Positions 1 to 64,000 of a DNA stretch of 64,000 bases are shown in pieces. Location of the stretch: NCBI RefSeq assembly GCF_947494875.1, contig NZ_CANLWM010000007.1, positions 186,001 through 250,000 of the forward strand. The letters are read 5' to 3'. A program made the translations under genes and the position numbers. This DNA is from an uncultured Williamsia sp. GTDB lineage: Bacteria; Actinomycetota; Actinomycetes; Mycobacteriales; Mycobacteriaceae. Numbering within the stretch: the first letter of the stretch is position 1; every line of letters starts with the position of its first letter. Below the pieces are notes generated by a model. The model saw nothing but the letters and a program-made list of their open reading frames with translations. It searched no databases and had not been told where the DNA came from.

Positions 1-2180
1 AGCGACGACTGGATGTTCTGCAGATCGACGTTGAGGCGCTGGACCTCGTCGCTGCGCAAGACCACCTCGGCGTTGAGGGTGGACAGCTCCTCGTTCGTCG
101 CCTCGAGCTCCTCGTTGGAGGCCTGCGCCTCCTCGGTGGTCGCCTGCAGTTCCTCCGCCGACGCCTGCAACTCCTCGTTCAGCGCCTGTAGGTCCTCGTT
201 CGACGCGGTGAGGTCGGCGATCGTCGCCTGCAGCGCGTCCTGCGTCGCGCGGAGTTCGTCGGTCAGCGCCGACCGCACCGCCGAGTCGCCCGCGTCCACC
301 GCGTGTTCCACGGGTTCCGGGTCGCCCTCGGCGGCGAGCGCGGTGAACGAGATGACCGTCCCGACGCCCTCTCCCACGAGCCGCGTGGCCGTGATCTCCA
401 CCGGATCCGCGCCGGGGCGGTACATCGTCCGCGAGAGGGATCCCGGGGTGCTGAACCGCAGCTGGCTCAACATCGTCCGCACGACGACGCGGTAGCGCTC
501 CCTGATCAGGTCACTGACGTGGCCGGTGTGTTGTCCCGTGCCCACGGCACACCAGGGCGACACGTCACCGATGACCTCCACCACCGACTCGGCGCCGTCG
601 AGGACCAGTGACGGCGGGACCAGGGTCGCCAGCAGACGACGGAACAGCGTCGTGGGCGGCTGCGCCCCGCGCACCGCGGTGACGATCGACGGAGGGGCCG
701 CCGGCGGCAGGTACGAACCGGCGGGCAGCGTCACCGGGCGCGGCATCGCCGCACGTCGGTAGACCCGGCTGGTCGCGTCGACCGTGGTGAAGAGTCGGTT
801 CACGAAGGGTATGCGCTCCGACTGCCCCAGGACGAGGAGACCCTGCGGGACCAGAGCGAACTGACACAGAGAGAGGACCCGCTCCTGCAGATGGCTCTGG
901 AAGTAGATCATCGTGTTGCGCAACGAGATCATCGACAGCCGGGGGAACGGTGGATCGTGCACGATGTCGTGCCAGGCGATCACCAGACACTCGCGCAGCA
1001 CGGGGACGATCTCCCACTCCGCACCGCGGGCCTGCATCCACGTCGTGCGGAGGCGCTCGGGCACGGAGGCCACGGCAGCGCCGGGGAAGCGACCACGCCG
1101 CGCGACGGCGAGCGCACTCTCGTTGAGATCGGTCCCGAACACCTTCAACGACGTCCGCACGTCGCGACCTCGTCCGGAGAGCGCGTCGGCCGCGATCATG
1201 GCGACGGTGTAGGCCTCCTCGCCGGTGGCACAACCCGGCACCCAGATGCGGAGTTGCTCGTCCCGGGGGAGGTCGTCGACGAGTGCCGCGAGATGTTCCG
1301 CCACCGCCTGCCACACGGGCGGATCGCGGAAGAACGACGTCACCCCGACCAGGATGTTGGCCATGAGCGCGCGTGCCTCGCCCGGATCGTCGGCGACGCT
1401 CGCGAGGTATCCCTCGCGTCCGAGCCCGGAGATCCGTTGCCGACGCAGGACCTGCCGCTCGAGTGTCGACCGCTTGTACCCGGAGAAGTCCACACCGGTC
1501 CGCTCGCGGAGTGCCTCGACGACGTCGTGCACCAACGCCTCGTCGCCGGCGTCGTCGGCCTGCGGCGGGGTCGGAGCTCCGTCCTGCCGATCGAGCACGT
1601 CGAGGACGCCCTCGACCATGGCCGACACCGGGAGCACGAGATCGACTGCGCCCGTGGAGATCCCGGAATCGGGCATGTCCGGGAAGTCCGCCGTCGCGGG
1701 ATCTTGGGCGACCACCAGCCCGCCGGCACGCTGCACCGCCTCGAGCCCCGCCGTCCCGTCGTCACCGGTGCCCGACAGCAACACCGCGATCGCACCGGCC
1801 CCGTACGCCTCTGCCACCGACGAGAACAACACGTCGATGCTGGGCGACATGCGGTGCTCCCCGACGCTGGGCGTGACGCGCAGTCGGTCGTTCTCCACCG
1901 ACAAATCGGCACCCGGCGTCGGGGTGTAGACGACGTCCGCCTCGAGCACGGCACCGTCGGATCCGGCCGCGACATGCAGATCGGTGACGTTGGCGATGAT
2001 CTCGGCGAGGACGCTGTCGGTCGCGGGTGAGATGTGCTGCGCGACCACGTAACACAGCCCATCGCCGATCGTCGCACCGGCGAGCATGCCGGTCAGTGCC
2101 GCGATACCCCCGGCCGAACTGCCGACAGCGATCACCGACGGCAGTCGTACGTTGTCCCCGCCGCGCCCCTCGGCAGACAT
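1..2180 (-). CDS. CheB-CheR fusion signalling protein (C-terminus beyond window)
   Basis: One uninterrupted minus-strand frame runs from ATG 2180 to the left edge, so the C-terminus is missing. Residues ~14-195 form a CheB methylesterase domain with no receiver domain: Ser22 in GSSAGG, His49 in QHISP and Asp140 in SGTGDDG are the expected triad. Residues ~220-480 form a CheR methyltransferase domain with the SAM-binding motif GCATGEEAYT near residue 315. From about residue 635 there is a Glu/Leu/Ala-rich coiled coil (repeated NEELQA, EELQAT, NEELEA), which in this family joins to PAS or kinase modules. No receptor, CheA, CheW or flagellar gene is nearby, so a role in a stress or signalling relay is more likely than chemotaxis (inference). 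Confidence 0.9.
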   Translation of the reverse strand, partial: MSAEGRGGDNVRLPSVIAVGSSAGGIAALTGMLAGATIGDGLCYVVAQHISPATDSVLAEIIANVTDLHVAAGSDGAVLEADVVYTPTPGADLSVENDRLRVTPSVGEHRMSPSIDVLFSSVAEAYGAGAIAVLLSGTGDDGTAGLEAVQRAGGLVVAQDPATADFPDMPDSGISTGAVDLVLPVSAMVEGVLDVLDRQDGAPTPPQADDAGDEALVHDVVEALRERTGVDFSGYKRSTLERQVLRRQRISGLGREGYLASVADDPGEARALMANILVGVTSFFRDPPVWQAVAEHLAALVDDLPRDEQLRIWVPGCATGEEAYTVAMIAADALSGRGRDVRTSLKVFGTDLNESALAVARRGRFPGAAVASVPERLRTTWMQARGAEWEIVPVLRECLVIAWHDIVHDPPFPRLSMISLRNTMIYFQSHLQERVLSLCQFALVPQGLLVLGQSERIPFVNRLFTTVDATSRVYRRAAMPRPVTLPAGSYLPPAAPPSIVTAVRGAQPPTTLFRRLLATLVPPSLVLDGAESVVEVIGDVSPWCAVGTGQHTGHVSDLIRERYRVVVRTMLSQLRFSTPGSLSRTMYRPGADPVEITATRLVGEGVGTVISFTALAAEGDPEPVEHAVDAGDSAVRSALTDELRATQDALQATIADLTASNEDLQALNEELQASAEELQATTEEAQASNEELEATNEELSTLNAEVVLRSDEVQRLNVDLQNIQSS

Positions 2181-2247
2181 GGGTACCGCCGTTCCCTTGG
2201 TTGCCCGAAGGGTAGACCGTCTGACGGACGTCCGACAGCCCTACGTC

Positions 2248-3003
2248 TCAGTCCTTCGGGCCGCCCGCGACGTAGACGACCTGGCCGGAGACGAATCCGG
2301 CGCCCTCACTGATGAAGAACGACGCCGTGTGGGCGATGTCCTCGGGCTGGCCCACACGCTGCACTGGGATCTCCTTGGCGTTGAACGCCTTGAAATCCTC
2401 GAACGGCATGCCGAGGCGTTCGGCGGTCTTCGCCGTCATCTCGGTCTCGATGAACCCGGGGGCGATGGCGTTGGCGGTCACACCGAACTTGCCCAGCTCG
2501 AACGCCAGCGTCTTGGTGAAGCCCTGCATACCGGCCTTGGCCGCCGAGTAGTTCACCTGGCCGCGGTTGCCGAGCGCCGAGGTGCTCGACAGGTTGACGA
2601 CGCGACCCCACTTGGCCTCGACCATGTGCTTCTGCACCGCGCGGGTCATGAGGAACGCTCCGCGCAGGTGGACGCCGAGGACGGAGTCCCAGTCCTCGAC
2701 GGTCATCTTGAACAGCAGGTTGTCGCGGGTGATGCCGGCGTTGTTCACGAGCACCGTGGGCCCGCCGAGTTCGGAGGCGACCTTCTCGACCGCGGCGTCC
2801 ACCGAGGCCTCGTCGGCGACGTCCGCCCCCACGGCGATCGCCGACCCACCCGCGGAGGTGATCGCCTCGACCGTGTCCGCGCACGCGGCGGCGTCGAGAT
2901 CGAGCACGCCGACGGCCAGCCCGTCCGACGCCAGGCGCTTCGCCACGGCCGCCCCGATACCTCGTGCCGCACCCGTCACAATTGCCGTTCTGCGCTCGCT
3001 CAC
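2248..3003 (-). CDS. fabG: FabG-like 3-oxoacyl-ACP reductase (SDR)
   Basis: A 251-residue classical short-chain dehydrogenase. The NADP-binding motif TGAARGIG is at 10-17, NNAG at 87-90, the catalytic Ser at 139/140, and Tyr152 and Lys156 in YSAAK. The run GNRGQVNYSAAKAG and the end GQVVYVAGG are typical of FabG, which reduces 3-oxoacyl-ACP in fatty-acid or mycolate synthesis. It starts at GTG 3003 with a GAGAGAAGG ribosome-binding site. It is divergent from glmU with a 112-bp gap and is not in an obvious fatty-acid operon, so the physiological substrate (acyl-ACP, acyl-CoA or another ketone) is open. Family assignment is firm; FabG function is likely. Confidence 0.85.
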   Translation of the reverse strand: MSERRTAIVTGAARGIGAAVAKRLASDGLAVGVLDLDAAACADTVEAITSAGGSAIAVGADVADEASVDAAVEKVASELGGPTVLVNNAGITRDNLLFKMTVEDWDSVLGVHLRGAFLMTRAVQKHMVEAKWGRVVNLSSTSALGNRGQVNYSAAKAGMQGFTKTLAFELGKFGVTANAIAPGFIETEMTAKTAERLGMPFEDFKAFNAKEIPVQRVGQPEDIAHTASFFISEGAGFVSGQVVYVAGGPKD

Positions 3004-3115
3004 CGGTACCTTCTCTCCTCGACTGATCTGGTGGCCGCCCTGGCCTCACCTAGTTCTATCAGTGCGTAACATCGCCCCCGCGCGCCCGGCGTGAGGGGCG
3101 CACGACAGGAGTTCC

Positions 3116-4630
3116 ATGTCAGTGACGACACCCGGGGAACGCAGCGACGACGCCGTGTCGGACGGCTCAGCGGTCGCGGTCCTCGTCCTCGCCGCCGGCG
3201 CGGGGACGCGCATGCGGTCGTCCATCCCGAAGGTCCTCCACCGCATCGGTGGCCGGACCCTTCTCTCGCACGCGCTGCACGCCGCCGCAGGGGTCGACCC
3301 CGACCACCTCGTCGCCGTCGTCGGCCACGACCGTGAACGTGTCGCCGCCGCCTGCGACGAACTGTCGGACGACCTCGGTCGGCCGGTGATCACCGCCGTC
3401 CAGCAGGTCCCGAACGGCACCGGCGGCGCCGTCGCTGCCGGGATGACCGCTCTCCCTGATGATTTCGACGGCGTCGTCCTCGTCACCGCCGGCGACGTCC
3501 CGCTGCTGACCGCCGCGGCACTCGCCGACCTGCGCGACGAGCACCGCGCGGCCGGCGCCCACGTCACGCTGATGACGTCGACGGCGACCGATCCCACGGG
3601 GTACGGCCGCGTGCTGCGCACCCAGGACGGGCAGGTCACGCAGATCGTCGAGGAGTCCGACGCCACGCCGCAGCAGAAGCGGATCACCGAGGTGAACTCG
3701 GGCGTGTACGCCTTCGACGCCCGCATCCTCGCGCAGGCACTCGGCGAGCTGGGCACCCACAACGCACAGGGCGAGCTGTACCTGACCGACGTCGTCGCCC
3801 TCGCCCGCAACAAGGGCCGCACGGTGCGCGCCGCCCACATCGAGGACGCCGCGCTGGTCGCCGGCTGCAACGATCGTCTGCAGCTGTCCGAACTCGGCGC
3901 CGAGCTGAACCGACGGATCCTGCACGACCTCATGCGGTCCGGTGTCACCGTCGTCGACCCCGCCACCACCTGGGTCGACATCGACGTCCGCGTCGACGTC
4001 GACGCCACCCTGCTGCCGGGTACGCAGCTGCACGGACGCACCGTCGTCGGCGAACACGCCGTCGTCGGACCCGACACGACGCTGACCGACGTGACCGTCG
4101 GCGAGGGCGCCGAGGTGATCCGCACGCACGGCAGCGAGGCCGTCATCGGCGACAACGCTCAGGTCGGGCCGTTCGCCTACCTCCGCCCGGGGACCTCCCT
4201 CGGCACGGACGGGAAGATCGGCACCTTCGTCGAGGTCAAGAACTCCACGATCGGCGCCGGGACGAAGGTGCCCCATCTCACCTACGTGGGCGACGCGACG
4301 ATCGGTGAGCAGTCGAACATCGGCGCGTCCAGCGTCTTCGTCAACTACGACGGCGTCGAGAAGAACCGCACCGTCATCGGGTCGCACTGCCGCACCGGCA
4401 GCGACACGATGTTCATCGCCCCGCTGACCGTGGGTGATGGTGCGTACACCGGTGCCGGTACGGTGCTCAGGCGAGATGTGCCACCGGGCGCGCTCGCCCT
4501 GTCGTCGGGGGACCAACGGATCATCGAGGGCTGGGTCGAGGACCGACGCCCCGGCACCGCTGCCGCCGACGCGGCGCGACGCGCCCGGGAGGCCGGCGCA
4601 CAGGACGAACAGAAGGCGGACGAGCAGTGA
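3116..4630 (+). CDS. glmU: Bifunctional GlmU (GlcN-1-P acetyltransferase / GlcNAc-1-P uridyltransferase)
   Basis: 504 residues, close to the usual actinobacterial size. The N-terminal uridyltransferase domain has the signature LAAGAGTRM at 25-33 and a conserved Lys39; the C-terminal half is a left-handed beta-helix with hexapeptide repeats and the acetyltransferase segment [11 protein letters not shown]. It makes UDP-GlcNAc for peptidoglycan and the cell-wall linker in the cytosol. The last ~30 residues are an Ala/Glu/Arg-rich tail, as in mycobacterial GlmU. ATG 3116 follows a CAGGAG ribosome-binding site. Its stop overlaps the prs start by 4 nt, so the two are translationally coupled. Confidence 0.97.
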
Positions 4631-5604
4631 GCTGGACAACCGACAACCAGAAGAACCTGATGCTGTTCTCCGGCCGCGCCCATCCGGAGCTCGCGGAGGC
4701 CGTCGCCAAGGAACTCGGCATCCAGGTGACGCCGCAGACCGCCCGCGACTTCGCCAACGGTGAGATCTTCGTCCGCTTCGAGGACTCCGTCCGCGGCTCG
4801 GACGCATTCGTCCTGCAGAGCTGCCCGGCGCCGCTGAACAAGTGGCTCATGGAGCAGCTCATCATGATCGACGCACTCAAGCGCGGATCGGCCAAGCGGA
4901 TCACCGCGATCCTGCCGTTCTACCCCTACGCCCGTCAGGACAAGAAGCACCGTGGGCGCGAACCGATCTCGGCCCGCCTCGTCGCCGACCTGCTGAAGAC
5001 CGCGGGCGCCGACCGCATCATCACCGTCGACCTGCACACCGACCAGATCCAGGGCTTCTTCGACGGTCCCGTGGACCACATGCACGCGCAGGGCCAGCTC
5101 GCCGAGTACGTCAGGGAGCACTACGGCACCGACAACGTCACCGTCGTCTCCCCCGACTCCGGTCGCGTCCGCGTCGCCGAGAAGTGGGCCGACGCCCTCA
5201 ACGGCGCGCCGCTCGCCTTCATCCACAAGACGCGAGATCCGTTGGTGCCCAACCAGGTCAAGTCGAACCGGGTGGTCGGTGAGGTCGAGGGCCGCATCTG
5301 CGTGCTCATCGACGACATGATCGACACCGGCGGCACGATCGCCGGGGCGGTGCGCGTCCTCAAGGAGGCAGGCGCGGGCGACGTCATCATCGCGACCACC
5401 CACGGAGTCTTCTCGGATCCGGCCGCCGAGCGCCTCGCCACCTGCGGGGCCAAGGAGGTCATCGCGACCGACACGCTCCCGATCACCCCGGACAAGCAGT
5501 TCGCGAACCTCACCGTTCTCTCGATCGCGCCGCTGCTCGCCCAGACCATCCACCAGGTGTTCGAGAACGGCTCGGTGACAAGCCTGTTCGACGGCGTCGC
5601 CTGA
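4627..5604 (+). CDS. prs: Ribose-phosphate pyrophosphokinase (PRPP synthetase)
   Basis: 325 residues. Makes PRPP from ribose 5-phosphate and ATP for purine, pyrimidine, His and Trp synthesis and, in this order, decaprenylphosphoryl-arabinose for the cell wall. Visible motifs: the flexible loop [10 protein letters not shown] at 106-115, [11 protein letters not shown] at ~135-145 with the metal-binding His137, and the PRPP-binding loop [10 protein letters not shown] at 228-237. The GTG start at 4627 lies inside the glmU stop (GTGA overlap), the same arrangement as in mycobacteria. Class I enzyme by sequence. Confidence 0.97.
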
Positions 5605-5611
5605 GGTCGTC

Positions 5612-5953
5612 GTGGACGCGCGGATCTTCCACAACCCCCAGTGCTCGACGTCCCGCACGACCCTGCAGCGCCTGCGTGACGCCGGGGTCGAGCCCGAGGT
5701 GGTGCAGTACCTGAAGACGCCACCGTCCCGCGACGAGCTGGCGCAGATGATCTCGGCTGCCGGTCTCACCCCGTCGCAGGCGGTCCGGCGCCGGGAGAAG
5801 CTGTTCGCCGAACTGTCGTTGGCCGATGCCGACGACGCGGCGCTCCTCGACGCCATGGCGGAGAACCCCCGGCTCATCGAGCGCCCGTTCGTCGTCACCC
5901 CGAAGGGGACCCGCCTCGCCCGACCCGTCGAGACCGTCGACGAGATCCTCTGA
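5612..5953 (+). CDS. arsC: ArsC/Spx-family arsenate reductase-like protein
   Basis: 113 residues of the thioredoxin-fold ArsC family that uses glutathione or a similar thiol. Cys11 in the motif NPQCSTSR is the expected reactive cysteine, and RPFVVTPKG near the C-terminus is the conserved substrate/cis-Pro region. It starts at a GTG 7 nt after prs and probably shares its transcript. No ars operon (ArsR, ArsB/Acr3) is close by, so an arsenate role is uncertain; many members are annotated only by homology. Mycobacteria place the lipoprotein lpqT here instead. Confidence 0.8.
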   Translation: MDARIFHNPQCSTSRTTLQRLRDAGVEPEVVQYLKTPPSRDELAQMISAAGLTPSQAVRRREKLFAELSLADADDAALLDAMAENPRLIERPFVVTPKGTRLARPVETVDEIL

Positions 5954-6029
5954 ACGCCTGCGCGTGATGCCTCGCGCGTGCGCTACTTGAGGGGTGACGC
6001 ACGTCACGGTCGTCGACGCGGGAGGCCCC

Positions 6030-6464
6030 ATGACCCAGACAGCTCCGGAACCCGATCTGCACGAGGCGGCGCAGGCCGCACCCGACGACGCGTCGCTGTT
6101 CGAGCGGCTCGGCGGCGTCTACGGGATCGCCGGCGCCGTCGACATCCTCGTCGACCGCCTCTTCGACAACGTCGCGGTGAACGCGAACCCCGCCGTGCAC
6201 GGGCACCACGGCGATCGGGCGAACGCCGCGGGTTACAAGTTCCTCGTCACCGGCTGGTCGATCGAGGCCGCGGGCGGTCCGCCCTGCTACCCGGGTCGGG
6301 ACATGGTGGCCGCGCACGACCACCTGGCCATCGACCGCGCCGGCTTCGACGCCGTCTACACCGAGATCGACGCGACGCTGAACTTCCTCGGCGTACCCGA
6401 CCGTGAGCGGTCGGAGTTCATGGCCATCATCGAGAGGTACCGGCCCGAGGTCGTCACCGCCTGA
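6030..6464 (+). CDS. glbN: Group 1 truncated haemoglobin
   Basis: 144 residues from ATG 6030, chosen because a GGAGG ribosome-binding site lies 4 nt upstream; an in-frame GTG at 5994 would add 12 residues. The segment LFERLGGVYGIAGAVDILVDR is the start of the 2/2 globin fold, and the AAHDHL segment holds the likely proximal haem-binding histidine. Group 1 members bind O2 and in mycobacteria detoxify nitric oxide. It converges on the next gene with only 6 bp between stops. Haem binding is inferred from family motifs. Confidence 0.85.
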   Translation: MTQTAPEPDLHEAAQAAPDDASLFERLGGVYGIAGAVDILVDRLFDNVAVNANPAVHGHHGDRANAAGYKFLVTGWSIEAAGGPPCYPGRDMVAAHDHLAIDRAGFDAVYTEIDATLNFLGVPDRERSEFMAIIERYRPEVVTA

Positions 6465-6470
6465 GGCGTA

Positions 6471-6947
6471 TCAGGTCCGCGGCAGGTGCGGTCGGACGCC
6501 CGGTACGACGGTCCCGAGCAGCCCGCGACCGAGCGCCGAGGTCATGACAGTGGCGCCGACGCGGTCCTCCCACACGGTGATCTTGCCGTCGCGGATCCGC
6601 GCCGTCCCCTGCACCGCGAACTGCAGGTGCATCGGACCGAGCCGGAGGTGGTCGGTGCGCAGGGTGCGCACGACGTCGACCGCGCCGCTTCGCGTCGAGG
6701 TCTCCGGATGGTCGGCGGAGACGTCGTGGATCGCCACGTCGAAGCGACCGTGTCCGCCCGCGACCCGCTGCAGCGCGTGCGACACCCGCTCTCGACCCCG
6801 ACCCACCCACACCCCGGCGAACCGGTAGCGGACGTCGGGGGCCAGCAGGTGTCGCGCGATCTCCGCGTCGCCGGCGGCCAACGACTCGAGGAAGCGGACG
6901 GCGACGTCCTCGGCCGACCACAGCAGGCAGTGGTGCATCGACGTCAT
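6471..6947 (-). CDS. Limonene-1,2-epoxide hydrolase / SnoaL-like protein
   Basis: 158 residues starting at ATG 6947, which has a strong AGGAGGTGG ribosome-binding site; longer forms starting upstream have no such site and read through low-complexity sequence. The pattern AVRFLESLAAGDAEIARHLLAPDVRYRF followed by a central GRFDVAIHD and late IRDGKITVWED is the alpha+beta barrel of the NTF2-like group that includes limonene-epoxide hydrolase and SnoaL cyclases. The substrate cannot be told from sequence. It converges on the globin gene. Confidence 0.65.
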   Translation of the reverse strand: MTSMHHCLLWSAEDVAVRFLESLAAGDAEIARHLLAPDVRYRFAGVWVGRGRERVSHALQRVAGGHGRFDVAIHDVSADHPETSTRSGAVDVVRTLRTDHLRLGPMHLQFAVQGTARIRDGKITVWEDRVGATVMTSALGRGLLGTVVPGVRPHLPRT

Positions 6948-7084
6948 CGTGACCACCTCCTCTGCCGACATGTGTGCCCCGTGGGACGTCCATGGTCCGC
7001 GCGGATCGCGACACGGGCCCCAACTCGACATGACCGATCGGCGAACACTGCCTGAGGAGAGCCTGGGAGGACGACGGTCGCGAT
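6948..7084. other. Upstream region between the SnoaL-like gene and the rplY promoter
   Basis: Holds the ribosome-binding site of the minus-strand gene at its left end (6953-6961). I see no further gene, RNA or repeat in it; open frames here have no ribosome-binding site and look like frame shadows. Confidence 0.5.
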
Positions 7085-7114
7085 GTGACACCCCGGTCCC
7101 CGCTGCAGTAGCCT
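7085..7114 (+). promoter_or_regulatory. Probable promoter of rplY-pth
   Basis: A -35 hexamer GTGACA (7085-7090) is followed after 18 nt by a -10 hexamer TAGCCT (7109-7114). Transcription would begin near 7121 and give a ~125-nt leader before rplY, long enough to hold a regulatory structure, though no known element is recognised in it. Confidence 0.5.
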
Positions 7115-7246
7115 GACCGACGTTGTCACGGCGAGGGTGGGCTGGTCCCACCGTCATCGGCGCGGCTGCACCCGAAGTGGTCTCGACCTCTCCGGTGTGC
7201 TCTGTGTCTGCCGTGCGGACCTGCCACCACCGGATCGAGGAGAACC

Positions 7247-7936
7247 ATGGCGAACGACACCCCCCAGCTCACCGTCGGACTGCGTGACGAGCGCGGCAAG
7301 GGCGCCGCTCGTCGCGCACGTCGCGCCGGCAACGTCCCCGCGGTCCTCTACGGCCACGGCTCCGACCCCCGCCACCTCGCCCTCCCTCAGCTCGAGTTCG
7401 CCGCGATCCTGCGAGCCAACGGCACCAACGCCGTCATCGAGCTCGACATCGACGGCACCAAGCAGCTCGCCCTCACCAAGCAGGTCGACGTCCACCCGGT
7501 GCGCAAGTTCATCCAGCACGCCGACCTCCTCGTGATCAAGCGCGGCGAGAAGGTCGTCGTCGAGGTGACGGTGACCGTCGAGGGCGAGGCCGCCCCGGGC
7601 ACCCTCGTCACGCAGGAGCTCAACACCGTCGAGGTCGAGGCCGACGTCATGTCGATCCCGGAGCAGATCGTCGTGTCCGTCGAGGAGGCCCAAGTCGGCC
7701 TGCAGGTCACCGCGGCCGATCTGGACCTGCCGACCGGCGTCACCCTCGAGACCGATCCCGAGACGCTCATCGTCGCGGTCAACGCGGCGCCGACCGCCGA
7801 GGACCTCGAGGCCGAGCTCGACCAGGACCTGCTGCCCGACGAGGAGCCCGAGGAGGGCGCCGAGGGCGAGGACGGCGAGACCGCCGAGGGCGACGCCGAG
7901 TCCGGCGACGCCGAGGCTACGTCCGACGACGAGTAG
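7247..7936 (+). CDS. rplY: 50S ribosomal protein L25/Ctc, long form
   Basis: 229 residues. The N-terminal ~95 residues are the L25 5S-rRNA-binding domain ([25 protein letters not shown]), followed by the Ctc/TL5-type beta domain. The last ~35 residues are almost entirely Glu, Asp, Gly and Ala, an acidic tail usual in actinobacterial L25. ATG 7247 follows GAGGAGA. The stop is immediately followed by the pth start, so the two form an operon, as in mycobacteria. Confidence 0.96.
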
Positions 7937-8503
7937 GTGCGCCTGATCGTCGGCGCGGGGAATCCGGGCCCTCGCTACGCCACCACGCGCCACAACATCG
8001 GCGCGACGGTGGCGGACGCGATGGTCGCCCGCGCCGGCGAGCGGTACACGGTGCACAAGAAGTCGGGGGCCGAGGTCGCCTCGATTCGCGTCGGCGGCGA
8101 GGCAGTCCTCGTCGCCCGGCCGCGCGTGTACATGAACGAACTCGGTCGGCAGGTCGGCCCGCTGGCGTCCTTCTACAAGGTCACCCCCGCCGACGTCGTC
8201 GTGCTGCACGACGAGCTGGACATCGACTTCGGTCTGGTGCGGCTCAAGCGTGGCGGCGGCGAGGGTGGCCACAACGGGCTCCGCTCGATCACCTCGGCAC
8301 TGGGCACCCGCGACTACCTACGGGTGCGGCTGGGGATCGGGCGACCGCCCGGACGTATGGATCCCGCCGACTTCGTCCTGAAATCGTTCCCCGCGGCCGA
8401 TCGCGCCGAGGTGGAACTGCTGGTGACCAACGGCGCCGACGCCGTCGAGCTCGTCCTCACCAGCGCGCTCGAGGACGCGCAGAACACGGTGCATGCGTGG
8501 TGA
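7937..8503 (+). CDS. pth: Peptidyl-tRNA hydrolase
   Basis: 188 residues. Cleaves peptidyl-tRNA released from stalled ribosomes. The N-terminus [20 protein letters not shown] carries Asn10 and the catalytic His19; HDELDIDFG and GGHNGLRSI supply the other active-site residues. GTG 7937 directly abuts the rplY stop codon with no gap, so translation is probably coupled. Length is normal for the family. Confidence 0.97.
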
Positions 8504-8649
8504 GTCACAACTCGTCGCCGCGACCGTGCACGCTGTGACCGGAGGCGCGGCGATCGCGCTCGCGGGCACGGCGACACAGACAAGATTGACCCCGCCTGCG
8601 CGGGGAGGACACCGATCACCGCGTCAGCGGGGAGAGTGAGTGGGGAGCA

Positions 8650-9708
8650 ATGGCAACCATCAAGGCGAACAGCGGACGCGAGAACGTCGCGATGCTGGGG
8701 ATCGGCGCGTACCGACCGAGTCGCGTCGTCACCAACGACGAGATCTGCCAAACGCTCGACTCCACCGACGAATGGATCTACGAGCGGACCGGCATCCGCA
8801 GCCGTCGCTGGATCTCCGGTGACGAGTCGGCACGGTCGATGGCCGTCGCCGCCGCGGAGCGCGCGATCAGCAACTCCGGCGTGCCGCGGGAGAAGATCGG
8901 TGCGGTCCTGCTGTCGACGCTGAGCTGGAAGACGAAGATCCCGCACGGTGCCCCGCAGATCGCCTACGACCTCGGCATCAACGGTGTCGCCGCCGTCGAC
9001 CTCGCATCGGGCTGCAGTGGTTTCGGGTACGGCCTGGGCGTCGCCGCCGACATGGTGCGCGCCGGGTCCAGCGAGTTCGTCCTGTTGATCTGTGTCGAGA
9101 CCCTGTCGATCGTGCTCGACCCCACCGACCGCAACACCGCCTTCATCTTCGGCGACGGTGCCGGCGCCGTCGTCGTCGGACCGAGCGGGGAGAACGGCAT
9201 CTCCCCGACTGTCTGGGGCAGCGACGGCGAGAACGGCGAGGCGATCGGCCAGAGCTACGACATCATCGAGTACATGGACCGGGCGCAGGAGATGCAGGCC
9301 CTCGACCCGGCCGAGGCCCCCCTCGACCGCATGGTCGTCACCATGCAGGGGTCGAGGGTGTTCCGGTGGGCGGCCATCGCACTGCCGAAGGCCCTGTCGA
9401 GCACGCTCGAGGAGTCGGGCATCACCGCCGACGACATCGACATCTTCATCCCGCATCAGGCCAACGCGCGCATCAACGAGCTGATGAAGAAGAATCTCGG
9501 CCTGCGCGACGAGATCCCGATGGCCAACGACATCGAGCAGACCGGCAACACCTCCGCGGCGTCGATCCCGCTCGCGATGGAGGAGATGCTGGCGACCGGC
9601 AAGGCCAAGGGCGGGCAGACCGCGCTGCTCCTCGGGTTCGGTTCCGGTCTGAGCTACGCCGGGCAGGTCGTGACGCTGCCACCGGCACCCGCCGAGACCA
9701 GTCTCTGA
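8650..9708 (+). CDS. FabH-like 3-oxoacyl-ACP synthase III, paralogue 1
   Basis: 352 residues, thiolase fold. The KAS III triad is complete: Cys122 in SGCSGFG, His269 in PHQANARI and Asn300 in TGNTSAAS. Such enzymes condense acyl-CoA with malonyl-ACP to start a fatty-acid or polyketide chain. It carries a ~20-residue insertion around residues 195-225 (GENGEAIGQSYDII...) relative to paralogue 2. ATG 8650 is preceded by GTGGGGAG. The second FabH-like gene follows 107 bp downstream in the same direction. Which paralogue, if either, is the housekeeping FabH cannot be decided from sequence. Confidence 0.88.
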   Translation: MATIKANSGRENVAMLGIGAYRPSRVVTNDEICQTLDSTDEWIYERTGIRSRRWISGDESARSMAVAAAERAISNSGVPREKIGAVLLSTLSWKTKIPHGAPQIAYDLGINGVAAVDLASGCSGFGYGLGVAADMVRAGSSEFVLLICVETLSIVLDPTDRNTAFIFGDGAGAVVVGPSGENGISPTVWGSDGENGEAIGQSYDIIEYMDRAQEMQALDPAEAPLDRMVVTMQGSRVFRWAAIALPKALSSTLEESGITADDIDIFIPHQANARINELMKKNLGLRDEIPMANDIEQTGNTSAASIPLAMEEMLATGKAKGGQTALLLGFGSGLSYAGQVVTLPPAPAETSL

Positions 9709-9815
9709 TCACACGACACGCCGAACCCGATGGGCACGACACGCGGATTCGGTGACGGGGTTAACACCTGGGGGATCACCTGCGACAGTGATACGGGGCG
9801 ACGAAAGGACACGGC

Positions 9816-10841
9816 ATGACCGCGATCGCGGAGACCACGGGGATCAACACCATCGGCATGCTCGGGATCGGCGCGTACCGACCCGAGCGGGTGGTCACCA
9901 ACGACGAGATCTGTGAGCACATCGACTCGTCCGACGAGTGGATCTACACCCGCACCGGCATCAAGACCCGTCGTTTCGCACGCCGTGACGAGGACGTCGC
10001 CGAGATGGCCGTGAAGGCCGGTCGCACCGCGATCGCCAACGCGCTGCTGCAGGGATCCGACATCGACGCGGTCATCCTCGCCACCAACACCCACCTCCTG
10101 CTGACCCCGGCCGGCGCGACGAAGGTCGCCACCGAGCTCGGCGCCAACGGTGTCCCCGCCTTCGACGTGACCGTCGGGTGCGCGGGCTTCGGCTACGGCA
10201 TGGCGCTCGCGTCGGACATGGTCCGCGGCGGCAGCGCACAGCACGTGCTGGTCATCGGCGCCGAGCAGCTGTCGGTGACGATGGACATGACAGACCGCGG
10301 CAACTGCTTCATCTTCGGTGACGGTGCGGGCGCCGTGGTCGTCGGACCGACCGACGACCAGCAGCTCGGCCCCGTCGTGTGGGGCTCCGACGGCTCGCAG
10401 TACAACGCCATCCGCCAGGACTTCGACTGGGTGACCTTCCTCGACGGCGACCGCAAGCAGCGCCCGTACCTCCGCATGGAGGGCACGTCGGTGTTCCGCT
10501 GGGCCGCGTTCGAGATGGGCAAGGCCGCGCAGCGCGCGCTGGAGGCCGCCAAGATCGGCGCCGAGGACCTCGACGTCTTCGTGCCCCACCAGGCCAACGC
10601 CCGTATCAACGAGCTGCTCGCCAAGAACCTCCACCTCAAGGAGGGCACGGTGGTCGCCGACGACATCGAGTTCACCGGCAACACCTCCGCCGCCTCGATC
10701 CCGCTGGCCATGGAGAACCTCCTGTCGACCGGTCGCGCCAAGCCCGGCCAGACCGCCCTCCTCCTCGGCTACGGCGCCGGCCTCAGCTACGCCGCACAGG
10801 TCGTCAAGCTCCCCCCGATCCCCTTCGAGGGCAATCCGTAG
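9816..10841 (+). CDS. FabH-like 3-oxoacyl-ACP synthase III, paralogue 2
   Basis: 341 residues with the intact KAS III triad Cys122 (VGCAGFG), His259 (PHQANARI) and Asn289 (TGNTSAAS). Residues 13-33 are nearly identical to the same region of paralogue 1, so the pair arose by tandem duplication; the middle third differs most, where the acyl pocket lies. ATG 9816 follows GAAAGGA. Its own upstream region (107 bp) may carry a promoter. The stop codon lies inside a partial copy of the palindromic element described at 10833-10907. Confidence 0.9.
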
Positions 10842-10852
10842 AGATCTTTCCC
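10833..10852. repeat. Partial copy of palindromic element
   Basis: ATCCGTAGAGATC followed by TTTCCC, matching the left half of the full palindrome that begins 29 bp further right. It contains the stop codon of the second FabH-like gene. Confidence 0.7.
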
Positions 10853-10861
10853 AGCCAGGCC

Positions 10862-10907
10862 GATCCGTAGAGATCCTTCCCGCTCAGCGGGAAATATCTC
10901 TACGGAT
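10862..10907. repeat. 46-bp palindromic element, left copy
   Basis: Nested perfect arms: ATCCGTAGAGAT (10863-10874) pairs with ATCTCTACGGAT (10896-10907), and inside them TTCCCGCT (10877-10884) pairs with AGCGGGAA (10886-10893) around a single base. A 46-bp copy with 39 matching bases lies at 11805-11850 in the same orientation, flanking the nuclease-fold gene. The left copy encodes the last residues of that gene and could also act as a terminator for the FabH-like gene. Confidence 0.85.
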
Positions 10908-11768
10908 GGCGTGGCGGATGGTCGCCACGACGTATCCGGGCCGCTGTGTCAGGTCTCGCCAGGTGAAGTGCAGCACCGTCCATCCTGCGGCAACCAGTGC
11001 ATTGCGCTTCTCACGGTCGCGCCGGAACGCCTCAGGGTCGGTGTGAAACGCGAAGCCGTCCAGCTCGACGACGACCCGAGCTGCATCGAACACCACGTCG
11101 CAGATGTAGCCGGACGCGGTCTTGTTCGCCTTCCACCCGCCGATGGACGCCCGACGGAGCAGGCGGTGGGCAATGCGCTCGGCCTCCGACCGCGCTCCGC
11201 CGGCGGCTGCGTCGAGGATGCGTCCGGCAGCAGTCGCACCACGTCGACCGGGGTATCGCTCGTGTGCGGCGACGACCTCGTCGAGAGTGATCTGCTTCCG
11301 GAGGAGCGCACGATCCAGGACATCGAGGGAGTCCTCCACGGCCGCGGCCTCCAGAGCAGCGAGCGGCAGCGCCACCACTCGGAGCCCATCCCGCTCGACG
11401 ACATCCTCGTCGCGCAGATCGCGATGGACTGTCACTACACCGGCCACCGCACGTCCCTGTCGACCGCGCGGCGCGACGACCATCGGCCGTGAGGGCGGCC
11501 GGTCGACCCTTCGATGCCACCAGACCGCGGCCAGGCCACCGAGAGCCGCCCCGGGCCCGACGCGCGCACACGCGATACGCATGCGCGCACGGTCCGTCAC
11601 GGCGTGGTCCCCGGCGACGTAGACACCCTTTCCGACTGCCTGCCACTCCCCGCTCGTCCGGAGACGTCCGATCGCGGAACTGCTCAAGCCGGCGGTGATG
11701 GCTTGCGCCCGCGTGATGACGCCGTCGTGAGCTGCGAGCAGTTCTCGCACACTTGCGTTCACGACCAT
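10884..11768 (-). CDS. AbiEi-type N-terminal domain plus DUF559 (Vsr/PD-(D/E)xK-like) protein
   Basis: 294 residues. Residues ~8-55 (VRELLAAHDGVITRAQAITAGL...GVYVAG) match the winged-helix domain found at the N-terminus of AbiEi-type antitoxins. Residues ~192-290 match DUF559, a restriction-endonuclease-like fold: Glu195, Asp224 and Glu235 (VVVELDG) are placed like PD-(D/E)xK residues, with HFTWRDL following. This architecture is common in actinobacteria and its function is unknown; no AbiEii-like toxin is beside it. It is flanked by two copies of a 46-bp palindrome and interrupts the FabH-prfC neighbourhood, which suggests an acquired cassette. Confidence 0.8.
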   Translation of the reverse strand: MVVNASVRELLAAHDGVITRAQAITAGLSSSAIGRLRTSGEWQAVGKGVYVAGDHAVTDRARMRIACARVGPGAALGGLAAVWWHRRVDRPPSRPMVVAPRGRQGRAVAGVVTVHRDLRDEDVVERDGLRVVALPLAALEAAAVEDSLDVLDRALLRKQITLDEVVAAHERYPGRRGATAAGRILDAAAGGARSEAERIAHRLLRRASIGGWKANKTASGYICDVVFDAARVVVELDGFAFHTDPEAFRRDREKRNALVAAGWTVLHFTWRDLTQRPGYVVATIRHAIRRDISR

Positions 11769-11804
11769 TCGACGCGATCGGCAGGCGATCGGTTCCGTCC
11801 GCGA

Positions 11805-11850
11805 GATCCGTGGTGATGTCTCCCGCTCAGCGGGAACGATCTCTACGGAT
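11805..11850. repeat. 46-bp palindromic element, right copy
   Basis: Same length and orientation as the copy at 10862-10907, with 39 of 46 bases identical. The inner hairpin CCCGCT / AGCGGG and the outer right arm ATCTCTACGGAT are intact; the outer left arm has drifted (GATCCGTGGTGAT). It lies between the start of the nuclease-fold gene and the prfC start. Confidence 0.8.
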
Positions 11851-11869
11851 CAGCGAAACGGGCGTCGAG

Positions 11870-11875
11870 TATCGT
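11870..11875 (+). promoter_or_regulatory. -10 element TATCGT for leaderless prfC
   Basis: TATCGT ends 6 nt before GTG 11882, and no ribosome-binding site precedes that GTG. This is the geometry of leaderless mycobacterial mRNAs, with transcription beginning at the start codon. Confidence 0.55.
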
Positions 11876-11881
11876 GTTGCG

Positions 11882-13465
11882 GTGAGTTCTGAAGCCATCG
11901 CACGTGAGGTGGCACGCCGTCGCACCTTCGCGATCATCTCCCATCCGGACGCCGGCAAGTCGACGATGACCGAGGCGTTGGCGTTGCACGCCAGGGTCAT
12001 CGGCGAGGCGGGTGCGATCCACGGCAAGGCCGGACGCAAGTCGACCGTCTCGGACTGGATGGAGATGGAGAAGGCGCGCGGCATCTCCGTCAGTTCCACC
12101 GCCCTGCAGTTCACCTACCGCGACGCCGTCGTCAACCTGGTCGACACCCCCGGCCACGCCGACTTCTCCGAGGACACCTACCGCGTGCTCACCGCGGTCG
12201 ACGCCGCGGTGATGCTCATCGACGCCGCCAAGGGTCTCGAGCCGCAGACGCTCAAGCTGTTCCAGGTGTGCCGCCACCGCGGGATCCCCGTCATCACGGT
12301 GATCAACAAGTGGGACCGGCCCGGCCGGACCCCGCTGGAACTGATCGACGAGATCGCCGACCGCATCGGCCTGACGCCGACACCCCTGTTCTTCCCCGTG
12401 GGGATCGCCGGCGACTTCCGCGGCCTGCTGGACCGTCGCTCCGGTGACTACGTCCGTTTCACCCGCACCGCGGGCGGCGCGACGATCGCCCCCGAGGAAC
12501 TGATGCCCGCCGCCGACGCCCAGGAGCGTGAGGGCGACGAATGGACGGCGGCGGTCGAGGAGTCCGAGCTGCTCACCGAGATGGGCCAGGACCACGACCA
12601 GGAACTGTTCCTCGCCGGCGAGACCTCCCCGATGATCTTCGCCTCGGCGATGCTCAACTTCGGTGTGCGACAACTGCTCGACACCCTCGTCGAACTCGCT
12701 CCCCCGCCCGCCGGCCGTACGTCCGTCGACGACGTGGTCCGCGAGGTCACCGACCCGTTCTCCGCGGTCGTGTTCAAGGTGCAGGCCGGGATGGACGCCT
12801 CGCACCGCGACCGCCTCGCCTTCATGCGCATCGTGTCCGGCGAGTTCGAGCGCGGCATGGTGGTAACCCACGCGCAGACGGGAAAACCGTTCGCGACGAA
12901 GTACGCGCAGGCGGTCTTCGGCCGCGATCGCGCCACCGTCGACACCGCCTTCCCGGGCGACGTCGTCGGCCTCGTCAACGCGATGACGCTGGCACCCGGC
13001 GACACCCTCTACACCGACCCGCCGGTGCAGTACCCGCCGATCCCGTCGTTCGCACCGGAGCACTTCGCGGTCCTGCGCGCAGACAGCGCCGGCAAGTACA
13101 AGCAGTTCCGCAAGGGTATGGACCAACTCGACTCCGAGGGCGTCGTGCAGGTGCTCCGCAACGACCTGCGGGGCGACGCGTCGCCGGTGCTCGCGGCGGT
13201 CGGGCCCATGCAGTTCGAGGTCGTCACCGCCCGCCTCAAGGCGGAGTTCGGCGTCGACACCTCGGTGGAGTTCCTCGGGTTCTCCCTCGCCCGCAGGACC
13301 GACGAGGACAGCGTCACCGAACTCGACCGTCAGCGCGGCGTCGAGGTGTTCACGCGCAGCGACGGCGTCCGACTGGCCCTGGTCAGCGACAAGTGGCGGC
13401 TGCAGTACATCGAGAAGGAACACCCCGACCTGACGCTGGAACCGCTCGTTGCAACCGCGGACTGA
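11882..13465 (+). CDS. prfC: Peptide chain release factor 3
   Basis: 527 residues from GTG 11882, against 529 in E. coli. A translational GTPase that recycles RF1/RF2 after termination. G1 loop SHPDAGKST at 20-28, G3 DTPGHADFSED, and G4 NKWD are intact; the C-terminal half follows RF3 rather than EF-G (MQFEVVTARLKAEFGVDT). The start was chosen because conservation begins at AREVARRRTFAII and a leaderless -10 element is positioned for it; ATG 11816 would add 22 residues read from the palindromic element. The next gene overlaps its 3' end by 17 nt. Confidence 0.95.
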   Translation: MSSEAIAREVARRRTFAIISHPDAGKSTMTEALALHARVIGEAGAIHGKAGRKSTVSDWMEMEKARGISVSSTALQFTYRDAVVNLVDTPGHADFSEDTYRVLTAVDAAVMLIDAAKGLEPQTLKLFQVCRHRGIPVITVINKWDRPGRTPLELIDEIADRIGLTPTPLFFPVGIAGDFRGLLDRRSGDYVRFTRTAGGATIAPEELMPAADAQEREGDEWTAAVEESELLTEMGQDHDQELFLAGETSPMIFASAMLNFGVRQLLDTLVELAPPPAGRTSVDDVVREVTDPFSAVVFKVQAGMDASHRDRLAFMRIVSGEFERGMVVTHAQTGKPFATKYAQAVFGRDRATVDTAFPGDVVGLVNAMTLAPGDTLYTDPPVQYPPIPSFAPEHFAVLRADSAGKYKQFRKGMDQLDSEGVVQVLRNDLRGDASPVLAAVGPMQFEVVTARLKAEFGVDTSVEFLGFSLARRTDEDSVTELDRQRGVEVFTRSDGVRLALVSDKWRLQYIEKEHPDLTLEPLVATAD

Positions 13466-14204
13466 CACGCGCGTACCGATCGTCCTGATGGCGTGCGCGC
13501 TGCTCGCGACCGCATGCGGTTCAACGGCGCAACGGACCGACGCGCCCCGCCCGGAGTCCTCGTCGACCGCACCGATCGCGGTGGCGGGACGGGTCGACGA
13601 ACAGCAGTGCGCGACAGCCCCTCCGAAGGGGGAGCTGACGAAGCCGCAGGGACCCTTCCGGTTCAGCCGTGGTGAGGTGGCGGTGTCGGTGCGGCGGTTG
13701 CCTCCTCCGCTGGCTCCTGATCGCACCCCAGGCGAGTCGGGCGCCGCGTCGACCATCGGCTGCTTCCGATACCCACACTGGGGTCCCGCCGATCCCGTGC
13801 TCCCCGTCGAGAGCGTGGTGATGGCCTTCCGCGACAGCGCCACCGACGGCGTGCTCCTGGAGATGTCCCTGCCGGACTTCGTCTCCCGGCCGCGTCTCGT
13901 CGGCCAGGTGGGGGTCGTGATCGAAGGACGGCACTATCAGGCCTCGTCGTGCTCGGTCGAGACGACGGTGTTGACCGAGACCCGCGCCGCCGGTCTCTTC
14001 ACCTGTCCCAGTGCGGTTCTCGCCGAGACCAACCCGTTCGCACCCGACGACGACATCGCACCGAGCGACCGGTCACCCGAACCGACCACGCAGACTCCCG
14101 CACCGCCGGCACCACCGGGACTGCCGCCGACGGCACCGCCGCCGGCCACCGAGACAGCCGCACCGAGCGCGACGATCACCGGCTGGTATCGGCTGGGCAG
14201 CTGA
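13449..14204 (+). CDS. Predicted lipoprotein, function unknown
   Basis: 251 residues from a TTG at 13449. A signal peptide with hydrophobic core VPIVLMACALLATA ends in the lipobox LATAC, giving Cys23 as the lipidated residue of an exported lipoprotein. The mature part has several cysteines and a C-terminal Pro/Thr/Ala-rich tail (~residues 200-240), a likely extended linker. It overlaps the prfC 3' end by 17 nt. A start at ATG 13488 would leave too short a signal peptide, so TTG is preferred. I recognise no family. Confidence 0.7.
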   Translation: MQPRTDTRVPIVLMACALLATACGSTAQRTDAPRPESSSTAPIAVAGRVDEQQCATAPPKGELTKPQGPFRFSRGEVAVSVRRLPPPLAPDRTPGESGAASTIGCFRYPHWGPADPVLPVESVVMAFRDSATDGVLLEMSLPDFVSRPRLVGQVGVVIEGRHYQASSCSVETTVLTETRAAGLFTCPSAVLAETNPFAPDDDIAPSDRSPEPTTQTPAPPAPPGLPPTAPPPATETAAPSATITGWYRLGS

Positions 14205-14213
14205 GCCCGGCCG

Positions 14214-15218
14214 TCAGTTCCCGGTGACGATCCGCACGACGTCGCTCACGTCGACCTCGTCGAGGGACGGCGGGGTGAAGGACGGGTTCCGGTCCTTGTC
14301 GACGAGGACCGCGCGCACCCCCTCGGCGAAGTCGGGGGTGGCGCAGATCCGTTCCGCGGCGTGGAGTTCCCGCTCGAAGCACTCAGCCAGCGTCGACTGT
14401 CCGCCTGCCTCGATCAGCGCGGCGGTCACCAGCAGGCTCGTCGGCGACGCCGACTCGAGCGCCGTCACCATCGATTGCGCCCACTCGTCGCCGACGGCAC
14501 CCTGCAGGCCACCGACGATCCCGGCGACCGACGTGTCGTCGAAGTACTCGGCGATCGACGTCAGCGGCAGTTCGCTGCGCGGCGGATCGCCGATGTCGGC
14601 GAAGACCTCCGGCAGCGGTGCGCCGGTGCGGATACGGTCGGCGACACCGGCGAAGTCGTCGGCGGGGACGAAGTGCGTGGCCATGCCGACGGCGACGGCG
14701 TCGGCGCCGTGGATCCGAGAGCCGGTGAGGCCCAGCCACATCCCGACGCCGGCGGGCAGGCGCGGCAGGAAGTAGGTGGCGCCGACGTCGGGGAAGAACC
14801 CGATCGCGGTCTCGGGCATGGCCATCATCGTCGAGTCGGTGACCACGCGGACCTCGCCGTGCACGCTGATGCCCAGCCCGCCGCCCATCGCCGCGCCGGC
14901 GATCATCGTCACGTAGGGCTTCGGGTACTCCGCGATCAGCTGGTCGAGTTCGTACTCCGAGCCGAAATACCGTGTGATGGCTGCGGTGTCGCCGGCAAGC
15001 GCGTTGTCGCGGATCGCGCGGATGTCGCCACCCGCACAGAACGCGCGCTCCGACGACGACGTCACCAACACCGTCTCGATCGCCTCGTCGTCGGCCCAGC
15101 GACGCAGGATGTCGGTCATGTCGTCGATCATCGACTGGTCGAGGGCGTTGAGCGCCTTGGGTCGGTCGAGGACTATCTCGCCGACACCGTTGTCGACGCG
15201 GGTGGTGAGGAACGACAT
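14214..15218 (-). CDS. 3-hydroxyisobutyryl-CoA hydrolase (crotonase family)
   Basis: 334 residues from ATG 15218. The crotonase fold has the oxyanion-hole segments ERAFCAGGDIRAI and IAGAAMGGGLGISVHGEVRVV, and the run MPETAIGFFPDVGATYFLPRLP is diagnostic for the hydroxyisobutyryl-CoA hydrolase branch, with Glu in MPET as the catalytic acid. The extended C-terminus (FFERE-type segment, ECFERELHAAERI) also fits this branch. It would act in valine degradation, hydrolysing 3-hydroxyisobutyryl-CoA. It converges on the lipoprotein gene with 9 bp between stops; no other valine-pathway gene is adjacent. Confidence 0.88.
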   Translation of the reverse strand: MSFLTTRVDNGVGEIVLDRPKALNALDQSMIDDMTDILRRWADDEAIETVLVTSSSERAFCAGGDIRAIRDNALAGDTAAITRYFGSEYELDQLIAEYPKPYVTMIAGAAMGGGLGISVHGEVRVVTDSTMMAMPETAIGFFPDVGATYFLPRLPAGVGMWLGLTGSRIHGADAVAVGMATHFVPADDFAGVADRIRTGAPLPEVFADIGDPPRSELPLTSIAEYFDDTSVAGIVGGLQGAVGDEWAQSMVTALESASPTSLLVTAALIEAGGQSTLAECFERELHAAERICATPDFAEGVRAVLVDKDRNPSFTPPSLDEVDVSDVVRIVTGN

Positions 15219-15266
15219 GGGCGTCACCCTACTGCGCACCCTTGGCCCCAGGCCCCACTCACCCCG

Positions 15267-17080
<1,814 letters not shown>

Positions 17081-17084
<4 letters not shown>

Positions 17085-18058
17085 CGTGCGGCTCCTGACT
17101 CGGCGTCGACGACGCGGGCCCCTGCGACCGGCCCCGACGCGGTGCGGACGGCGCGGGCGACCCCGGCACCGGACAGTTCGGCCGCCACCCGCACGGCGTG
17201 CTGATCGTCGGCGCACAGGAAGACACACGTCGGCCCCGACCCCGACACGATCCCGGCGAGCGCGCCCGCCTCGACACCGGCGCGCAGGGTGCGCCGCAGC
17301 GCGGGCCGCATGCTCAGGGCCGCCGGTTGCAGGTCGTTGACGAGTGCGGCGGCGAGGCGACGCGCGTCGCCGGCGGCGAGGGCCGTCATCACGTCGTCGG
17401 GACCACCGGCCCGACGCAGCGGCTCCGACCGCTCCGCGGCGCGCAGGGTGTCGAGTTCGCGGTAGACCTGCGGTGTGCTCAGTTCGCCTGCGGCGACGGC
17501 GATCACCCAGTGGAACGCGCCCCGCGACAGCACGCGGGTGAGACTCTCGCCGCGCCCCGTGCCCAGCGCGGTGCCGCCCTGGACGGAGAACGGGACGTCG
17601 CTGCCGAGTCCCGCGGCGATGGTCGCGAGTTCCTCGCGTTCGAGGTCCAGGCGCCACAACCGGTTCAGGCCGACGAGCACCGCGGCGGCGTCGGCACTGC
17701 CGCCCGCCATGCCGCCGGCGACCGGGATGCCCTTGGCGATGGCGATGCCGACCTCGCCGTGGGTTCCACCGACGTGGTCGCGGACGGCGTCGACGGCCTT
17801 CCACGCGAGGTTGTCGCCGTCGAGCGGGACCGAGGCGAGGGCGCGGTCGGCGACGCCGCCGGGACCGGTGACGGTGATGCTGCGGGAGTCCGCGGGACTC
17901 AGCCGGACGAGGTCGGTGAGCGAGACGGCCTGGAACACGGTCTCCAGTTCGTGGTACCCGTCGGGGCGCAGGTCACCGACACCGAGGTGCAGGTTGATCT
18001 TCGCGGGCGCCCGGACGAGCACGGGCGTGGGGACGACGGACAGCACGTCATCCCACAC
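17081..18058 (-). CDS. ispE: 4-diphosphocytidyl-2-C-methyl-D-erythritol kinase
   Basis: 325 residues, GHMP kinase of the MEP isoprenoid pathway. The motifs are in order: [12 protein letters not shown] at the N-terminus, the ATP loop [14 protein letters not shown], and [13 protein letters not shown] near the C-terminus. GTG 18058 lies inside the 3' end of rsmA (11-nt overlap), and the stop overlaps the ABC-F start by 4 nt, so rpfB-rsmA-ispE-ABC-F form one tightly packed transcript. The rpfB-rsmA-ispE order is that of M. tuberculosis. Confidence 0.96.
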
Positions 18059-18911
18059 TAGTGAGCGCCAGCCGGACGAAGTCGGCCACGTCCAGGCGTT
18101 CGCCCCGCAGGGACGGGTCGATGTCGGCGGCGCGCAGTCGTTCCTCGGCGGCCGTCGGCGATCCGGCCCATCCGGCCAGCGCCGCGCGGAGGGTCTTGCG
18201 GCGCTGCGCGAACGCCGCGTCGACGACGGTCCACACCGCGCGGCGGGTGGTCTCGTCGGTGGGCCACGGCATCTCGCGGCGGTCGATGCGCACCAGCCCG
18301 GACTCGACCTTGGGGACGGGCCAGAAGACCCCGGCGCCGACGGTCCCGGCGCGACGGACGTCGCCGAAGAACCGCGCCTTCACGCTCGGCACCCCGTAGG
18401 TCTTGCTGCCGGGGCCGGCGGCGAGGCGCTCGGCCACCTCGAGCTGGACCATCACCAGCGCGGTGCGGATGCCCGGACACTGCGTCATGAGGTGCAGGAG
18501 CACGGGGACCGCGACGTTGTAGGGAAGGTTCGCGACGAGGGCGGTCACGTCGCCGACGTCGGACGCCGTGACGTCGAGCGCGTCTGCCCGGATCACGGTC
18601 AGCGACGACGCCTGCGCGGGCGCCAGTTCGGCGACGGTCCGCGGGAGCGCGTCGGCGAGAACCGGATCGACCTCGACGGCGGTCACCCGGCCCGCGGCAC
18701 CGAGCAGCGCGAGGGTGAGCGACCCGAGACCGGGACCCACCTCGAGCGCGTGGTCGCCCGGGCCGACGCCGGCCTCGGCGACGATCCGTCGCACCGTGTT
18801 GGCGTCGTGGACGAAGTTCTGCCCCAGCGACTTCGTCGGCCGCACACCGAGCTCGTCGGCGAGCTCACGGATCCGTACAGGTCCGAGGAGCCCGGGTGTC
18901 GGGTCGGTCAG
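18048..18911 (-). CDS. rsmA: 16S rRNA dimethyladenosine transferase RsmA/KsgA, atypical start
   Basis: Dimethylates A1518 and A1519 of 16S rRNA. The core is intact: [21 protein letters not shown] motif [25 protein letters not shown] (NLPY catalytic motif), and [14 protein letters not shown]. Conservation with mycobacterial KsgA begins at [18 protein letters not shown], but between the rpfB stop (18937) and that point there is no in-frame ATG, GTG or TTG. I mark CTG 18911 (287 residues), which has CAGGGG upstream; a GTG at 18845 gives a shorter form that loses the conserved N-terminal helix. A sequencing error at the gene start is the other explanation. Confidence 0.88.
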
Positions 18912-18936
18912 CGCGGGCCCCTGCCGGCGGCGGGAA

Positions 18937-20061
<1,125 letters not shown>

Positions 20062-20104
20062 TCAACTTCTGGTCGGCGGCAAGGTCTCGGGTTTCCCCCA
20101 CGCA

Positions 20105-20131
20105 GCAGCGATCACCGGTTGGGATCGCTGC
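20105..20131 (-). promoter_or_regulatory. Hairpin in rpfB 5' leader
   Basis: Perfect 9-bp inverted repeat GCAGCGATC / GATCGCTGC with a 9-nt loop, lying in the ~75-nt leader between the predicted transcription start and the rpfB GTG. It could modulate rpfB translation or transcription. No known riboswitch is recognised. Confidence 0.45.
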
Positions 20132-20140
20132 GATCACAGA

Positions 20141-20169
20141 AATATAACGAGGGTCATCGCCGGGCGCAA
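20141..20169 (-). promoter_or_regulatory. rpfB promoter
   Basis: On the minus strand, -35 TTGCGC (20169-20164), a 17-nt spacer, and -10 TATATT (20146-20141), a strong housekeeping-sigma match in this GC-rich DNA. Transcription would start near 20134 and serve rpfB, rsmA, ispE and the ABC-F gene. Confidence 0.7.
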
Positions 20170-20179
20170 AGTCGTGGGC

Positions 20180-21022
20180 TCAGGATCGGGGCAGACCGAC
20201 CCCGTACGCACGTTCGGCGTTCATGGTCACCTGACGCGCCAGGTCGCCGGCGTCGTCCCCGCGGACCTGCGCCAACGCCCGCACCGTGTACGGCAGGCAG
20301 TAGGACTGGTTCGGGTGTCCGCGGAACGGATGCGGTGTGAGGAACGGCGCATCGGTCTCGACGAGGAGCAGCTCCGGCGGCACCACGCGGGCGGCCTCCT
20401 GCAGCGTCGAGGCGTTGGTGAAGCTGACGGTGCCGGAGAACGACAGCAGGTACCCACGGTCGACGCACTCCCGCGCGATGGCCTCGTCCTCGGAGAAGCA
20501 GTGCATGATCACCGTCTCCGGCGACCCGGCATCGTCGAGGACGTCGAGCACGTCGCGGCCGGCGTCGCGGTTGTGGATCATCAGCGGCTTGCCGACCTCC
20601 TTCGCGAGCGCGATGTGCCACCGGAACGACTCGATCTGCACCTCCCGCGGGGCGCAGTCGTCGGAGCGCTGCAGCCAGTACCAGTCGAGGCCGGTCTCCC
20701 CCACCGCGACGACGCGGGGATGTGCGGCCATGGCGCGCAATTCCTCTCCGGTCTCCTCGGTCAGGTCGTCGGCGTGGGTGGGGTGCAGGGCGGTCGCGGC
20801 CCACACGCGGTGGTCCCACTCGGCGGCCGCGACGGCCCACCGGGCGTCGACCATGTCGTCGGCGACGGTGACGACGCCTCCGACGCCGACCGACTCGGCA
20901 TCATCGAGGATCACGCGGACTGCCTCTGCGTCCCGACCACCGCACGCCGCGAGGTGCGTGTGGGCGTCGATCAGCGGGGCGAGGGGTTCGGGGTCCGGGG
21001 GCGGAGGCTTGCGCGTGCTCAC
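20180..21022 (-). CDS. tatD: TatD-family metal-dependent hydrolase
   Basis: 280 residues from GTG 21022, which overlaps the stop of the PhzF-like gene (GTGA). The TIM-barrel metal ligands are visible: His21 and His23 in IDAHTHLA, Glu in VGETGLD, His in MIHNRDA, His in IMHCFSED, and Asp in VETDAPFL. TatD proteins act as 3'-5' DNA/RNA exonucleases or amidohydrolases in the cytosol. Its place just upstream of rpfB matches mycobacteria. Confidence 0.93.
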   Translation of the reverse strand: MSTRKPPPPDPEPLAPLIDAHTHLAACGGRDAEAVRVILDDAESVGVGGVVTVADDMVDARWAVAAAEWDHRVWAATALHPTHADDLTEETGEELRAMAAHPRVVAVGETGLDWYWLQRSDDCAPREVQIESFRWHIALAKEVGKPLMIHNRDAGRDVLDVLDDAGSPETVIMHCFSEDEAIARECVDRGYLLSFSGTVSFTNASTLQEAARVVPPELLLVETDAPFLTPHPFRGHPNQSYCLPYTVRALAQVRGDDAGDLARQVTMNAERAYGVGLPRS

Positions 21023-21864
21023 AGGCCCACCGTGCCCGAGATCGTGGTCGTCGACGCGCCGCCCACCCAGATGTCGGTGCCGTCGTCGTCGACGAACACG
21101 CGACCCGCGCGGCCGAGCGCCGTGCCCTGCGCCGCGACGTAGCGCGCGGGGACCTCGCCGACCGACCGCAGCCAGACGGCGAACCCGGCGTTGAGGCTGC
21201 CGGTCACCGGGTCCTCCGGCACCCCGTCGCCGGGCGCGAACGCGCGCACCTCGTAGTCGACGCCCTCGGGGCCATCGCGATGGGCACCGATGAGGCCGAC
21301 CTCGTGGTGGCCGAGCGCGGCGAAGTCGGGACGGACGGCGAGAACGCGCTCCGCCGACGTGAGCATCAGGCCGATCCACCCCGGGCCGTTGTCGACCCAG
21401 TTGCTCGCGACGACGTCGGACGGGGCGAGCCCGAGTGCGGTGCGGATCTCGGCGAGCACGGTCTCGTCGACGGGCCCCGACCGCCGCAGTGGCGGCGCCG
21501 CGAACGCGAGACGGTCGCCGTCGCGCCGGATGGTGACCAGACCGATCCCGCACTCCTGCACGATCACGTCGCCGGCGGGCAGCCCGCCGGACTCGAGCCA
21601 CGCGTGCGCCGACCCGAGTGTCGGATGACCGGCGAACGGCAGTTCCCCGCCCGGGGTGAAGATGCGCAGTCGGTAGTCGGCCGACGAGTCCGTCGGCGGC
21701 AGCACGAACGTCGTCTCCGACAGGTTCGTCCAGCGGGCGAACGCGGCCATGGTCGCGTCGTCGACGTCCGTGCCGTCGAGGACGACGGCCACGGGGTTGC
21801 CCGTGAGCGGACCCGACGTGAACACGTCGACCTGGGCGAAGGGACGGGTGGTCGGTGTGGTCAC
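21019..21864 (-). CDS. PhzF-family isomerase/epimerase-like protein
   Basis: 281 residues with the two-domain PhzF fold: QVDVFTSGPLTGNPVAVVL at the N-terminus, Glu50 in NLSETTFV as the catalytic acid/base, GHPTLGSAHAWL, and EDPVTGSLNAGFAVWL in the second domain. Known members isomerise a phenazine precursor or epimerise diaminopimelate-like substrates, but most are of unknown substrate, as here; there is no phenazine cluster. It starts at GTG 21864 and is translationally coupled to tatD. Confidence 0.88.
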   Translation of the reverse strand: MTTPTTRPFAQVDVFTSGPLTGNPVAVVLDGTDVDDATMAAFARWTNLSETTFVLPPTDSSADYRLRIFTPGGELPFAGHPTLGSAHAWLESGGLPAGDVIVQECGIGLVTIRRDGDRLAFAAPPLRRSGPVDETVLAEIRTALGLAPSDVVASNWVDNGPGWIGLMLTSAERVLAVRPDFAALGHHEVGLIGAHRDGPEGVDYEVRAFAPGDGVPEDPVTGSLNAGFAVWLRSVGEVPARYVAAQGTALGRAGRVFVDDDGTDIWVGGASTTTISGTVGL

Positions 21865-21915
21865 GAGGTCATCGTGTCAGGTGGCATCGCCTGCATGCGA
21901 CGAGGTTTCCCGGCG

Positions 21916-21921
21916 TAGCGT
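21916..21921 (+). promoter_or_regulatory. -10 element TAGCGT before GNAT gene
   Basis: TAGCGT lies 9 nt before ATG 21931, at the long end of leaderless spacing; no ribosome-binding site is visible between them. Confidence 0.35.
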
Positions 21922-21930
21922 TCGCGATCG

Positions 21931-22410
21931 ATGTCCAGCCATGACTCCTCGCCGACGGTGTGGGTGTCGCGGGTCGGCGACGACGACGCCGACCTCGCCG
22001 AACTCCTCCGGCGCACGGTCGCCGAGCTCACCGCCCGCTATCCCACCTACCACCCGGAGCCGTTCGTCGACGACGCCGAATACTTCGTCGCCCGCCTCGA
22101 CGGCCGACCCGTGGGGTGCATCGCCCTCGTCGTCCACGACGACCTCCCCGGCGTCGGCGAGGTGAAGCGGCTCTACGTCGACGACACCGCCCGCCGCGCC
22201 GGCGTGGCCCAGGCGTTGATGTCCTCGCTGGAGGCGCGCGCCGGGGCACGAGGGCTGACGCGGATCGTCCTCGAGACCGGGAACCGTCAACCCGAGGCGG
22301 TCGCGCTGTACGAGCGCCTGGGGTACGCCGTCGTCGACCCCTATCACCCGCAGGGCTGGAACGAGGTCAGCATCTTCATGGCCCGGGATCTGGCGCCGAC
22401 GCAAGAGTGA
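21931..22410 (+). CDS. GNAT family N-acetyltransferase
   Basis: 159 residues of a single GNAT domain. The acetyl-CoA-binding segment is VKRLYVDDTARRAGVAQALMSSLEARA, followed by LETGNRQPEAVALYERLGY, the usual C-terminal part. The substrate is unknown. It is divergent from the PhzF-like gene and followed 16 bp later by the TetR gene, whose operator abuts it, but expression is probably separate. Confidence 0.85.
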   Translation: MSSHDSSPTVWVSRVGDDDADLAELLRRTVAELTARYPTYHPEPFVDDAEYFVARLDGRPVGCIALVVHDDLPGVGEVKRLYVDDTARRAGVAQALMSSLEARAGARGLTRIVLETGNRQPEAVALYERLGYAVVDPYHPQGWNEVSIFMARDLAPTQE

Positions 22411-22426
22411 GTGTACGGTCACTCAC
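22407..22426. promoter_or_regulatory. Operator-like palindrome and -10 of the TetR gene
   Basis: GTGAGTG (22407-22413) and CACTCAC (22420-22426) are a perfect 7-bp inverted repeat around TACGGT, itself a TANNNT -10 element. The right arm ends at the base before ATG 22427. A repressor bound here would cover the promoter and start codon, so autoregulation by the adjacent TetR protein is likely. The gene would be leaderless. Confidence 0.65.
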
Positions 22427-22990
22427 ATGTCCGGGACCCGCACGTTGTCGACCGCCGAGGAACGCACCGACGCCCTCGTGCGGGCCGCCGTCCGCGTCTT
22501 CGCCACAGCCGGGTTCCACGCCACGCCGACCACAGCGGTCGCCCAGGAGGCCGGGATCTCCACCGCGTACGCGTTCAAGCTCTTCCCCACCAAGGTCGAC
22601 CTGTTCGTCGCCGCCGTCGACGCCTGTTACGACCGCATCGAGGAGACGCTGCGCGCAGCTGCTCGCCCCGGGGTGACCGGACGCGCCGCGCTCGAGAACC
22701 TGGGCAGCGCCTACGCGGCGCTCATCGCCGACCGCACGCTGCTGATGCTGCAGGTGCACGCGGTCGCGGCGACCTCCGAGCCGCAGATCCGTGACGCCGT
22801 CCGACGCGGTGTCGCCCGTACGGTCACCGTGGCACAGGAGCTCAGCGACGCGCCGGCGGAAGAGATCCAGCGATTCCTCGCCGTCGGCCAGCTCTGCCAT
22901 CTCCTGACCGCGATCGATGCGTTCGCTCTCGACGACCCGTGGGCCACGACGGTGACCGAGGGCATCGAGCACGCCGCGCCCCACCCCTGA
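22427..22990 (+). CDS. TetR-family transcriptional regulator
   Basis: 187 residues. The N-terminal helix-turn-helix is VRVFATAGFHATPTTAVAQEAGISTAYAFKLFPTKVDLFVAAVD (split here across ~residues 21-64; YAFKLFPTK is the recognition-helix end). The C-terminal ligand domain is Ala/Leu-rich with no recognised specificity. An operator-like palindrome overlaps its own start and a related box lies before the downstream epimerase gene, so both are probable targets. Confidence 0.9.
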   Translation: MSGTRTLSTAEERTDALVRAAVRVFATAGFHATPTTAVAQEAGISTAYAFKLFPTKVDLFVAAVDACYDRIEETLRAAARPGVTGRAALENLGSAYAALIADRTLLMLQVHAVAATSEPQIRDAVRRGVARTVTVAQELSDAPAEEIQRFLAVGQLCHLLTAIDAFALDDPWATTVTEGIEHAAPHP

Positions 22991-22993
22991 TCC

Positions 22994-23014
22994 CCCGACA
23001 CCGCCGATGTCGGG
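22994..23014 (+). terminator. Stem-loop after the TetR gene
   Basis: CCCGACA and TGTCGGG form a 7-bp stem with a 7-nt loop beginning 3 nt after the TetR stop. There is no U-tract, so termination is only probable. Confidence 0.4.
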
Positions 23015-23030
23015 TATCGCCGCCGCTCAT

Positions 23031-23050
23031 AGTGAGTGACTGATCACTGA
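23031..23050. promoter_or_regulatory. Second GTGAGTGA box before the epimerase gene
   Basis: AGTGAGTGAC followed by TGATCACTGA. It shares the GTGAGTG half-site of the operator at 22407-22426, with an imperfect opposite half (TCACTGA), and lies directly before the AAAGG ribosome-binding site of the downstream gene. Probably a target of the same TetR protein. Confidence 0.5.
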
Positions 23051-23060
23051 AAGGTTCACC

Positions 23061-24029
23061 ATGTCCACCACACCCCTGCACGTCGTCCTCGGCGCCGGCC
23101 CCGCCGGCACCGCGACCGTCACCGAACTGCGTCGCCGCGGTCTGCGCACCCGCCATGTCTCCCGCTCCCCCGTCGTCGTCGAGGACCCCGCCGTCGAGAC
23201 CGTCGTCGCCGACGTGTCGGACCCGGAGGCGGCGATCTCCGCGACCGACGGGGCGGCGACGATCTACCACGCGGTCAACGTGCCGTATCACCGTCAGATC
23301 GCGGAGATGCCGGTCATCGCCGACGCGATCATCGGCGCTGCAGCCCACCACGACGCGACCCTCGTCGTCCTCGACACCCTTTACCCCTACGGCACCGCCG
23401 AGGGTGACCGCATCACCGAGTCGACGCCGTGGGCCGCGACGACCCGTAAGGGCCGGATGCGTGCGGACCTCGACCGTCGCTACCTCGGCGAGCACGAGCG
23501 TGGCCGCATCCGTGTCGGTCTGGGACGCTCCGCCGACTTCTTCGGTCCCGGCGTCTGGTCGTCGACCCTGGGTGCCGGGTTCTTCCCGCAGGCGCTCACG
23601 GGGGAGCCCGTGGTGGCGTTCGGCGACATCGACCTGCCGCACTCCTACAGCTACGTCCCCGACGTCGCAGCCGGGTTGGTGACCCTCGGCACCGACAGCC
23701 GCGCCCTCGGGCGGGTCTGGCACCTGCCGACCGTGCCGGCGGTGTCGACCGCCGAGGTCCACCGTCGGGTCGGCTCGATGCTGGGCCGTTCCCTCGAGGC
23801 GCTGGTGCTCGACGAGCCGCAGCCGATCGGCGGGTTCGACGAGCAGTTCATGGCCGAGTACGCCGAGATGTTCTATCAGCACCGGATCCCGCAGAACATG
23901 GTGTCGACGGCGTTCGAGACGACCTTCGGCGTCGCGCCGACACCGCTCGACGAGGCGCTCTCGACCACACTGCGGTGGTTCAGCCAGATGACACCCGCCG
24001 TTGGGGTGCAGGAGGTCTCGAATCGCTAA
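23061..24029 (+). CDS. NAD-dependent epimerase/dehydratase family protein
   Basis: 322 residues, extended SDR/atypical NmrA-like fold. The nucleotide-binding motif is GAGPAGTAT at ~11-19; the conserved Tyr-x-x-x-Lys region is altered (LYPYGTAEGDRI instead), so it belongs to an atypical branch and catalysis cannot be assumed. ATG 23061 follows AAAGG. It lies downstream of a TetR gene with a shared operator-like box, suggesting ligand-induced expression. Substrate unknown. Confidence 0.8.
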   Translation: MSTTPLHVVLGAGPAGTATVTELRRRGLRTRHVSRSPVVVEDPAVETVVADVSDPEAAISATDGAATIYHAVNVPYHRQIAEMPVIADAIIGAAAHHDATLVVLDTLYPYGTAEGDRITESTPWAATTRKGRMRADLDRRYLGEHERGRIRVGLGRSADFFGPGVWSSTLGAGFFPQALTGEPVVAFGDIDLPHSYSYVPDVAAGLVTLGTDSRALGRVWHLPTVPAVSTAEVHRRVGSMLGRSLEALVLDEPQPIGGFDEQFMAEYAEMFYQHRIPQNMVSTAFETTFGVAPTPLDEALSTTLRWFSQMTPAVGVQEVSNR

Positions 24030-24032
24030 CGT
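24027..24032 (+). promoter_or_regulatory. -10 element TAACGT before GDPD gene
   Basis: TAACGT, formed partly by the stop codon of the epimerase gene, lies 8 nt before GTG 24041 with no ribosome-binding site between; predicts a leaderless transcript. Confidence 0.4.
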
Positions 24033-24040
24033 CGTCCGCC

Positions 24041-25078
24041 GTGCGCGCCCGCCGATTCGTCCTCGCCGCCCTCCTGACGACACTGCTTGTCGCCGGCGCG
24101 GGCTGGGCTCCCGCCCGCCCCGCGCCGGCGTTCGACCTGCAGGCTCATCGCGGCGGCATCGGGTTGACGACGGAGTCGACGCTCGATGCGTTCGACACCG
24201 CTCTGCGTCTCGGCGTCACCACACTGGAGCTCGACACCCAGGTGACCCGCGACCTGCGCGTGGTCATCTCTCACGACCGTCAGATCTCGCGGGACAAGTG
24301 TGCCGACACCGCGCCCGCCGGCCCGGGTGACCCGCAGTTCCCGTACGTCGGGAAATACATCCGCGACCTGTCGCTCGCCCAGATCCGCACACTCGACTGC
24401 GGTTTTCGGCAGCTGCCCCAGTTCCCCACCCAGCGGCGGGTCCCCGGCGCGCGACTGCTCGAGCTGCACCAGTTGTTCGACCTCATCCGCGAGCGGCGGG
24501 CGTTCGGCGTCCGGATGAACATCGAGACGAAGGTGGAGGCAGGGTCCCCCGAACAGACCCAACCGCGCGAGCTGTTCGTCGGGCGGGTGTGGTCGGAGAT
24601 CGCCCGGTCCGGTCTCGCCCGCCAGGTCACCGTCCAGAGCTTCGACTGGGGCGCGCTGCGGGTGATGCACCGCCTGGCCCCGACGATCCCGCTCGTCGCG
24701 CTCAGCAACCGCGACTTCCTGCAGGTCGGGCAACCGGGCCGGTCTCCGTGGCTCGGTGGGCTCGACGCCGACGACGTCGGAGGCGACCTGGTGCGCGCGG
24801 CCCGTGCGATCCCCGGCGTCACCGCGATCTCGCCGGTGCAGGGTTTCCCGCAGGACGGGCGGATCGGGGACGGGACGTTCACTCCCTACCCGGACCGACG
24901 GATGGTCGACGACGCCCACCGCGCCGGGCTGCGGGTCATCCCGTGGACCGTCGATGACCCCGCCACGATGCGTCACTTCATCGACCTCGGCGTCGACGGC
25001 CTCATCACCGACTACCCCGACCGCCTGCGGACCGTGATGGCGCAGGCGGGTCTCCGCCTGCCTCGCGCGGTGCCGTGA
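24041..25078 (+). CDS. Secreted glycerophosphodiester phosphodiesterase
   Basis: 345 residues from GTG 24041. A signal peptide (RARRFVLAALLTTLLVAGAGWAPARPAPA) is followed at once by the GDPD core: LQAHRGG with the catalytic His, ESTLDAFDTAL with a metal-binding Glu, TTLELDTQVTRD, and ISHDRQ with the second His. It hydrolyses glycerophosphodiesters from phospholipid head groups outside the membrane, releasing glycerol 3-phosphate. The C-terminal GVDGLITDYPDRL is the usual family ending. The gene follows the epimerase gene by 11 nt. Confidence 0.92.
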   Translation: MRARRFVLAALLTTLLVAGAGWAPARPAPAFDLQAHRGGIGLTTESTLDAFDTALRLGVTTLELDTQVTRDLRVVISHDRQISRDKCADTAPAGPGDPQFPYVGKYIRDLSLAQIRTLDCGFRQLPQFPTQRRVPGARLLELHQLFDLIRERRAFGVRMNIETKVEAGSPEQTQPRELFVGRVWSEIARSGLARQVTVQSFDWGALRVMHRLAPTIPLVALSNRDFLQVGQPGRSPWLGGLDADDVGGDLVRAARAIPGVTAISPVQGFPQDGRIGDGTFTPYPDRRMVDDAHRAGLRVIPWTVDDPATMRHFIDLGVDGLITDYPDRLRTVMAQAGLRLPRAVP

Positions 25079-25089
25079 CCCGTCCTGAC

Positions 25090-25095
25090 TATCGT
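25090..25095 (+). promoter_or_regulatory. -10 element TATCGT before hydrolase gene
   Basis: TATCGT is 7 nt before ATG 25103; no ribosome-binding site. Leaderless geometry identical to that of prfC. Confidence 0.55.
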
Positions 25096-25102
25096 CGATC
25101 GC

Positions 25103-26041
25103 ATGCAGATGCGGACGGGGAGAGCGCAGGTCGGGACCGCCGAGATCGATGGCAAGCGCCACGAGATCGAGATCTACTACGAAGACCTCGGTGACGAGAC
25201 CGCCCCGCCGATCCTTCTCGTCATGGGGCTCTCGGCGCAGCTGACGGTCTGGCCCGTCGGGTTCTGCGAGGCCCTGGTGGACGCGGGGTTCCGGGTGATC
25301 CGGTTCGACAACCGCGACATCGGACTGTCGACCCACCTCGACGGTGTCCGGGTGCGCGGCTCACTGATCCCGCGCCTCATCCGCACCGAACTCGGGTTCG
25401 GCAGCCCTGTCCCCTACACGGTCGTCGACATGGCGGCCGACGCCATCGGCCTGCTCGACCACCTCGGTCTGGACCGCGTGCACGTCGTCGGGGCGTCGAT
25501 GGGCGGCATGATCGCGCAGGTCGTCGCGGGCAAGTACCCCGAGCGCACCCTGTCCGCGGCGATCATCTTCTCCTCGACGCTGCAGATGTTCCTGCCGCCG
25601 CCGGCGCCGGAGAAGCTGATGGCGTTGCTGTCCGGCCCGGGCAAGGGCGCGACGCGCGAGGAGTACATCGCGGCGTCGGCGAAGGCACTGCAGACCATCG
25701 GCAGCCCCGGTTACCCGCTCTCCGACGACGAGGCGTGGGAGCTCGCGGCCTCGTTCCACGACCGCGCGTTCGACCCCGCCGGCGTCATGCGGCAGTCGGC
25801 GGCCGTCATGGGCAGCGGCAGCCTGCGCCGCTACGCCCGCGCGATCACCGCCCCGACGGTCGTCATCCACGGCCGGGCCGACACCCTGATGCGCCCGGCG
25901 GGCGGCAAGGCCATCGCCCACGCCGTCCGCGACTCCCGACTGCTCCTGCTCGACGGGATGGGCCACGACCTGCCCGAGCCGCTGTGGCCGCAGATCGTCG
26001 GCGCCATCACCGACAACATCGCCCGGACGGCGACTGTCTAA
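25103..26041 (+). CDS. Alpha/beta-hydrolase
   Basis: 312 residues. The catalytic triad is Ser132 (GASMGG), Asp260 (HGRADTL) and His288 (GMGHD), with the oxyanion-hole segment [13 protein letters not shown] and the [10 protein letters not shown] strand. It resembles the TesA/aclacinomycin-methylesterase type of hydrolases common in actinobacteria; the substrate is unknown. It is followed by metG, whose -10 element includes this gene's stop codon. Confidence 0.88.
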
Positions 26042-26044
26042 GCT
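26039..26044 (+). promoter_or_regulatory. -10 element TAAGCT before metG
   Basis: TAAGCT begins with the stop codon of the upstream hydrolase and lies 8 nt before ATG 26053; no ribosome-binding site is visible. Leaderless transcript predicted. Confidence 0.45.
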
Positions 26045-26052
26045 GGCCCATC

Positions 26053-27606
26053 ATGGCTGACGACACCGCGACCCCGTTCTATGTGACGACCGCCATCGCC
26101 TACCCGAACGGTGTCCCCCACATCGGCCACGCCTACGAGTACGTCTCGACCGACGCGATCGCCAGGTTCAAGCGGCTCGACGGCTTCGACGTCCGATTCC
26201 TCACCGGGACCGACGAACACGGCCAGAAGATGCAGCAGACCGCTGCCGCCGAGGGCATCCCGACTCGTGAGCTCGCCGACCGCAACGCCGCCGCGTTCCG
26301 CGCGATGCAGGAGACGCTCGGCAGCAGCTTCGACCGATTCATCCGCACCACCGACGCCGACCACGAGGTCGCGAGCCAGGAGCTGTGGCGCCGCATGGCC
26401 GACGCAGGCGACATCTACCTCGACACGTTCAGCGGGTGGTACTCCGTCCGTGACGAGGCCTACTACGGCGAGGACGAGCTGACGACGCTCGAGGACGGCA
26501 GTCGGATCGCCACCGCCACACAGACCCCCGTCGAGTGGACCGAGGAGGCCAGCTACTTCTTCCGGCTGTCGGCCTACCAGGACAAGCTGTTGGCGCTCTA
26601 CGAGTCCCGGCCCGAGTTCATCGGGCCGGCCACACGGCGCAACGAGGTCGCGAGCTTCGTCGCGGGCGGCCTCCGGGACCTGTCGATCTCGCGCACCACC
26701 TTCGACTGGGGCGTCCCGGTTCCCGGCGACCCCGACCACGTCATGTACGTCTGGGTCGACGCGCTGACCAACTACCTCACCGGCGTCGGTTTCCCCGACA
26801 CCGATCCCGCTCTGCTGGAACGGTTCTGGCCCGCCGACCTGCACGTCATCGGCAAGGACATCGTCCGGTTCCACTGCGTGTACTGGCCCGCGTTCCTGAT
26901 GAGCGCCGGGATCGAGCTGCCGAGGCGGGTGTTCGCGCACGGCTTCCTGTTCAACAAGGGCGAGAAGATGAGCAAGTCGGTCGGCAACGTCGTCGACCCG
27001 TACGCGCTCGTCGAGCAGTACGGCCTCGACCCGCTGCGCTTCTTCCTGTTGCGCGAGGTGTCCTACGGCCAGGACGGCAGCTACTCGCACGACGCGATCG
27101 TGTCGCGGATCAACGCCGACCTCGCCAACGAGTTCGGCAACCTCGCGCAGCGCTCGCTGTCGATGATCGCGAAGAACTTCGACGGAGCGGTCCCCGAGCC
27201 CGGCGAGTTCACCGACGACGACACCGCACTGCTCGCCCGGGCCGACGGTCTGCTGGAGAAGGTGCGCGCCGAGTTCGACGTGCAGGCCATGCATCTCGCC
27301 CTCGAGGCGATGTGGGAGGTGCTCGGCGAGACGAACAGGTACATCTCGGCGCAGGAACCGTGGAAACTCGCCAAGACGGACCTGCCGCGCGCGGGAACCG
27401 TCCTCTACGTGTGCGCCGAGGTGGTGCGGATCGTCGCGATGCTGGCGCAGCCGGTGATGCCGGGATCGACGGGTCGAATCCTCGATCTCCTGGCCGTCGA
27501 CGAAAACTCCCGTACCTTCGCTCACCTCGGCGACCGCCTCACCGCGGGTGCCGCACTGCCGAAACCGACACCGGTGTTCCCGCGCTACGACGACTCCCGC
27601 GACTGA
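26053..27606 (+). CDS. metG: Methionyl-tRNA synthetase
   Basis: 517 residues, close to the 519 of M. tuberculosis. Class I signature PHIGH at 22-26 and KMSKS at 305-309. The anticodon-binding alpha-helical domain follows (~380-515). There are no zinc-binding cysteine pairs in the connective domain, so it is the zinc-free type, and it lacks the C-terminal dimerisation domain. The start at ATG 26053 gives the family N-terminus ([12 protein letters not shown]). In M. tuberculosis metG and the tatD-rpfB block are neighbours too. Confidence 0.97.
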
Positions 27607-27614
27607 CAGCTGCC

Positions 27615-28799
27615 ATGACGACCGAGGTGCTCGGTCCCGGTCGCAGCGCCGTCGACGTCCTGGGGTCCCTCGCCGATCACGCACGCACACACGGGATCCC
27701 GCCCCCGGCGGCGCTCGTCGGCGACTGGCTGGACGCCGAGGCGGTGATCGCGCCCTCGTTGGAGGTGGTCGCGGGACTCGGACCGTCGACGCACCCGGAC
27801 CGGTTCTGGTTCGGCGCACTGTCTTTCCCCGACCGCACCGCTCAGGTCCGGCTGCCGGCCGTGCTCGGCGGCACGTGTGACGCCGTTCTGTTCCTGCGGG
27901 ACGGGGTGTGGCACCACGCCTCGTCGACGGGTGCCCGATGTCCGGATGCACTGCGCGTCAGTGTGACCGACCACCCGCCGGTCATCGAGGAGTGGACGGC
28001 CCGGTGGCGCGCACCTGACCGGGACCACCATGAGCGCGCGATCCTCTCGTGTCTGGACGCGATCGCGGCCGGCGAGATCTACCAGGCCTGTGTGTGCAGT
28101 CGGTTCACCGGACACCTGCGCGGGGAGCCCGTCGACCTGTTCCGCGACGGGGTGACGCGGACGTCGCCCCGGAAAGCCGCGTTCCTCACGGGCGCATGGG
28201 GTTCGGTCGTCTCGTTCTCGCCCGAGACCTACCTCCGGCGGGTCGGCGACGTGGTCTCGTCGAGTCCCATCAAGGGCACATTGCCGCTGTCCGAGGACCC
28301 CGCTCTCCTGCGTGCGTCGGTCAAGGACGTCGCCGAGAACATCATGATCGTCGACCTGGTCCGCAACGACCTCGGGCGGGTCGCGGTGCCCGGCACCGTC
28401 ACCGTCCCCGAGTTGCTGTCCGTGCACGCCGCGCCGGGCGTCTGGCACCTCGTGTCGACCGTGACCGCCCACGTGTCGCCGTCCGTCGACACCGACGCAC
28501 TGCTCGACGCGACGTTCCCACCCGGCTCGGTGACCGGCACCCCGAAGCTCCGTGCGCGAGAACTGCTGTCGGACTGGGAGACCGACGCCCGTGGGGTCTA
28601 CTGCGGCGCGATCGGGGTCCGCGCACCCGACGGCGACCTCGACCTGTCCGTCGCGATCCGCACCGTCGAGATCACCCCCGACGGCGCGATGGGTCTCGGC
28701 GTGGGCGGCGGCATCACCATCGACTCCGACCCGTCGCGGGAGTGGCAGGAATGTCTGGACAAGGCGGCGTCGATCATCGGCCTGACGCACTCCCGGTGA
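27615..28799 (+). CDS. pabB: Aminodeoxychorismate synthase component I
   Basis: 394 residues of the chorismate-binding fold. PIKGT at 218-222 carries Lys220, the nucleophile that marks aminodeoxychorismate synthase and separates it from anthranilate synthase (PIAGT); GEIYQAC and FPPGSVTGTPK are the other conserved parts. It supplies 4-amino-4-deoxychorismate for p-aminobenzoate and folate. It starts 8 nt after metG and is probably cotranscribed. No glutamine amidotransferase gene is adjacent; the partner must be elsewhere. Confidence 0.93.
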   Translation: MTTEVLGPGRSAVDVLGSLADHARTHGIPPPAALVGDWLDAEAVIAPSLEVVAGLGPSTHPDRFWFGALSFPDRTAQVRLPAVLGGTCDAVLFLRDGVWHHASSTGARCPDALRVSVTDHPPVIEEWTARWRAPDRDHHERAILSCLDAIAAGEIYQACVCSRFTGHLRGEPVDLFRDGVTRTSPRKAAFLTGAWGSVVSFSPETYLRRVGDVVSSSPIKGTLPLSEDPALLRASVKDVAENIMIVDLVRNDLGRVAVPGTVTVPELLSVHAAPGVWHLVSTVTAHVSPSVDTDALLDATFPPGSVTGTPKLRARELLSDWETDARGVYCGAIGVRAPDGDLDLSVAIRTVEITPDGAMGLGVGGGITIDSDPSREWQECLDKAASIIGLTHSR

Positions 28800-28803
28800 C
28801 GGT

Positions 28804-29670
28804 TCAGCGCGCGGCGAGAACCGCCTCGTAGAGGTCGCGACGCCCCACGCCTGCGCGCGCGGCCACCTGGGCGCAGGCGTCCTTGAGTCGCGCGCCGTCG
28901 GCGACGAGGGCCTCGACCTCCCCGACGAGGTCGGCCGGGTCCGCCTCGGTCGCGACCGCGCCCTCCACGACGACGGTGATCTCACCGCGTACGCCATCGG
29001 CCGCCCAGGCCGCCAGCTCGGCGAGCGGGCCGCGCCGGACCTCTTCGTAGGTCTTGGTCAGCTCCCGACAGACGGCCGCGCGGCGGTCGGGACCCAGCAC
29101 GGTGACCGCGTCGGCCAGACAGTCGGCCAGGCGATGCGGGGACTCGAAGAACACGACGGTCCGCGGCTGTGTGGCGAGCTCGGCCAGCCACGACCGGCGT
29201 GCGGACCCCTTCCGCGGCGCGAACCCGTCGAAGCAGAACCGTTCGACGGGCAACCCCGACAGCGCGAGCGCCGTCGTCACCGCCGACGGGCCCGGCAGAC
29301 AGGTGACCGGCAGACCGGCGTCCACACAGGCGACGACGAGGCGGTACCCCGGGTCGCTGACCGACGGCATGCCCGCGTCGGTGACGAGCAGGACCCGCGA
29401 TCCGGCCGCGACCTCCTCGACGAGGCCGGGGGCTCGGCGTTCCTCCACCTGGTCGTAGTAGCTGACGACACGCCCGGTGATCGTGACGTCCAGGGCGGCA
29501 GCCAGGGCACGCGTGCGCCGTGTGTCCTCGGCGGCGACGACGTCGGCGCTGCTCAATGCCTCCCGGAGCCGTGGCGAGGCGTCGTCGGCGCGGCCCATCG
29601 GGGTCGCGGCCAGGATCAGACAACCCGGGCGCGCAGCCGGGTCGGCGTCGCCGTCATCCGTGGTCCCCAT
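28804..29670 (-). CDS. rsmI: 16S rRNA 2'-O-ribose C1402 methyltransferase
   Basis: 288 residues, tetrapyrrole-methylase fold. Conserved segments: CLILAATPMG at the N-terminus, AEDTRRTRAL, TDAGMPSVSDPGYRLV, LPGPSAVTTALALSGLP and FEGFAPRK-type FDGFAPRKG. It methylates the ribose of C1402 in 16S rRNA. ATG 29670 is preceded by a TANNNT element only 8 nt away. It is divergent from pmt, an arrangement kept in mycobacteria (Rv1003/Rv1002c). Confidence 0.95.
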   Translation of the reverse strand: MGTTDDGDADPAARPGCLILAATPMGRADDASPRLREALSSADVVAAEDTRRTRALAAALDVTITGRVVSYYDQVEERRAPGLVEEVAAGSRVLLVTDAGMPSVSDPGYRLVVACVDAGLPVTCLPGPSAVTTALALSGLPVERFCFDGFAPRKGSARRSWLAELATQPRTVVFFESPHRLADCLADAVTVLGPDRRAAVCRELTKTYEEVRRGPLAELAAWAADGVRGEITVVVEGAVATEADPADLVGEVEALVADGARLKDACAQVAARAGVGRRDLYEAVLAAR

Positions 29671-29695
29671 CGTCGGACAGCCTACGATCGTGCGG
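29671..29695. promoter_or_regulatory. 25-bp divergent leaderless promoter between rsmI and pmt
   Basis: The whole intergenic gap holds two face-to-face -10 elements: TACGAT (29683-29688, plus) 7 nt before GTG of pmt, and TAGGCT (29684-29679, minus) 8 nt before ATG of rsmI. They overlap by two bases, so the two polymerases must exclude each other. Confidence 0.6.
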
Positions 29696-31297
29696 GTGAG
29701 CACCGCCGCACCCGTCGACCCCCGAGGTCTCGTCGACGCGTCGGAACTGCTCGACGGGCGCGGACAGGCCGAGGACCTCGGTGCCCGCCCCGGTCCCTCG
29801 GTCCCGCCACCCGTGTTCGGCGCGACCGACACCCGCCGCGGATGGATCGTCGCCGCAGTGCTGACCGTCATCGCCGCGGTGACCCGCTTCTGGGGCCTCG
29901 GGCATCCCACCGACAACGGCACACCGGTCTTCGACGAGAAGCACTACGTCCCGCAGGCGTGGCAGGTGCTCACCGGCGGCAACTGGATCGAGGACAACCC
30001 CGCCTACGGGCTCGTGGTGCACCCGCCGGTCGGCAAGTGGATCATCGCGATCGGCGAGGGGATGTTCGGCTACACGCCCGTCGGGTGGCGGTTCGCATCC
30101 GCCGTCCTCGGCACGCTCATGGTGCTCATCGTCTTCCGGATGACCCGGCGACTCTCGCGCTCGACGTTGATCGGCGCGATCGCCGCGGTGTTCCTCATCT
30201 GCGACGGCGTGACGTTCGTGTCGTCGCGCGTCGGGATGCTCGACATCGTCCAGATCTTCTTCCTGCTCGCGGCGATGGCGACGCTCATCGCCGACCGCGA
30301 CCAGATGCGAGCGCGGATGCACCGCGTGTGGTCGGAGGGACGGATCGCCGAGACGCCCTTCGGCCCACGTCTCGGGTTCCGGTGGTGGCGCTTCGCGACC
30401 GCCCTGCTGCTCGGCCTGGGCTGCGCGACGAAGTGGTCGGGGATCTACTTCGTCCTCTTCTACCTCGTGCTGTCGCTCGGGTTCGACGTCGCCAACCGGC
30501 GGACGTATCACGTGCAGCGACCGTGGATGGGAACACTGCGGCGCGACGTCGTCCCCGCCGGGTTCAGCCTCGCCGTCACCCCGATCCTGGTGTACCTGGC
30601 GAGCTTCGCGCCGTGGTTCGCCGGCGAGACCTCGGTGTACCGCTACGCGGTCGGCAATCAGGTCGGCTACGACGGCGCGTTCTCCTGGGTGCCCGGGGCG
30701 TGGCGATCGCTCTGGTACTACGAGGCCGGGATCCTCAAGTTCCACGAGGGACTCACGAACTCGGCGGGCAATCACCACCCCTGGGAGTCGAAGCCGTGGA
30801 CGTGGCCGATGAGCCTGCGCCCCATGCTCTACGCGGTGCAGAACGGGCCGGACCAGTGCGGCGGCGGCGAGTGCATCCGTGTACAGATGCTGATCGGGAC
30901 GCCGGCCATGTGGTGGCTGGCCTTCCCGATGCTGCTGTGGGGCCTGTGGCGCTGGATCGCGCGACGCGACTGGCGGTACGCCGTCGTGCTCGTCGGGTAC
31001 GGCGCCGCCTGGCTGCCGTGGTTCGCCAACCTCGACCGCCAGATGTACTTCTTCTACGCCACCGCGATGGCGCCGTTCCTGGTGATCGGGCTGGCGCTGT
31101 GCGTCGGCGACCTGATCGGCGCCGACGGGCGATGGCGGTCGTTCGGACGGGAACGACGGATGCTGGGCGTGGCGCTCGCGTCGATCTACATCGGTCTGGT
31201 GGTCACGAACTTCATCTGGATGTGGCCGATCCTCACCGGCGGCCCACTCTCACTGCACGAGTGGAACCTGCAGATGTGGCTGCCCAGCTGGCGCTGA
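29696..31297 (+). CDS. pmt: Protein O-mannosyltransferase (Pmt, GT39)
   Basis: 533 residues from GTG 29696. An integral membrane GT-C enzyme with about ten membrane segments; the first external loop carries the catalytic Asp-Glu pair in PVFDEKHYVPQAW, as in eukaryotic PMTs and M. tuberculosis Rv1002c. It transfers mannose from polyprenyl-phosphate-mannose to exported proteins in step with Sec export. The C-terminal part contains NLDRQMYFFYATAMAPFLVIG, typical of the family. The 3' end is followed after 39 nt by the 21-bp repeat array at 31337. Confidence 0.95.
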   Translation: MSTAAPVDPRGLVDASELLDGRGQAEDLGARPGPSVPPPVFGATDTRRGWIVAAVLTVIAAVTRFWGLGHPTDNGTPVFDEKHYVPQAWQVLTGGNWIEDNPAYGLVVHPPVGKWIIAIGEGMFGYTPVGWRFASAVLGTLMVLIVFRMTRRLSRSTLIGAIAAVFLICDGVTFVSSRVGMLDIVQIFFLLAAMATLIADRDQMRARMHRVWSEGRIAETPFGPRLGFRWWRFATALLLGLGCATKWSGIYFVLFYLVLSLGFDVANRRTYHVQRPWMGTLRRDVVPAGFSLAVTPILVYLASFAPWFAGETSVYRYAVGNQVGYDGAFSWVPGAWRSLWYYEAGILKFHEGLTNSAGNHHPWESKPWTWPMSLRPMLYAVQNGPDQCGGGECIRVQMLIGTPAMWWLAFPMLLWGLWRWIARRDWRYAVVLVGYGAAWLPWFANLDRQMYFFYATAMAPFLVIGLALCVGDLIGADGRWRSFGRERRMLGVALASIYIGLVVTNFIWMWPILTGGPLSLHEWNLQMWLPSWR

Positions 31298-31336
31298 CCG
31301 TGCAGCGACCGCCCCGCTGAACCCTGGCGCGACCAC

Positions 31337-31511
31337 GTCGAGTGGGCGGTCGGAGACGTCGACTGGGCAGTTGGAGACGTCGACTGGGCAGTTGGAGACG
31401 TCGACTGGGCAGTTGGAGACGTCGACTGGGCGGCTCGGCACGCGCAAGGCGGCGTACCGCCCACTCGACGCGCCCAAGCGCCCACTCGACGCGTCCAAGC
31501 GCCCACTCGAC
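31337..31511. repeat. 21-bp tandem repeat array A (5 forward, 3 inverted units)
   Basis: Forward block: five units at exact 21-bp spacing from 31337 to 31441 with the core GTCGACTGGGCAGTTGGAG; units 2-4 are identical, units 1 and 5 diverged. After a 16-bp gap an inverted block has three units with the core CGCCCACTCGAC starting at 31458, 31479 and 31500, again 21 bp apart; its reverse complement matches forward unit 1. The two blocks could fold into a long hairpin. It lies between the convergent pmt and secreted-protein genes. Same family as the arrays at 41827 and 50741. Confidence 0.92.
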
Positions 31512-31558
31512 GAGGTCGACGACGGTGACGCCGTCAGGTCGGACCTGGGCGTGCCGGC

Positions 31559-32146
31559 TCAGCGGGGCGGGATGACCCCGCGGAGGGTGTCGGTGGTCCC
31601 CACGTCAGAGGCGACGTAGATCTGGTCGAGGCTCGTCTGCACGTCGAAGAACGCCAGCGGCAGGTTCTTGAGCTTGTCGTCCTGCGCACGGAACTGGACC
31701 TGCCGGCCGACGTAGCGCGTCTCGGTGTCCACGATCTGGTTCCTGTCGGTCCCGACGGGGTTGAAGATCATCGGACTCGTGAACGGGGTCCCGCCGCGCA
31801 CGGGAAAGCCGTCACGGATGGGCGGGCCGCTCACCGAGATCGCGGCCACCGACTGTCCCGTCCCGCCGGTGACGTTGCGGGGTCCGTAGAGGAGGACCGA
31901 GTACGTCGGCCCGGTACCGCGACCGAACCCGGGGAAACCCCGCAGGTTCAGCGTGATGTCGAGTCGGCCCGCGCCGCGGTCGTAGTCGACGGTCACCGAC
32001 CGCAGATCGACGCTGCCCGGCGCGGCCTTCACCGGCGACGGCACCGTCACCGACGCCGCGGACGCCGGTGCGACACCCACGGCCACCCCCGCGGCGACGA
32101 GGACTCCGGCGAGAGCTGAGGTGGACCACCGTGCGGCACGACGCAT
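31559..32146 (-). CDS. Secreted protein of unknown function
   Basis: 195 residues from ATG 32146 (AGGAG upstream). A Sec signal peptide RRAARWSTSALAGVLVAAG... ends at APASA-A near residue 30. The mature ~165 residues contain no cysteine and are rich in Val, Gly, Pro and polar residues, consistent with a beta-rich exported domain (TVDYDRGAGRLDITLNLRGF). I recognise no family. It is downstream of the BCCT gene in the same direction, and converges on pmt across repeat array A. Confidence 0.7.
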   Translation of the reverse strand: MRRAARWSTSALAGVLVAAGVAVGVAPASAASVTVPSPVKAAPGSVDLRSVTVDYDRGAGRLDITLNLRGFPGFGRGTGPTYSVLLYGPRNVTGGTGQSVAAISVSGPPIRDGFPVRGGTPFTSPMIFNPVGTDRNQIVDTETRYVGRQVQFRAQDDKLKNLPLAFFDVQTSLDQIYVASDVGTTDTLRGVIPPR

Positions 32147-32256
32147 CGAGACTCCTGTGAGATCCGCCGCCGGGATGCGGCACTGTGACGAGTATCGCAT
32201 CCCGGATCAACGATCCTCAGCCGAGTCCCGCCGATTACCGACGTCGCGCCGACGAC

Positions 32257-33978
32257 TCAGATCTTGTCGGCGGGCGGCGGCGGGTCGAGCAGAGACGCGT
32301 CGACGGGGACGCTGCCCGAGGGCAGGACGTCGGTTGTCGTGTCGGTGGCGGCCAGAGTGTTCGCGTGGATGCGGACCTTGTCGTCGATGCCCTCGGCGCG
32401 CTGCCGCGCGGCGATGATCAGCGGGTCGCGGCGCAGGTCCATGAACAGGGACACGCACATCGCGATCATCACGATCACGAACGGCAGCGCCGCGATGATC
32501 GCCATCGTCTTGATGCCCTCGAGAGCGTCGTCGCCGCTGACCCACAGCAGCAGTGCGGCGACGGCGCCGGTCAAGACACCCCAGAAGATGGTGACGCTGC
32601 GCGACGGTTCGGCACGTCCCCGCTGCGACAGCGTGGCCATCACCAGCGAGGCGGAATCCGCGCCCGACACGAAGAAGATGGCGACCAGCACCATCACCAG
32701 CACCGACGCGATCCCGGCGAGCGGAAGGTTGTTCAACATGTCGAACAGCTGCGACTCCTCGTTCTCACTGTTCGACAGGCCCTCGCCGGCCATCTCCTGA
32801 CTGATGGCGGTGCCACCGAAGACGGCGAACCACACCAGGGAGACGGTCGTCGGCACGATCATCACGCCGATCACGAACTGGCGGATGGTGCGACCGCGGC
32901 TGATCTTGGCCAGGAACATACCGACGAAGGGGGTCCAGGAGACCCACCACGCCCAGTAGAAGATCGTCCAGCCCGACAACCACTCCTGGCCGGCGGCGTC
33001 GGTGGTGGCGGCGCTGCGCGCCGCGTCGGAGGTGATGTCGTTGAGGTAGCTGCCGATCGACGTCGGCATGATGTTCATGATGAAGACCGTCGGGCCGACG
33101 ACGAACACGAAGAGCGCGAGCACGATGGCCAGCACCATGTTGATGTTCGAGAGCCACTGGATTCCCTTGGCCACGCCGGACACGGCCGACGCGACGAATG
33201 CCGCTGTGAGGACGGCGATCACGCCGACGAGCAGGTATTTGCCGCTCTCCCCCACCCAGTTCAGCTCCTCGAAGCCCGAACCGATCTGCGCCGCCCCGAG
33301 TCCGAGGGACGCCACGGTGCCGAACAGCGTGGCGAAGATGGCGAGGATGTCGATCACCTTGCCGCCCCAGCCGTTCGCGCGATGGCCGAGCAGCGGCGCG
33401 AACACCGCGCTCATCAACTGACCCCGACCGCAGCGGTAGGTGCTGTAGGCGATCGCGAGTCCGACGACGGCGTACATCGCCCAGGGGTGCAGACCCCAGT
33501 GGAACATGGTGGTGGCCATGGCGACACCCACGTCGCGTGCGTCGGTCCTGGGCGGGGCGTTGACGTAGTGGGTGAGCGGCTCGTAGGCGCCGTAGAACAT
33601 GAGCCCGATGCCCATCCCGGCGCTGAACATCATCGCGATCCAGCTGACGGTGCGGTACTCGGGCTTCTCGCCGTCGCGGCCGAGCGGGATCTTCCCGTAC
33701 TTGCTCACCGCCAGGAAGATCGCGAAGAGGACGAACGCGGTCGCCGCCAGGATGAACAGCCAACCGAGGTTGTCGGTGATGCCGGCGAGGATCGACGCCG
33801 TGCTCTCCTTCAGACCCGTCTTGTCGACGATCCCCCAGACGAGGAACCCGACCACGAGTGCCGCGGTGACACCGAAGACGACCGCGTCGACGCCGACACG
33901 GCGACGACCGTTTGGCGACGGGGCGCTGGTGGTGTCAGCGTGTTCTCCGGTGGCGGGGGTGGATGTCGTGACTGCCAT
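32257..33978 (-). CDS. BCCT family betaine/carnitine/choline transporter
   Basis: 573 residues from ATG 33978 (GAGAG 8 nt upstream; ATG 33984 is possible). About twelve membrane segments. Family signatures: GMGIGLMFYGAYEPLTHY (the Gly-Met-Gly-Ile-Gly stretch of sodium-coupled members) and WTIFYWAWWVSWTPFVGMFLAKISRGRTIRQFV-type segment with the Trp-rich substrate box. Hydrophilic tails of ~45 N-terminal and ~70 C-terminal residues resemble the osmosensing tails of BetP, but the C-terminal one is acidic/proline-rich rather than strongly basic. It probably imports compatible solutes. Confidence 0.93.
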   Translation of the reverse strand: MAVTTSTPATGEHADTTSAPSPNGRRRVGVDAVVFGVTAALVVGFLVWGIVDKTGLKESTASILAGITDNLGWLFILAATAFVLFAIFLAVSKYGKIPLGRDGEKPEYRTVSWIAMMFSAGMGIGLMFYGAYEPLTHYVNAPPRTDARDVGVAMATTMFHWGLHPWAMYAVVGLAIAYSTYRCGRGQLMSAVFAPLLGHRANGWGGKVIDILAIFATLFGTVASLGLGAAQIGSGFEELNWVGESGKYLLVGVIAVLTAAFVASAVSGVAKGIQWLSNINMVLAIVLALFVFVVGPTVFIMNIMPTSIGSYLNDITSDAARSAATTDAAGQEWLSGWTIFYWAWWVSWTPFVGMFLAKISRGRTIRQFVIGVMIVPTTVSLVWFAVFGGTAISQEMAGEGLSNSENEESQLFDMLNNLPLAGIASVLVMVLVAIFFVSGADSASLVMATLSQRGRAEPSRSVTIFWGVLTGAVAALLLWVSGDDALEGIKTMAIIAALPFVIVMIAMCVSLFMDLRRDPLIIAARQRAEGIDDKVRIHANTLAATDTTTDVLPSGSVPVDASLLDPPPPADKI

Positions 33979-34074
33979 ACCCATCACTCTCGCAGCGAAA
34001 CGCTCCAACCGCCAAAAGATCACAGAAGAGACATTCGGTCGTAACCGGACAATAACCGCAGCGCACAGCGTCGC

Positions 34075-34443
34075 TCACGAGGGCCGACGCACCGCCGTGG
34101 CCAGCATCGCGACGATGTCGTCGTCGGCGATGCCGAGTGCGCGCAGCGCGGCGACGTGCTCGGTGGTCGCCTGTTGTGCCTGCTCACGCGCCGAGTCGGA
34201 CCGGGCGGCGACGAACGAACCGTGACGCCCCCGGGTCTCGATCACCCCGGCAGCCTCCAGTTCCCGGTAGGCGCGGGCGGCGGTGTTCGCCGCGATGCCG
34301 AGGTCGTCGGCGAGAGCGCGGACCGTCGGCAGTCGGGTCCCGACGATGAGGTCACCCCGCGCGACGAGGTCCATCACACCGCGACGCACTTGTTCGAACG
34401 GCGGTTCCGACGAGTCCGGGTCGATGACGAGGGACAGGGCCAC
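34075..34443 (-). CDS. GntR-family regulator, YtrA type
   Basis: 122 residues: an N-terminal winged helix-turn-helix (PFEQVRRGVMDLVARGDLIVGTRLPTVRALADDLGIAANTAARAYRELEAAGVIETR) and only ~45 further residues, too short for an effector domain, as in the YtrA subfamily. YtrA types usually control ABC-transporter genes; none is adjacent. The gene begins 3 nt after the arcA stop on the same strand and is probably cotranscribed with arcA. Confidence 0.88.
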   Translation of the reverse strand: MALSLVIDPDSSEPPFEQVRRGVMDLVARGDLIVGTRLPTVRALADDLGIAANTAARAYRELEAAGVIETRGRHGSFVAARSDSAREQAQQATTEHVAALRALGIADDDIVAMLATAVRRPS

Positions 34444-34446
34444 GTC

Positions 34447-35685
34447 TCAGGCCCCCGACGGCAACGGGTCGCGGGTGACCGGGCAGGACATGCAGCGCGG
34501 TCCACCCCGACCGGACCCGAGCTCACTCCCGGCGATGGTGAGCACCTCGATGCCTGACTGGGACAGCCGACGATTCGTCTCGACGTTGCGGTCGTAGGCG
34601 ACGACGACGCCGGGCGCGATGGCCAGGGTGTTGTTCCCGTCGTCCCACTGTTCGCGCTCGGCGGTGACGGGGTCGAGGCCGGTGTCGATCACGCGCAACT
34701 TGCCGATGCCCATCGCGTCGGCGGCGGCCTCGACGAACGGCCGTGGGCCGCTGACGGCTCCGGCGTCGCGGGTGATGGTGAACGCCGAGAGCGTGTCGTG
34801 CACAGCCGGGTACATGACGACCGCGTCGGTGTCGACCATGGTGCACACGGTGTCGAGGTGCATCGAGGCGCGGCGCTGCTCGATCGGCACCGCGAGGACG
34901 GTGTGGGCGAGATCGTCGTCGAACAGACTGTGTGCCAACGCCTCCGCTCCGGCCGGCGTCGTCCGCTCTCCGACACCGACCGCGACGACACCCGGGGCCA
35001 TCAGCAGGACATCACCTCCCTCGACAGGCGCCGAGTGTGACTCGTAGGCCCGACGTGCGCCGCGGAAGCGTGGGTGGTGGGCGTAGACGATGTCGGTCAG
35101 CGACGTCTCGCGGGACCGTGCCGGCAGGGCCAGGCTGGTGATCGCGAACCGGGGCCCGATCCAGAACGAACTGTCCCGCGTGAACAGCAGGTTCGGGAGC
35201 GGGTCGATCGCGAACTCGACGCCGTGGTGCATGCGGCGTACCAGCGAGGTGCGCGCCGCGGCGGGGCTCTCCGGCAGCTCGTCGAACGTCATGCCCGCGG
35301 TCAGCACGGCGACGAGTTCCGTCGCGTCGACGCCACGGAGGTACGCGGCGAGCTCGCTCGCCAGATGCGGACCGAGCCGTCGGGCACTGACCGCCGCCGC
35401 GATGCCCTGCATCCGGGCGGCACCACTGGTCTGCATGGTCTCGACCAGCAGGTCGCCGAGCAGCAACACCTCGACGCCGTGCCCGGTGAGCAGATCGGCG
35501 AACGCGTCGTGTTCCTCCTGCGCCCGGTCGACCCAGGGCAGACCGTCGAACAACAGCTGGTCGCTGTTGCGGGGTGTCAGGCGGCGCAGTTCGTCACCGG
35601 GCCGGTGCAGCAGCACCGTTCGCAGGCGACCCACCTCCGAATCGGCGCCAGGCGGCCGCGGTGTCGACGGTTCCTCGGTCTCCAT
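34447..35685 (-). CDS. arcA: Arginine deiminase
   Basis: 412 residues, guanidino-modifying enzyme fold. Converts arginine to citrulline and ammonia. Conserved pieces: [13 protein letters not shown], the [10 protein letters not shown] segment with catalytic His and Asp, and the C-terminal GRGGPRCM with the nucleophile Cys398. It begins with ATG 35685, 6 nt after a TACCGT -10 element. No arcB, arcC or arcD is adjacent, so energy generation by the full ADI pathway is not supported here; M. tuberculosis also has an isolated arcA at this place. Confidence 0.95.
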
Positions 35686-35691
35686 GGACCC

Positions 35692-35697
35692 ACGGTA
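35692..35697 (-). promoter_or_regulatory. -10 element TACCGT for leaderless arcA
   Basis: On the minus strand TACCGT lies 6 nt before the arcA ATG at 35685, with no ribosome-binding site. Confidence 0.5.
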
Positions 35698-35723
35698 GTG
35701 GCGGGGCGGCGTGCCTGTCCCGG

Positions 35724-36944
35724 TCACACACCGTCGGTGGCGGTCGCGGTCGGGGCCGCGGACCGTGCAGGGGCTGTCTCCCGCGCCAGCGACCAGAAGA
35801 CGAGCGAGACGAGCGGCACCACGCCGGTCAGCAGGAACGCCGGGCCGAAACCCGCGCTCTGCGCCACGAATCCGGCGACGACCGGTCCGCTGACCGCACC
35901 GATGTCGGAGGTCATCTGGAACGCCGCGAGCGCCGTGCCGCCCTGACCGCGCACCGACAGCAGGTCGGCGAGGGACGCCTGGTGGGTCGGGGCGAACAGA
36001 CCCGACCCGATGCCGGCCGCGAAGCTCAGCAGGCCGGCGAGCACGATGTTCCCGCTGAACCCTAGGACGAGCGTCGAGGCCCCCATGATGGCCAGACCCG
36101 GCAGCATCAGCGGCTTGCGGCCGAACCGGTCCGACAGTCGTCCCGCGGCCAGGATCGCGACGACGTTGCCTGCCGCGTACACGGCCAGGAGCACACCGGC
36201 GAGTGCGGGCGACTCGTCGAGACCGTCGGAGTCGACGACGAACAGCGGCACGAGCGCGACACGGACGCCCATCGAGGCGAACCCCTGCGTGAAGTTCGAC
36301 GTGAGGATCGCCCGATAGGCGCTGTCGCGCAACGCCTCGGTGAACGGCAGCGGCTGCGCGACGGGTGCCGACGCGTCGACGACCGGGCGCCCGCCGACGC
36401 CCCGCAGCAGCGTGGCGACGACCAGCGACGCGATGACGAGTGCGATCGCATAGACGACGAACGGCATGCGCAGGCCGAAGCCGACCAGGGCCCCACCGAT
36501 CAGGGGCCCGGTGATGCTGCCCATGAGGAAGCCCGCACTGAAGAAGCCCGAGGCGCGACCACGGATCTCGGCCGGCGCCAACCGGATCAGCAGCGCGAGC
36601 GCGGAGACGGTGAACATCGTCGACCCGATGCCGCCGGCCGCCCGGAACAGCAGCAGTTGCCAGTAGGACTGGGCGAAGGCGCACGCCAGGGTCGACGCGG
36701 ACACGATGACCAGGCCCGTCAGGTAGATCCGTCGCTCCCCCAGGCGTGAGACCAGACGGCCGCCGACCGGCGCGAACACCAGGCGCATGGCCGCGAACGC
36801 CGAGACGATCACCGACGCCGCGCCGACACCCACGTCGAAGCTGCGCGCGAACGCCGGCAGGGCCGGGGCGATCAGTCCGTACCCGAGGGCGATGACGACG
36901 TTGGCGGACAGCAGGACCCAGATCTCGCGCGGGATGGCGCGCAT
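35724..36944 (-). CDS. Major facilitator superfamily transporter
   Basis: 406 residues with twelve predicted membrane segments. The loop 2-3 motif reads [12 protein letters not shown] and the equivalent loop 8-9 has [11 protein letters not shown], both drug:H+ antiporter-type. ATG 36944 overlaps the stop of the upstream acetyltransferase gene (TGATG), so they are translationally coupled. Export of a small molecule modified by that acetyltransferase is possible but unproved. Confidence 0.88.
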
Positions 36945-37555
36945 CAGCAGTTCTCCGTTCGCGTGCGCCGCAGCACGTGGTGGCGGGGTTCGTCGACGGG
37001 GTTGTCGGGCGGGATGTCCCCGGTCGCGACGATCGCGAACCCGGCCTTCTCCAACGCCCTCCACGACGCACGGTTCGCGGCGACGACCGGCACGAGGATC
37101 TCGGTGGCCTCGGGAAACCGTGCGAACGTGTCGTCGACGGCGGTGGCGAGGATCCGTGGGCCGAGCCCACGGCCGCGGTCGGCCTCGTCACCGATCAGGT
37201 GGTCCAGGCACCACGCGGTCGGCGGGACGGCACCGACGACGGGTTCGAGGGCGGCGACGTCCTCGGGGAAGTCATGGATCCGCGATCGCTGCAGCAGTCC
37301 GACCGGTCGCGGTGTCGCACCGTCGTCCACCTCGACGACGAGGTCCTCGCCCGGCTCGGTGCCGTCGATCTGCGGACCGAAGTCCTTCTCGAGCGCGGCG
37401 TCGTCGTGATCCTGGAACCACCAGCGGTGCACCCGCTCGTCGGCGAGCCAGCGGGCCAGCATCGGGAAGTCGTCGCGGGTGAGCCGTCGGAAGGTGATCG
37501 CCCCAGCTGATCGGTCGTCACGGGGGGATGCGCTCACCTGTCGATGGTCCGGCAT
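36944..37555 (-). CDS. GNAT acetyltransferase, AAC(6')-like branch
   Basis: 203 residues. [27 protein letters not shown] and the later [25 protein letters not shown] (acetyl-CoA loop) with [13 protein letters not shown] place it in the GNAT group that includes AAC(6') enzymes and siderophore acyltransferases. Similarity to the group does not show drug resistance. It overlaps the MFS gene by one base and is probably its operon partner. No mobile-element or integron context is seen. Confidence 0.75.
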
Positions 37556-37593
37556 CGGATCACCTCGGACAAATCCCCCGATCGTCGCGACCG

Positions 37594-38676
37594 TCAGGAC
37601 ACCTGACCCTGCTTCCGGGGCCGCTCGAACGCGGTGACCATCGGCGAGGCGTGCGAGTCGAGGGCACGTTCGGTGAGCGATCGGCCGAGCTCGATGGCCT
37701 CGCTCGCGCGGTGGAAGTCGAGCGATCGGATGGCGGTACGGGGCACCTGGATGAGGATGTCGGGCGGCAACGCGGCGAGCTGATGGCGCGCGAGTGCCTC
37801 CTGCATGATGTCCAGCGACCTGTTCATCACCGCGAATCGACTGAGCTTGCGCGCGGCGTCGCCGGCATTGCCCGACCCCGACCGCTGTTCGGCGGCGATG
37901 GCGTCGATCACCTGGTCAGAGCCGCCCATCGAGTCGCCGGCGACCCGGTCGACGATGGACCGCACGAAGTCGCTGTCGAGCGCGTGCGACCCGAGCCGGC
38001 GCAGACGCGACATCGCGTCGAGCGGCATCCCCGGGCCCGTCTCGCCCGAGCGTTGCACCGACTCCTCGGCGTCGGCGTCGGACGGCGGCCCGTTCTCGAG
38101 ACGGCTGTCGTCGTCGAGGCCGACGCCCTCCGAACCGAGGTCGACGCCGATGACGACGTCGGCCGGGGCCGCGGCGAGCGGGGCGATGGGCAGCGGGTCG
38201 AGGATGCCGCCGTCGACGAGGACGCGCCCGTTCATCACGTGCGGGGTGATCACCCCGGGGATCGCGATGGACGCGCGGATCGCCACGTCGACGGGGCCGC
38301 GCTGGAACCACTGCGGGCGACCCGACGTGAGGTCGGTGGCGACGGCGGTGAACGGGATGTCGAGGTCCTCGATCACCCGGTCACCGAGGATCTCGCGCAC
38401 CTTGTCGAGGATCTTGTCGGCGTGGATCATGCCCGGCGCGGTCAGCGAGACGTCGAGCAGTCGCATCACGTCGAGCTGGCCGAGCCCGGTCACCCAGTCG
38501 ACGTACTCGTCGAGGTTCCCGGCGGCGTGGAGTCCCGCGACCAGCGCACCCATCGACGAGCCGCTGACGGCGACGATGTCGTAGCCGCGCTCCTGCAGAA
38601 CCTCGAGGACCCCGATGTGCGCGTACCCGCGCGCTCCCCCACTGCCGAGCGCCACGGCCGCCGTCGGTTTCCTCAC
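37594..38676 (-). CDS. Patatin-like phospholipase (RssA/NTE type)
   Basis: 360 residues from GTG 38676. The patatin dyad is Ser41 in GSSMG and Asp155 in VDGGILDPLP, with the anion-binding loop GSGGARG at 11-17. The C-terminal ~150 residues are a helical extension shared by mycobacterial homologues. Predicted cytosolic or membrane-associated lipid acyl hydrolase. GTG 38676 has a TAATCT element 7 nt upstream. The LysE gene starts divergently 48 bp away. Confidence 0.92.
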   Translation of the reverse strand: MRKPTAAVALGSGGARGYAHIGVLEVLQERGYDIVAVSGSSMGALVAGLHAAGNLDEYVDWVTGLGQLDVMRLLDVSLTAPGMIHADKILDKVREILGDRVIEDLDIPFTAVATDLTSGRPQWFQRGPVDVAIRASIAIPGVITPHVMNGRVLVDGGILDPLPIAPLAAAPADVVIGVDLGSEGVGLDDDSRLENGPPSDADAEESVQRSGETGPGMPLDAMSRLRRLGSHALDSDFVRSIVDRVAGDSMGGSDQVIDAIAAEQRSGSGNAGDAARKLSRFAVMNRSLDIMQEALARHQLAALPPDILIQVPRTAIRSLDFHRASEAIELGRSLTERALDSHASPMVTAFERPRKQGQVS

Positions 38677-38683
38677 GGTTGCC

Positions 38684-38689
38684 AGATTA
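38684..38689 (-). promoter_or_regulatory. -10 element TAATCT for leaderless patatin gene
   Basis: On the minus strand TAATCT lies 7 nt before GTG 38676; the intervening GGCAACC is not a ribosome-binding site. Confidence 0.5.
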
Positions 38690-38711
38690 CGGATCGCCGA
38701 CGGCGCGGCCG

Positions 38712-38717
38712 TATCCT
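38712..38717 (+). promoter_or_regulatory. -10 element TATCCT for leaderless lysE-like gene
   Basis: TATCCT lies 7 nt before ATG 38725. With the divergent element at 38684-38689 it forms a compact two-way promoter region. Confidence 0.55.
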
Positions 38718-38724
38718 CACCCGC

Positions 38725-39351
38725 ATGGACTGGGGCGGATGGGTCGTCTTCCTGGGGTTCGCCGTCGTGTTGACGCTGATCCCGGGCCCCGACACGGCCG
38801 TGTCGATCGCGAACACGCTGGCCGGCGGACGGGTTCGTGGGCTGTCGGCGGTGGTCGGGATCGGTGTCGCGAACCTCGTGCAGAGCGTCGCCGCGGCCGC
38901 CGGTCTCAGCGTCCTCGTCGTCCGGATCGAGCCGCTGTTCCTCACGATCAAGTGGGTCGGTGCGGCCTACCTCATGTTCCTGGCCGTACAGACCTTCCGC
39001 GCCATGCGTCGTCACCGGACCGGCGACGACGTGGTCGTGACCCCGGTGCGCTCCGATCGCCCCGTGCTGACCGGCCTGCGCCAGGGGTTCCTCTCGAACA
39101 TCTGCAATCCGAAGGTCATCGCCTTCTACCTCGCGGTGCTGCCGCAGTTCCTCGGCACCGACCCGGCCGTCGGCACCGTCGTGGTCTACGCGGTCACCGT
39201 GCCCGCCATCGGTGTGGGCTACCTCCTGGCGATCGTCGTCGGCGTGGACCGCGCCCGGGCGGTCTTCTCCCGCAGCCGGGTCCGTGCGGCGATGGATGCC
39301 GTCACCGGCACCGCCCTGGTGGCGTTCAGCCTGCGGCTGGCGACCGAGTAG
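38725..39351 (+). CDS. LysE/RhtB family exporter
   Basis: 208 residues with about six membrane segments. The N-terminal motif GFAVVLTLIPGPDTAVSIANTLAGGRVRGL with the conserved Pro-Gly-Pro is the RhtB/LysE signature; LRQGFLSNICNPKVIAFYLAVLPQF is the second. It would export an amino acid or related metabolite. It converges on soxR with 9 bp between stops. Confidence 0.92.
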   Translation: MDWGGWVVFLGFAVVLTLIPGPDTAVSIANTLAGGRVRGLSAVVGIGVANLVQSVAAAAGLSVLVVRIEPLFLTIKWVGAAYLMFLAVQTFRAMRRHRTGDDVVVTPVRSDRPVLTGLRQGFLSNICNPKVIAFYLAVLPQFLGTDPAVGTVVVYAVTVPAIGVGYLLAIVVGVDRARAVFSRSRVRAAMDAVTGTALVAFSLRLATE

Positions 39352-39360
39352 TCACCGAGG

Positions 39361-39828
39361 TCAGTCGGGGTCGGTGATCTCCGACGGGATCGCGAGGCGC
39401 TGAGCCCCGGGGCCGCTGCGGGCGGCGACGTCGTCGGGGTTGAGCAACTTGCACGACGTCATCGACAGGCACCCACATCCGACGCACGACCCCATGAGAT
39501 CGCGCATGTGCGTGAGGAGTTCGATGCGCGCGTCGAGGTCGGCGACCCACTTCCGTGACGCCTTCTCCCACATCTTCGGCGTCGGCGACTCGGAGTCCCC
39601 GAGCACGGCGAGCACCTCGGCGATCTTCGACAGCGGGATACCCGCCGCGGCCGATGCCCGGATGAACGCGACCCGCCGCAGCATGGCCCGGTGGTAGCGA
39701 CGCTGGTTGCCCGACGTGCGACGGGAGAAGATGAGGCCCTTGTCCTCGTAGAAGCGCAGTGCCGAGGTGCTCACCCCCGACCGGCGCGCGAGGTCGCCGA
39801 TCGTCAGTTCGACCGCGCGCGGCGCCAT
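39361..39828 (-). CDS. soxR: Redox-sensing MerR-family regulator SoxR
   Basis: 155 residues. MerR-type N-terminal helix-turn-helix (TIGDLARRSGVSTSALRFYEDKGLI) and a dimerisation helix, followed by Cys115, Cys118, Cys120 and Cys126 in the spacing C-x2-C-x-C-x5-C that binds the [2Fe-2S] cluster of SoxR. It senses redox-cycling compounds. ATG 39828 is 8 nt from a TACCCT element. A gene encoding a PhnB-like VOC protein starts divergently 114 bp away and is a candidate target; no clear sox box is seen in the gap. Confidence 0.93.
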   Translation of the reverse strand: MAPRAVELTIGDLARRSGVSTSALRFYEDKGLIFSRRTSGNQRRYHRAMLRRVAFIRASAAAGIPLSKIAEVLAVLGDSESPTPKMWEKASRKWVADLDARIELLTHMRDLMGSCVGCGCLSMTSCKLLNPDDVAARSGPGAQRLAIPSEITDPD

Positions 39829-39836
39829 GCCCTGGG

Positions 39837-39842
39837 AGGGTA
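39837..39842 (-). promoter_or_regulatory. -10 element TACCCT for soxR
   Basis: On the minus strand TACCCT lies 8 nt before the soxR ATG, with no ribosome-binding site between. Confidence 0.45.
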
Positions 39843-39942
39843 CGCGGGAACGCCGCCCACCGACGAGGCCGCGGCGATGAGTTCCGGCGCCCCACCGAGT
39901 CCACACAGGCGAGACCACCCCGCTTCCCCGAAGGAGACCACC

Positions 39943-40401
39943 ATGGCCGCCCCGATCACCCCGTTCCTGTGGTTCGACGACGACCTCGGCGATGCGCTCG
40001 AGCTCTACGGTCGCGTCTTCCCCGACTTCGTCGTGCACGACAAGGGCATGGCCGGCGATGCCGTGTTCACCGCGACCTTCGAGTGCAACGGCCAGCGCTT
40101 CCAGGCGATGAACGCGGGCCCGCAGTTCCCGTTCACCGAGGCCGTCTCGTTCATGATCCTGTGCGACGACCAGGAGGAGACCGACCACTACTGGTACGGG
40201 CTGCTCGCCGACGGCGGGGTGGAGTCGCAGTGTGGATGGCTCAAGGACCGGTTCGGTCTGAGCTGGCAGGTGACGCCGAAGCGCCTGCTGGAACTCAACA
40301 GCGATCCCGATCCGGAACGGGCCCGGGCGTCGATGGCCGCGATGATGACCATGCAGCGCATCGTCGTCGCAGACCTCGAGGCGGCCGTCGCCGCGGTGTG
40401 A
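39943..40401 (+). CDS. PhnB-like VOC superfamily protein
   Basis: 152 residues from ATG 39943 with an AAGGAG site. ITPFLWFDDDLGDALELYGRVFP and later FTEAVSFMILCDDQEETDHYWYGLLADGG place it in the PhnB / 3-demethylubiquinone-methyltransferase-like branch of vicinal oxygen chelate proteins. Such proteins have no proven methyltransferase activity and the name is historical. Divergent from soxR. Confidence 0.85.
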   Translation: MAAPITPFLWFDDDLGDALELYGRVFPDFVVHDKGMAGDAVFTATFECNGQRFQAMNAGPQFPFTEAVSFMILCDDQEETDHYWYGLLADGGVESQCGWLKDRFGLSWQVTPKRLLELNSDPDPERARASMAAMMTMQRIVVADLEAAVAAV

Positions 40402-40445
40402 CCCGGGGACGACGGCCGACCCCGAGCGGCCGAATCGGACACCGT

Positions 40446-40451
40446 TAGCCT
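40446..40451 (+). promoter_or_regulatory. -10 element TAGCCT before MFS gene
   Basis: TAGCCT lies 6 nt before ATG 40458. A GGAG immediately abuts the ATG, too close to act as a ribosome-binding site, so a leaderless start is favoured. Confidence 0.45.
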
Positions 40452-40457
40452 CCGGAG

Positions 40458-41825
40458 ATGACCACCGTCGACGCGTCCGTGCCCACGGTCGCCGCGCGTC
40501 TGGACCGGTTGCCCATCGTGCGGGCGCACCGGGTCGCGACAGCGGTGATCGGTCTGGGACTGTTCTTCGACCTGTACGAGAACTTCCTCGCCGCGACCAT
40601 CTCCGGGGTGCTCAAGTCGGAGCTGTCGCTGGACCGCACCGAGCTGAACCTGCTCCTCGGATCGGCGTTCCTGGGACAGTTCCTCGGTGCCGCGGTGATG
40701 GGTCGCTACGCCGACCGTGTCGGACGTCGACGAGCGTTCATGGTGAACCTCGCGGTGTACTCGTTCTTCTCGCTGCTGGGGGCGTTCTCGCCCAATGCGG
40801 CGTTCCTCGTCGTCACCCGCTTCATCGCCGGTGTCGGGATCGGCGCCGAGTTCGCCCTCGCCGACTCCTACCTCTCGGACCTGCTGCCGAAGAACGCCCG
40901 CGGCCGGATGATCTCGTGGGCGTACACCGTCGCGTTCTTCGGCGTCCCCGTCGTGGGTCTGCTGGCCCGGTGGCTCGTCCCGCTGCAGCCGTTCGGCGTC
41001 GACGGGTGGCGGTGGCTGTTCGTGCTGGGGGCGCTGGGGTCGTTCGCGGTGTGGATCGTCCGGCGCGGTCTGCCGGAGTCCCCGCGGTGGTTGGAGGCGC
41101 AGGGGCGGCACGAGGAGGCCGACGCGATCTGTCGACAGTTCGAGGCGCAGGCGATCGCCGCCGGCCATCGACTGTCCGAGCCCGACCGGTCGCTGGTCGT
41201 CACCCCGACACAGGCGGTCGGGGTGCGGGCGCTGTTCCGTCCTCCCCTGACCAAGCGCACGACCATGCTGTGGATCCTGTCGGTACTCGAGGTGTTCGGG
41301 TATTACGGCTTCGGCACCCTCGCCCCGATCGTGCTGCTCGACAAAGGATTCGACCTCGTCACGTCGCTCGGCTTCCTCGCCGCGACCTACTTCGGATATC
41401 CGCTCGGGTCGGTGCTGGCGGTGCCGATCGTCGAGCGGGTCGAGCGCAAGTGGCTCGTCATCGGCTCGGCGGGGGCGATGGCCGCCTTCGGGCTGTGGTT
41501 CGGCTTTGCCGGGGCCGCGTGGGCGATCGTGGTGTCCGGGGTGCTGTACACGATGGCCAGCAACCTCTTCTCCAACGCGTACCACGTGTACCTGGCCGAC
41601 TCGTATCCCACCGCGATCCGCGGGACCGCCGCCGGCGCGGCGTACTCGCTGTCGAAGCTGACGACCGGCGTCCTGCCGTTCATCTTGCTGCCGTTCCTCG
41701 ACGCCAACGGCTCCGGCCCGGTCTTCGCACTGGTCGCGGCGGTCATGGTGGCGTTGATGGTCAATGTCGGCGTCCTCGGCCACCGCAGCACGGGGCTCTC
41801 CGCCGACGCCACCATCGCTCGCTGA
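40458..41825 (+). CDS. MFS transporter, sugar/SV2-like branch
   Basis: 455 residues, twelve membrane segments. GRYADRVGRRRAF is the loop 2-3 motif and the PESPRWLEAQGRHEEA segment after segment six is the sugar-porter family signature; LADSYPTAIRGTAAG fits the SV2/metabolite:H+ symporter branch. Substrate unknown. A 21-bp repeat array begins 2 nt after its stop codon. Confidence 0.9.
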   Translation: MTTVDASVPTVAARLDRLPIVRAHRVATAVIGLGLFFDLYENFLAATISGVLKSELSLDRTELNLLLGSAFLGQFLGAAVMGRYADRVGRRRAFMVNLAVYSFFSLLGAFSPNAAFLVVTRFIAGVGIGAEFALADSYLSDLLPKNARGRMISWAYTVAFFGVPVVGLLARWLVPLQPFGVDGWRWLFVLGALGSFAVWIVRRGLPESPRWLEAQGRHEEADAICRQFEAQAIAAGHRLSEPDRSLVVTPTQAVGVRALFRPPLTKRTTMLWILSVLEVFGYYGFGTLAPIVLLDKGFDLVTSLGFLAATYFGYPLGSVLAVPIVERVERKWLVIGSAGAMAAFGLWFGFAGAAWAIVVSGVLYTMASNLFSNAYHVYLADSYPTAIRGTAAGAAYSLSKLTTGVLPFILLPFLDANGSGPVFALVAAVMVALMVNVGVLGHRSTGLSADATIAR

Positions 41826-41826
41826 A

Positions 41827-41956
41827 CGCCCACTCGACCTCTCCGACCGCCCACTCGACGTGGTGATGACCCGTCGGTTGGGCGGTTGGAGACGTCGGTT
41901 GGGCGGTTGGAGACGTCGGTTGGGCGGTTGGAGACGTCGGTTGGGCGGTGCGTGAT
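41827..41956. repeat. 21-bp tandem repeat array B (2 inverted, 4 forward units)
   Basis: Two inverted units with the core CGCCCACTCGAC begin at 41827 and 41848 (21 bp apart). After a short gap, forward units with the core GTCGGTTGGGCGGTTGGAG begin at 41873, 41894, 41915 and 41936; the first three are identical and the fourth is cut off after 14 matching bases. It starts 2 nt after the MFS stop and runs into the next small gene. The unit is the array A unit with a few substitutions. Confidence 0.92.
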
Positions 41957-42359
41957 TTGTCTCGCGCTCGTTGCGCGGGATGGCAGACGTCGGGATGCTG
42001 GAGTCATCGCACCGTCACAGAACTCCCCCACCGACGATCCCCGCCCGGACCGAGGCACGACCCTGCGCTCGGCGGCGGTGTACGTCGTCTCGGTGTTCGC
42101 GTTCGCAATCGCGTTCCTCGTGGTCGGATCCCTGCTGTACGACCCCGTTCCGGTGTGGGTGGTGATCGCCTTCCCGCTGATCGTGTTCGCGGGCGCGCTC
42201 GGGTCCCTCTGGTGGACGTTCCGGATGTGGCAGTCGCAGCGATCGACAGCGACGTCGTCACGCGGTCCCTGGCAGGTGTGGCAGGGCGCGAGTTGGCTGC
42301 TGCTGGCGCTGTTCCTGCTGTCGCTCGGCGGTACCGGCGGCACGTTGATGGATCGCTGA
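41952..42359 (+). CDS. Small membrane protein, function unknown
   Basis: 135 residues from GTG 41952. Three hydrophobic segments: AAVYVVSVFAFAIAFLVVG (~43-61), VWVVIAFPLIVFAGALGSLWW (~69-89) and ASWLLLALFLLSLGGTGG (~115-132). The frame stays open upstream through repeat array B, where it would read as heptapeptide repeats; I do not include these because the repeats are found elsewhere outside genes. No good ribosome-binding site; the exact start is uncertain. No family recognised. Confidence 0.6.
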   Translation: MICLALVARDGRRRDAGVIAPSQNSPTDDPRPDRGTTLRSAAVYVVSVFAFAIAFLVVGSLLYDPVPVWVVIAFPLIVFAGALGSLWWTFRMWQSQRSTATSSRGPWQVWQGASWLLLALFLLSLGGTGGTLMDR

Positions 42360-42376
42360 CCGCGCGGGCGCGGCCA

Positions 42377-42610
42377 CTACTGGATCGGCGAGTCCGGGGG
42401 CGCCACCGTGTATCGCGGTGTCTGTTCGATCGAAGCGACCCCGCGTATCGCGGCGAGCGGGCCGCGGACGTCGTCGGCGACCGTCCCCGAGATGATCCCG
42501 ATCGCGGTGTGGACCGAGGTGACGTGCACCCCCGCGGCACGCACCGACGCGACGACCTCGTCCAGCGCGGAGAGGTGATCGTCGTCGACGGTGATCGTGA
42601 CGTCCGGCAT
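42377..42610 (-). CDS. Small inhibitor-I9-like protein beside a subtilase
   Basis: 77 residues from ATG 42610. PDVTITVDDDHLSALDEVV...AGVHVTSVHTAIGIISGTV...LAAIRGVASIEQTPRY has the beta-alpha-beta-beta-alpha-beta layout of subtilisin propeptide (I9-like) domains, in which the end (VASIEQ) sits in the protease active site. Homologues are often mislabelled ketohydroxyglutarate aldolase. It lies directly downstream of the S8 protease gene on the same strand, so a role as its inhibitor or chaperone is likely (inference). A TAGGAT element is 8 nt upstream of the start. Confidence 0.72.
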   Translation of the reverse strand: MPDVTITVDDDHLSALDEVVASVRAAGVHVTSVHTAIGIISGTVADDVRGPLAAIRGVASIEQTPRYTVAPPDSPIQ

Positions 42611-42618
42611 GGATGTCG

Positions 42619-42624
42619 ATCCTA
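42619..42624 (-). promoter_or_regulatory. -10 element TAGGAT before the I9-like gene
   Basis: On the minus strand TAGGAT lies 8 nt before ATG 42610, just after the stop of the protease gene at 42652, so the small protein may be made independently of the protease. Confidence 0.45.
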
Positions 42625-42651
42625 CGCCCGACGCGGACACGACGGGCCTGG

Positions 42652-43968
42652 TCAGCGCGGCGCCTGCACCAGTCCCGCGCCGACGTCGGACGCGGGCACG
42701 TCGAGCCTGCGGGCCTGCTGGGTCAGCGTCGTCCACAGATCGCGCCCGCGTCGGCCGGTGGTCTGCGCCCACAGCGCGGCGATCCCCGCGACGTGCGGCG
42801 TCGCCATCGAGGTCCCGCTGATGGTGTTGTACGTGCTCGCGCCCTCACCCTCGGACGATCCGGGCGGGAACACCGGCCACGACGAGTACACGTCGACGCC
42901 GGGTGCGGCGATGTCGACGTTGCCGCCGTCGACGTCGGAGCTGCGGGCCGAAAACGGGGCGATGGCGGACCGTTGATCGGTGGCCGCGACGGCGGCGATC
43001 GACGGACTGTTGGCCGGCACGCCGACGAAGCCGGGGTCGGCAGGTCGGTTCGCGTTGTTGCCCGCCGCCGCGACGATCAGGGTCCCGGCCGACAGTGCCC
43101 GTCGGCCGACCGTCTCGTAGGCGGTGGAGACCGTCCGGACGTCGGCGCCGAGCGACATCGAGACGATGTCGACGCGATTCGTCAGTGCCCAGTTCAGCCC
43201 GGCGAGGATGCCCTCGTCGGCGCCGCTGCCGTTGTCTCCGAGGACCTTGCCCACGAAGAGCCCGGCCTCGTAGGCGATGCCGTAGCGACGGCCGGTGCTC
43301 GGCGTGCGAGGACCACAGGACGTGCCCGCGCAGTGCGTGCCGTGCCCGTGGCCGTCCTGGGCGGAGGTGACACCGTCGACGAAGGCGGCCGAGGTGATGT
43401 CGCGTCCCGCGAAGTCGGGGTGGGTGAGGTCCAGGCCGGTGTCGAGGACGGCCACCCGCACACCGGAGCCCGTTGCCGTTGTGGTCGACACCCCCGTGGC
43501 CTGCAGCCCCCAGGTGAACGCGTCGGTGTCGGCGAACGACGCCGCCGCGGTCGCGGTGGCCGGCACGCCACCGAGGCGGGCCGCGAGATCGGCGACGCCG
43601 TCGGCGTAGCCGCGCAGGTAGGCGGCGCGGTCCGCGTCGGGGACACCGACCGCCGCCCGGACGCGATGCACCCGTTCGGGTTCCACCGCGAGGATGTCGC
43701 CGTCGGGAGAGCAGTTCGCCGACAGCGCGGAGGCCTGGTCGTCGTCGGCGGCGACCACCGCGACGCCGAGGTCGGCGAAGATGGTGGCCTGGGCGCGCGA
43801 CGTCTGTGTGCGGTCGACGATGCGGTCACCGAAATCCGCGGTGGAGGCGACCTCGGTCAGACCCGCCACCCGCCGGAGCACGTCGGCGTATCCCGACGCC
43901 CCTGTCGCGTCACCGAAGACGACCAGTCGTCGCCCTGTCTGCCCACCGTCGGTCGATGTCCCGATCAT
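42652..43968 (-). CDS. Subtilisin-like serine protease without signal peptide
   Basis: 438 residues from ATG 43968 (GGGAGGG upstream). The S8 triad is Asp176 (AVLDTG), His209 (GHGTHCAG) and Ser387 (GTSMATPH), with Asn304 in the oxyanion hole. There is no signal peptide or membrane segment, so it is probably cytosolic. Residues ~12-100 look like an attached propeptide-type domain. The small I9-like protein encoded just downstream may regulate it. Confidence 0.92.
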   Translation of the reverse strand: MIGTSTDGGQTGRRLVVFGDATGASGYADVLRRVAGLTEVASTADFGDRIVDRTQTSRAQATIFADLGVAVVAADDDQASALSANCSPDGDILAVEPERVHRVRAAVGVPDADRAAYLRGYADGVADLAARLGGVPATATAAASFADTDAFTWGLQATGVSTTTATGSGVRVAVLDTGLDLTHPDFAGRDITSAAFVDGVTSAQDGHGHGTHCAGTSCGPRTPSTGRRYGIAYEAGLFVGKVLGDNGSGADEGILAGLNWALTNRVDIVSMSLGADVRTVSTAYETVGRRALSAGTLIVAAAGNNANRPADPGFVGVPANSPSIAAVAATDQRSAIAPFSARSSDVDGGNVDIAAPGVDVYSSWPVFPPGSSEGEGASTYNTISGTSMATPHVAGIAALWAQTTGRRGRDLWTTLTQQARRLDVPASDVGAGLVQAPR

Positions 43969-44081
43969 CGAAGCCCTCCCATTGTCGTATTCGCACACCG
44001 TAATGCGGGCCTGCGACAGACGCCGGGGCCCACGGGGCGCGTTAGGGTGAGTCCCACTTCGACAGTGGAGGAGACACGCGA

Positions 44082-44365
44082 ATGCCCGTACACGGACTCG
44101 TCGCGAAAGCGGCGTCCACGGTGGTGACCGGCGCGGTCGGCGCCGCCGCCTACGACCTCGCCCGCAAGGCCGCCCGTCGCGCACCGCTGCGCGAGGGCGC
44201 CGTCGTGGTGACGTCGTGGGGTCTGCGCGGGACGCGACGCGCCGAGACCGCCGCCGAGTCCGCGCGACTGTCCGTCGCCGATGTCGTCGCCGAGGCCCGC
44301 GAGCGCATCGGCGAGGAGGCGGAGCCGCCCGGCACGGCCGGCGCCGCCGACCACGGGCACGAGCA

Positions 44366-44369
<4 letters not shown>
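44082..44369 (+). CDS. pacL1: DUF1490/PacL-type metal-handling protein
   Basis: 95 residues from ATG 44082 (GGAGGAG upstream). An N-terminal hydrophobic segment (VVTGAVGAAAYDLARKAARRAPLREGAVVVTSWGLRG) matches DUF1490, and the C-terminus is a His/Asp/Glu metal-binding tail (ADHGHEH). In M. tuberculosis the equivalent Rv3269 (PacL1) binds zinc at such a tail, scaffolds and stabilises the P-type ATPase CtpC encoded downstream. The same gene pair is present here, with the ATPase frame beginning at the stop codon. Confidence 0.88.
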
Positions 44370-46548
<2,179 letters not shown>

Positions 46549-46558
<10 letters not shown>

Positions 46559-47019
46559 GGCCGCAGCGCGTCCTGCACACGGGCGAGCAGTGGTTGCTGG
46601 GCGGGCAGGATCTTCCGCCCGGCGGCGTCGAGGTCGAACCACTCGACGCGGTCGACCTCCGGGAAGCTCTGCACCCGGCCCGACCCTCGCGGCCACTCCA
46701 TCTCGAAGGTGTTGCTGACCGAGGTCCCGGGATCCACGTTCTTCTCGATCACGAAGGCGGTGACGACCTTCCCGCTCTTCTGGGTGATCTCGCCGATCGG
46801 CGTGAGGGCGGCGGCGTCGACCGTGACACCGACCTCCTCGGCGAACTCCCGCGCGGCCGCGTCGCGCGGATCCTCGTCGGTGTACTCGCCCTTGGGGATC
46901 GACCAGGCGCCGTCGTCGCGGCGGGCCCACAGCGGGCCGCCGGGGTGGGCGAGCAACACCTGCACGGGCGTACCGGGCGCTCGGCGGACCGCGATCACAC
47001 CGGCGCTACGGCGCGGCAA
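46549..47019 (-). CDS. NUDIX hydrolase
   Basis: 156 residues from TTG 47019 (GGGAGGAG upstream). The Nudix helix is GEYTDEDPRDAAAREFAEEVGV: the REFAEEVG core is intact but the distance from Gly to the first Glu is one residue shorter than the standard Gx5E. The preceding LWARRDDGAWSIPKG is typical of the NTP-PPase type that cleaves nucleoside diphosphate linked compounds. Substrate unknown. Its 3' end overlaps ctpC by 10 nt on the opposite strand. Confidence 0.88.
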
Positions 47020-47155
47020 CGCTCGTCGACTCCTCCCGGGACGCGCGACGACGTTCGGACTCGCTGCGGCGGATGGCCGCTCCTATCGTCAGCGCGGTCA
47101 CGGCCGCGATCGCCATCCACACCACCACGGCTATGACGACGATCACAGTGATCAT
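47006..47155 (-). CDS. Small single-pass membrane protein
   Basis: 49 residues from ATG 47155. One hydrophobic helix (ITVIVVIAVVVWMAIAAVTALTIGAAI) followed by an Arg/Glu/Ser-rich tail. It overlaps the start of the Nudix gene by 14 nt and lies 57 bp downstream of rbsK, all on the same strand, so it may be part of that transcript. No ribosome-binding site is strong, and an upstream ATG at 47188 is possible. Function unknown; may be a real small protein or a chance frame. Confidence 0.5.
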   Translation of the reverse strand: MITVIVVIAVVVWMAIAAVTALTIGAAIRRSESERRRASREESTSVAAP

Positions 47156-47212
47156 CCCGAGATCGTGTCTGCCGGAGGCGCGGAACACAAGGTCCGGATG
47201 GCAACGCCACGG

Positions 47213-48127
47213 TCACGACTTGCTCACGATCGAGTCCAGCATCGCGACGATCCCGTCCGCGTCGGGGTAGGAGGCGTGCGTCCCCGACGTCTGCACGGCG
47301 AGCGAGCCCGCGGCCACCGCCCATCGGATCGCATCGCCCAGTTCGCCGCCGACGGCGAGGCGCGCGGCCAGCACGCCAACGAAAGCGTCTCCGGCACCGG
47401 TGGAATCGACCACCTCGACGTCGGGCGGCGTCACGACACCACCGCCCTCGGTTGTCACCCACACAGCTCCTGCCGCTCCGAGTGTGACGACGACCGACCG
47501 TGCGCCGCGGTCGAGCACGGATCGGGCGGCCGAGCGCGCCTGCGTCGGACCGTCCACGTCGACACCGGTGAGGACGGCGAGCTCGTGCTCGTTGACCACC
47601 AACGGATCACACGACGACAGCAGATCGGTGACCTCACGAGCCGGTGCGGCGTTCACGACCAGTCGCCCTCGGCAGGCCTGAGCCACAGCGCGGTTCACGG
47701 CCGAGGGGATCTCCATCTGGCAGACGACCACCGCGGCGTCGGCGACATCGCGTCGTTCGGCGTCGTCGAGGCGGTCCCAGGCGTCGTTGGCACCGGCGTC
47801 CAGCACGATCGTGTTCTCCCCGGCGGCGACCTGGATGAACGCGGTTCCGGTCGCGGCGTCCGGGACGGTCCGCGTGTGGTCGACGTCCACCCCGTGTCCC
47901 GCGAGCTCCTCGCGGACGCCGTCTCCCTGTGCGCCGTCACCCACACGCCCGATGAACGCGACGTCGTCGTGCACCCGCCGCGCGGCGACGGCCTGGTTCG
48001 CGCCCTTGCCTCCGAGGTTGCGACGGACCGCGACGGCCCGCAGCGTCTCCCCGGGCCGCGGGAACCGATCGAGCTCGGCCACGACGTCGGTGTTCACCGA
48101 ACCCACCACCACGACCGCAGCGCCCAC
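47213..48127 (-). CDS. rbsK: Ribokinase (PfkB family)
   Basis: 304 residues from GTG 48127. PfkB signatures 1 and 2 are present: GGKGANQAVAARR near residue 40 and DSTGAGDAFVGVLAARL near residue 240, with the catalytic Asp in the latter; SVNTDVVAELDRFPRPGETL fits ribokinase. It phosphorylates ribose to ribose 5-phosphate, the substrate of Prs. No rbs transporter genes are adjacent, so salvage of nucleoside-derived ribose is likely. Confidence 0.92.
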   Translation of the reverse strand: MGAAVVVVGSVNTDVVAELDRFPRPGETLRAVAVRRNLGGKGANQAVAARRVHDDVAFIGRVGDGAQGDGVREELAGHGVDVDHTRTVPDAATGTAFIQVAAGENTIVLDAGANDAWDRLDDAERRDVADAAVVVCQMEIPSAVNRAVAQACRGRLVVNAAPAREVTDLLSSCDPLVVNEHELAVLTGVDVDGPTQARSAARSVLDRGARSVVVTLGAAGAVWVTTEGGGVVTPPDVEVVDSTGAGDAFVGVLAARLAVGGELGDAIRWAVAAGSLAVQTSGTHASYPDADGIVAMLDSIVSKS

Positions 48128-48167
48128 CGGTCCGATGATGCCGGATCGACGGGCCCGGGCCGCTGAG

Positions 48168-48173
48168 TAAGGT
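48168..48173 (+). promoter_or_regulatory. -10 element TAAGGT before the FAD oxidoreductase gene
   Basis: TAAGGT lies in the 82-bp divergent gap with rbsK. Transcription from about 48181 would leave a leader of ~30 nt containing the GGAGGTAGG ribosome-binding site, so this gene is not leaderless. Confidence 0.4.
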
Positions 48174-48209
48174 CGGGTGGGTCACAGCAGCGGGCAGCGG
48201 AGGTAGGTC

Positions 48210-49913
48210 GTGGACGTCGACGTCATCGTGGTCGGAGCCGGTCTCGCCGGCCTGGTCACCGCACACGAGCTGACGACCGCAGGTCACCGCGTCGCCCTGC
48301 TCGACCAGGAGAACGCGGCCAACCTCGGCGGCCAGGCGTGGTGGTCGTTCGGCGGCCTGTTCTTCGTCGACAGCCCCGAGCAGCGCCGACTGCGTGTGCA
48401 CGACTCCCTCGAGCTCGCGTGGCGGGACTGGCAGAACAGCGCGGGCTTCGACCGTCTCGACGACGAGGACTCCTGGGCCGTGCGGTGGGCACGCGCGTAC
48501 GTCGAGTTCGCCGCCGGGGAGAAGCGGTCGTGGCTCGACGGCCACGGCGTCACGTTCCTGCCGACCGTCGGCTGGGCCGAGCGCGGCGGGATGCGCGCCG
48601 ACGCGCATGGCAACTCCGTCCCCCGCTTCCACGTCGCCTGGGGCACGGGTACCGGGATCGTCAAGCCGTTCGCCGAGTCGGCGCGACGCGCGTCGACGAC
48701 CGGCTCGCTCGACTTCCACCACCGCCACCGCGTCGACGACCTGATCGTCGAGGGCGGCGCCGTCGTCGGTGTCCGTGGGTCCCTGCTCGAACCAGACGTC
48801 GCCGTCCGCGGTGCCCCGTCGTCCCGGGTCGTCGTCGGGGACTTCGAGATGCGCGCACAGGCGGTCGTCATCACCTCAGGCGGCATCGGCGGCAACCACG
48901 AGATGGTCCGCAAGTTCTGGCCGGCGCGTCTCGGCACCCCGCCGACGACGATGGTCACGGGCGTGCCCGAGCACGTCGACGGCCGCATGCTGGACATCGC
49001 AGAGTCGGCCGGGGCGCGGTTGGTGAACCGGGATCGCATGTGGCACTACACCGAGGGTGTCGCGAACTGCGACGCGATCTGGCCGTCGCACGGCATCCGC
49101 ATCCTGCCGGGACCGTCGTCGATGTGGTTCGACGCCCTCGGTCGGCGTCTGCCCGACCCGTGTCTTCCCGGGTTCGACACGCTCTCGACGTTGCGCCACC
49201 TGCGGACCACGCCCGACATAGCCGAGCACGACCACTCGTGGTTCGTCCTGAACCAGCGGATCATCGCCAAGGAGTTCGCCCTCTCGGGGTCCGAGCAGAA
49301 CCCCGACATCACCTCCGGCGGCCGGATGGCAATGGTGCGCGAGCGGGTCCTGGGCTCCGGCGCACCGGCCCCGGTGCAGGCGTTCATCGACAACGGCGTC
49401 GACTTCGTCACGGCGTCGACGGTCGAGGAGCTCGTCGCGAAGATGAACAGCCTCACCGACTCTCCCCTGCTCGACGCGGCGGCGGTCCGCAGCCAGATCG
49501 AGGCGAGGGACGCGCAGCTCGACAATGCCTACACCAAGGACAGCCAGATCATGGCCATCCGCAACTCCCGTGCGTTCATCGGCGAGCGGCTGGGTCGCAC
49601 GGCGGCGCTGGGGAAGATCCTGGACCCCGACGACGGACCGTTGATCGGTGTGAAACTGCACGTGCTGACCCGGAAGTCGTTGGGCGGCATCCAGACCGAC
49701 CTGTCGTCGCGGGTGCTCGGGCTCGACGGGCAGCCCGTCGACGGTCTGTACGCCGCGGGCGAGGCGGCCGGGTTCGGCGGCGGTGGGGTGCACGGGTACA
49801 ACTCCCTGGAGGGCACGTTCCTCGGCGGATGCCTGTTCTCCGGCCGCACCGCCGGTCGGGCGGCCGCCGCAGCGCTCGGCAGTCGACGTGTCGCCGTGCG
49901 GGAGAACGCCTGA
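48210..49913 (+). CDS. FAD-binding dehydrogenase (fumarate reductase/KstD superfamily)
   Basis: 567 residues from GTG 48210 with GGAGGTAGG upstream. The N-terminal FAD-binding motif is VIVVGAGLAGLVTAHEL; the C-terminal half ends with GLYAAGEAAGFGGGGVHGYNSLEGTFLGGC, which resembles the flavocytochrome c / 3-ketosteroid dehydrogenase group. M. tuberculosis Rv0785-type homologues carry the same label. The substrate is unknown. It is followed after 1 nt by a HugZ-like gene and is presumably cotranscribed. Confidence 0.88.
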   Translation: MDVDVIVVGAGLAGLVTAHELTTAGHRVALLDQENAANLGGQAWWSFGGLFFVDSPEQRRLRVHDSLELAWRDWQNSAGFDRLDDEDSWAVRWARAYVEFAAGEKRSWLDGHGVTFLPTVGWAERGGMRADAHGNSVPRFHVAWGTGTGIVKPFAESARRASTTGSLDFHHRHRVDDLIVEGGAVVGVRGSLLEPDVAVRGAPSSRVVVGDFEMRAQAVVITSGGIGGNHEMVRKFWPARLGTPPTTMVTGVPEHVDGRMLDIAESAGARLVNRDRMWHYTEGVANCDAIWPSHGIRILPGPSSMWFDALGRRLPDPCLPGFDTLSTLRHLRTTPDIAEHDHSWFVLNQRIIAKEFALSGSEQNPDITSGGRMAMVRERVLGSGAPAPVQAFIDNGVDFVTASTVEELVAKMNSLTDSPLLDAAAVRSQIEARDAQLDNAYTKDSQIMAIRNSRAFIGERLGRTAALGKILDPDDGPLIGVKLHVLTRKSLGGIQTDLSSRVLGLDGQPVDGLYAAGEAAGFGGGGVHGYNSLEGTFLGGCLFSGRTAGRAAAAALGSRRVAVRENA

Positions 49914-49914
49914 G

Positions 49915-50724
49915 ATGGCGGAGACACTGCGCGACCACGGTGACCCGGGCGACGCCCCGTCGGTCCCCGCACCGCTCGTCGAGCCGACCAACCCCGTCCG
50001 CCCCACCGCGGCGGAGGAGGCCAGGACCATCGCGGCGTCGACGAACACCGCCACCCTGGCCAGCCTGACCACCGACGGGGATCCGTGGGCGTCCTACGTG
50101 ACCTTCGGTCTCCTCGGCGGTGACCCCGTGCTGTGCGTGTCCCACATGGCCGAGCACGGACGCAATCTCGCCGCGGATCCTCGCGCGAGCCTCGCCGTCG
50201 TCGCACCCACGTCGGACACGGACCCGTTGGCGGGCAGTCGCATCACGCTGGCCGGGCGCGTCGAGGAGCCGACCGGTGCCGAGTACGACGCGGCGCGCAC
50301 CGCTCACCTCGCCGCCGTCCCCGCGGCCAAGTACTACGTCGACTACAGCGACTTCACGCTGTGGGTGCTCCGGGTCGATCGGGTGCGGTGGGTCGGTGGG
50401 TACGGTCGCATGGACTCCGCGACCGGACCGGATTATGCGGCGGCTCAGCCGGATCCGGTCGCACCGGCGTCGGGGCCCGCCGTCGAGCACCTCAACGCCG
50501 ACCACGCGACTTCTCTCACCGACATGGCCCGTGCCTTCGGCGGTTTCCCCGACGCCACCGGCGCGGTGTGCACCAGCGCCGACCGTTACGGCCTCGACCT
50601 CAAGGTGACCACCCCGCGCGGCATCGCCTACACGCGCGTCGGGTACGCCGAGCCCATCGACGGCATCGACGACCTGCGCGCTGCCACCGTCGACCTCGCC
50701 CGTCGCGCCCGCACCACCGCCTGA
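49915..50724 (+). CDS. HugZ-like haem/flavin oxidoreductase with DUF2470 domain
   Basis: 269 residues from ATG 49915. The N-terminal ~165 residues are a split-barrel pyridoxamine-phosphate-oxidase-like domain (TAAEEARTIAASTNTATLASLTTDGDPWASYVTFGL), and the C-terminal ~85 a DUF2470 domain (VEHLNADHATSLTDMARAFGGF). This combination is that of the HugZ-type haem-utilisation/oxygenase proteins. The start is one base after the FAD gene stop. Role in haem degradation is inferred only. Repeat array C begins 16 nt after the stop. Confidence 0.85.
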   Translation: MAETLRDHGDPGDAPSVPAPLVEPTNPVRPTAAEEARTIAASTNTATLASLTTDGDPWASYVTFGLLGGDPVLCVSHMAEHGRNLAADPRASLAVVAPTSDTDPLAGSRITLAGRVEEPTGAEYDAARTAHLAAVPAAKYYVDYSDFTLWVLRVDRVRWVGGYGRMDSATGPDYAAAQPDPVAPASGPAVEHLNADHATSLTDMARAFGGFPDATGAVCTSADRYGLDLKVTTPRGIAYTRVGYAEPIDGIDDLRAATVDLARRARTTA

Positions 50725-50740
50725 CCCACACCCCGCCCCC

Positions 50741-50803
50741 CGTTCGTTGGGCAGCAGGAACCGTTCGTTGGGCGGTTGGAACCGTTCGTTGGGCGGTTGG
50801 GAC
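50741..50803. repeat. 21-bp tandem repeat array C (3 forward units)
   Basis: Three units at exact 21-bp spacing (50741, 50762, 50783) with the core CGTTGGGCGGTTGGAA; the first has diverged at its right half (GGGCAGCAGG). The central TTGGGCGGTTGGA is shared with arrays A and B, while the flanking bases differ. It lies 16 nt after the HugZ-like stop and 73 bp before the HNH gene. Confidence 0.88.
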
Positions 50804-50827
50804 ACCCGAAACCGTTTGTTCACAGCC

Positions 50828-50841
50828 GACTTCGCGAAGTC
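50828..50841. repeat. 14-bp perfect palindrome GACTTCGCGAAGTC
   Basis: Self-complementary over 14 bp, 35 bp before the HNH-gene start and 25 bp after repeat array C. Could be an operator or part of the repeat-associated element; no partner copy is seen in the window. Confidence 0.5.
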
Positions 50842-50875
50842 TGTCGTGTCGGACCCCTCGTGTACACATGTACGT

Positions 50876-52141
50876 ATGACGAGGGCGGGCACCATCGACG
50901 CGCGGGACGCGCTGCGTGATGTGATGGCTGTGCTCGCCCACCTTCCCGCTGCCGGTGATGAAGCCGAGGCGGTTGATCGGATCTCCCTGATGGAGTCGAT
51001 CAAATGGGCCTGTGCCGCGGGGCAGGCCGCCGACACTCTGCGGTTGCAGGAGTTGCGGTCCGCCGCCGAGGCCGAGCGTGGCGTGCCAGTCGAGAGACGG
51101 TGCCGCGGACTGTCGGCCGAGGTGGCGTTGGCGCGGCGAGTCTCCGGGAACGCCGGTGGCCGGCATCTCGGGTTCGCCCGCGCGATGGGCGAGATGCCCA
51201 ACACCTTCGCTCGCCTGCGCGACGGCTCGTTGTCGGAGTGGCGGGCGACGATCCTGGTCCGCGAGACCGGCTACCTCCAGGTCGAGGATCGGCGCGTCAT
51301 CGATCACGCACTGTGTTCCGACCCGGCCACGCTCGACGGGGTCGGTGACCGCGCTCTGGAGGCGTTGGCGAAGCAGATCGCCTACCAGCGTGACCCACAC
51401 GCCGTCGTCGATCGCAACGCATCCGCGCCGAAGGACCGTCGCGTCACGATGCGGCCGAAACCCGATGCGATGGTTCAGCTCTCCGCGCTACTACCGATGA
51501 AGGCCGGGATCGCCGCCTATGCCGCACTCAAGCAGCACGCGGACGGCCTCGTCGGGGACGGTGACCGCAGCCACGCCCAGATCATGGCCGACACCGTTGT
51601 CGAACGCCTCACCGGCAAAGCCCGCGCCGAAGACGTGGCCGTCTCCGTCGATGTCGTCGTCAGCGCGGATGTCCTCGTCGGAGACTCCTCCGCCGCGGCG
51701 GAGGTTCCCGGCTACGGGCCGATCCCGGCTGATACCGCCCGGGACCTGATCGCCGATACCCTCGACGCGGACGCGCTGGTGACGCTGCGACGGCTGTTCG
51801 CAGCCCCCGACTCCGGTGCGCTCGTCGCGATGGAGTCGAAGGCCAGGATCTTCCCCTCCGGGCTGCGACGTTTCATCACCCGCCGCGACGTCTCGTGTCG
51901 CTTCCCGTACTGCGACGCCCCGATCGCCGAGATCGACCACGCACACCCCCACCACGACGGCGGACCGACGGACGCACTCAACGCGCTGGGCGAATGCCGC
52001 ACCCACAACCGGCAGAAAGAGAACCCCGGCTGGGCGGTCACCACCGCGATCGACGACGACGGCACCCACGACGCGTTTATACGAACACCCACCGGACACG
52101 AACACCGCTCCCGCGCACCGGCGCGACCGGACGCCGCGTGA
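50876..52141 (+). CDS. DUF222-HNH endonuclease-domain protein (13E12-like)
   Basis: 421 residues from ATG 50876. The N-terminal ~300 residues are DUF222 (IKWACAAGQAADTLRLQELRSAAEAE...); the C-terminal HNH motif is around residues 340-375: CRFPYCDAPIAEIDHAHPHHDGG. This is the 13E12 repeat-family architecture, present in many copies in mycobacterial relatives and associated with mobile or prophage-like elements. Nuclease activity is assumed, not shown. A repeat array and a palindrome precede it. It converges on the LemA gene with 6 bp between stops. Confidence 0.88.
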   Translation: MTRAGTIDARDALRDVMAVLAHLPAAGDEAEAVDRISLMESIKWACAAGQAADTLRLQELRSAAEAERGVPVERRCRGLSAEVALARRVSGNAGGRHLGFARAMGEMPNTFARLRDGSLSEWRATILVRETGYLQVEDRRVIDHALCSDPATLDGVGDRALEALAKQIAYQRDPHAVVDRNASAPKDRRVTMRPKPDAMVQLSALLPMKAGIAAYAALKQHADGLVGDGDRSHAQIMADTVVERLTGKARAEDVAVSVDVVVSADVLVGDSSAAAEVPGYGPIPADTARDLIADTLDADALVTLRRLFAAPDSGALVAMESKARIFPSGLRRFITRRDVSCRFPYCDAPIAEIDHAHPHHDGGPTDALNALGECRTHNRQKENPGWAVTTAIDDDGTHDAFIRTPTGHEHRSRAPARPDAA

Positions 52142-52147
52142 CGACCT

Positions 52148-52711
52148 TCAGAAGCTGACGGTCGGCGGTGCCTGCTGGCCCTCGGGGGCCTTGTAGAACT
52201 CCCGACGGCTCACCTTGGCGATGCCGGAGAAGAACATCCACGGGATGGTCGAGACGAGGGTGTTCAGTGTGCTCACCGCATCGTTGTAATACTGCCGGGC
52301 GAAGGAAATCTGGTTCTCCGTGTCGGTGAGCTGACGCTGCAGATCGAGGAAGCTGCTGTCCGCCTTGAGGTCCGGGTAGGCCTCGGCGACCGCCATCACG
52401 TCGACGAGCGCCTTCTGCAGCTGCGCATCGGCGGCGGCCTTCTCCGGCACCGCACCACCCTGGGCGGCAGCCGCCACCCGCGACCGCGCCTCCGTGACCG
52501 CCTCCAGCACGCCCTTCTCATGTGCCGCATAGCCCTTGACGGTGTTCACGAGGTTCGGGATGAGGTCGGCCCGTCGGGTCAGCTGGACGTCGATGCCGCC
52601 GAGCGCCTCCTGCGCCCCGATGTCGGCCTTGCGCAGCTTGTTGAAGCCGACGACGCCGCCGATCACCAGGATCACCACGACGACGACGATCACGATCAGC
52701 GCGATCACCAT
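52148..52711 (-). CDS. LemA family protein
   Basis: 187 residues. A short N-terminal membrane helix (VIALIVIVVVVVILVIGGVVGFNKL) is followed by a helical LemA domain: VQLTRRADLIPNLVNTVKGYAAHEKGVLEAVTEAR and later FARQYYNDAVSTLNTLVSTIPWMFF. LemA proteins are membrane-anchored and their role is unclear. The gene lies 25 bp downstream of the DUF2207 gene, its usual neighbour, and has a GGAG site. Confidence 0.93.
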   Translation of the reverse strand: MVIALIVIVVVVVILVIGGVVGFNKLRKADIGAQEALGGIDVQLTRRADLIPNLVNTVKGYAAHEKGVLEAVTEARSRVAAAAQGGAVPEKAAADAQLQKALVDVMAVAEAYPDLKADSSFLDLQRQLTDTENQISFARQYYNDAVSTLNTLVSTIPWMFFSGIAKVSRREFYKAPEGQQAPPTVSF

Positions 52712-52736
52712 TGCAGAACTCCTCTGTCACCGGTTG

Positions 52737-54497
52737 TCACCATGAACCCCCACCGCCACCGCCCCCGCCCCCGCCGCCGGAGAAGCCACCGCCGGAGAAC
52801 CCGCCGCTAGAACTCGACGACGACTTCTGCGTCGCCTCGTACGACGAGATCGCCGACGACACCGACGACGAGAAGTCCGACGTGAACCCCGCGAACGTGC
52901 CTGCGCCGTAGCCGGCGTAGAAACCCGGACCGCCCGAGAACCAGCCCGGGGCGGGCGGGTCCTCACCGACGGCGACGCGGTACTTCTCGGCCCACACGTC
53001 GGCGACGCCGAACGCCACCGCCCACGGGATGTACTGCGTGTACAGCTCTTTGCGGCCGCTGAAGTCGAAGCGCGCCTCCGACGACCGCGTGCCGAGCACA
53101 CGTCGGAACCCGCCCACCTGCGACCACACGTCGCGACCCTTCTTGGTGCGGAACGTGACCGCGCCGGGCTGCAACACGGGGAGGCAGATCACTGCGAACA
53201 CGGCGAACGGCAGCCCCAGCAGCGACATGTCCAAGGGATTCCAGATGTAGACCACACCCGCGACGACGGCGGCGAGGATCAGTGCGAGCCGGGCAACCGA
53301 GGCAAGCCGTGCGGCCTGCAACAGCCCCGACGACGTCGCCCACGAGCTGAGGCTGCTGTCGAAGTGGGACCGGACGTCCTTGAGCTGCTTGCCTGCATCG
53401 ACGTCGGACGGGTCGGCGGTGAAGGTCGCACCGGGCCGGACCCCCAACGATGCCGCGACGTCATGGGTGACGGTGTCCAGCGGCGTAGGTGGCCGGTCGC
53501 TGCCCCGGATCGACCAGCTGTCGCCCTCTTTCGCGATCGTCGCCGCCCCCCGCTCCCCCATCTCGAGGATGGTCGCGGCGAACAGGTCGTCGGAGGTGCG
53601 CTCGGTCATGACGAACGCGCCCTGCGCCGGACCGAGACCCGCCGGCGGCGCGTACATCAGCGGGAACGCGGGCGCCGGTTCGTGGGTGCTCCGCACGATG
53701 TACGCGGCGACCCCGGCCGCGAGCAGCGCGATGACCCCGACGACGACCGCCCACGGCACCGATCGTCCGAGCACCGAGTCGAAGGCAACGGTCCACGGCA
53801 GTGTGACGCGATCGGGCGTGGGGACGTCGATGCGTGTCTGGAGGGTGACCGGCGTGTGCGGTTCCAGTTCGCCCGTCGCGATCGTCAGTGCGGATCCGGC
53901 CGCTGTCGCGGTGCACCCGGTGGTCGACGCGGTCCCGACCGCGCAGCGGATGTCCTGCGGGGCCGCGGGGAGCTCGACGCGGATCTGACTACGCGCGATC
54001 GGCATCTGCCATCCGCCGGGGATGACGTTCCAGTAGAACTGCGAGCCCGTGGCGCCGTTCTCGGCGCGACCGAGCACGCCCGGGATCGTGTACTCGACGA
54101 CGTAGCGGTGCGCTCCGCTGATGGTGGTGTCGGCGTCGCCGATCTTGGCGACGCGGTAGCGCCCGTTCGACTGGCTGGTCACGTCGAGGCCGTCGGGCTG
54201 CCCGTCCCGGGTCACCGTGATGTCCTCGGGGACCAGCCGGGCGTGCCGGTCGGACGGGTCGACGACGTCGAAGAAGCGGAAGATCCCGTGCTTGCTGACC
54301 GGGAAGTCGACGTCGAGGGTCTCCGTGGCGCGCAGACGGCCGTCTGCCGCGACACGGAAGTCGGCGGCGTAGTCGGTGATCCGCGCGGTCTCCGTCGTCG
54401 GCGAGCCCGAGTCGTCGCCGGCACCCGAGAGCAGCGGGATGAACATCGCGCCCACGGCGACGAGCAGCCCCACGACCACGGTGACGGCTCGCCTCAT
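52737..54497 (-). CDS. DUF2207 membrane protein with Gly-rich C-terminus
   Basis: 586 residues. An N-terminal signal/anchor (VTVVVGLLVAVGAMFIPLL), an extracytoplasmic beta-rich DUF2207 domain (~30-240), membrane segments near residues 250-270 and 405-440, and a C-terminal cytosolic part that ends in an unbroken stretch of Gly with Ser and Trp (SGGGFSGGGGGGG...GGSW). The Gly-rich ending is usual in DUF2207 proteins. With LemA downstream the two probably form a membrane complex of unknown function. Confidence 0.9.
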   Translation of the reverse strand: MRRAVTVVVGLLVAVGAMFIPLLSGAGDDSGSPTTETARITDYAADFRVAADGRLRATETLDVDFPVSKHGIFRFFDVVDPSDRHARLVPEDITVTRDGQPDGLDVTSQSNGRYRVAKIGDADTTISGAHRYVVEYTIPGVLGRAENGATGSQFYWNVIPGGWQMPIARSQIRVELPAAPQDIRCAVGTASTTGCTATAAGSALTIATGELEPHTPVTLQTRIDVPTPDRVTLPWTVAFDSVLGRSVPWAVVVGVIALLAAGVAAYIVRSTHEPAPAFPLMYAPPAGLGPAQGAFVMTERTSDDLFAATILEMGERGAATIAKEGDSWSIRGSDRPPTPLDTVTHDVAASLGVRPGATFTADPSDVDAGKQLKDVRSHFDSSLSSWATSSGLLQAARLASVARLALILAAVVAGVVYIWNPLDMSLLGLPFAVFAVICLPVLQPGAVTFRTKKGRDVWSQVGGFRRVLGTRSSEARFDFSGRKELYTQYIPWAVAFGVADVWAEKYRVAVGEDPPAPGWFSGGPGFYAGYGAGTFAGFTSDFSSSVSSAISSYEATQKSSSSSSGGFSGGGFSGGGGGGGGGGGSW

Positions 54498-54613
54498 GGG
54501 TCGGCAGCGTAATCGAGTGCGCGGGGTTTGCCCGGGTTACCGGGCTCGTCCGATGACGACCTCCCGATTTCGGCCCAGCCCGACGCCTTTGCTAGCCTGG
54601 CAGAGCTTCACCA

Positions 54614-54686
54614 GGGGCTATAGCGCAGTTGGTAGCGCGTCTCGTTCGCATCGAGAAGGTCGGGAGTTCGATTCTCCCTAGCTCCA
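54614..54686 (+). tRNA. tRNA-Ala (anticodon CGC)
   Basis: A complete 73-nt cloverleaf: 7-bp acceptor stem with the G3:U70 identity pair of tRNA-Ala, D stem GCGC/GCGC, anticodon stem TCTCG/CGAGA with loop TTCGCAT (anticodon CGC at 54647-54649), and T stem GGGAG/CTCCC with loop TTCGATT. Discriminator A; the terminal CCA is not encoded. Confidence 0.97.
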
Positions 54687-54783
54687 CTCCATCCGGCGAT
54701 TCATCCCGCATCTCGGTCGACCACCAGGTTCGACGAGGCGCTCACACGACAGGACGAGGACCAATCCTGTCCGCGTTGGCTTC

Positions 54784-54789
54784 TACCGT
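54784..54789 (+). promoter_or_regulatory. -10 element TACCGT before the DUF3052-like gene
   Basis: TACCGT lies 6 nt before ATG 54796; no ribosome-binding site between. Confidence 0.5.
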
Positions 54790-54795
54790 CGGCGC

Positions 54796-55227
54796 ATGAC
54801 CACACAGCAGCCGCGCACCGTCGCGCAGAAGATGGGCATCCGGACGGGCTCACGCGCGCTCCTCCGCGGTGCACCCGCATCCGCCGTGGCCGCGATGATG
54901 CTGCCCACGCTCGACCTCGTCGACACCCCGACCCCCGGCCTGGACCACGTGCACCTCTTCGTCCGGACGCAGCAGCAGCTGCGGTCGGAGTTCGCGACAC
55001 TCCGCGACGCCGTCGGCCCGGCCGGGATGCTCTGGGTCTCCTGGCCGAAGGGTGGTCGACTGGGGACGGACCTCACGATCCGCTCGGTCATCGCGATCGG
55101 ATACGACCGCGGCATGGTGGAGAGCACCTGCCTGCGCATCGACGACACCTGGTCGGGCCTGAAGTTCACCCATCCGAGGCCGGGGAAGGTCTACGCCAAC
55201 AGCTACGGGACACTGCCCGGCCGGTAG
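54796..55227 (+). CDS. DUF3052-like conserved protein
   Basis: 143 residues. Starts with VAQKMGIRTGSRALLRGAPAS, then GLDHVHLFVRTQQQLRSEFATLRDAVGPAGMLWVSWPKGG, a pattern seen in DUF3052-type proteins (a small alpha/beta domain with a Trp-Pro-Lys segment). Function unknown. It lies 110 bp after tRNA-Ala. A TACCGT -10 element is 6 nt from the start, so the message is probably leaderless. Confidence 0.7.
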   Translation: MTTQQPRTVAQKMGIRTGSRALLRGAPASAVAAMMLPTLDLVDTPTPGLDHVHLFVRTQQQLRSEFATLRDAVGPAGMLWVSWPKGGRLGTDLTIRSVIAIGYDRGMVESTCLRIDDTWSGLKFTHPRPGKVYANSYGTLPGR

Positions 55228-55286
55228 CGCCCTCCCGCCGAGCACTGAGGCAGGATCTACGGCACCGCTCCGACATAGAGGTGACC

Positions 55287-56165
55287 ATGAGCCGATCGAC
55301 GCTGCCGGCCGTTCCCCCACTCCAGCTCGCCGACGCCGTCGTCCTGGTGACCGGCGCGGCCGGGGGAATCGGGCGGGCGGTCGCACGAGAACTGCACGGG
55401 CGGGGCGCGCGTCTGGTCCTGGTCGACCTCGATCTCGCCGCCGTGCAGGACGCGGCACGGGGACTGTCGCCGGATCGCGTGCTCGCCCTGGCCGCGGACG
55501 TGACCCGCCGTGAGGATCTCGACGCCGCGGTCGCCGCGGCCATCGAGACCTGGGGACGACTCGACGTGGCGTTCGCCAACGCCGGCATCTCCAGCGGGGA
55601 CACCTCGGAGACCGTCGCGAGCGTCGCCGACGGCGTCTTCGAGAAGGTCATCGCGGTGAACCTGCAGGGCGTCTGGAACACCGTCCGCGCCTCGCTGCCC
55701 GCCGTGCTCGACGCGCAGGGGCATGTCCTGATCACGTCGTCGACGTACGCCTACGTCAACGGGATGGTCAACGCCCCCTATGCGGCCACCAAGGCCGCCG
55801 TGGAGCAGATCGGGCGGGCACTGCGGGTCGAGGTGCGACGGCATGGCGCCACCGCCGGAGTCCTCTACCCCGGGTGGGTGCAGACGCCCATCGCCGACGT
55901 CGCCTTCGGGAAGGACCCGCTCGCGACAGCCCTCGTCGCCCGGGCCTTCCCCGCGCCGTTGCGCCGCCCGATCGCCCCTGCGCGGGTCGGGAGTGCCGTC
56001 GCCGACGGCATCGAGGACCGGCGCGCGCGGATCCAGGTGCCGCGCCGATGGATCCCCGTCTCCGCGCTGCGTGGCATCGTCAACCCGATCTCCGACGCGG
56101 TGCTCCGGTCGGATCGCAGACTCGTCGAGCTCGTCGGCGAGGTCGAGGGTCGTACGTCCCGCTGA
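55287..56165 (+). CDS. SDR family oxidoreductase
   Basis: 292 residues from ATG 55287 (AGAGGTG upstream; GTG 55281 also possible). Cofactor motif TGAAGGIG at ~25-32, NAG in FANAGIS, SSTYAYVNGMVNAPYAATKAAVEQ holding the catalytic Ser, Tyr and Lys. The extended C-terminus after residue 220 (RAFPAPLRRPIAP...) suggests the larger-substrate branch that includes lipid and steroid dehydrogenases. The 6C RNA follows downstream. Confidence 0.88.
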   Translation: MSRSTLPAVPPLQLADAVVLVTGAAGGIGRAVARELHGRGARLVLVDLDLAAVQDAARGLSPDRVLALAADVTRREDLDAAVAAAIETWGRLDVAFANAGISSGDTSETVASVADGVFEKVIAVNLQGVWNTVRASLPAVLDAQGHVLITSSTYAYVNGMVNAPYAATKAAVEQIGRALRVEVRRHGATAGVLYPGWVQTPIADVAFGKDPLATALVARAFPAPLRRPIAPARVGSAVADGIEDRRARIQVPRRWIPVSALRGIVNPISDAVLRSDRRLVELVGEVEGRTSR

Positions 56166-56192
56166 CCCGGCTGCCGAAAATCGACAACACGG

Positions 56193-56222
56193 ACTGGTCA
56201 CAAACCAGTTCACGATCGTGAA
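56193..56222. promoter_or_regulatory. Two adjacent palindromes upstream of the 6C RNA
   Basis: ACTGGT (56193-56198) with ACCAGT (56204-56209), immediately followed by the 14-bp perfect palindrome TTCACGATCGTGAA (56209-56222). The latter ends 6 bp before the predicted -10 element, where a -35 would be. Looks like an operator for the small RNA; the binding protein is not known. Confidence 0.55.
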
Positions 56223-56228
56223 CCTGGG

Positions 56229-56234
56229 TACAGT
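56229..56234 (+). promoter_or_regulatory. -10 element TACAGT for the 6C RNA
   Basis: TACAGT ends 6 nt before the first hairpin base at 56241. No clear -35 hexamer is visible, the place being occupied by the palindrome. Confidence 0.45.
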
Positions 56235-56240
56235 CAGCAA

Positions 56241-56356
56241 CGGACCGTATGGGGTGTCCCCCCCAATCCCCATCCGATCCGCTCCGCGCACCGCGTGGAG
56301 TATCTCCTCGGAGATGCCGACGGCCCCCTGTCTCCCCCGACCCGGGGGCCGTCGGT
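56241..56356 (+). ncRNA. 6C small RNA (two hairpins with C-rich loops)
   Basis: Hairpin 1 pairs ATGGGG (56249-56254) with CCCCAT (56268-56273), with outer CGGA/TCCG pairing, and has TGTCCCCCCC in its loop. Hairpin 2 is a 12-bp perfect stem, CCGACGGCCCCC (56317-56328) with GGGGGCCGTCGG (56344-56355), and has TGTCTCCCCC in its loop. Two hairpins with loops of six or so Cs are the definition of the actinobacterial 6C RNA motif (M. tuberculosis B11). It has its own promoter element and acts in trans by C-rich loop pairing in mycobacteria. Ends are approximate. Confidence 0.85.
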
Positions 56357-56374
56357 CCGGGGATCCGGACGGTG

Positions 56375-56647
56375 TCAGCGACCCGTCGGCCGCATCGCTC
56401 CCCCATCGTCCGGCCTGGTCAACGCCGTCAGGGTGTCGATGTGCGACCGCGCCTCCGACAACTCCGTGCGTCGCTCGCGGGCGTCGGCGGGGAGTCGCGG
56501 TGCGGTCCGGCAACCCGGTTCCGCCGCCGCCGTCTCGAGAGCGGAGATCTGACGCTCCAGCCGCGTCGCGACGGTGACGAGGTGATCGAGAAGCGCCTCG
56601 GCCTGGTCGCGCGTGATCCGCTCCGAGCGGCCCGCGTCGAGTGCCAT
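56375..56647 (-). CDS. Small coiled-coil protein, function unknown
   Basis: 90 residues from ATG 56647. Mostly helical: ITRDQAEALLDHLVTVATRLERQISALETAA and later ARERRTELSEARSHIDTLTALT are amphipathic. No membrane segment, no recognised family. A TAGTTT -10 element lies 6 nt before the ATG. It faces the 6C RNA tail to tail, with its stop 18 nt from the RNA's second hairpin. Confidence 0.65.
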   Translation of the reverse strand: MALDAGRSERITRDQAEALLDHLVTVATRLERQISALETAAAEPGCRTAPRLPADARERRTELSEARSHIDTLTALTRPDDGGAMRPTGR

Positions 56648-56653
56648 ACGGAC

Positions 56654-56659
56654 AAACTA
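56654..56659 (-). promoter_or_regulatory. -10 element TAGTTT before the coiled-coil gene
   Basis: On the minus strand TAGTTT lies 6 nt before ATG 56647; no ribosome-binding site. Confidence 0.45.
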
Positions 56660-56733
56660 CCTGTGCATCACGCGTGCTGCATCGGCTGTCGGACCCGCGC
56701 CGGTGGCACGATGGAGCGGATGGGGAACAGAGC

Positions 56734-58218
56734 GTGACGCGCGTCGTCGTCGTCGGGGCCGGGGTCGGGGGACTCTCCGCGGCCGTGCGCCTTGCCGCGG
56801 TCGGCCACGAGGTCACGGTCCTCGAACACGCCGACGAGCCGGGCGGCAAACTCGGCGTCATCCGTCACGACGGGTTCGTCTTCGACACCGGCCCGTCGCT
56901 GGTCACCATCCCCGACATCCTCGAGGACCTGTTCGCGGCGACCGGCGCGCCCCTGCGCGAGGTGCTCGACCTGCAGCGCCTCCCCGTCGCAGCGCAGTAC
57001 CGCTTTCCCGACGGGGCGATCCTGGACATGCCCGGTCATCTCGCGGACATCCCCGACGCACTCGACGCCGCCCTCGGCCCGGGGCGCGGCGAGCAGTGGT
57101 CGTCCTTCCTGGGCCGGGCCGAACGCATGTGGGAGGCGTCGCGCGCGACGTTCCTCGAGAACCCGTTGACCGTCGAGTCGCTGCGCCACAACCACCCCCC
57201 GCTGCGGGACCTGCCGGCGATCGCGCCGCTGCGGACCCTGCGTGGCATCGGGCGGAAGTACCTCTCGGACCCCCGGTTGCTGATGCTGCTGGACCGCTAT
57301 GCGACCTACACCGGGTCCGATCCCCGCCGGGCCCCGGCGGCTCTGGCCACCGTCCCCTGGGCCGAGCAGGCCTATGGGTCCTGGTACATCCGCGGCGGAC
57401 TGGGGCAGATCGCCACAGCGCTGCAGGACCGACTGCTGTCGCTCGGCGGGCGCATCGAGTTCGGCACGTCGGTCGGCACCATCACCACCGAGAACGGCAG
57501 GGCGAGCGGCGTGGCACTGGTCGACGGGTCGCATGTCCCCGCCGACGTCGTCGTCGCGAACGCCGATGCGCGCTCGGTGTACGGCCACCTCCTGCGCACC
57601 CCCACCACGAAGCGGATGGCGCGGCGAGTTCTCGCGCCCACGCCGTCGTTCTCGGGTTTCGTGCTGCTGCTCGCCGTCGACGACCCCCCGGCCGACCAGC
57701 CCCACCATCAGGTGCTGTTCGCCGAGGACTACGACGCCGAGTTCGACGCGCTGTTCGGTCGAGGTGGCGGGCCCCGGCCCGTGGAACGGCCCACCGTCTA
57801 CATCTCCGCACCGGACGACCCGGCGATCGTGCCCGGGCCCCGCACGGGCGCGTGGTTCGTGCTGGTGAACGCGCCACGGCACGAGCCGGGCCACGGGGTC
57901 GACTGGGACACACCGGGACTCGCCGACACCTATGCCGATCACATCCTCGACCTCATGGCCGAACGCGGGGTCGACGTGCGCGACCGCATCCGCTGGCGCG
58001 GGATCCTGTCCCCCGCCGAGCTCGAACGCCGCACGCTGACGCCGGGCGGCTCGATCTACGGCTCGTCGTCGAACGGCGCCCGGGCGGCATTCCTCCGCCC
58101 GCAGAACGCTTCTCCCGTCCCCGGGGTGTACCTCGTCGGCGGATCGTCGCATCCCGGCGGCGGACTGCCGCTGGTGATGCTGTCGGGCAAGATCGTCGCC
58201 GACCTCATCGGTCGCTGA
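56734..58218 (+). CDS. CrtI-type phytoene desaturase-like oxidoreductase
   Basis: 494 residues from GTG 56734. The FAD-binding motif GAGVGGLSAA is at 8-17, followed by VLEHADEPGGKLG, and the C-terminus GVYLVGGSSHPGGGLPLVMLSGKIVADLI is the carotenoid-desaturase signature. CrtI enzymes dehydrogenate phytoene or related carotenoids. No crtB, crtE or lycopene cyclase gene is adjacent, so the substrate may be another carotenoid or lipid. The 3' end overlaps the next gene by 14 nt on opposite strands. Confidence 0.88.
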   Translation: MTRVVVVGAGVGGLSAAVRLAAVGHEVTVLEHADEPGGKLGVIRHDGFVFDTGPSLVTIPDILEDLFAATGAPLREVLDLQRLPVAAQYRFPDGAILDMPGHLADIPDALDAALGPGRGEQWSSFLGRAERMWEASRATFLENPLTVESLRHNHPPLRDLPAIAPLRTLRGIGRKYLSDPRLLMLLDRYATYTGSDPRRAPAALATVPWAEQAYGSWYIRGGLGQIATALQDRLLSLGGRIEFGTSVGTITTENGRASGVALVDGSHVPADVVVANADARSVYGHLLRTPTTKRMARRVLAPTPSFSGFVLLLAVDDPPADQPHHQVLFAEDYDAEFDALFGRGGGPRPVERPTVYISAPDDPAIVPGPRTGAWFVLVNAPRHEPGHGVDWDTPGLADTYADHILDLMAERGVDVRDRIRWRGILSPAELERRTLTPGGSIYGSSSNGARAAFLRPQNASPVPGVYLVGGSSHPGGGLPLVMLSGKIVADLIGR

Positions 58219-58552
58219 GGTCGCCTCCGTCGTAGCCGGCCTGCAGGCGCTTCGGCGCGCGACGGCGCCAGGCGTCGGTCAGCATGTCGCGCACCACACC
58301 CGGGTCGGCGTCAGCGAGGGCGACCGCGACCGCTGAGACCTTCTGACCCCAGAGCACCGGAGTACACCAGGCGAATTCGGCGACGGCCTCGTCGATCTGG
58401 TCCGGCGCCACCATGATCCGCAGCGTCGCGGGGTCGGGGTGCGTCGCGAGGATCGAGGTCCGGAAACGCAGGCAGTCCATCCCGTGGTGGTCGCCGACGG
58501 TGACCTCGGGCAGTCGGCCTGCGTGCGCGACGACGTCCTCCCAGACGACCAC
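58205..58552 (-). CDS. MmcQ/YjbR family protein
   Basis: 115 residues from GTG 58552. WEDVVAHAGRLPEVTVGDHHGMDCLRFR and later IDEAVAEFAWCTPVLWGQKVSAVAV match the small MmcQ/YjbR fold, a DNA-binding-like domain of unknown function. It lies 9 nt downstream of glpR on the same strand and is probably cotranscribed. Confidence 0.82.
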   Translation of the reverse strand: MVVWEDVVAHAGRLPEVTVGDHHGMDCLRFRTSILATHPDPATLRIMVAPDQIDEAVAEFAWCTPVLWGQKVSAVAVALADADPGVVRDMLTDAWRRRAPKRLQAGYDGGDLSDR

Positions 58553-58561
58553 CGACGCCGC

Positions 58562-59629
58562 CTACTGGCCGACGGCCCTGCGGTAGTCCGGCTCCTCGCG
58601 CATCATGCGCCGGTGTTGGAACGGGGGCAGGTGGTCGAACACGGGGTGCTCGTCGTCGATCTCGAGAACCACCGCGCCCGGTCGGCGGAGGTGGAAGGGG
58701 ATCTCGTCGGCGAACGGATCGCCGACGTCGTCGAAGTCGCGGTGACGCCGCGGAGCGCGCGTGGCACGGGCAGCCCGACGTCGGCGGATCTGCTCCTCGA
58801 TGCGCACCGCGCGACGCAGGAACGCCATGTAGAGGACCAGCAGGCCGACGGTGACACCGGTTGCCGCCCAGGCGAGACCGCCCAGCGCGATGCCGACGCC
58901 CAGGCCCGCCAGCGACAGCACGGCGAGCAGCAGGACGGTGCGCTGCCGCGCACGGTAACGCTTCTCGCTGCGGCGGGTGTCGGCGGCAGGGTCGTACCCG
59001 CCGCGTCCACGACGAGCGGGCTCGTCGTGGGCGTCGTCGATATCGTCCGAGACGTCGTCGAAGTCCTCGACCTCGTCCGAGAGATCGTCGTCCGACAGGT
59101 CGTCGCCCGAGTCGAGATCCGCGTCGTCCGCCAGGTCCTCGTCCGTCTCGAGTTCGCTGTCCGCGTCGATCAGGGCGTCGGCGTCGTCGGTCTCTTCGGT
59201 CCGCGTGACGTTCTCCACCCGCGGCTTCCCGAGGTGGATGGCGTCGAGATCGACGACGGGGCCGTCGGACTCACCGTCGGCGGGTGCGTTGTCGGAGTCG
59301 GTCGTCTCGTCGAGGTCGGCGACGGCCGTCGCGGTCCGCGCGGAGACACGCTCGCGGCGCGCGTCGACGTGGTCGTCGGCCTCGTTGATGAGGTCCCCGG
59401 CCTTGCGGTACTCCCGCTCGGGCGCGACCCAGCCGGCGTCGTGGGGATGGCGGCCGGCGGCGATGCGGCGCGTCGCGCGCGACATGGCCTTCCCGCCGCG
59501 GTCGATGACGCGGGTGGCCAGCGTCGCCTGGGTGGGTTTGCGCAGCTCGGGACGGCCCTTGATGAGCATGGGGACCAGGACGAACAGCCAGATCGCCACC
59601 AGACAGATCCACAGCACGGAGTTGGGCAT
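58562..59629 (-). CDS. glpR: Divisome membrane protein GlpR/SepX
   Basis: 355 residues. An N-terminal membrane helix (VLWICLVAIWLFVLVPML, ~4-23) leads to a cytosolic linker with a very acidic stretch (~125-205, Asp/Glu repeats), then two membrane segments (VLLLAVLSLAGLGVGIALGGLAW and TGVTVGLLVLYMAFL, ~228-270) and a basic C-terminal tail. This matches the M. tuberculosis Rv0996 / Streptomyces SepX / corynebacterial GlpR group, which docks the gephyrin-like Glp and so links FtsZ to the membrane. Glp is encoded two genes away. Confidence 0.88.
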   Translation of the reverse strand: MPNSVLWICLVAIWLFVLVPMLIKGRPELRKPTQATLATRVIDRGGKAMSRATRRIAAGRHPHDAGWVAPEREYRKAGDLINEADDHVDARRERVSARTATAVADLDETTDSDNAPADGESDGPVVDLDAIHLGKPRVENVTRTEETDDADALIDADSELETDEDLADDADLDSGDDLSDDDLSDEVEDFDDVSDDIDDAHDEPARRGRGGYDPAADTRRSEKRYRARQRTVLLLAVLSLAGLGVGIALGGLAWAATGVTVGLLVLYMAFLRRAVRIEEQIRRRRAARATRAPRRHRDFDDVGDPFADEIPFHLRRPGAVVLEIDDEHPVFDHLPPFQHRRMMREEPDYRRAVGQ

Positions 59630-59734
59630 GCGGGTGGCCTCCTCTCGGCGTCATCCCTGTGACCACACCAGTCACATCCGACTGCCGTGAAGGCTAGTGC
59701 TGCGGGCGGCTCCACCAGCGCAGACGCGCCGGGG

Positions 59735-60418
59735 TCAGGAGCGAGAGTTTCCCGCGGGGTAGGCGGCCCGACCACTGCGCACGATCGCCTCGGCGGCGCT
59801 GCCCACGATCTCCTCGACGGTGAGCGCGAACAGCAGGTGGTCACGCCACCCGCGGTCGACGTCCATGTAGCGCTCCAGGAGCCCCTCGCGCCGGAACCCG
59901 ACCTTGGTGAGCACCGCCTTCGACGCCTCGTTCGCCGGCTGCACCGTCGCCTCGACGCGGTGCAGACCGACCGGACCGAAGCAGTGGTCGACGGCGAGCG
60001 CGACAGCGGCGGTCACCACACCGTTGTTGGTGCGGTCGGCGTCGATCCAGTAACCCACCCAGGCGTTCCGGAGCGCGCCACGCTGGATGTTCCCGATGGT
60101 CAGTTGCCCGACGAACTCACCGTCGAGCTCGATCGCGAGCGGGATCATGGTCCCCGCCTTGGCCTCCCGGCGGAGCACCGAGAACAGCGCGGGCCAGGCG
60201 GTGACGTGGTGACGGTCGTTCCAGTCGCCCTCACCGGTCGGCTCCCACGGGATCAGGGTTGCCTGGTTCTTGATGCGCAGCGCGCTCCACGCACGGGCAT
60301 CACGCATCCGGACACCGCGCAGACTCACCGCACCGCCGGGGGTGACCAGGGGCCCGAGCTGCGTGGGCCACCCGGGATGCGGACCACCGCGCCTGTTCAC
60401 CGAACGCCGGAACACCAC
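59735..60418 (-). CDS. rimJ: RimJ-like GNAT N-acetyltransferase
   Basis: 227 residues from GTG 60418. VSLRGVRMRDARAWSALRIKNQATLIPWEP and HRVEATVQPANEASKAVLTKVGFRREGLLERYM are RimJ/RimL-type. Such enzymes acetylate ribosomal protein N-termini or other amines. It sits between glp and glpR, as in M. tuberculosis (Rv0995), 27 bp after glp; target unknown. Confidence 0.88.
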   Translation of the reverse strand: MVFRRSVNRRGGPHPGWPTQLGPLVTPGGAVSLRGVRMRDARAWSALRIKNQATLIPWEPTGEGDWNDRHHVTAWPALFSVLRREAKAGTMIPLAIELDGEFVGQLTIGNIQRGALRNAWVGYWIDADRTNNGVVTAAVALAVDHCFGPVGLHRVEATVQPANEASKAVLTKVGFRREGLLERYMDVDRGWRDHLLFALTVEEIVGSAAEAIVRSGRAAYPAGNSRS

Positions 60419-60445
60419 CGAACTCTATTACGCCGCGCGACGCGG

Positions 60446-61711
60446 TCAGCCGCGTTGCGCGAGGAACAGGACGTCGACCTCGTCGCCGGTGTGCACCTCG
60501 TCGACGTCGGACTCGACGACCACCAGGCAGTTGGCCTCGGCGAGACCGGCGAGCAGGTGCGACGACCCGCTCTCCGACGACCCGATGACCTGGACGAGGT
60601 ACTCGCCGGTCTGCTCGTCGCGCATCAGCTGACCGCGCAGGTATCCGCGACGGCCCCGGACCGAGGCGATCGGGCCGACGGTGCGGGCACGGATCACCCG
60701 TCGCATCGGCTTGCGCTTGCCCAGCGCGATACGCACGAGCGGCCGCACCATCACCTCGAACGCGACCAGCGCGCTGACGGGATTCGAGGGCAGCAGGAAG
60801 GTGGGCACCTCGTCGCGGCCGAGCTGACCGAAGCCCTGGACCGAGCCGGGATGCATGGCGATGCGGTCGATCTCGATGTCGCCGAGAGATGCCAGCGCGT
60901 CCCGGATGTTCTCCGACGCGGTGCCGCCGAGCGGCGCACAGATGACGACGATCTCCGAGCGGATCAACTGACCCTCGACGACGTCGCGCAGCTGCGACGC
61001 CTCGCGGCTGGCGATCCCGACCCGGTTCACGTCGGCGCCGGCGTCGCGGGCGGCCGCGGCCAACGAGTAGCTGTTGACGTCGAAGACCTGCCCCGGGCCG
61101 GGGGTCCGGTCGATGTCGACGAGTTCACCGCCGACGGAGATCACCGACAGCCGCGGACGTGGGTGGACGAGCACGCGCGTGCGCCCGACCGCCGCGAGCA
61201 ACCCGACCTGCGCGGCACCGATGATGGTGCCCGCCCGGACCGCGACGTCACCGGGCTGTACGTCGTCGCCGACATGCCGGACATAGTCGCCGGACTCGAC
61301 GGCGTGGCCGATCTTCACCTTCGAGAGCCCGCCGTCGGTCCATCGCAACGGCAGCACCGCGTCGGCCAGGGTCGGCAGCGGCGCCCCCGTCTCGACGCGG
61401 ACCGCCTGGCGGGGTTGCAACCGTGTGGGCGTCCGGGAACCGGCCGACACCTCGCCGACCACCGGCAGTACGACCACGACGTGCTCCCCCGGGGTGTCGG
61501 AGTCGTCGGACGCGATGCCTGCGTCCGCGACATCCACACTGCGGACGGCGTATCCGTCGATGGCGGCCTGGTCGAACCCGGGCAGCGGGTTCTCGGTGAC
61601 GACCTCCTCGGCGCAGAGCAGACCCTGCGCCTCGCTGATGGCCACCCGGACCGGGCGGGGTGCGACCGCCGCGGCGGTCACCCGTGTCAACTGGTCCTCG
61701 ACCGAGCGCAT
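60446..61711 (-). CDS. glp: MoeA/gephyrin-like protein Glp
   Basis: 421 residues from ATG 61711 (GGGAGGCGAG upstream). Full MoeA domain order: domains I/II (ENPLPGFDQAAIDGYAVRS), the MPT-binding/MogA-like domain III (RLSVISVGGELVDI, PLGGTASENIRD, FLLPSNPVSALVAFEV) and domain IV at the C-terminus. This position next to glpR marks the Glp paralogue that binds FtsZ and the GlpR receptor in corynebacteria; molybdenum cofactor synthesis is the alternative. Which role applies cannot be read from sequence alone. Confidence 0.9.
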   Translation of the reverse strand: MRSVEDQLTRVTAAAVAPRPVRVAISEAQGLLCAEEVVTENPLPGFDQAAIDGYAVRSVDVADAGIASDDSDTPGEHVVVVLPVVGEVSAGSRTPTRLQPRQAVRVETGAPLPTLADAVLPLRWTDGGLSKVKIGHAVESGDYVRHVGDDVQPGDVAVRAGTIIGAAQVGLLAAVGRTRVLVHPRPRLSVISVGGELVDIDRTPGPGQVFDVNSYSLAAAARDAGADVNRVGIASREASQLRDVVEGQLIRSEIVVICAPLGGTASENIRDALASLGDIEIDRIAMHPGSVQGFGQLGRDEVPTFLLPSNPVSALVAFEVMVRPLVRIALGKRKPMRRVIRARTVGPIASVRGRRGYLRGQLMRDEQTGEYLVQVIGSSESGSSHLLAGLAEANCLVVVESDVDEVHTGDEVDVLFLAQRG

Positions 61712-61801
61712 CTCGCCTCCCGCCTGCTCCCCTCGCCCCGGACACGCCGGGACCCGTCGTCGGGGACTGACGTTAGCCGTGCCGGTCCGCAAACGGTGCG
61801 A

Positions 61802-62737
61802 TCAGGAGTCCTGGGCGAGCCGTTCCACGAGGTACTCGCGCAGTTCGGGACCGATGTCGTCACGGTCGAGCGCGAAATCGACGGCAGCCTTGAGGTATCC
61901 ACCCGGGTTGCCCAGATCGTGGCGGGTGCCGTGGTGGACCACCACGTGCACCGGGTGACCCTCGGAGATCAGCAGGGCGATCGCGTCGGTCAGCTGCAGC
62001 TCGCCACCCGCGCCGGGCTCGATGCGCCGCAGGGCGTCGAAGATCGCACGGTCGAGGATGTAGCGCCCCGCGGCCGCGAGGTTCGACGGCGCGTCCTCCT
62101 TCGCCGGCTTCTCGACCATGCCGGTCAACTTCATCACGTTCGGGTTGTTCGCGTCCTCGAGCTCCTCCACCTCGAACACGCCGTAGGCGCTGATCTTGTC
62201 GTGCGGCACCTCGATCGCGCAGAGCACCGTGCCGCCGCGGCGGGCGCGGGTGCGTGCCATGACCTCCAACACACCCCCGGGCAGCACCAGGTCGTCGGGG
62301 AGCAACACGGCGATGGCGTCCTCGTCGTCGCGCAACTCGGGTTCCACGCACCCCACCGCGTGGCCCAGCCCCAGCGGCTTGTCCTGGACGACGGCGGCGA
62401 CCTCCATCAGCGACGGCGCCTTGCGCACCTTCGCCAGCATCGACGCCTTGCCGCGCTTCTCCAGCGTCGACTCCAGGACGAGGTCCTCGACGAAGTGCGC
62501 GACGACACCGTCCTTGCCCGGCGAGGTGACGATCAGGAGCCGTTCCGCCCCAGCCGATTTCGCCTCCTCCGCGACGAGCTCGATGCCCGGCGTGTCGACC
62601 ACCGGCAGCAGTTCCTTGGGCACGGTCTTCGTCGCGGGGAGGAAACGGGTACCCAACCCAGCAGCGGGGACGATGGCCGTGCGCGGGATCGGCGGCGTGT
62701 TCGGAACGCTCTCGTATTCGACGCCCTTGGGTCCCAT
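61802..62737 (-). CDS. galU: UTP-glucose-1-phosphate uridylyltransferase
   Basis: 311 residues. The nucleotide-binding motif AAGLGTRFLPATKTVPKELLPVVDTP is at 25-50 (split by the Lys-rich loop), and LLPDDLVLPGG and VEKPAKEDAPSNLAAAGRYI are conserved GalU parts. It makes UDP-glucose for arabinogalactan, trehalose and glycolipid synthesis. ATG 62737 follows GAGGTAGG. It is upstream of glp on the same strand, 90 bp away, an order conserved in mycobacteria. Confidence 0.95.
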   Translation of the reverse strand: MGPKGVEYESVPNTPPIPRTAIVPAAGLGTRFLPATKTVPKELLPVVDTPGIELVAEEAKSAGAERLLIVTSPGKDGVVAHFVEDLVLESTLEKRGKASMLAKVRKAPSLMEVAAVVQDKPLGLGHAVGCVEPELRDDEDAIAVLLPDDLVLPGGVLEVMARTRARRGGTVLCAIEVPHDKISAYGVFEVEELEDANNPNVMKLTGMVEKPAKEDAPSNLAAAGRYILDRAIFDALRRIEPGAGGELQLTDAIALLISEGHPVHVVVHHGTRHDLGNPGGYLKAAVDFALDRDDIGPELREYLVERLAQDS

Positions 62738-62810
62738 GACCTACCTCTCACCTCAGCGTGCGCGGTTCGTCGGAGACCCTAGGTGCGATCCCCGACCGTC
62801 GCCTGTGAAC

Positions 62811-63647
62811 CTATCGGGTGTCCGCTGTGCGTGCGGGCCGTGCGAGCACCGCGGTCCGTGAGCCGCGAAGGTCCCAGGACACCGCACGCGTGGCTCGCCG
62901 GGCACGGTCCACCGCATCGAGGAGTGACTCCGAGTCGACGCGTGTCACCCGATCGGTCGACGCGGCCGCGAGCCGGTCGAGGTGCCTCAGGGCGTGGCGT
63001 GCGGCGGCGGCATCGGACGCCGGATCGGCCGTCGTCACGAACTCGCGTTCCTCGACGACCTGCCACCCGTTGTCGCCGATCACCTGCGCCCACGGCCCGC
63101 CGTGCAACGGCATCGACTCGCGCAGACGCATCCCGAGCGCGTCGGCCGCCCGCCGTTCGGCGGCAGCGGCGGGATCGTCGTCGGCGAGCACCAGCAACGG
63201 CAGCGCGACCTCCACCACGCAGAGCATCGCGTCGCCGTCGGAGGCGTCGCCGAGTCGTCGGAGCACCGCGCCGGCGTCGGCGACGTGGTGCAGGCAATTC
63301 GAGGCGAACACCACATCCGCCGACGACATCGGCACCTCGTGGTCGATGTCGGCGACGACGGTGTGCACCAGCGCCGCCACCCCGGCGCGCTCGGCTCGCT
63401 CGGCGAGCACAGAGAACCACGTGTCCTGTGCGTCGATCGCCGTGATCTGCGCGGTCGGCAACCGACGCGCGAGTCCGAGGGACGCGACGCCGTTCCCGGC
63501 ACCCAGGTCGACGACGAACGACGGGGCTCCGGCCTGCTCGACCACCCAGTCGAGCAGGTCGTCCCAGTGCCGCGCGAACGCGGCGGTCTCGTCGTCGAGG
63601 CCGTCGAAGGTGCGGGCGTGACCGTGATGACCGTGCTCGTGCGCCAT
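62811..63647 (-). CDS. Class I SAM-dependent methyltransferase
   Basis: 278 residues from ATG 63647. The SAM motif VVDLGAGNGVASLGLAR (~33-49) and AIDAQ after it, with VVFASNCLHHV later, are a class I methyltransferase. The N-terminus is His-rich (AHEHGHHGHA), which could bind metal. A TAGGGT element is 7 nt upstream of the start. Substrate unknown. It is upstream of galU on the same strand, 73 bp away. Confidence 0.85.
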   Translation of the reverse strand: MAHEHGHHGHARTFDGLDDETAAFARHWDDLLDWVVEQAGAPSFVVDLGAGNGVASLGLARRLPTAQITAIDAQDTWFSVLAERAERAGVAALVHTVVADIDHEVPMSSADVVFASNCLHHVADAGAVLRRLGDASDGDAMLCVVEVALPLLVLADDDPAAAAERRAADALGMRLRESMPLHGGPWAQVIGDNGWQVVEEREFVTTADPASDAAAARHALRHLDRLAAASTDRVTRVDSESLLDAVDRARRATRAVSWDLRGSRTAVLARPARTADTR

Positions 63648-63654
63648 GGAGGAC

Positions 63655-63660
63655 ACCCTA
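63655..63660 (-). promoter_or_regulatory. -10 element TAGGGT before the methyltransferase gene
   Basis: On the minus strand TAGGGT lies 7 nt before ATG 63647, without a ribosome-binding site. Confidence 0.5.
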
Positions 63661-63863
63661 GAGGTGGCTTCGCAGTATCGGCACATCATCGTGCCAAAAC
63701 AGCACTTTGTTGCGTGGCGACAACGGACTCCGGATCCCAACATTTGTCATGCCAAGACCACATGAGAAATCGGCGGAAGTGCAGTTCACGGACTCGCCGA
63801 CGGTAAGATCCGGTTCGATTGCGACCGTCGGCGTCGCCACCGTCGAGAGGGGTGGGTCGGTTC

Positions 63864-64000
63864 ATGCTCCACCATCGGCCCACCACCTCGCCCGCCCGAG
63901 ACGAGGGACTCTTCCACTTCCTCGACGGCCGCCAGGCGTCGTCCATCAGGCGCTACGCGGCGATGCTGACGATCGGTACGGGACTCGCAGGCCTGACGGC
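63864..64000 (+). CDS. N-terminus of an unidentified protein, cut by the window edge
   Basis: 45 residues from ATG 63864 to the edge: a polar start (TTSPARDEGLFHFLDGRQASS) then a basic residue cluster and the beginning of a hydrophobic segment (YAAMLTIGTGLAGLTA) that looks like a first membrane helix. This could be a membrane sensor or diguanylate-cyclase-type protein, but nothing specific can be assigned. A TAAGAT element lies ~60 bp upstream. Confidence 0.5.
   Translation, partial: MLHHRPTTSPARDEGLFHFLDGRQASSIRRYAAMLTIGTGLAGLT

Follow-up and report, generated by a model that had tools for sequence, protein, structure and literature searches.

Dispersed 21-bp Repeat Arrays in Williamsia as Candidate Non-autonomous Parts of an Element Driven by a Nuclease

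The 21-bp tandem arrays scattered over the chromosome of an uncultured Williamsia are best explained as dispersed non-autonomous members of an element driven by a nuclease, a reading to which a probability of about 0.6 can be given. The candidate enzyme is encoded by a gene of ~300 aa flanked, in inverted orientation, by arrays of the same kind; it lies outside the window, i.e., the whole stretch of 64,000 nucleotides analyzed here.

Arrays in the Window

Three arrays, namely A, B, and C, are found in the window together with the following neighboring genes:

29477..31297, + strand: pmt, protein O-mannosyltransferase, upstream of array A (start uncertain)
31337..31431, + strand: array A, + arm, five + units, GTCGACTGGGCAGTTGGAGAC and variants
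31458..31518, - strand: array A, inverted arm, three - units
31559..32200, - strand: gene convergent to array A on its far side, without Pfam match
40458..41825, + strand: MFS transporter, upstream of array B
41827..41860, - strand: array B, - arm, two - units (the rarer order, - then +)
41872..41956, + strand: array B, + arm, four + units, GTCGGTTGGGCGGTTGGAGAC
49783..50724, + strand: HugZ-like gene (PNPOx/DUF2470), upstream of array C
50740..50803, + strand: array C, half array, three + units of class 2, CCGTTCGTTGGGCGGTTGGAA
50876..52141, + strand: HNH endonuclease gene, in the place of the other arm that array C has in W. deligens and W. serinedens

The NCBIfam match of the pmt product scores under the cut-off of that model. 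Cores exactly 21 bp apart (TGGGC-N16-TGGGC) occur 12 times in the window, all within arrays A, B, and C, against a mean of 0.19 and a maximum of 2 in the shuffled window, so that the three arrays reported by an earlier, sequence-only reading stand far above chance. The inverted units which it described for A (31458-31518) and B (41827-41860) are present as well, while none is found in array C. Its placement of the arrays directly after plus-strand stop codons is correct for the window, array A starting 39 nt after the end of pmt (31297), array B at 41827 after the MFS gene (end 41825), and array C 16 nt after the HugZ-like gene (end 50724), but as a rule it is an accident of this window. The two arms of array A are predicted by folding to form one hairpin. 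At the site of array C, a full +/- array is present in both W. deligens and W. serinedens, and the HNH endonuclease gene is missing from it.

Array Population of the Genome

Dozens of 21-bp arrays, mostly 3' of genes, can be found in the genome to which the window belongs. The exact two-unit pattern occurs 97 times genome-wide versus once for its reversed control, and 172 versus 27 times when one mismatch is allowed. Among 41 arrays examined, 20 are inverted pairs (+ units, a loop, and - units) and 17 have a single orientation, four of the latter being nuclease arms. According to a crude ORF caller, 28 of the 41 overlap no ORF, arms beside nuclease genes included, and these lie in 16 convergent, 11 co-directional, and only one divergent gap. 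The other 13, including all three window arrays, overlap called ORFs, for which reason the caller must be considered unreliable. The core is therefore neither rare nor placed at random relative to genes, as a chance satellite had been expected to be, and the proposal of a dispersed family with a 3' preference is borne out. What that description missed is the inverted pairing of about half of the arrays and the partner gene outside the window.

The Partner Gene

In the predicted structure of the product of the array-flanked gene, an AbiEi-like domain is fused with a homing-endonuclease domain of the Vsr/EDxHD type. The gene matches the MTES_1575/DUF559 and AbiEi models as well as I-Bth0305I and AbiEi structures, and its product has the features of a Vsr-like EDxHD catalytic domain; at the sequence level, the nuclease profile hits 3r3p weakly (E 0.013). 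Weak NCBIfam matches among 60 family members are to anti-phage ProA (30 members, best E 3.8e-5), Hhe (18), and Vsr (3), and database models (AbiEi, Hhe) link both domains to defence proteins. Profile models gave no transposase match for the gene. Purifying selection is indicated by a dN/dS of 0.08-0.15 between orthologues.

Regarding the other nucleases of the window's genome, L047 is a third one, 19-20-bp arrays flank the paralogue L051 on either side, and at L049 an array is present on one side; no 21-bp arrays are found at the paralogues L048, L050, and L052. Locus L011, considered as a third nuclease element, was discarded, the gene between its arrays being a flavin oxidoreductase with the same arrangement in W. 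deligens. Carriage by plasmids or phages was likewise dismissed: 50,697 phage records gave no hit, and 72,556 plasmid records gave a single one, at 61% coverage in a record of 11.85 Mb.

Association of Arrays and Nucleases Across Actinobacteria

At 80 loci of named Actinobacteria, an array of 19-24 bp period is present in 120 of 154 nuclease flanks versus 3 of 146 control zones. The units on the two sides of the gene are inverted copies of one another at 53 of 54 loci, with one tie. No array is found at 9 of the 74 loci with full flanks, and in a sister clade arrays are missing in 8 of 10. Unit similarity is 0.85 for nucleases at least 80% identical (11 pairs), 0.57 at 60-70%, and about 0.5 below; the sole pair at 70-80% has a unit similarity of 0.32. 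The units thus follow their nuclease, clear likeness being confined to nuclease identities of at least 80%. Across eight Williamsia genomes, three unit types are each enriched only where the genome's own nuclease bears that type, the enrichment in G062 being weak (11), and in one Nocardioides a unit type is likewise enriched with its nuclease.

The bare core CGTCGASTGGGC occurs 89 times in W. serinedens, which has no S1 nuclease, and 59, 56, and 32 times in G062, G120, and W. maris, respectively, whose known nucleases bear other units (controls 8-12). Array families without a known cognate nuclease therefore exist. Class-1 units were abandoned as an indicator specific to the S1 nuclease, since W. 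serinedens has 89 class-1 cores without it. In the arrays sampled among the matches listed, a single case, the class-1 tails of W. serinedens are unlike the GGA form seen in the two other species.

It is very improbable that the arrays serve a nucleoid-associated protein as sites, or arose as satellites by chance, with no relation to the nuclease. A period of 21-22 bp, i.e., two helical turns, and the local homogenization of tandem units would fit such an origin, but the flank counts and the nuclease-specific units contradict it. That the arrays serve as operators of an AbiEi-like repressor domain, with genome-wide regulation, is also unlikely: the N-terminal domain is AbiEi-like and the nuclease start is closely preceded by an array, but arrays also lie directly past its stop and elsewhere are mostly 3' of genes, with the single divergent gap noted above.

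Hairpins and Termination

In folding predictions, stretches of 140-150 nt from the arrays adopt a single long hairpin, with z from -5.0 to -12.0 in five, compared with -1.4 for the 70 nt of half array C; four single array units are no more stably folded than their shuffled versions (z -0.2 to 0.7). Such hairpins, together with the predominance of convergent gaps, would suit bidirectional terminators or RNA hairpins at 3' ends that the host has retained and in which the nuclease gene merely lodged. Consistent with this, a plain inverted repeat is present in three of seven array-free congener gaps (A in G062 and W. maris; S2 in G120), the other four having none except for short overlapping palindromes in one. 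A terminator-like match also occurs at the end of array B (1 found, 0.1 expected), but array A has none. Also in its favor, hairpin-partner units are slightly more similar than other same-locus pairs (0.64 vs. 0.61; 23 of 2000 shuffles as high). The effect is real yet small, and an origin of the arrays from structure alone was rejected. The host-kept explanation is improbable, if less so than the others considered here, since two-sided flanking of the nuclease in several families and units that track the nuclease across genera are left unexplained. The same objection applies to the roles in termination, RNA structure, or slippage suggested previously, which nevertheless are plausible side properties given the hairpins and the length differences between species.

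Turnover and Age of Array Sites

Unit identity is 0.67 within arrays versus 0.56 between non-orthologous arrays, and unit number is unequal at 22 of 27 orthologous array pairs. Local amplification and copy-number variation, both anticipated by the sequence-only reading, are thereby found, the latter between species, and units at fixed sites turn over fast. Of 20 array loci each in W. deligens and W. serinedens, at least 14 and at least 13, respectively, have an orthologue in the set of array loci retrieved from the window's genome; most array sites are therefore old and movement to new sites is rare.

A nuclease occupies site S1 in seven of eight Williamsia genomes, and none is present there in W. 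serinedens. One nuclease-array site is vacant in five congeners, and the nuclease found at it is most similar to one at a different site within the same species group; at another nuclease site, one species has the array only whereas its congeners have the nuclease. These sequence relationships point to copying between S1 and S2 within one species group. As copying to S2 explains two S1 changes on the tree, replacement of the S1 nuclease by unrelated ones is superfluous. No target duplication can be read at empty and filled sites, the flanks being highly diverged.

A domesticated or defence system, no longer mobile and performing a cell service (3'-end recombination or collision control, or action on invading DNA), is about as unlikely as operators. 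Purifying selection, the broad presence of the S1 nuclease, array sites common to species, and the match of AbiEi models of a defence library to all 60 family members are in its favor; the S1/S2 copying, the restriction of unit types to few species, and the absence of the nuclease at S1 in W. serinedens speak against it.

Comparison with Known Systems

No description of such an element was found in the literature searched, in agreement with the earlier statement that none was known. REPIN-RAYT consists of short extragenic repeats in inverted hairpin pairs, mostly 3' of genes, and the enzyme gene may carry them as flanks (PMC3116915, PMC3733652). Inverted extragenic hairpin doublets 3' of genes are common to TnpA-REP and the arrays (20 of 41 paired here). 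However, the REPIN-RAYT enzyme is a tyrosine (Y1) transposase, whereas here an AbiEi + Vsr/EDxHD-type protein is found with no linked Y1 (RAYT) transposase. The REPIN-RAYT repeat is itself palindromic (20-40 bp hairpin), in contrast to a non-palindromic 21/22-bp tandem unit from which a hairpin arises only through opposed arrays. The best reading of the system is a nuclease with a population of cognate non-autonomous arrays, which would be analogous to RAYT-REPIN, with unrelated enzyme and repeat.

The array nuclease shares with EDxHD homing endonucleases such as I-Bth0305I the catalytic fold and the conserved E, D, H, and D. I-Bth0305I is reported to dimerize on a target of nearly 60 bp (PMC3943268), which would be about three 21-bp units. 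Unlike those enzymes, which are located in an intron, intein, or unique site, the array nuclease has an AbiEi-like second domain, sits between repeat arrays, and has many partner arrays in its own genome. It also differs from AbiE toxin-antitoxin systems in the fusion of the AbiEi-like domain to a nuclease-type domain and in having no AbiEii gene beside it at S1 and S2 of the window's genome, where the neighbors are prolyl oligopeptidase, MFS, GH15, and cation-efflux genes. With MITEs and IS it shares the coexistence of a complete element with short, inverted forms that are non-autonomous; unlike them, its sole gene is no known transposase and its ends are tandem arrays of variable length. No target duplication is seen in flanks as diverged as these.

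Proposed Mechanism

The full element comprises an inward-pointing 21-bp array, one gene, and a mirror-image array, about 1.1-1.2 kb in all. The AbiEi-like domain is probably the part that reads the units, which the nuclease may bind in register (21 or 22 bp, about two turns), cutting or nicking DNA at or beside the arrays. Repair from another array or a full element would then bring copies of arrays, and occasionally of the gene, to the cut site, with homing into arrays, genome-wide drift of the units, and length change as outcomes. Arrays would survive by virtue of their 3' position, where hairpins may be harmless or substitute for terminators. At somewhat less than even odds, we propose a transposase-free mobile element in which a homing-type endonuclease keeps its own 21/22-bp target as mirror-image arrays, makes scattered arrays its landing sites, and spreads and rewrites them by break repair, each nuclease lineage evolving its own unit, so that genomes have array populations of their own, which also act as 3'-end hairpins.

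Significance

The arrays and the nuclease suggest a type of mobile element, as yet undescribed, by which small repeats are distributed over the chromosomes of bacteria. If true, this would be a second, independent route by which short inverted repeats enter bacterial genomes, with a nuclease instead of a transposase, and would provide a role for a group of uncharacterized AbiEi-DUF559/MTES_1575-type proteins of Actinobacteria. With units and nucleases that have diverged across genera, the recognition code would be directly testable.

Arrays in the window and their dispersal

The three tandem arrays A, B and C are real and in register at 21 bp, as the sequence-only reading had described them, and its further claims, that each starts close to a plus-strand stop codon and that A and B contain inverted units, likewise hold, all three beginning within 39 nt of such a codon. 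The window contains 12 pairs of TGGGC cores with a spacing of exactly 21 bp, against 0.19 expected, and all of them fall inside these arrays. The features concerned are:

31337-31518: array A, 5 + units, a loop and 3 - units
41827-41956: array B, 2 - units, then 4 + units (both orientations, as in A)
50740-50803: array C, + units only
50876-52141: HNH gene, following array C

A further 21-bp array with a different unit, CAGCTCCTCGTTCGACGCCTG, is found at the window edge (84-206; 5.9 copies, 70% matches).

A genome-wide count of the core had been proposed as a check, and in the own genome (4.77 Mb, 17 contigs) the two-unit pattern is far above its reversed control, with 97 exact matches vs 1, and 172 vs 27 when one mismatch is allowed. 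Around pattern matches, 36 stretches were retrieved from among the matches listed, and the array list is a minimum set. Among the 41 arrays examined, again from the matches listed, 15 are simple + then - arrays, 5 are tight palindromes (scored + - + -), two have the form + - + and two the form - then +; the other 17 have all their units in a single orientation, and four of them are nuclease arms. In class 2 arrays, the unit type of C, GTCTGT usually leads the outermost unit and GTTCGT the inner ones, and because of this difference the array elements have recognisable ends.

The nuclease gene and its flanking arrays

At two own loci, L009 and L010, opposed array pairs about 1 kb apart each enclose one gene, the predicted nucleases (305 and 303 aa) being 71% identical to each other. 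The arrays that flank the third own copy (L047, 50% identity) are built from another unit. The family survey comprised 37 loci, of which 8 are own and 29 belong to further genomes in the family, selected by the search tool as best matches. Within its close group of 23 loci (L045-L047 and L053-L072; 39-100% identity), 21-bp arrays stand on both sides of the gene in 21 and on one side in two (L057, L059); no 21-bp arrays were found at the gene in L073-L081 (35-41% identity). A more distant own paralogue (L051, G000 C4:360486-363959) has 19-20-bp arrays on both sides and may represent a separate branch of this type of element. The window itself holds a distant relative of the nuclease without arrays (10899-11648, minus strand; 25% identity, E 2.8e-4).

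Across named genomes, the best 80 of 160 nuclease loci were scanned. Of 154 nuclease sides, 120 had an array of 19-24 bp no more than 450 bp from the gene, vs 3 of 146 control zones 2 kb away. Full flanks were available for 74 of these best 80 loci, with arrays on both sides in 52, on one side in 13 and on neither in 9. Left and right units resemble each other as reverse complements (mean 0.82 vs 0.48 direct; reverse complement better in 53 of 54, with one tie), and left units match the right units of other loci at 0.51. Units are mostly 22 bp long in Nocardioidaceae and other copies, and 21 bp in Williamsia and Gordonia. Once oriented, they share a core within each group, CGcCGAccGtGC in 54 units and cGAGnnG in 48, carrying 12.9 and 10.2 bits, vs at most 9.4 and 8.0 for random orientation and at most 5.4 and 5.5 once the letters of the units are shuffled. 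In a tree of 96 proteins, 32 of the 38 members of the Williamsia and Gordonia clade have an array on either side of the gene, the other 6 have one on a single side, and none is without; in its sister clade, made up of family members and Mycobacterium angelicum, arrays are absent in 8 of 10. One record titled Kitasatospora arboriphila (L095, NZ_JNYV01000008.1) shares about 94% identity with W. muralis across 8.7 kb and is probably mislabelled or contaminated.

Unit type and nuclease identity

Unit identity averages 0.85 where nucleases are at least 80% identical (11 pairs), 0.32 at 70-80% (one pair) and 0.57 at 60-70% (43 pairs); below 60% it is 0.50-0.52, the level of unrelated units. For five same-genome nuclease pairs, the best unit match elsewhere beat the same-genome match in all five (0.53/0.46, 0.88/0.50, 0.89/0.55, 0.59/0.59 and 0.98/0.82), and it always belonged to a nuclease at least as similar. 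When three unit types were searched in eight Williamsia genomes, each was enriched only in genomes with a nuclease bearing that type, weakly so in G062 (11 vs 1-3); one type is also enriched in N. islandensis. On these comparisons, units go with their nuclease. A counter-observation is that the bare core CGTCGASTGGGC exceeds its control in 7 of the 8 genomes, including those whose known nucleases lack such a unit (G062, 59; G120, 56; W. maris, 32): the core is shared, the tails are specific and some array families lack a known partner.

Presence and turnover at orthologous sites

The Williamsia compared were W. deligens DSM 44902 (G094), W. serinedens DSM 45037 (G044), W. maris (G107), W. herbipolensis (G079), sp. 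CHRR-6 (G018), a MAG (G120) and G062. W. deligens and W. serinedens have both A and B; A is missing at the orthologous site in G079, G062, G107, G120 and G018, and B in the four of these compared at its site (G079, G107, G120, G062). At site C, the further genomes covered are CHRR-6, which carries two units of a type of its own, and G079, which has no array. At the nuclease site S2, arrays and nuclease lie between convergent genes (GH15, cation efflux) in three species, and five other Williamsia have a gap of about 20-90 bp without an array. At the site S1, a nuclease occurs in 7 of 8 genomes, own included (51-100% identity to own), with only one flank conserved in CHRR-6; W. serinedens has a small + + - - array in its place. 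In the tree, S2 nucleases group with full support with the S1 nucleases of the own genome and W. deligens, apart from the other S1 nucleases.

Among 20 array loci picked for each species from the matches listed, at least 14 in W. deligens and at least 13 in W. serinedens match own array loci, some by one flank only. In 27 orthologous array pairs, class is the same in 23 and unit number differs in 22; unit similarity is scarcely higher than in non-orthologous pairs (0.596 vs 0.556, one-sided p 0.03). Class-1 tails score 0.54-0.57 between loci within species vs 0.42-0.52 between species; class-2 tails, with few pairs, give a mixed pattern.

Genes beside and between arrays

The HNH genes that stand beside half arrays, whose units have one orientation only, are putatively DUF222/13E12-like and match Pfam HNH weakly (E 0.097). 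Besides the window gene, four own loci (L027, L031, L033, L044) carry a copy of 83-87% identity behind a half array, as does W. serinedens (L225, 80%), the units pointing toward the gene at the own loci and L225; at the W. deligens copy (L198, 82%) the opposite arm is present. At C, W. deligens and W. serinedens have a full +/- array and no HNH gene. This second nuclease gene thus seems to replace one arm, as if inserted into the arrays. In L011 (G000 C8:31000-37000) and in L204 (W. deligens), two opposed arrays with a spacing of about 1 kb enclose a flavin oxidoreductase gene.

Novelty and overall reading

Neither these arrays nor a connection between them and the nuclease came up in the literature searched, which is weak evidence of novelty as subscription papers and preprints were mostly outside the search. 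The arrays are associated with the nuclease gene, inverted about it, co-vary with it and are dispersed. The nuclease itself would bind DNA and cut it, and the resulting breaks may drive the spread of the arrays.
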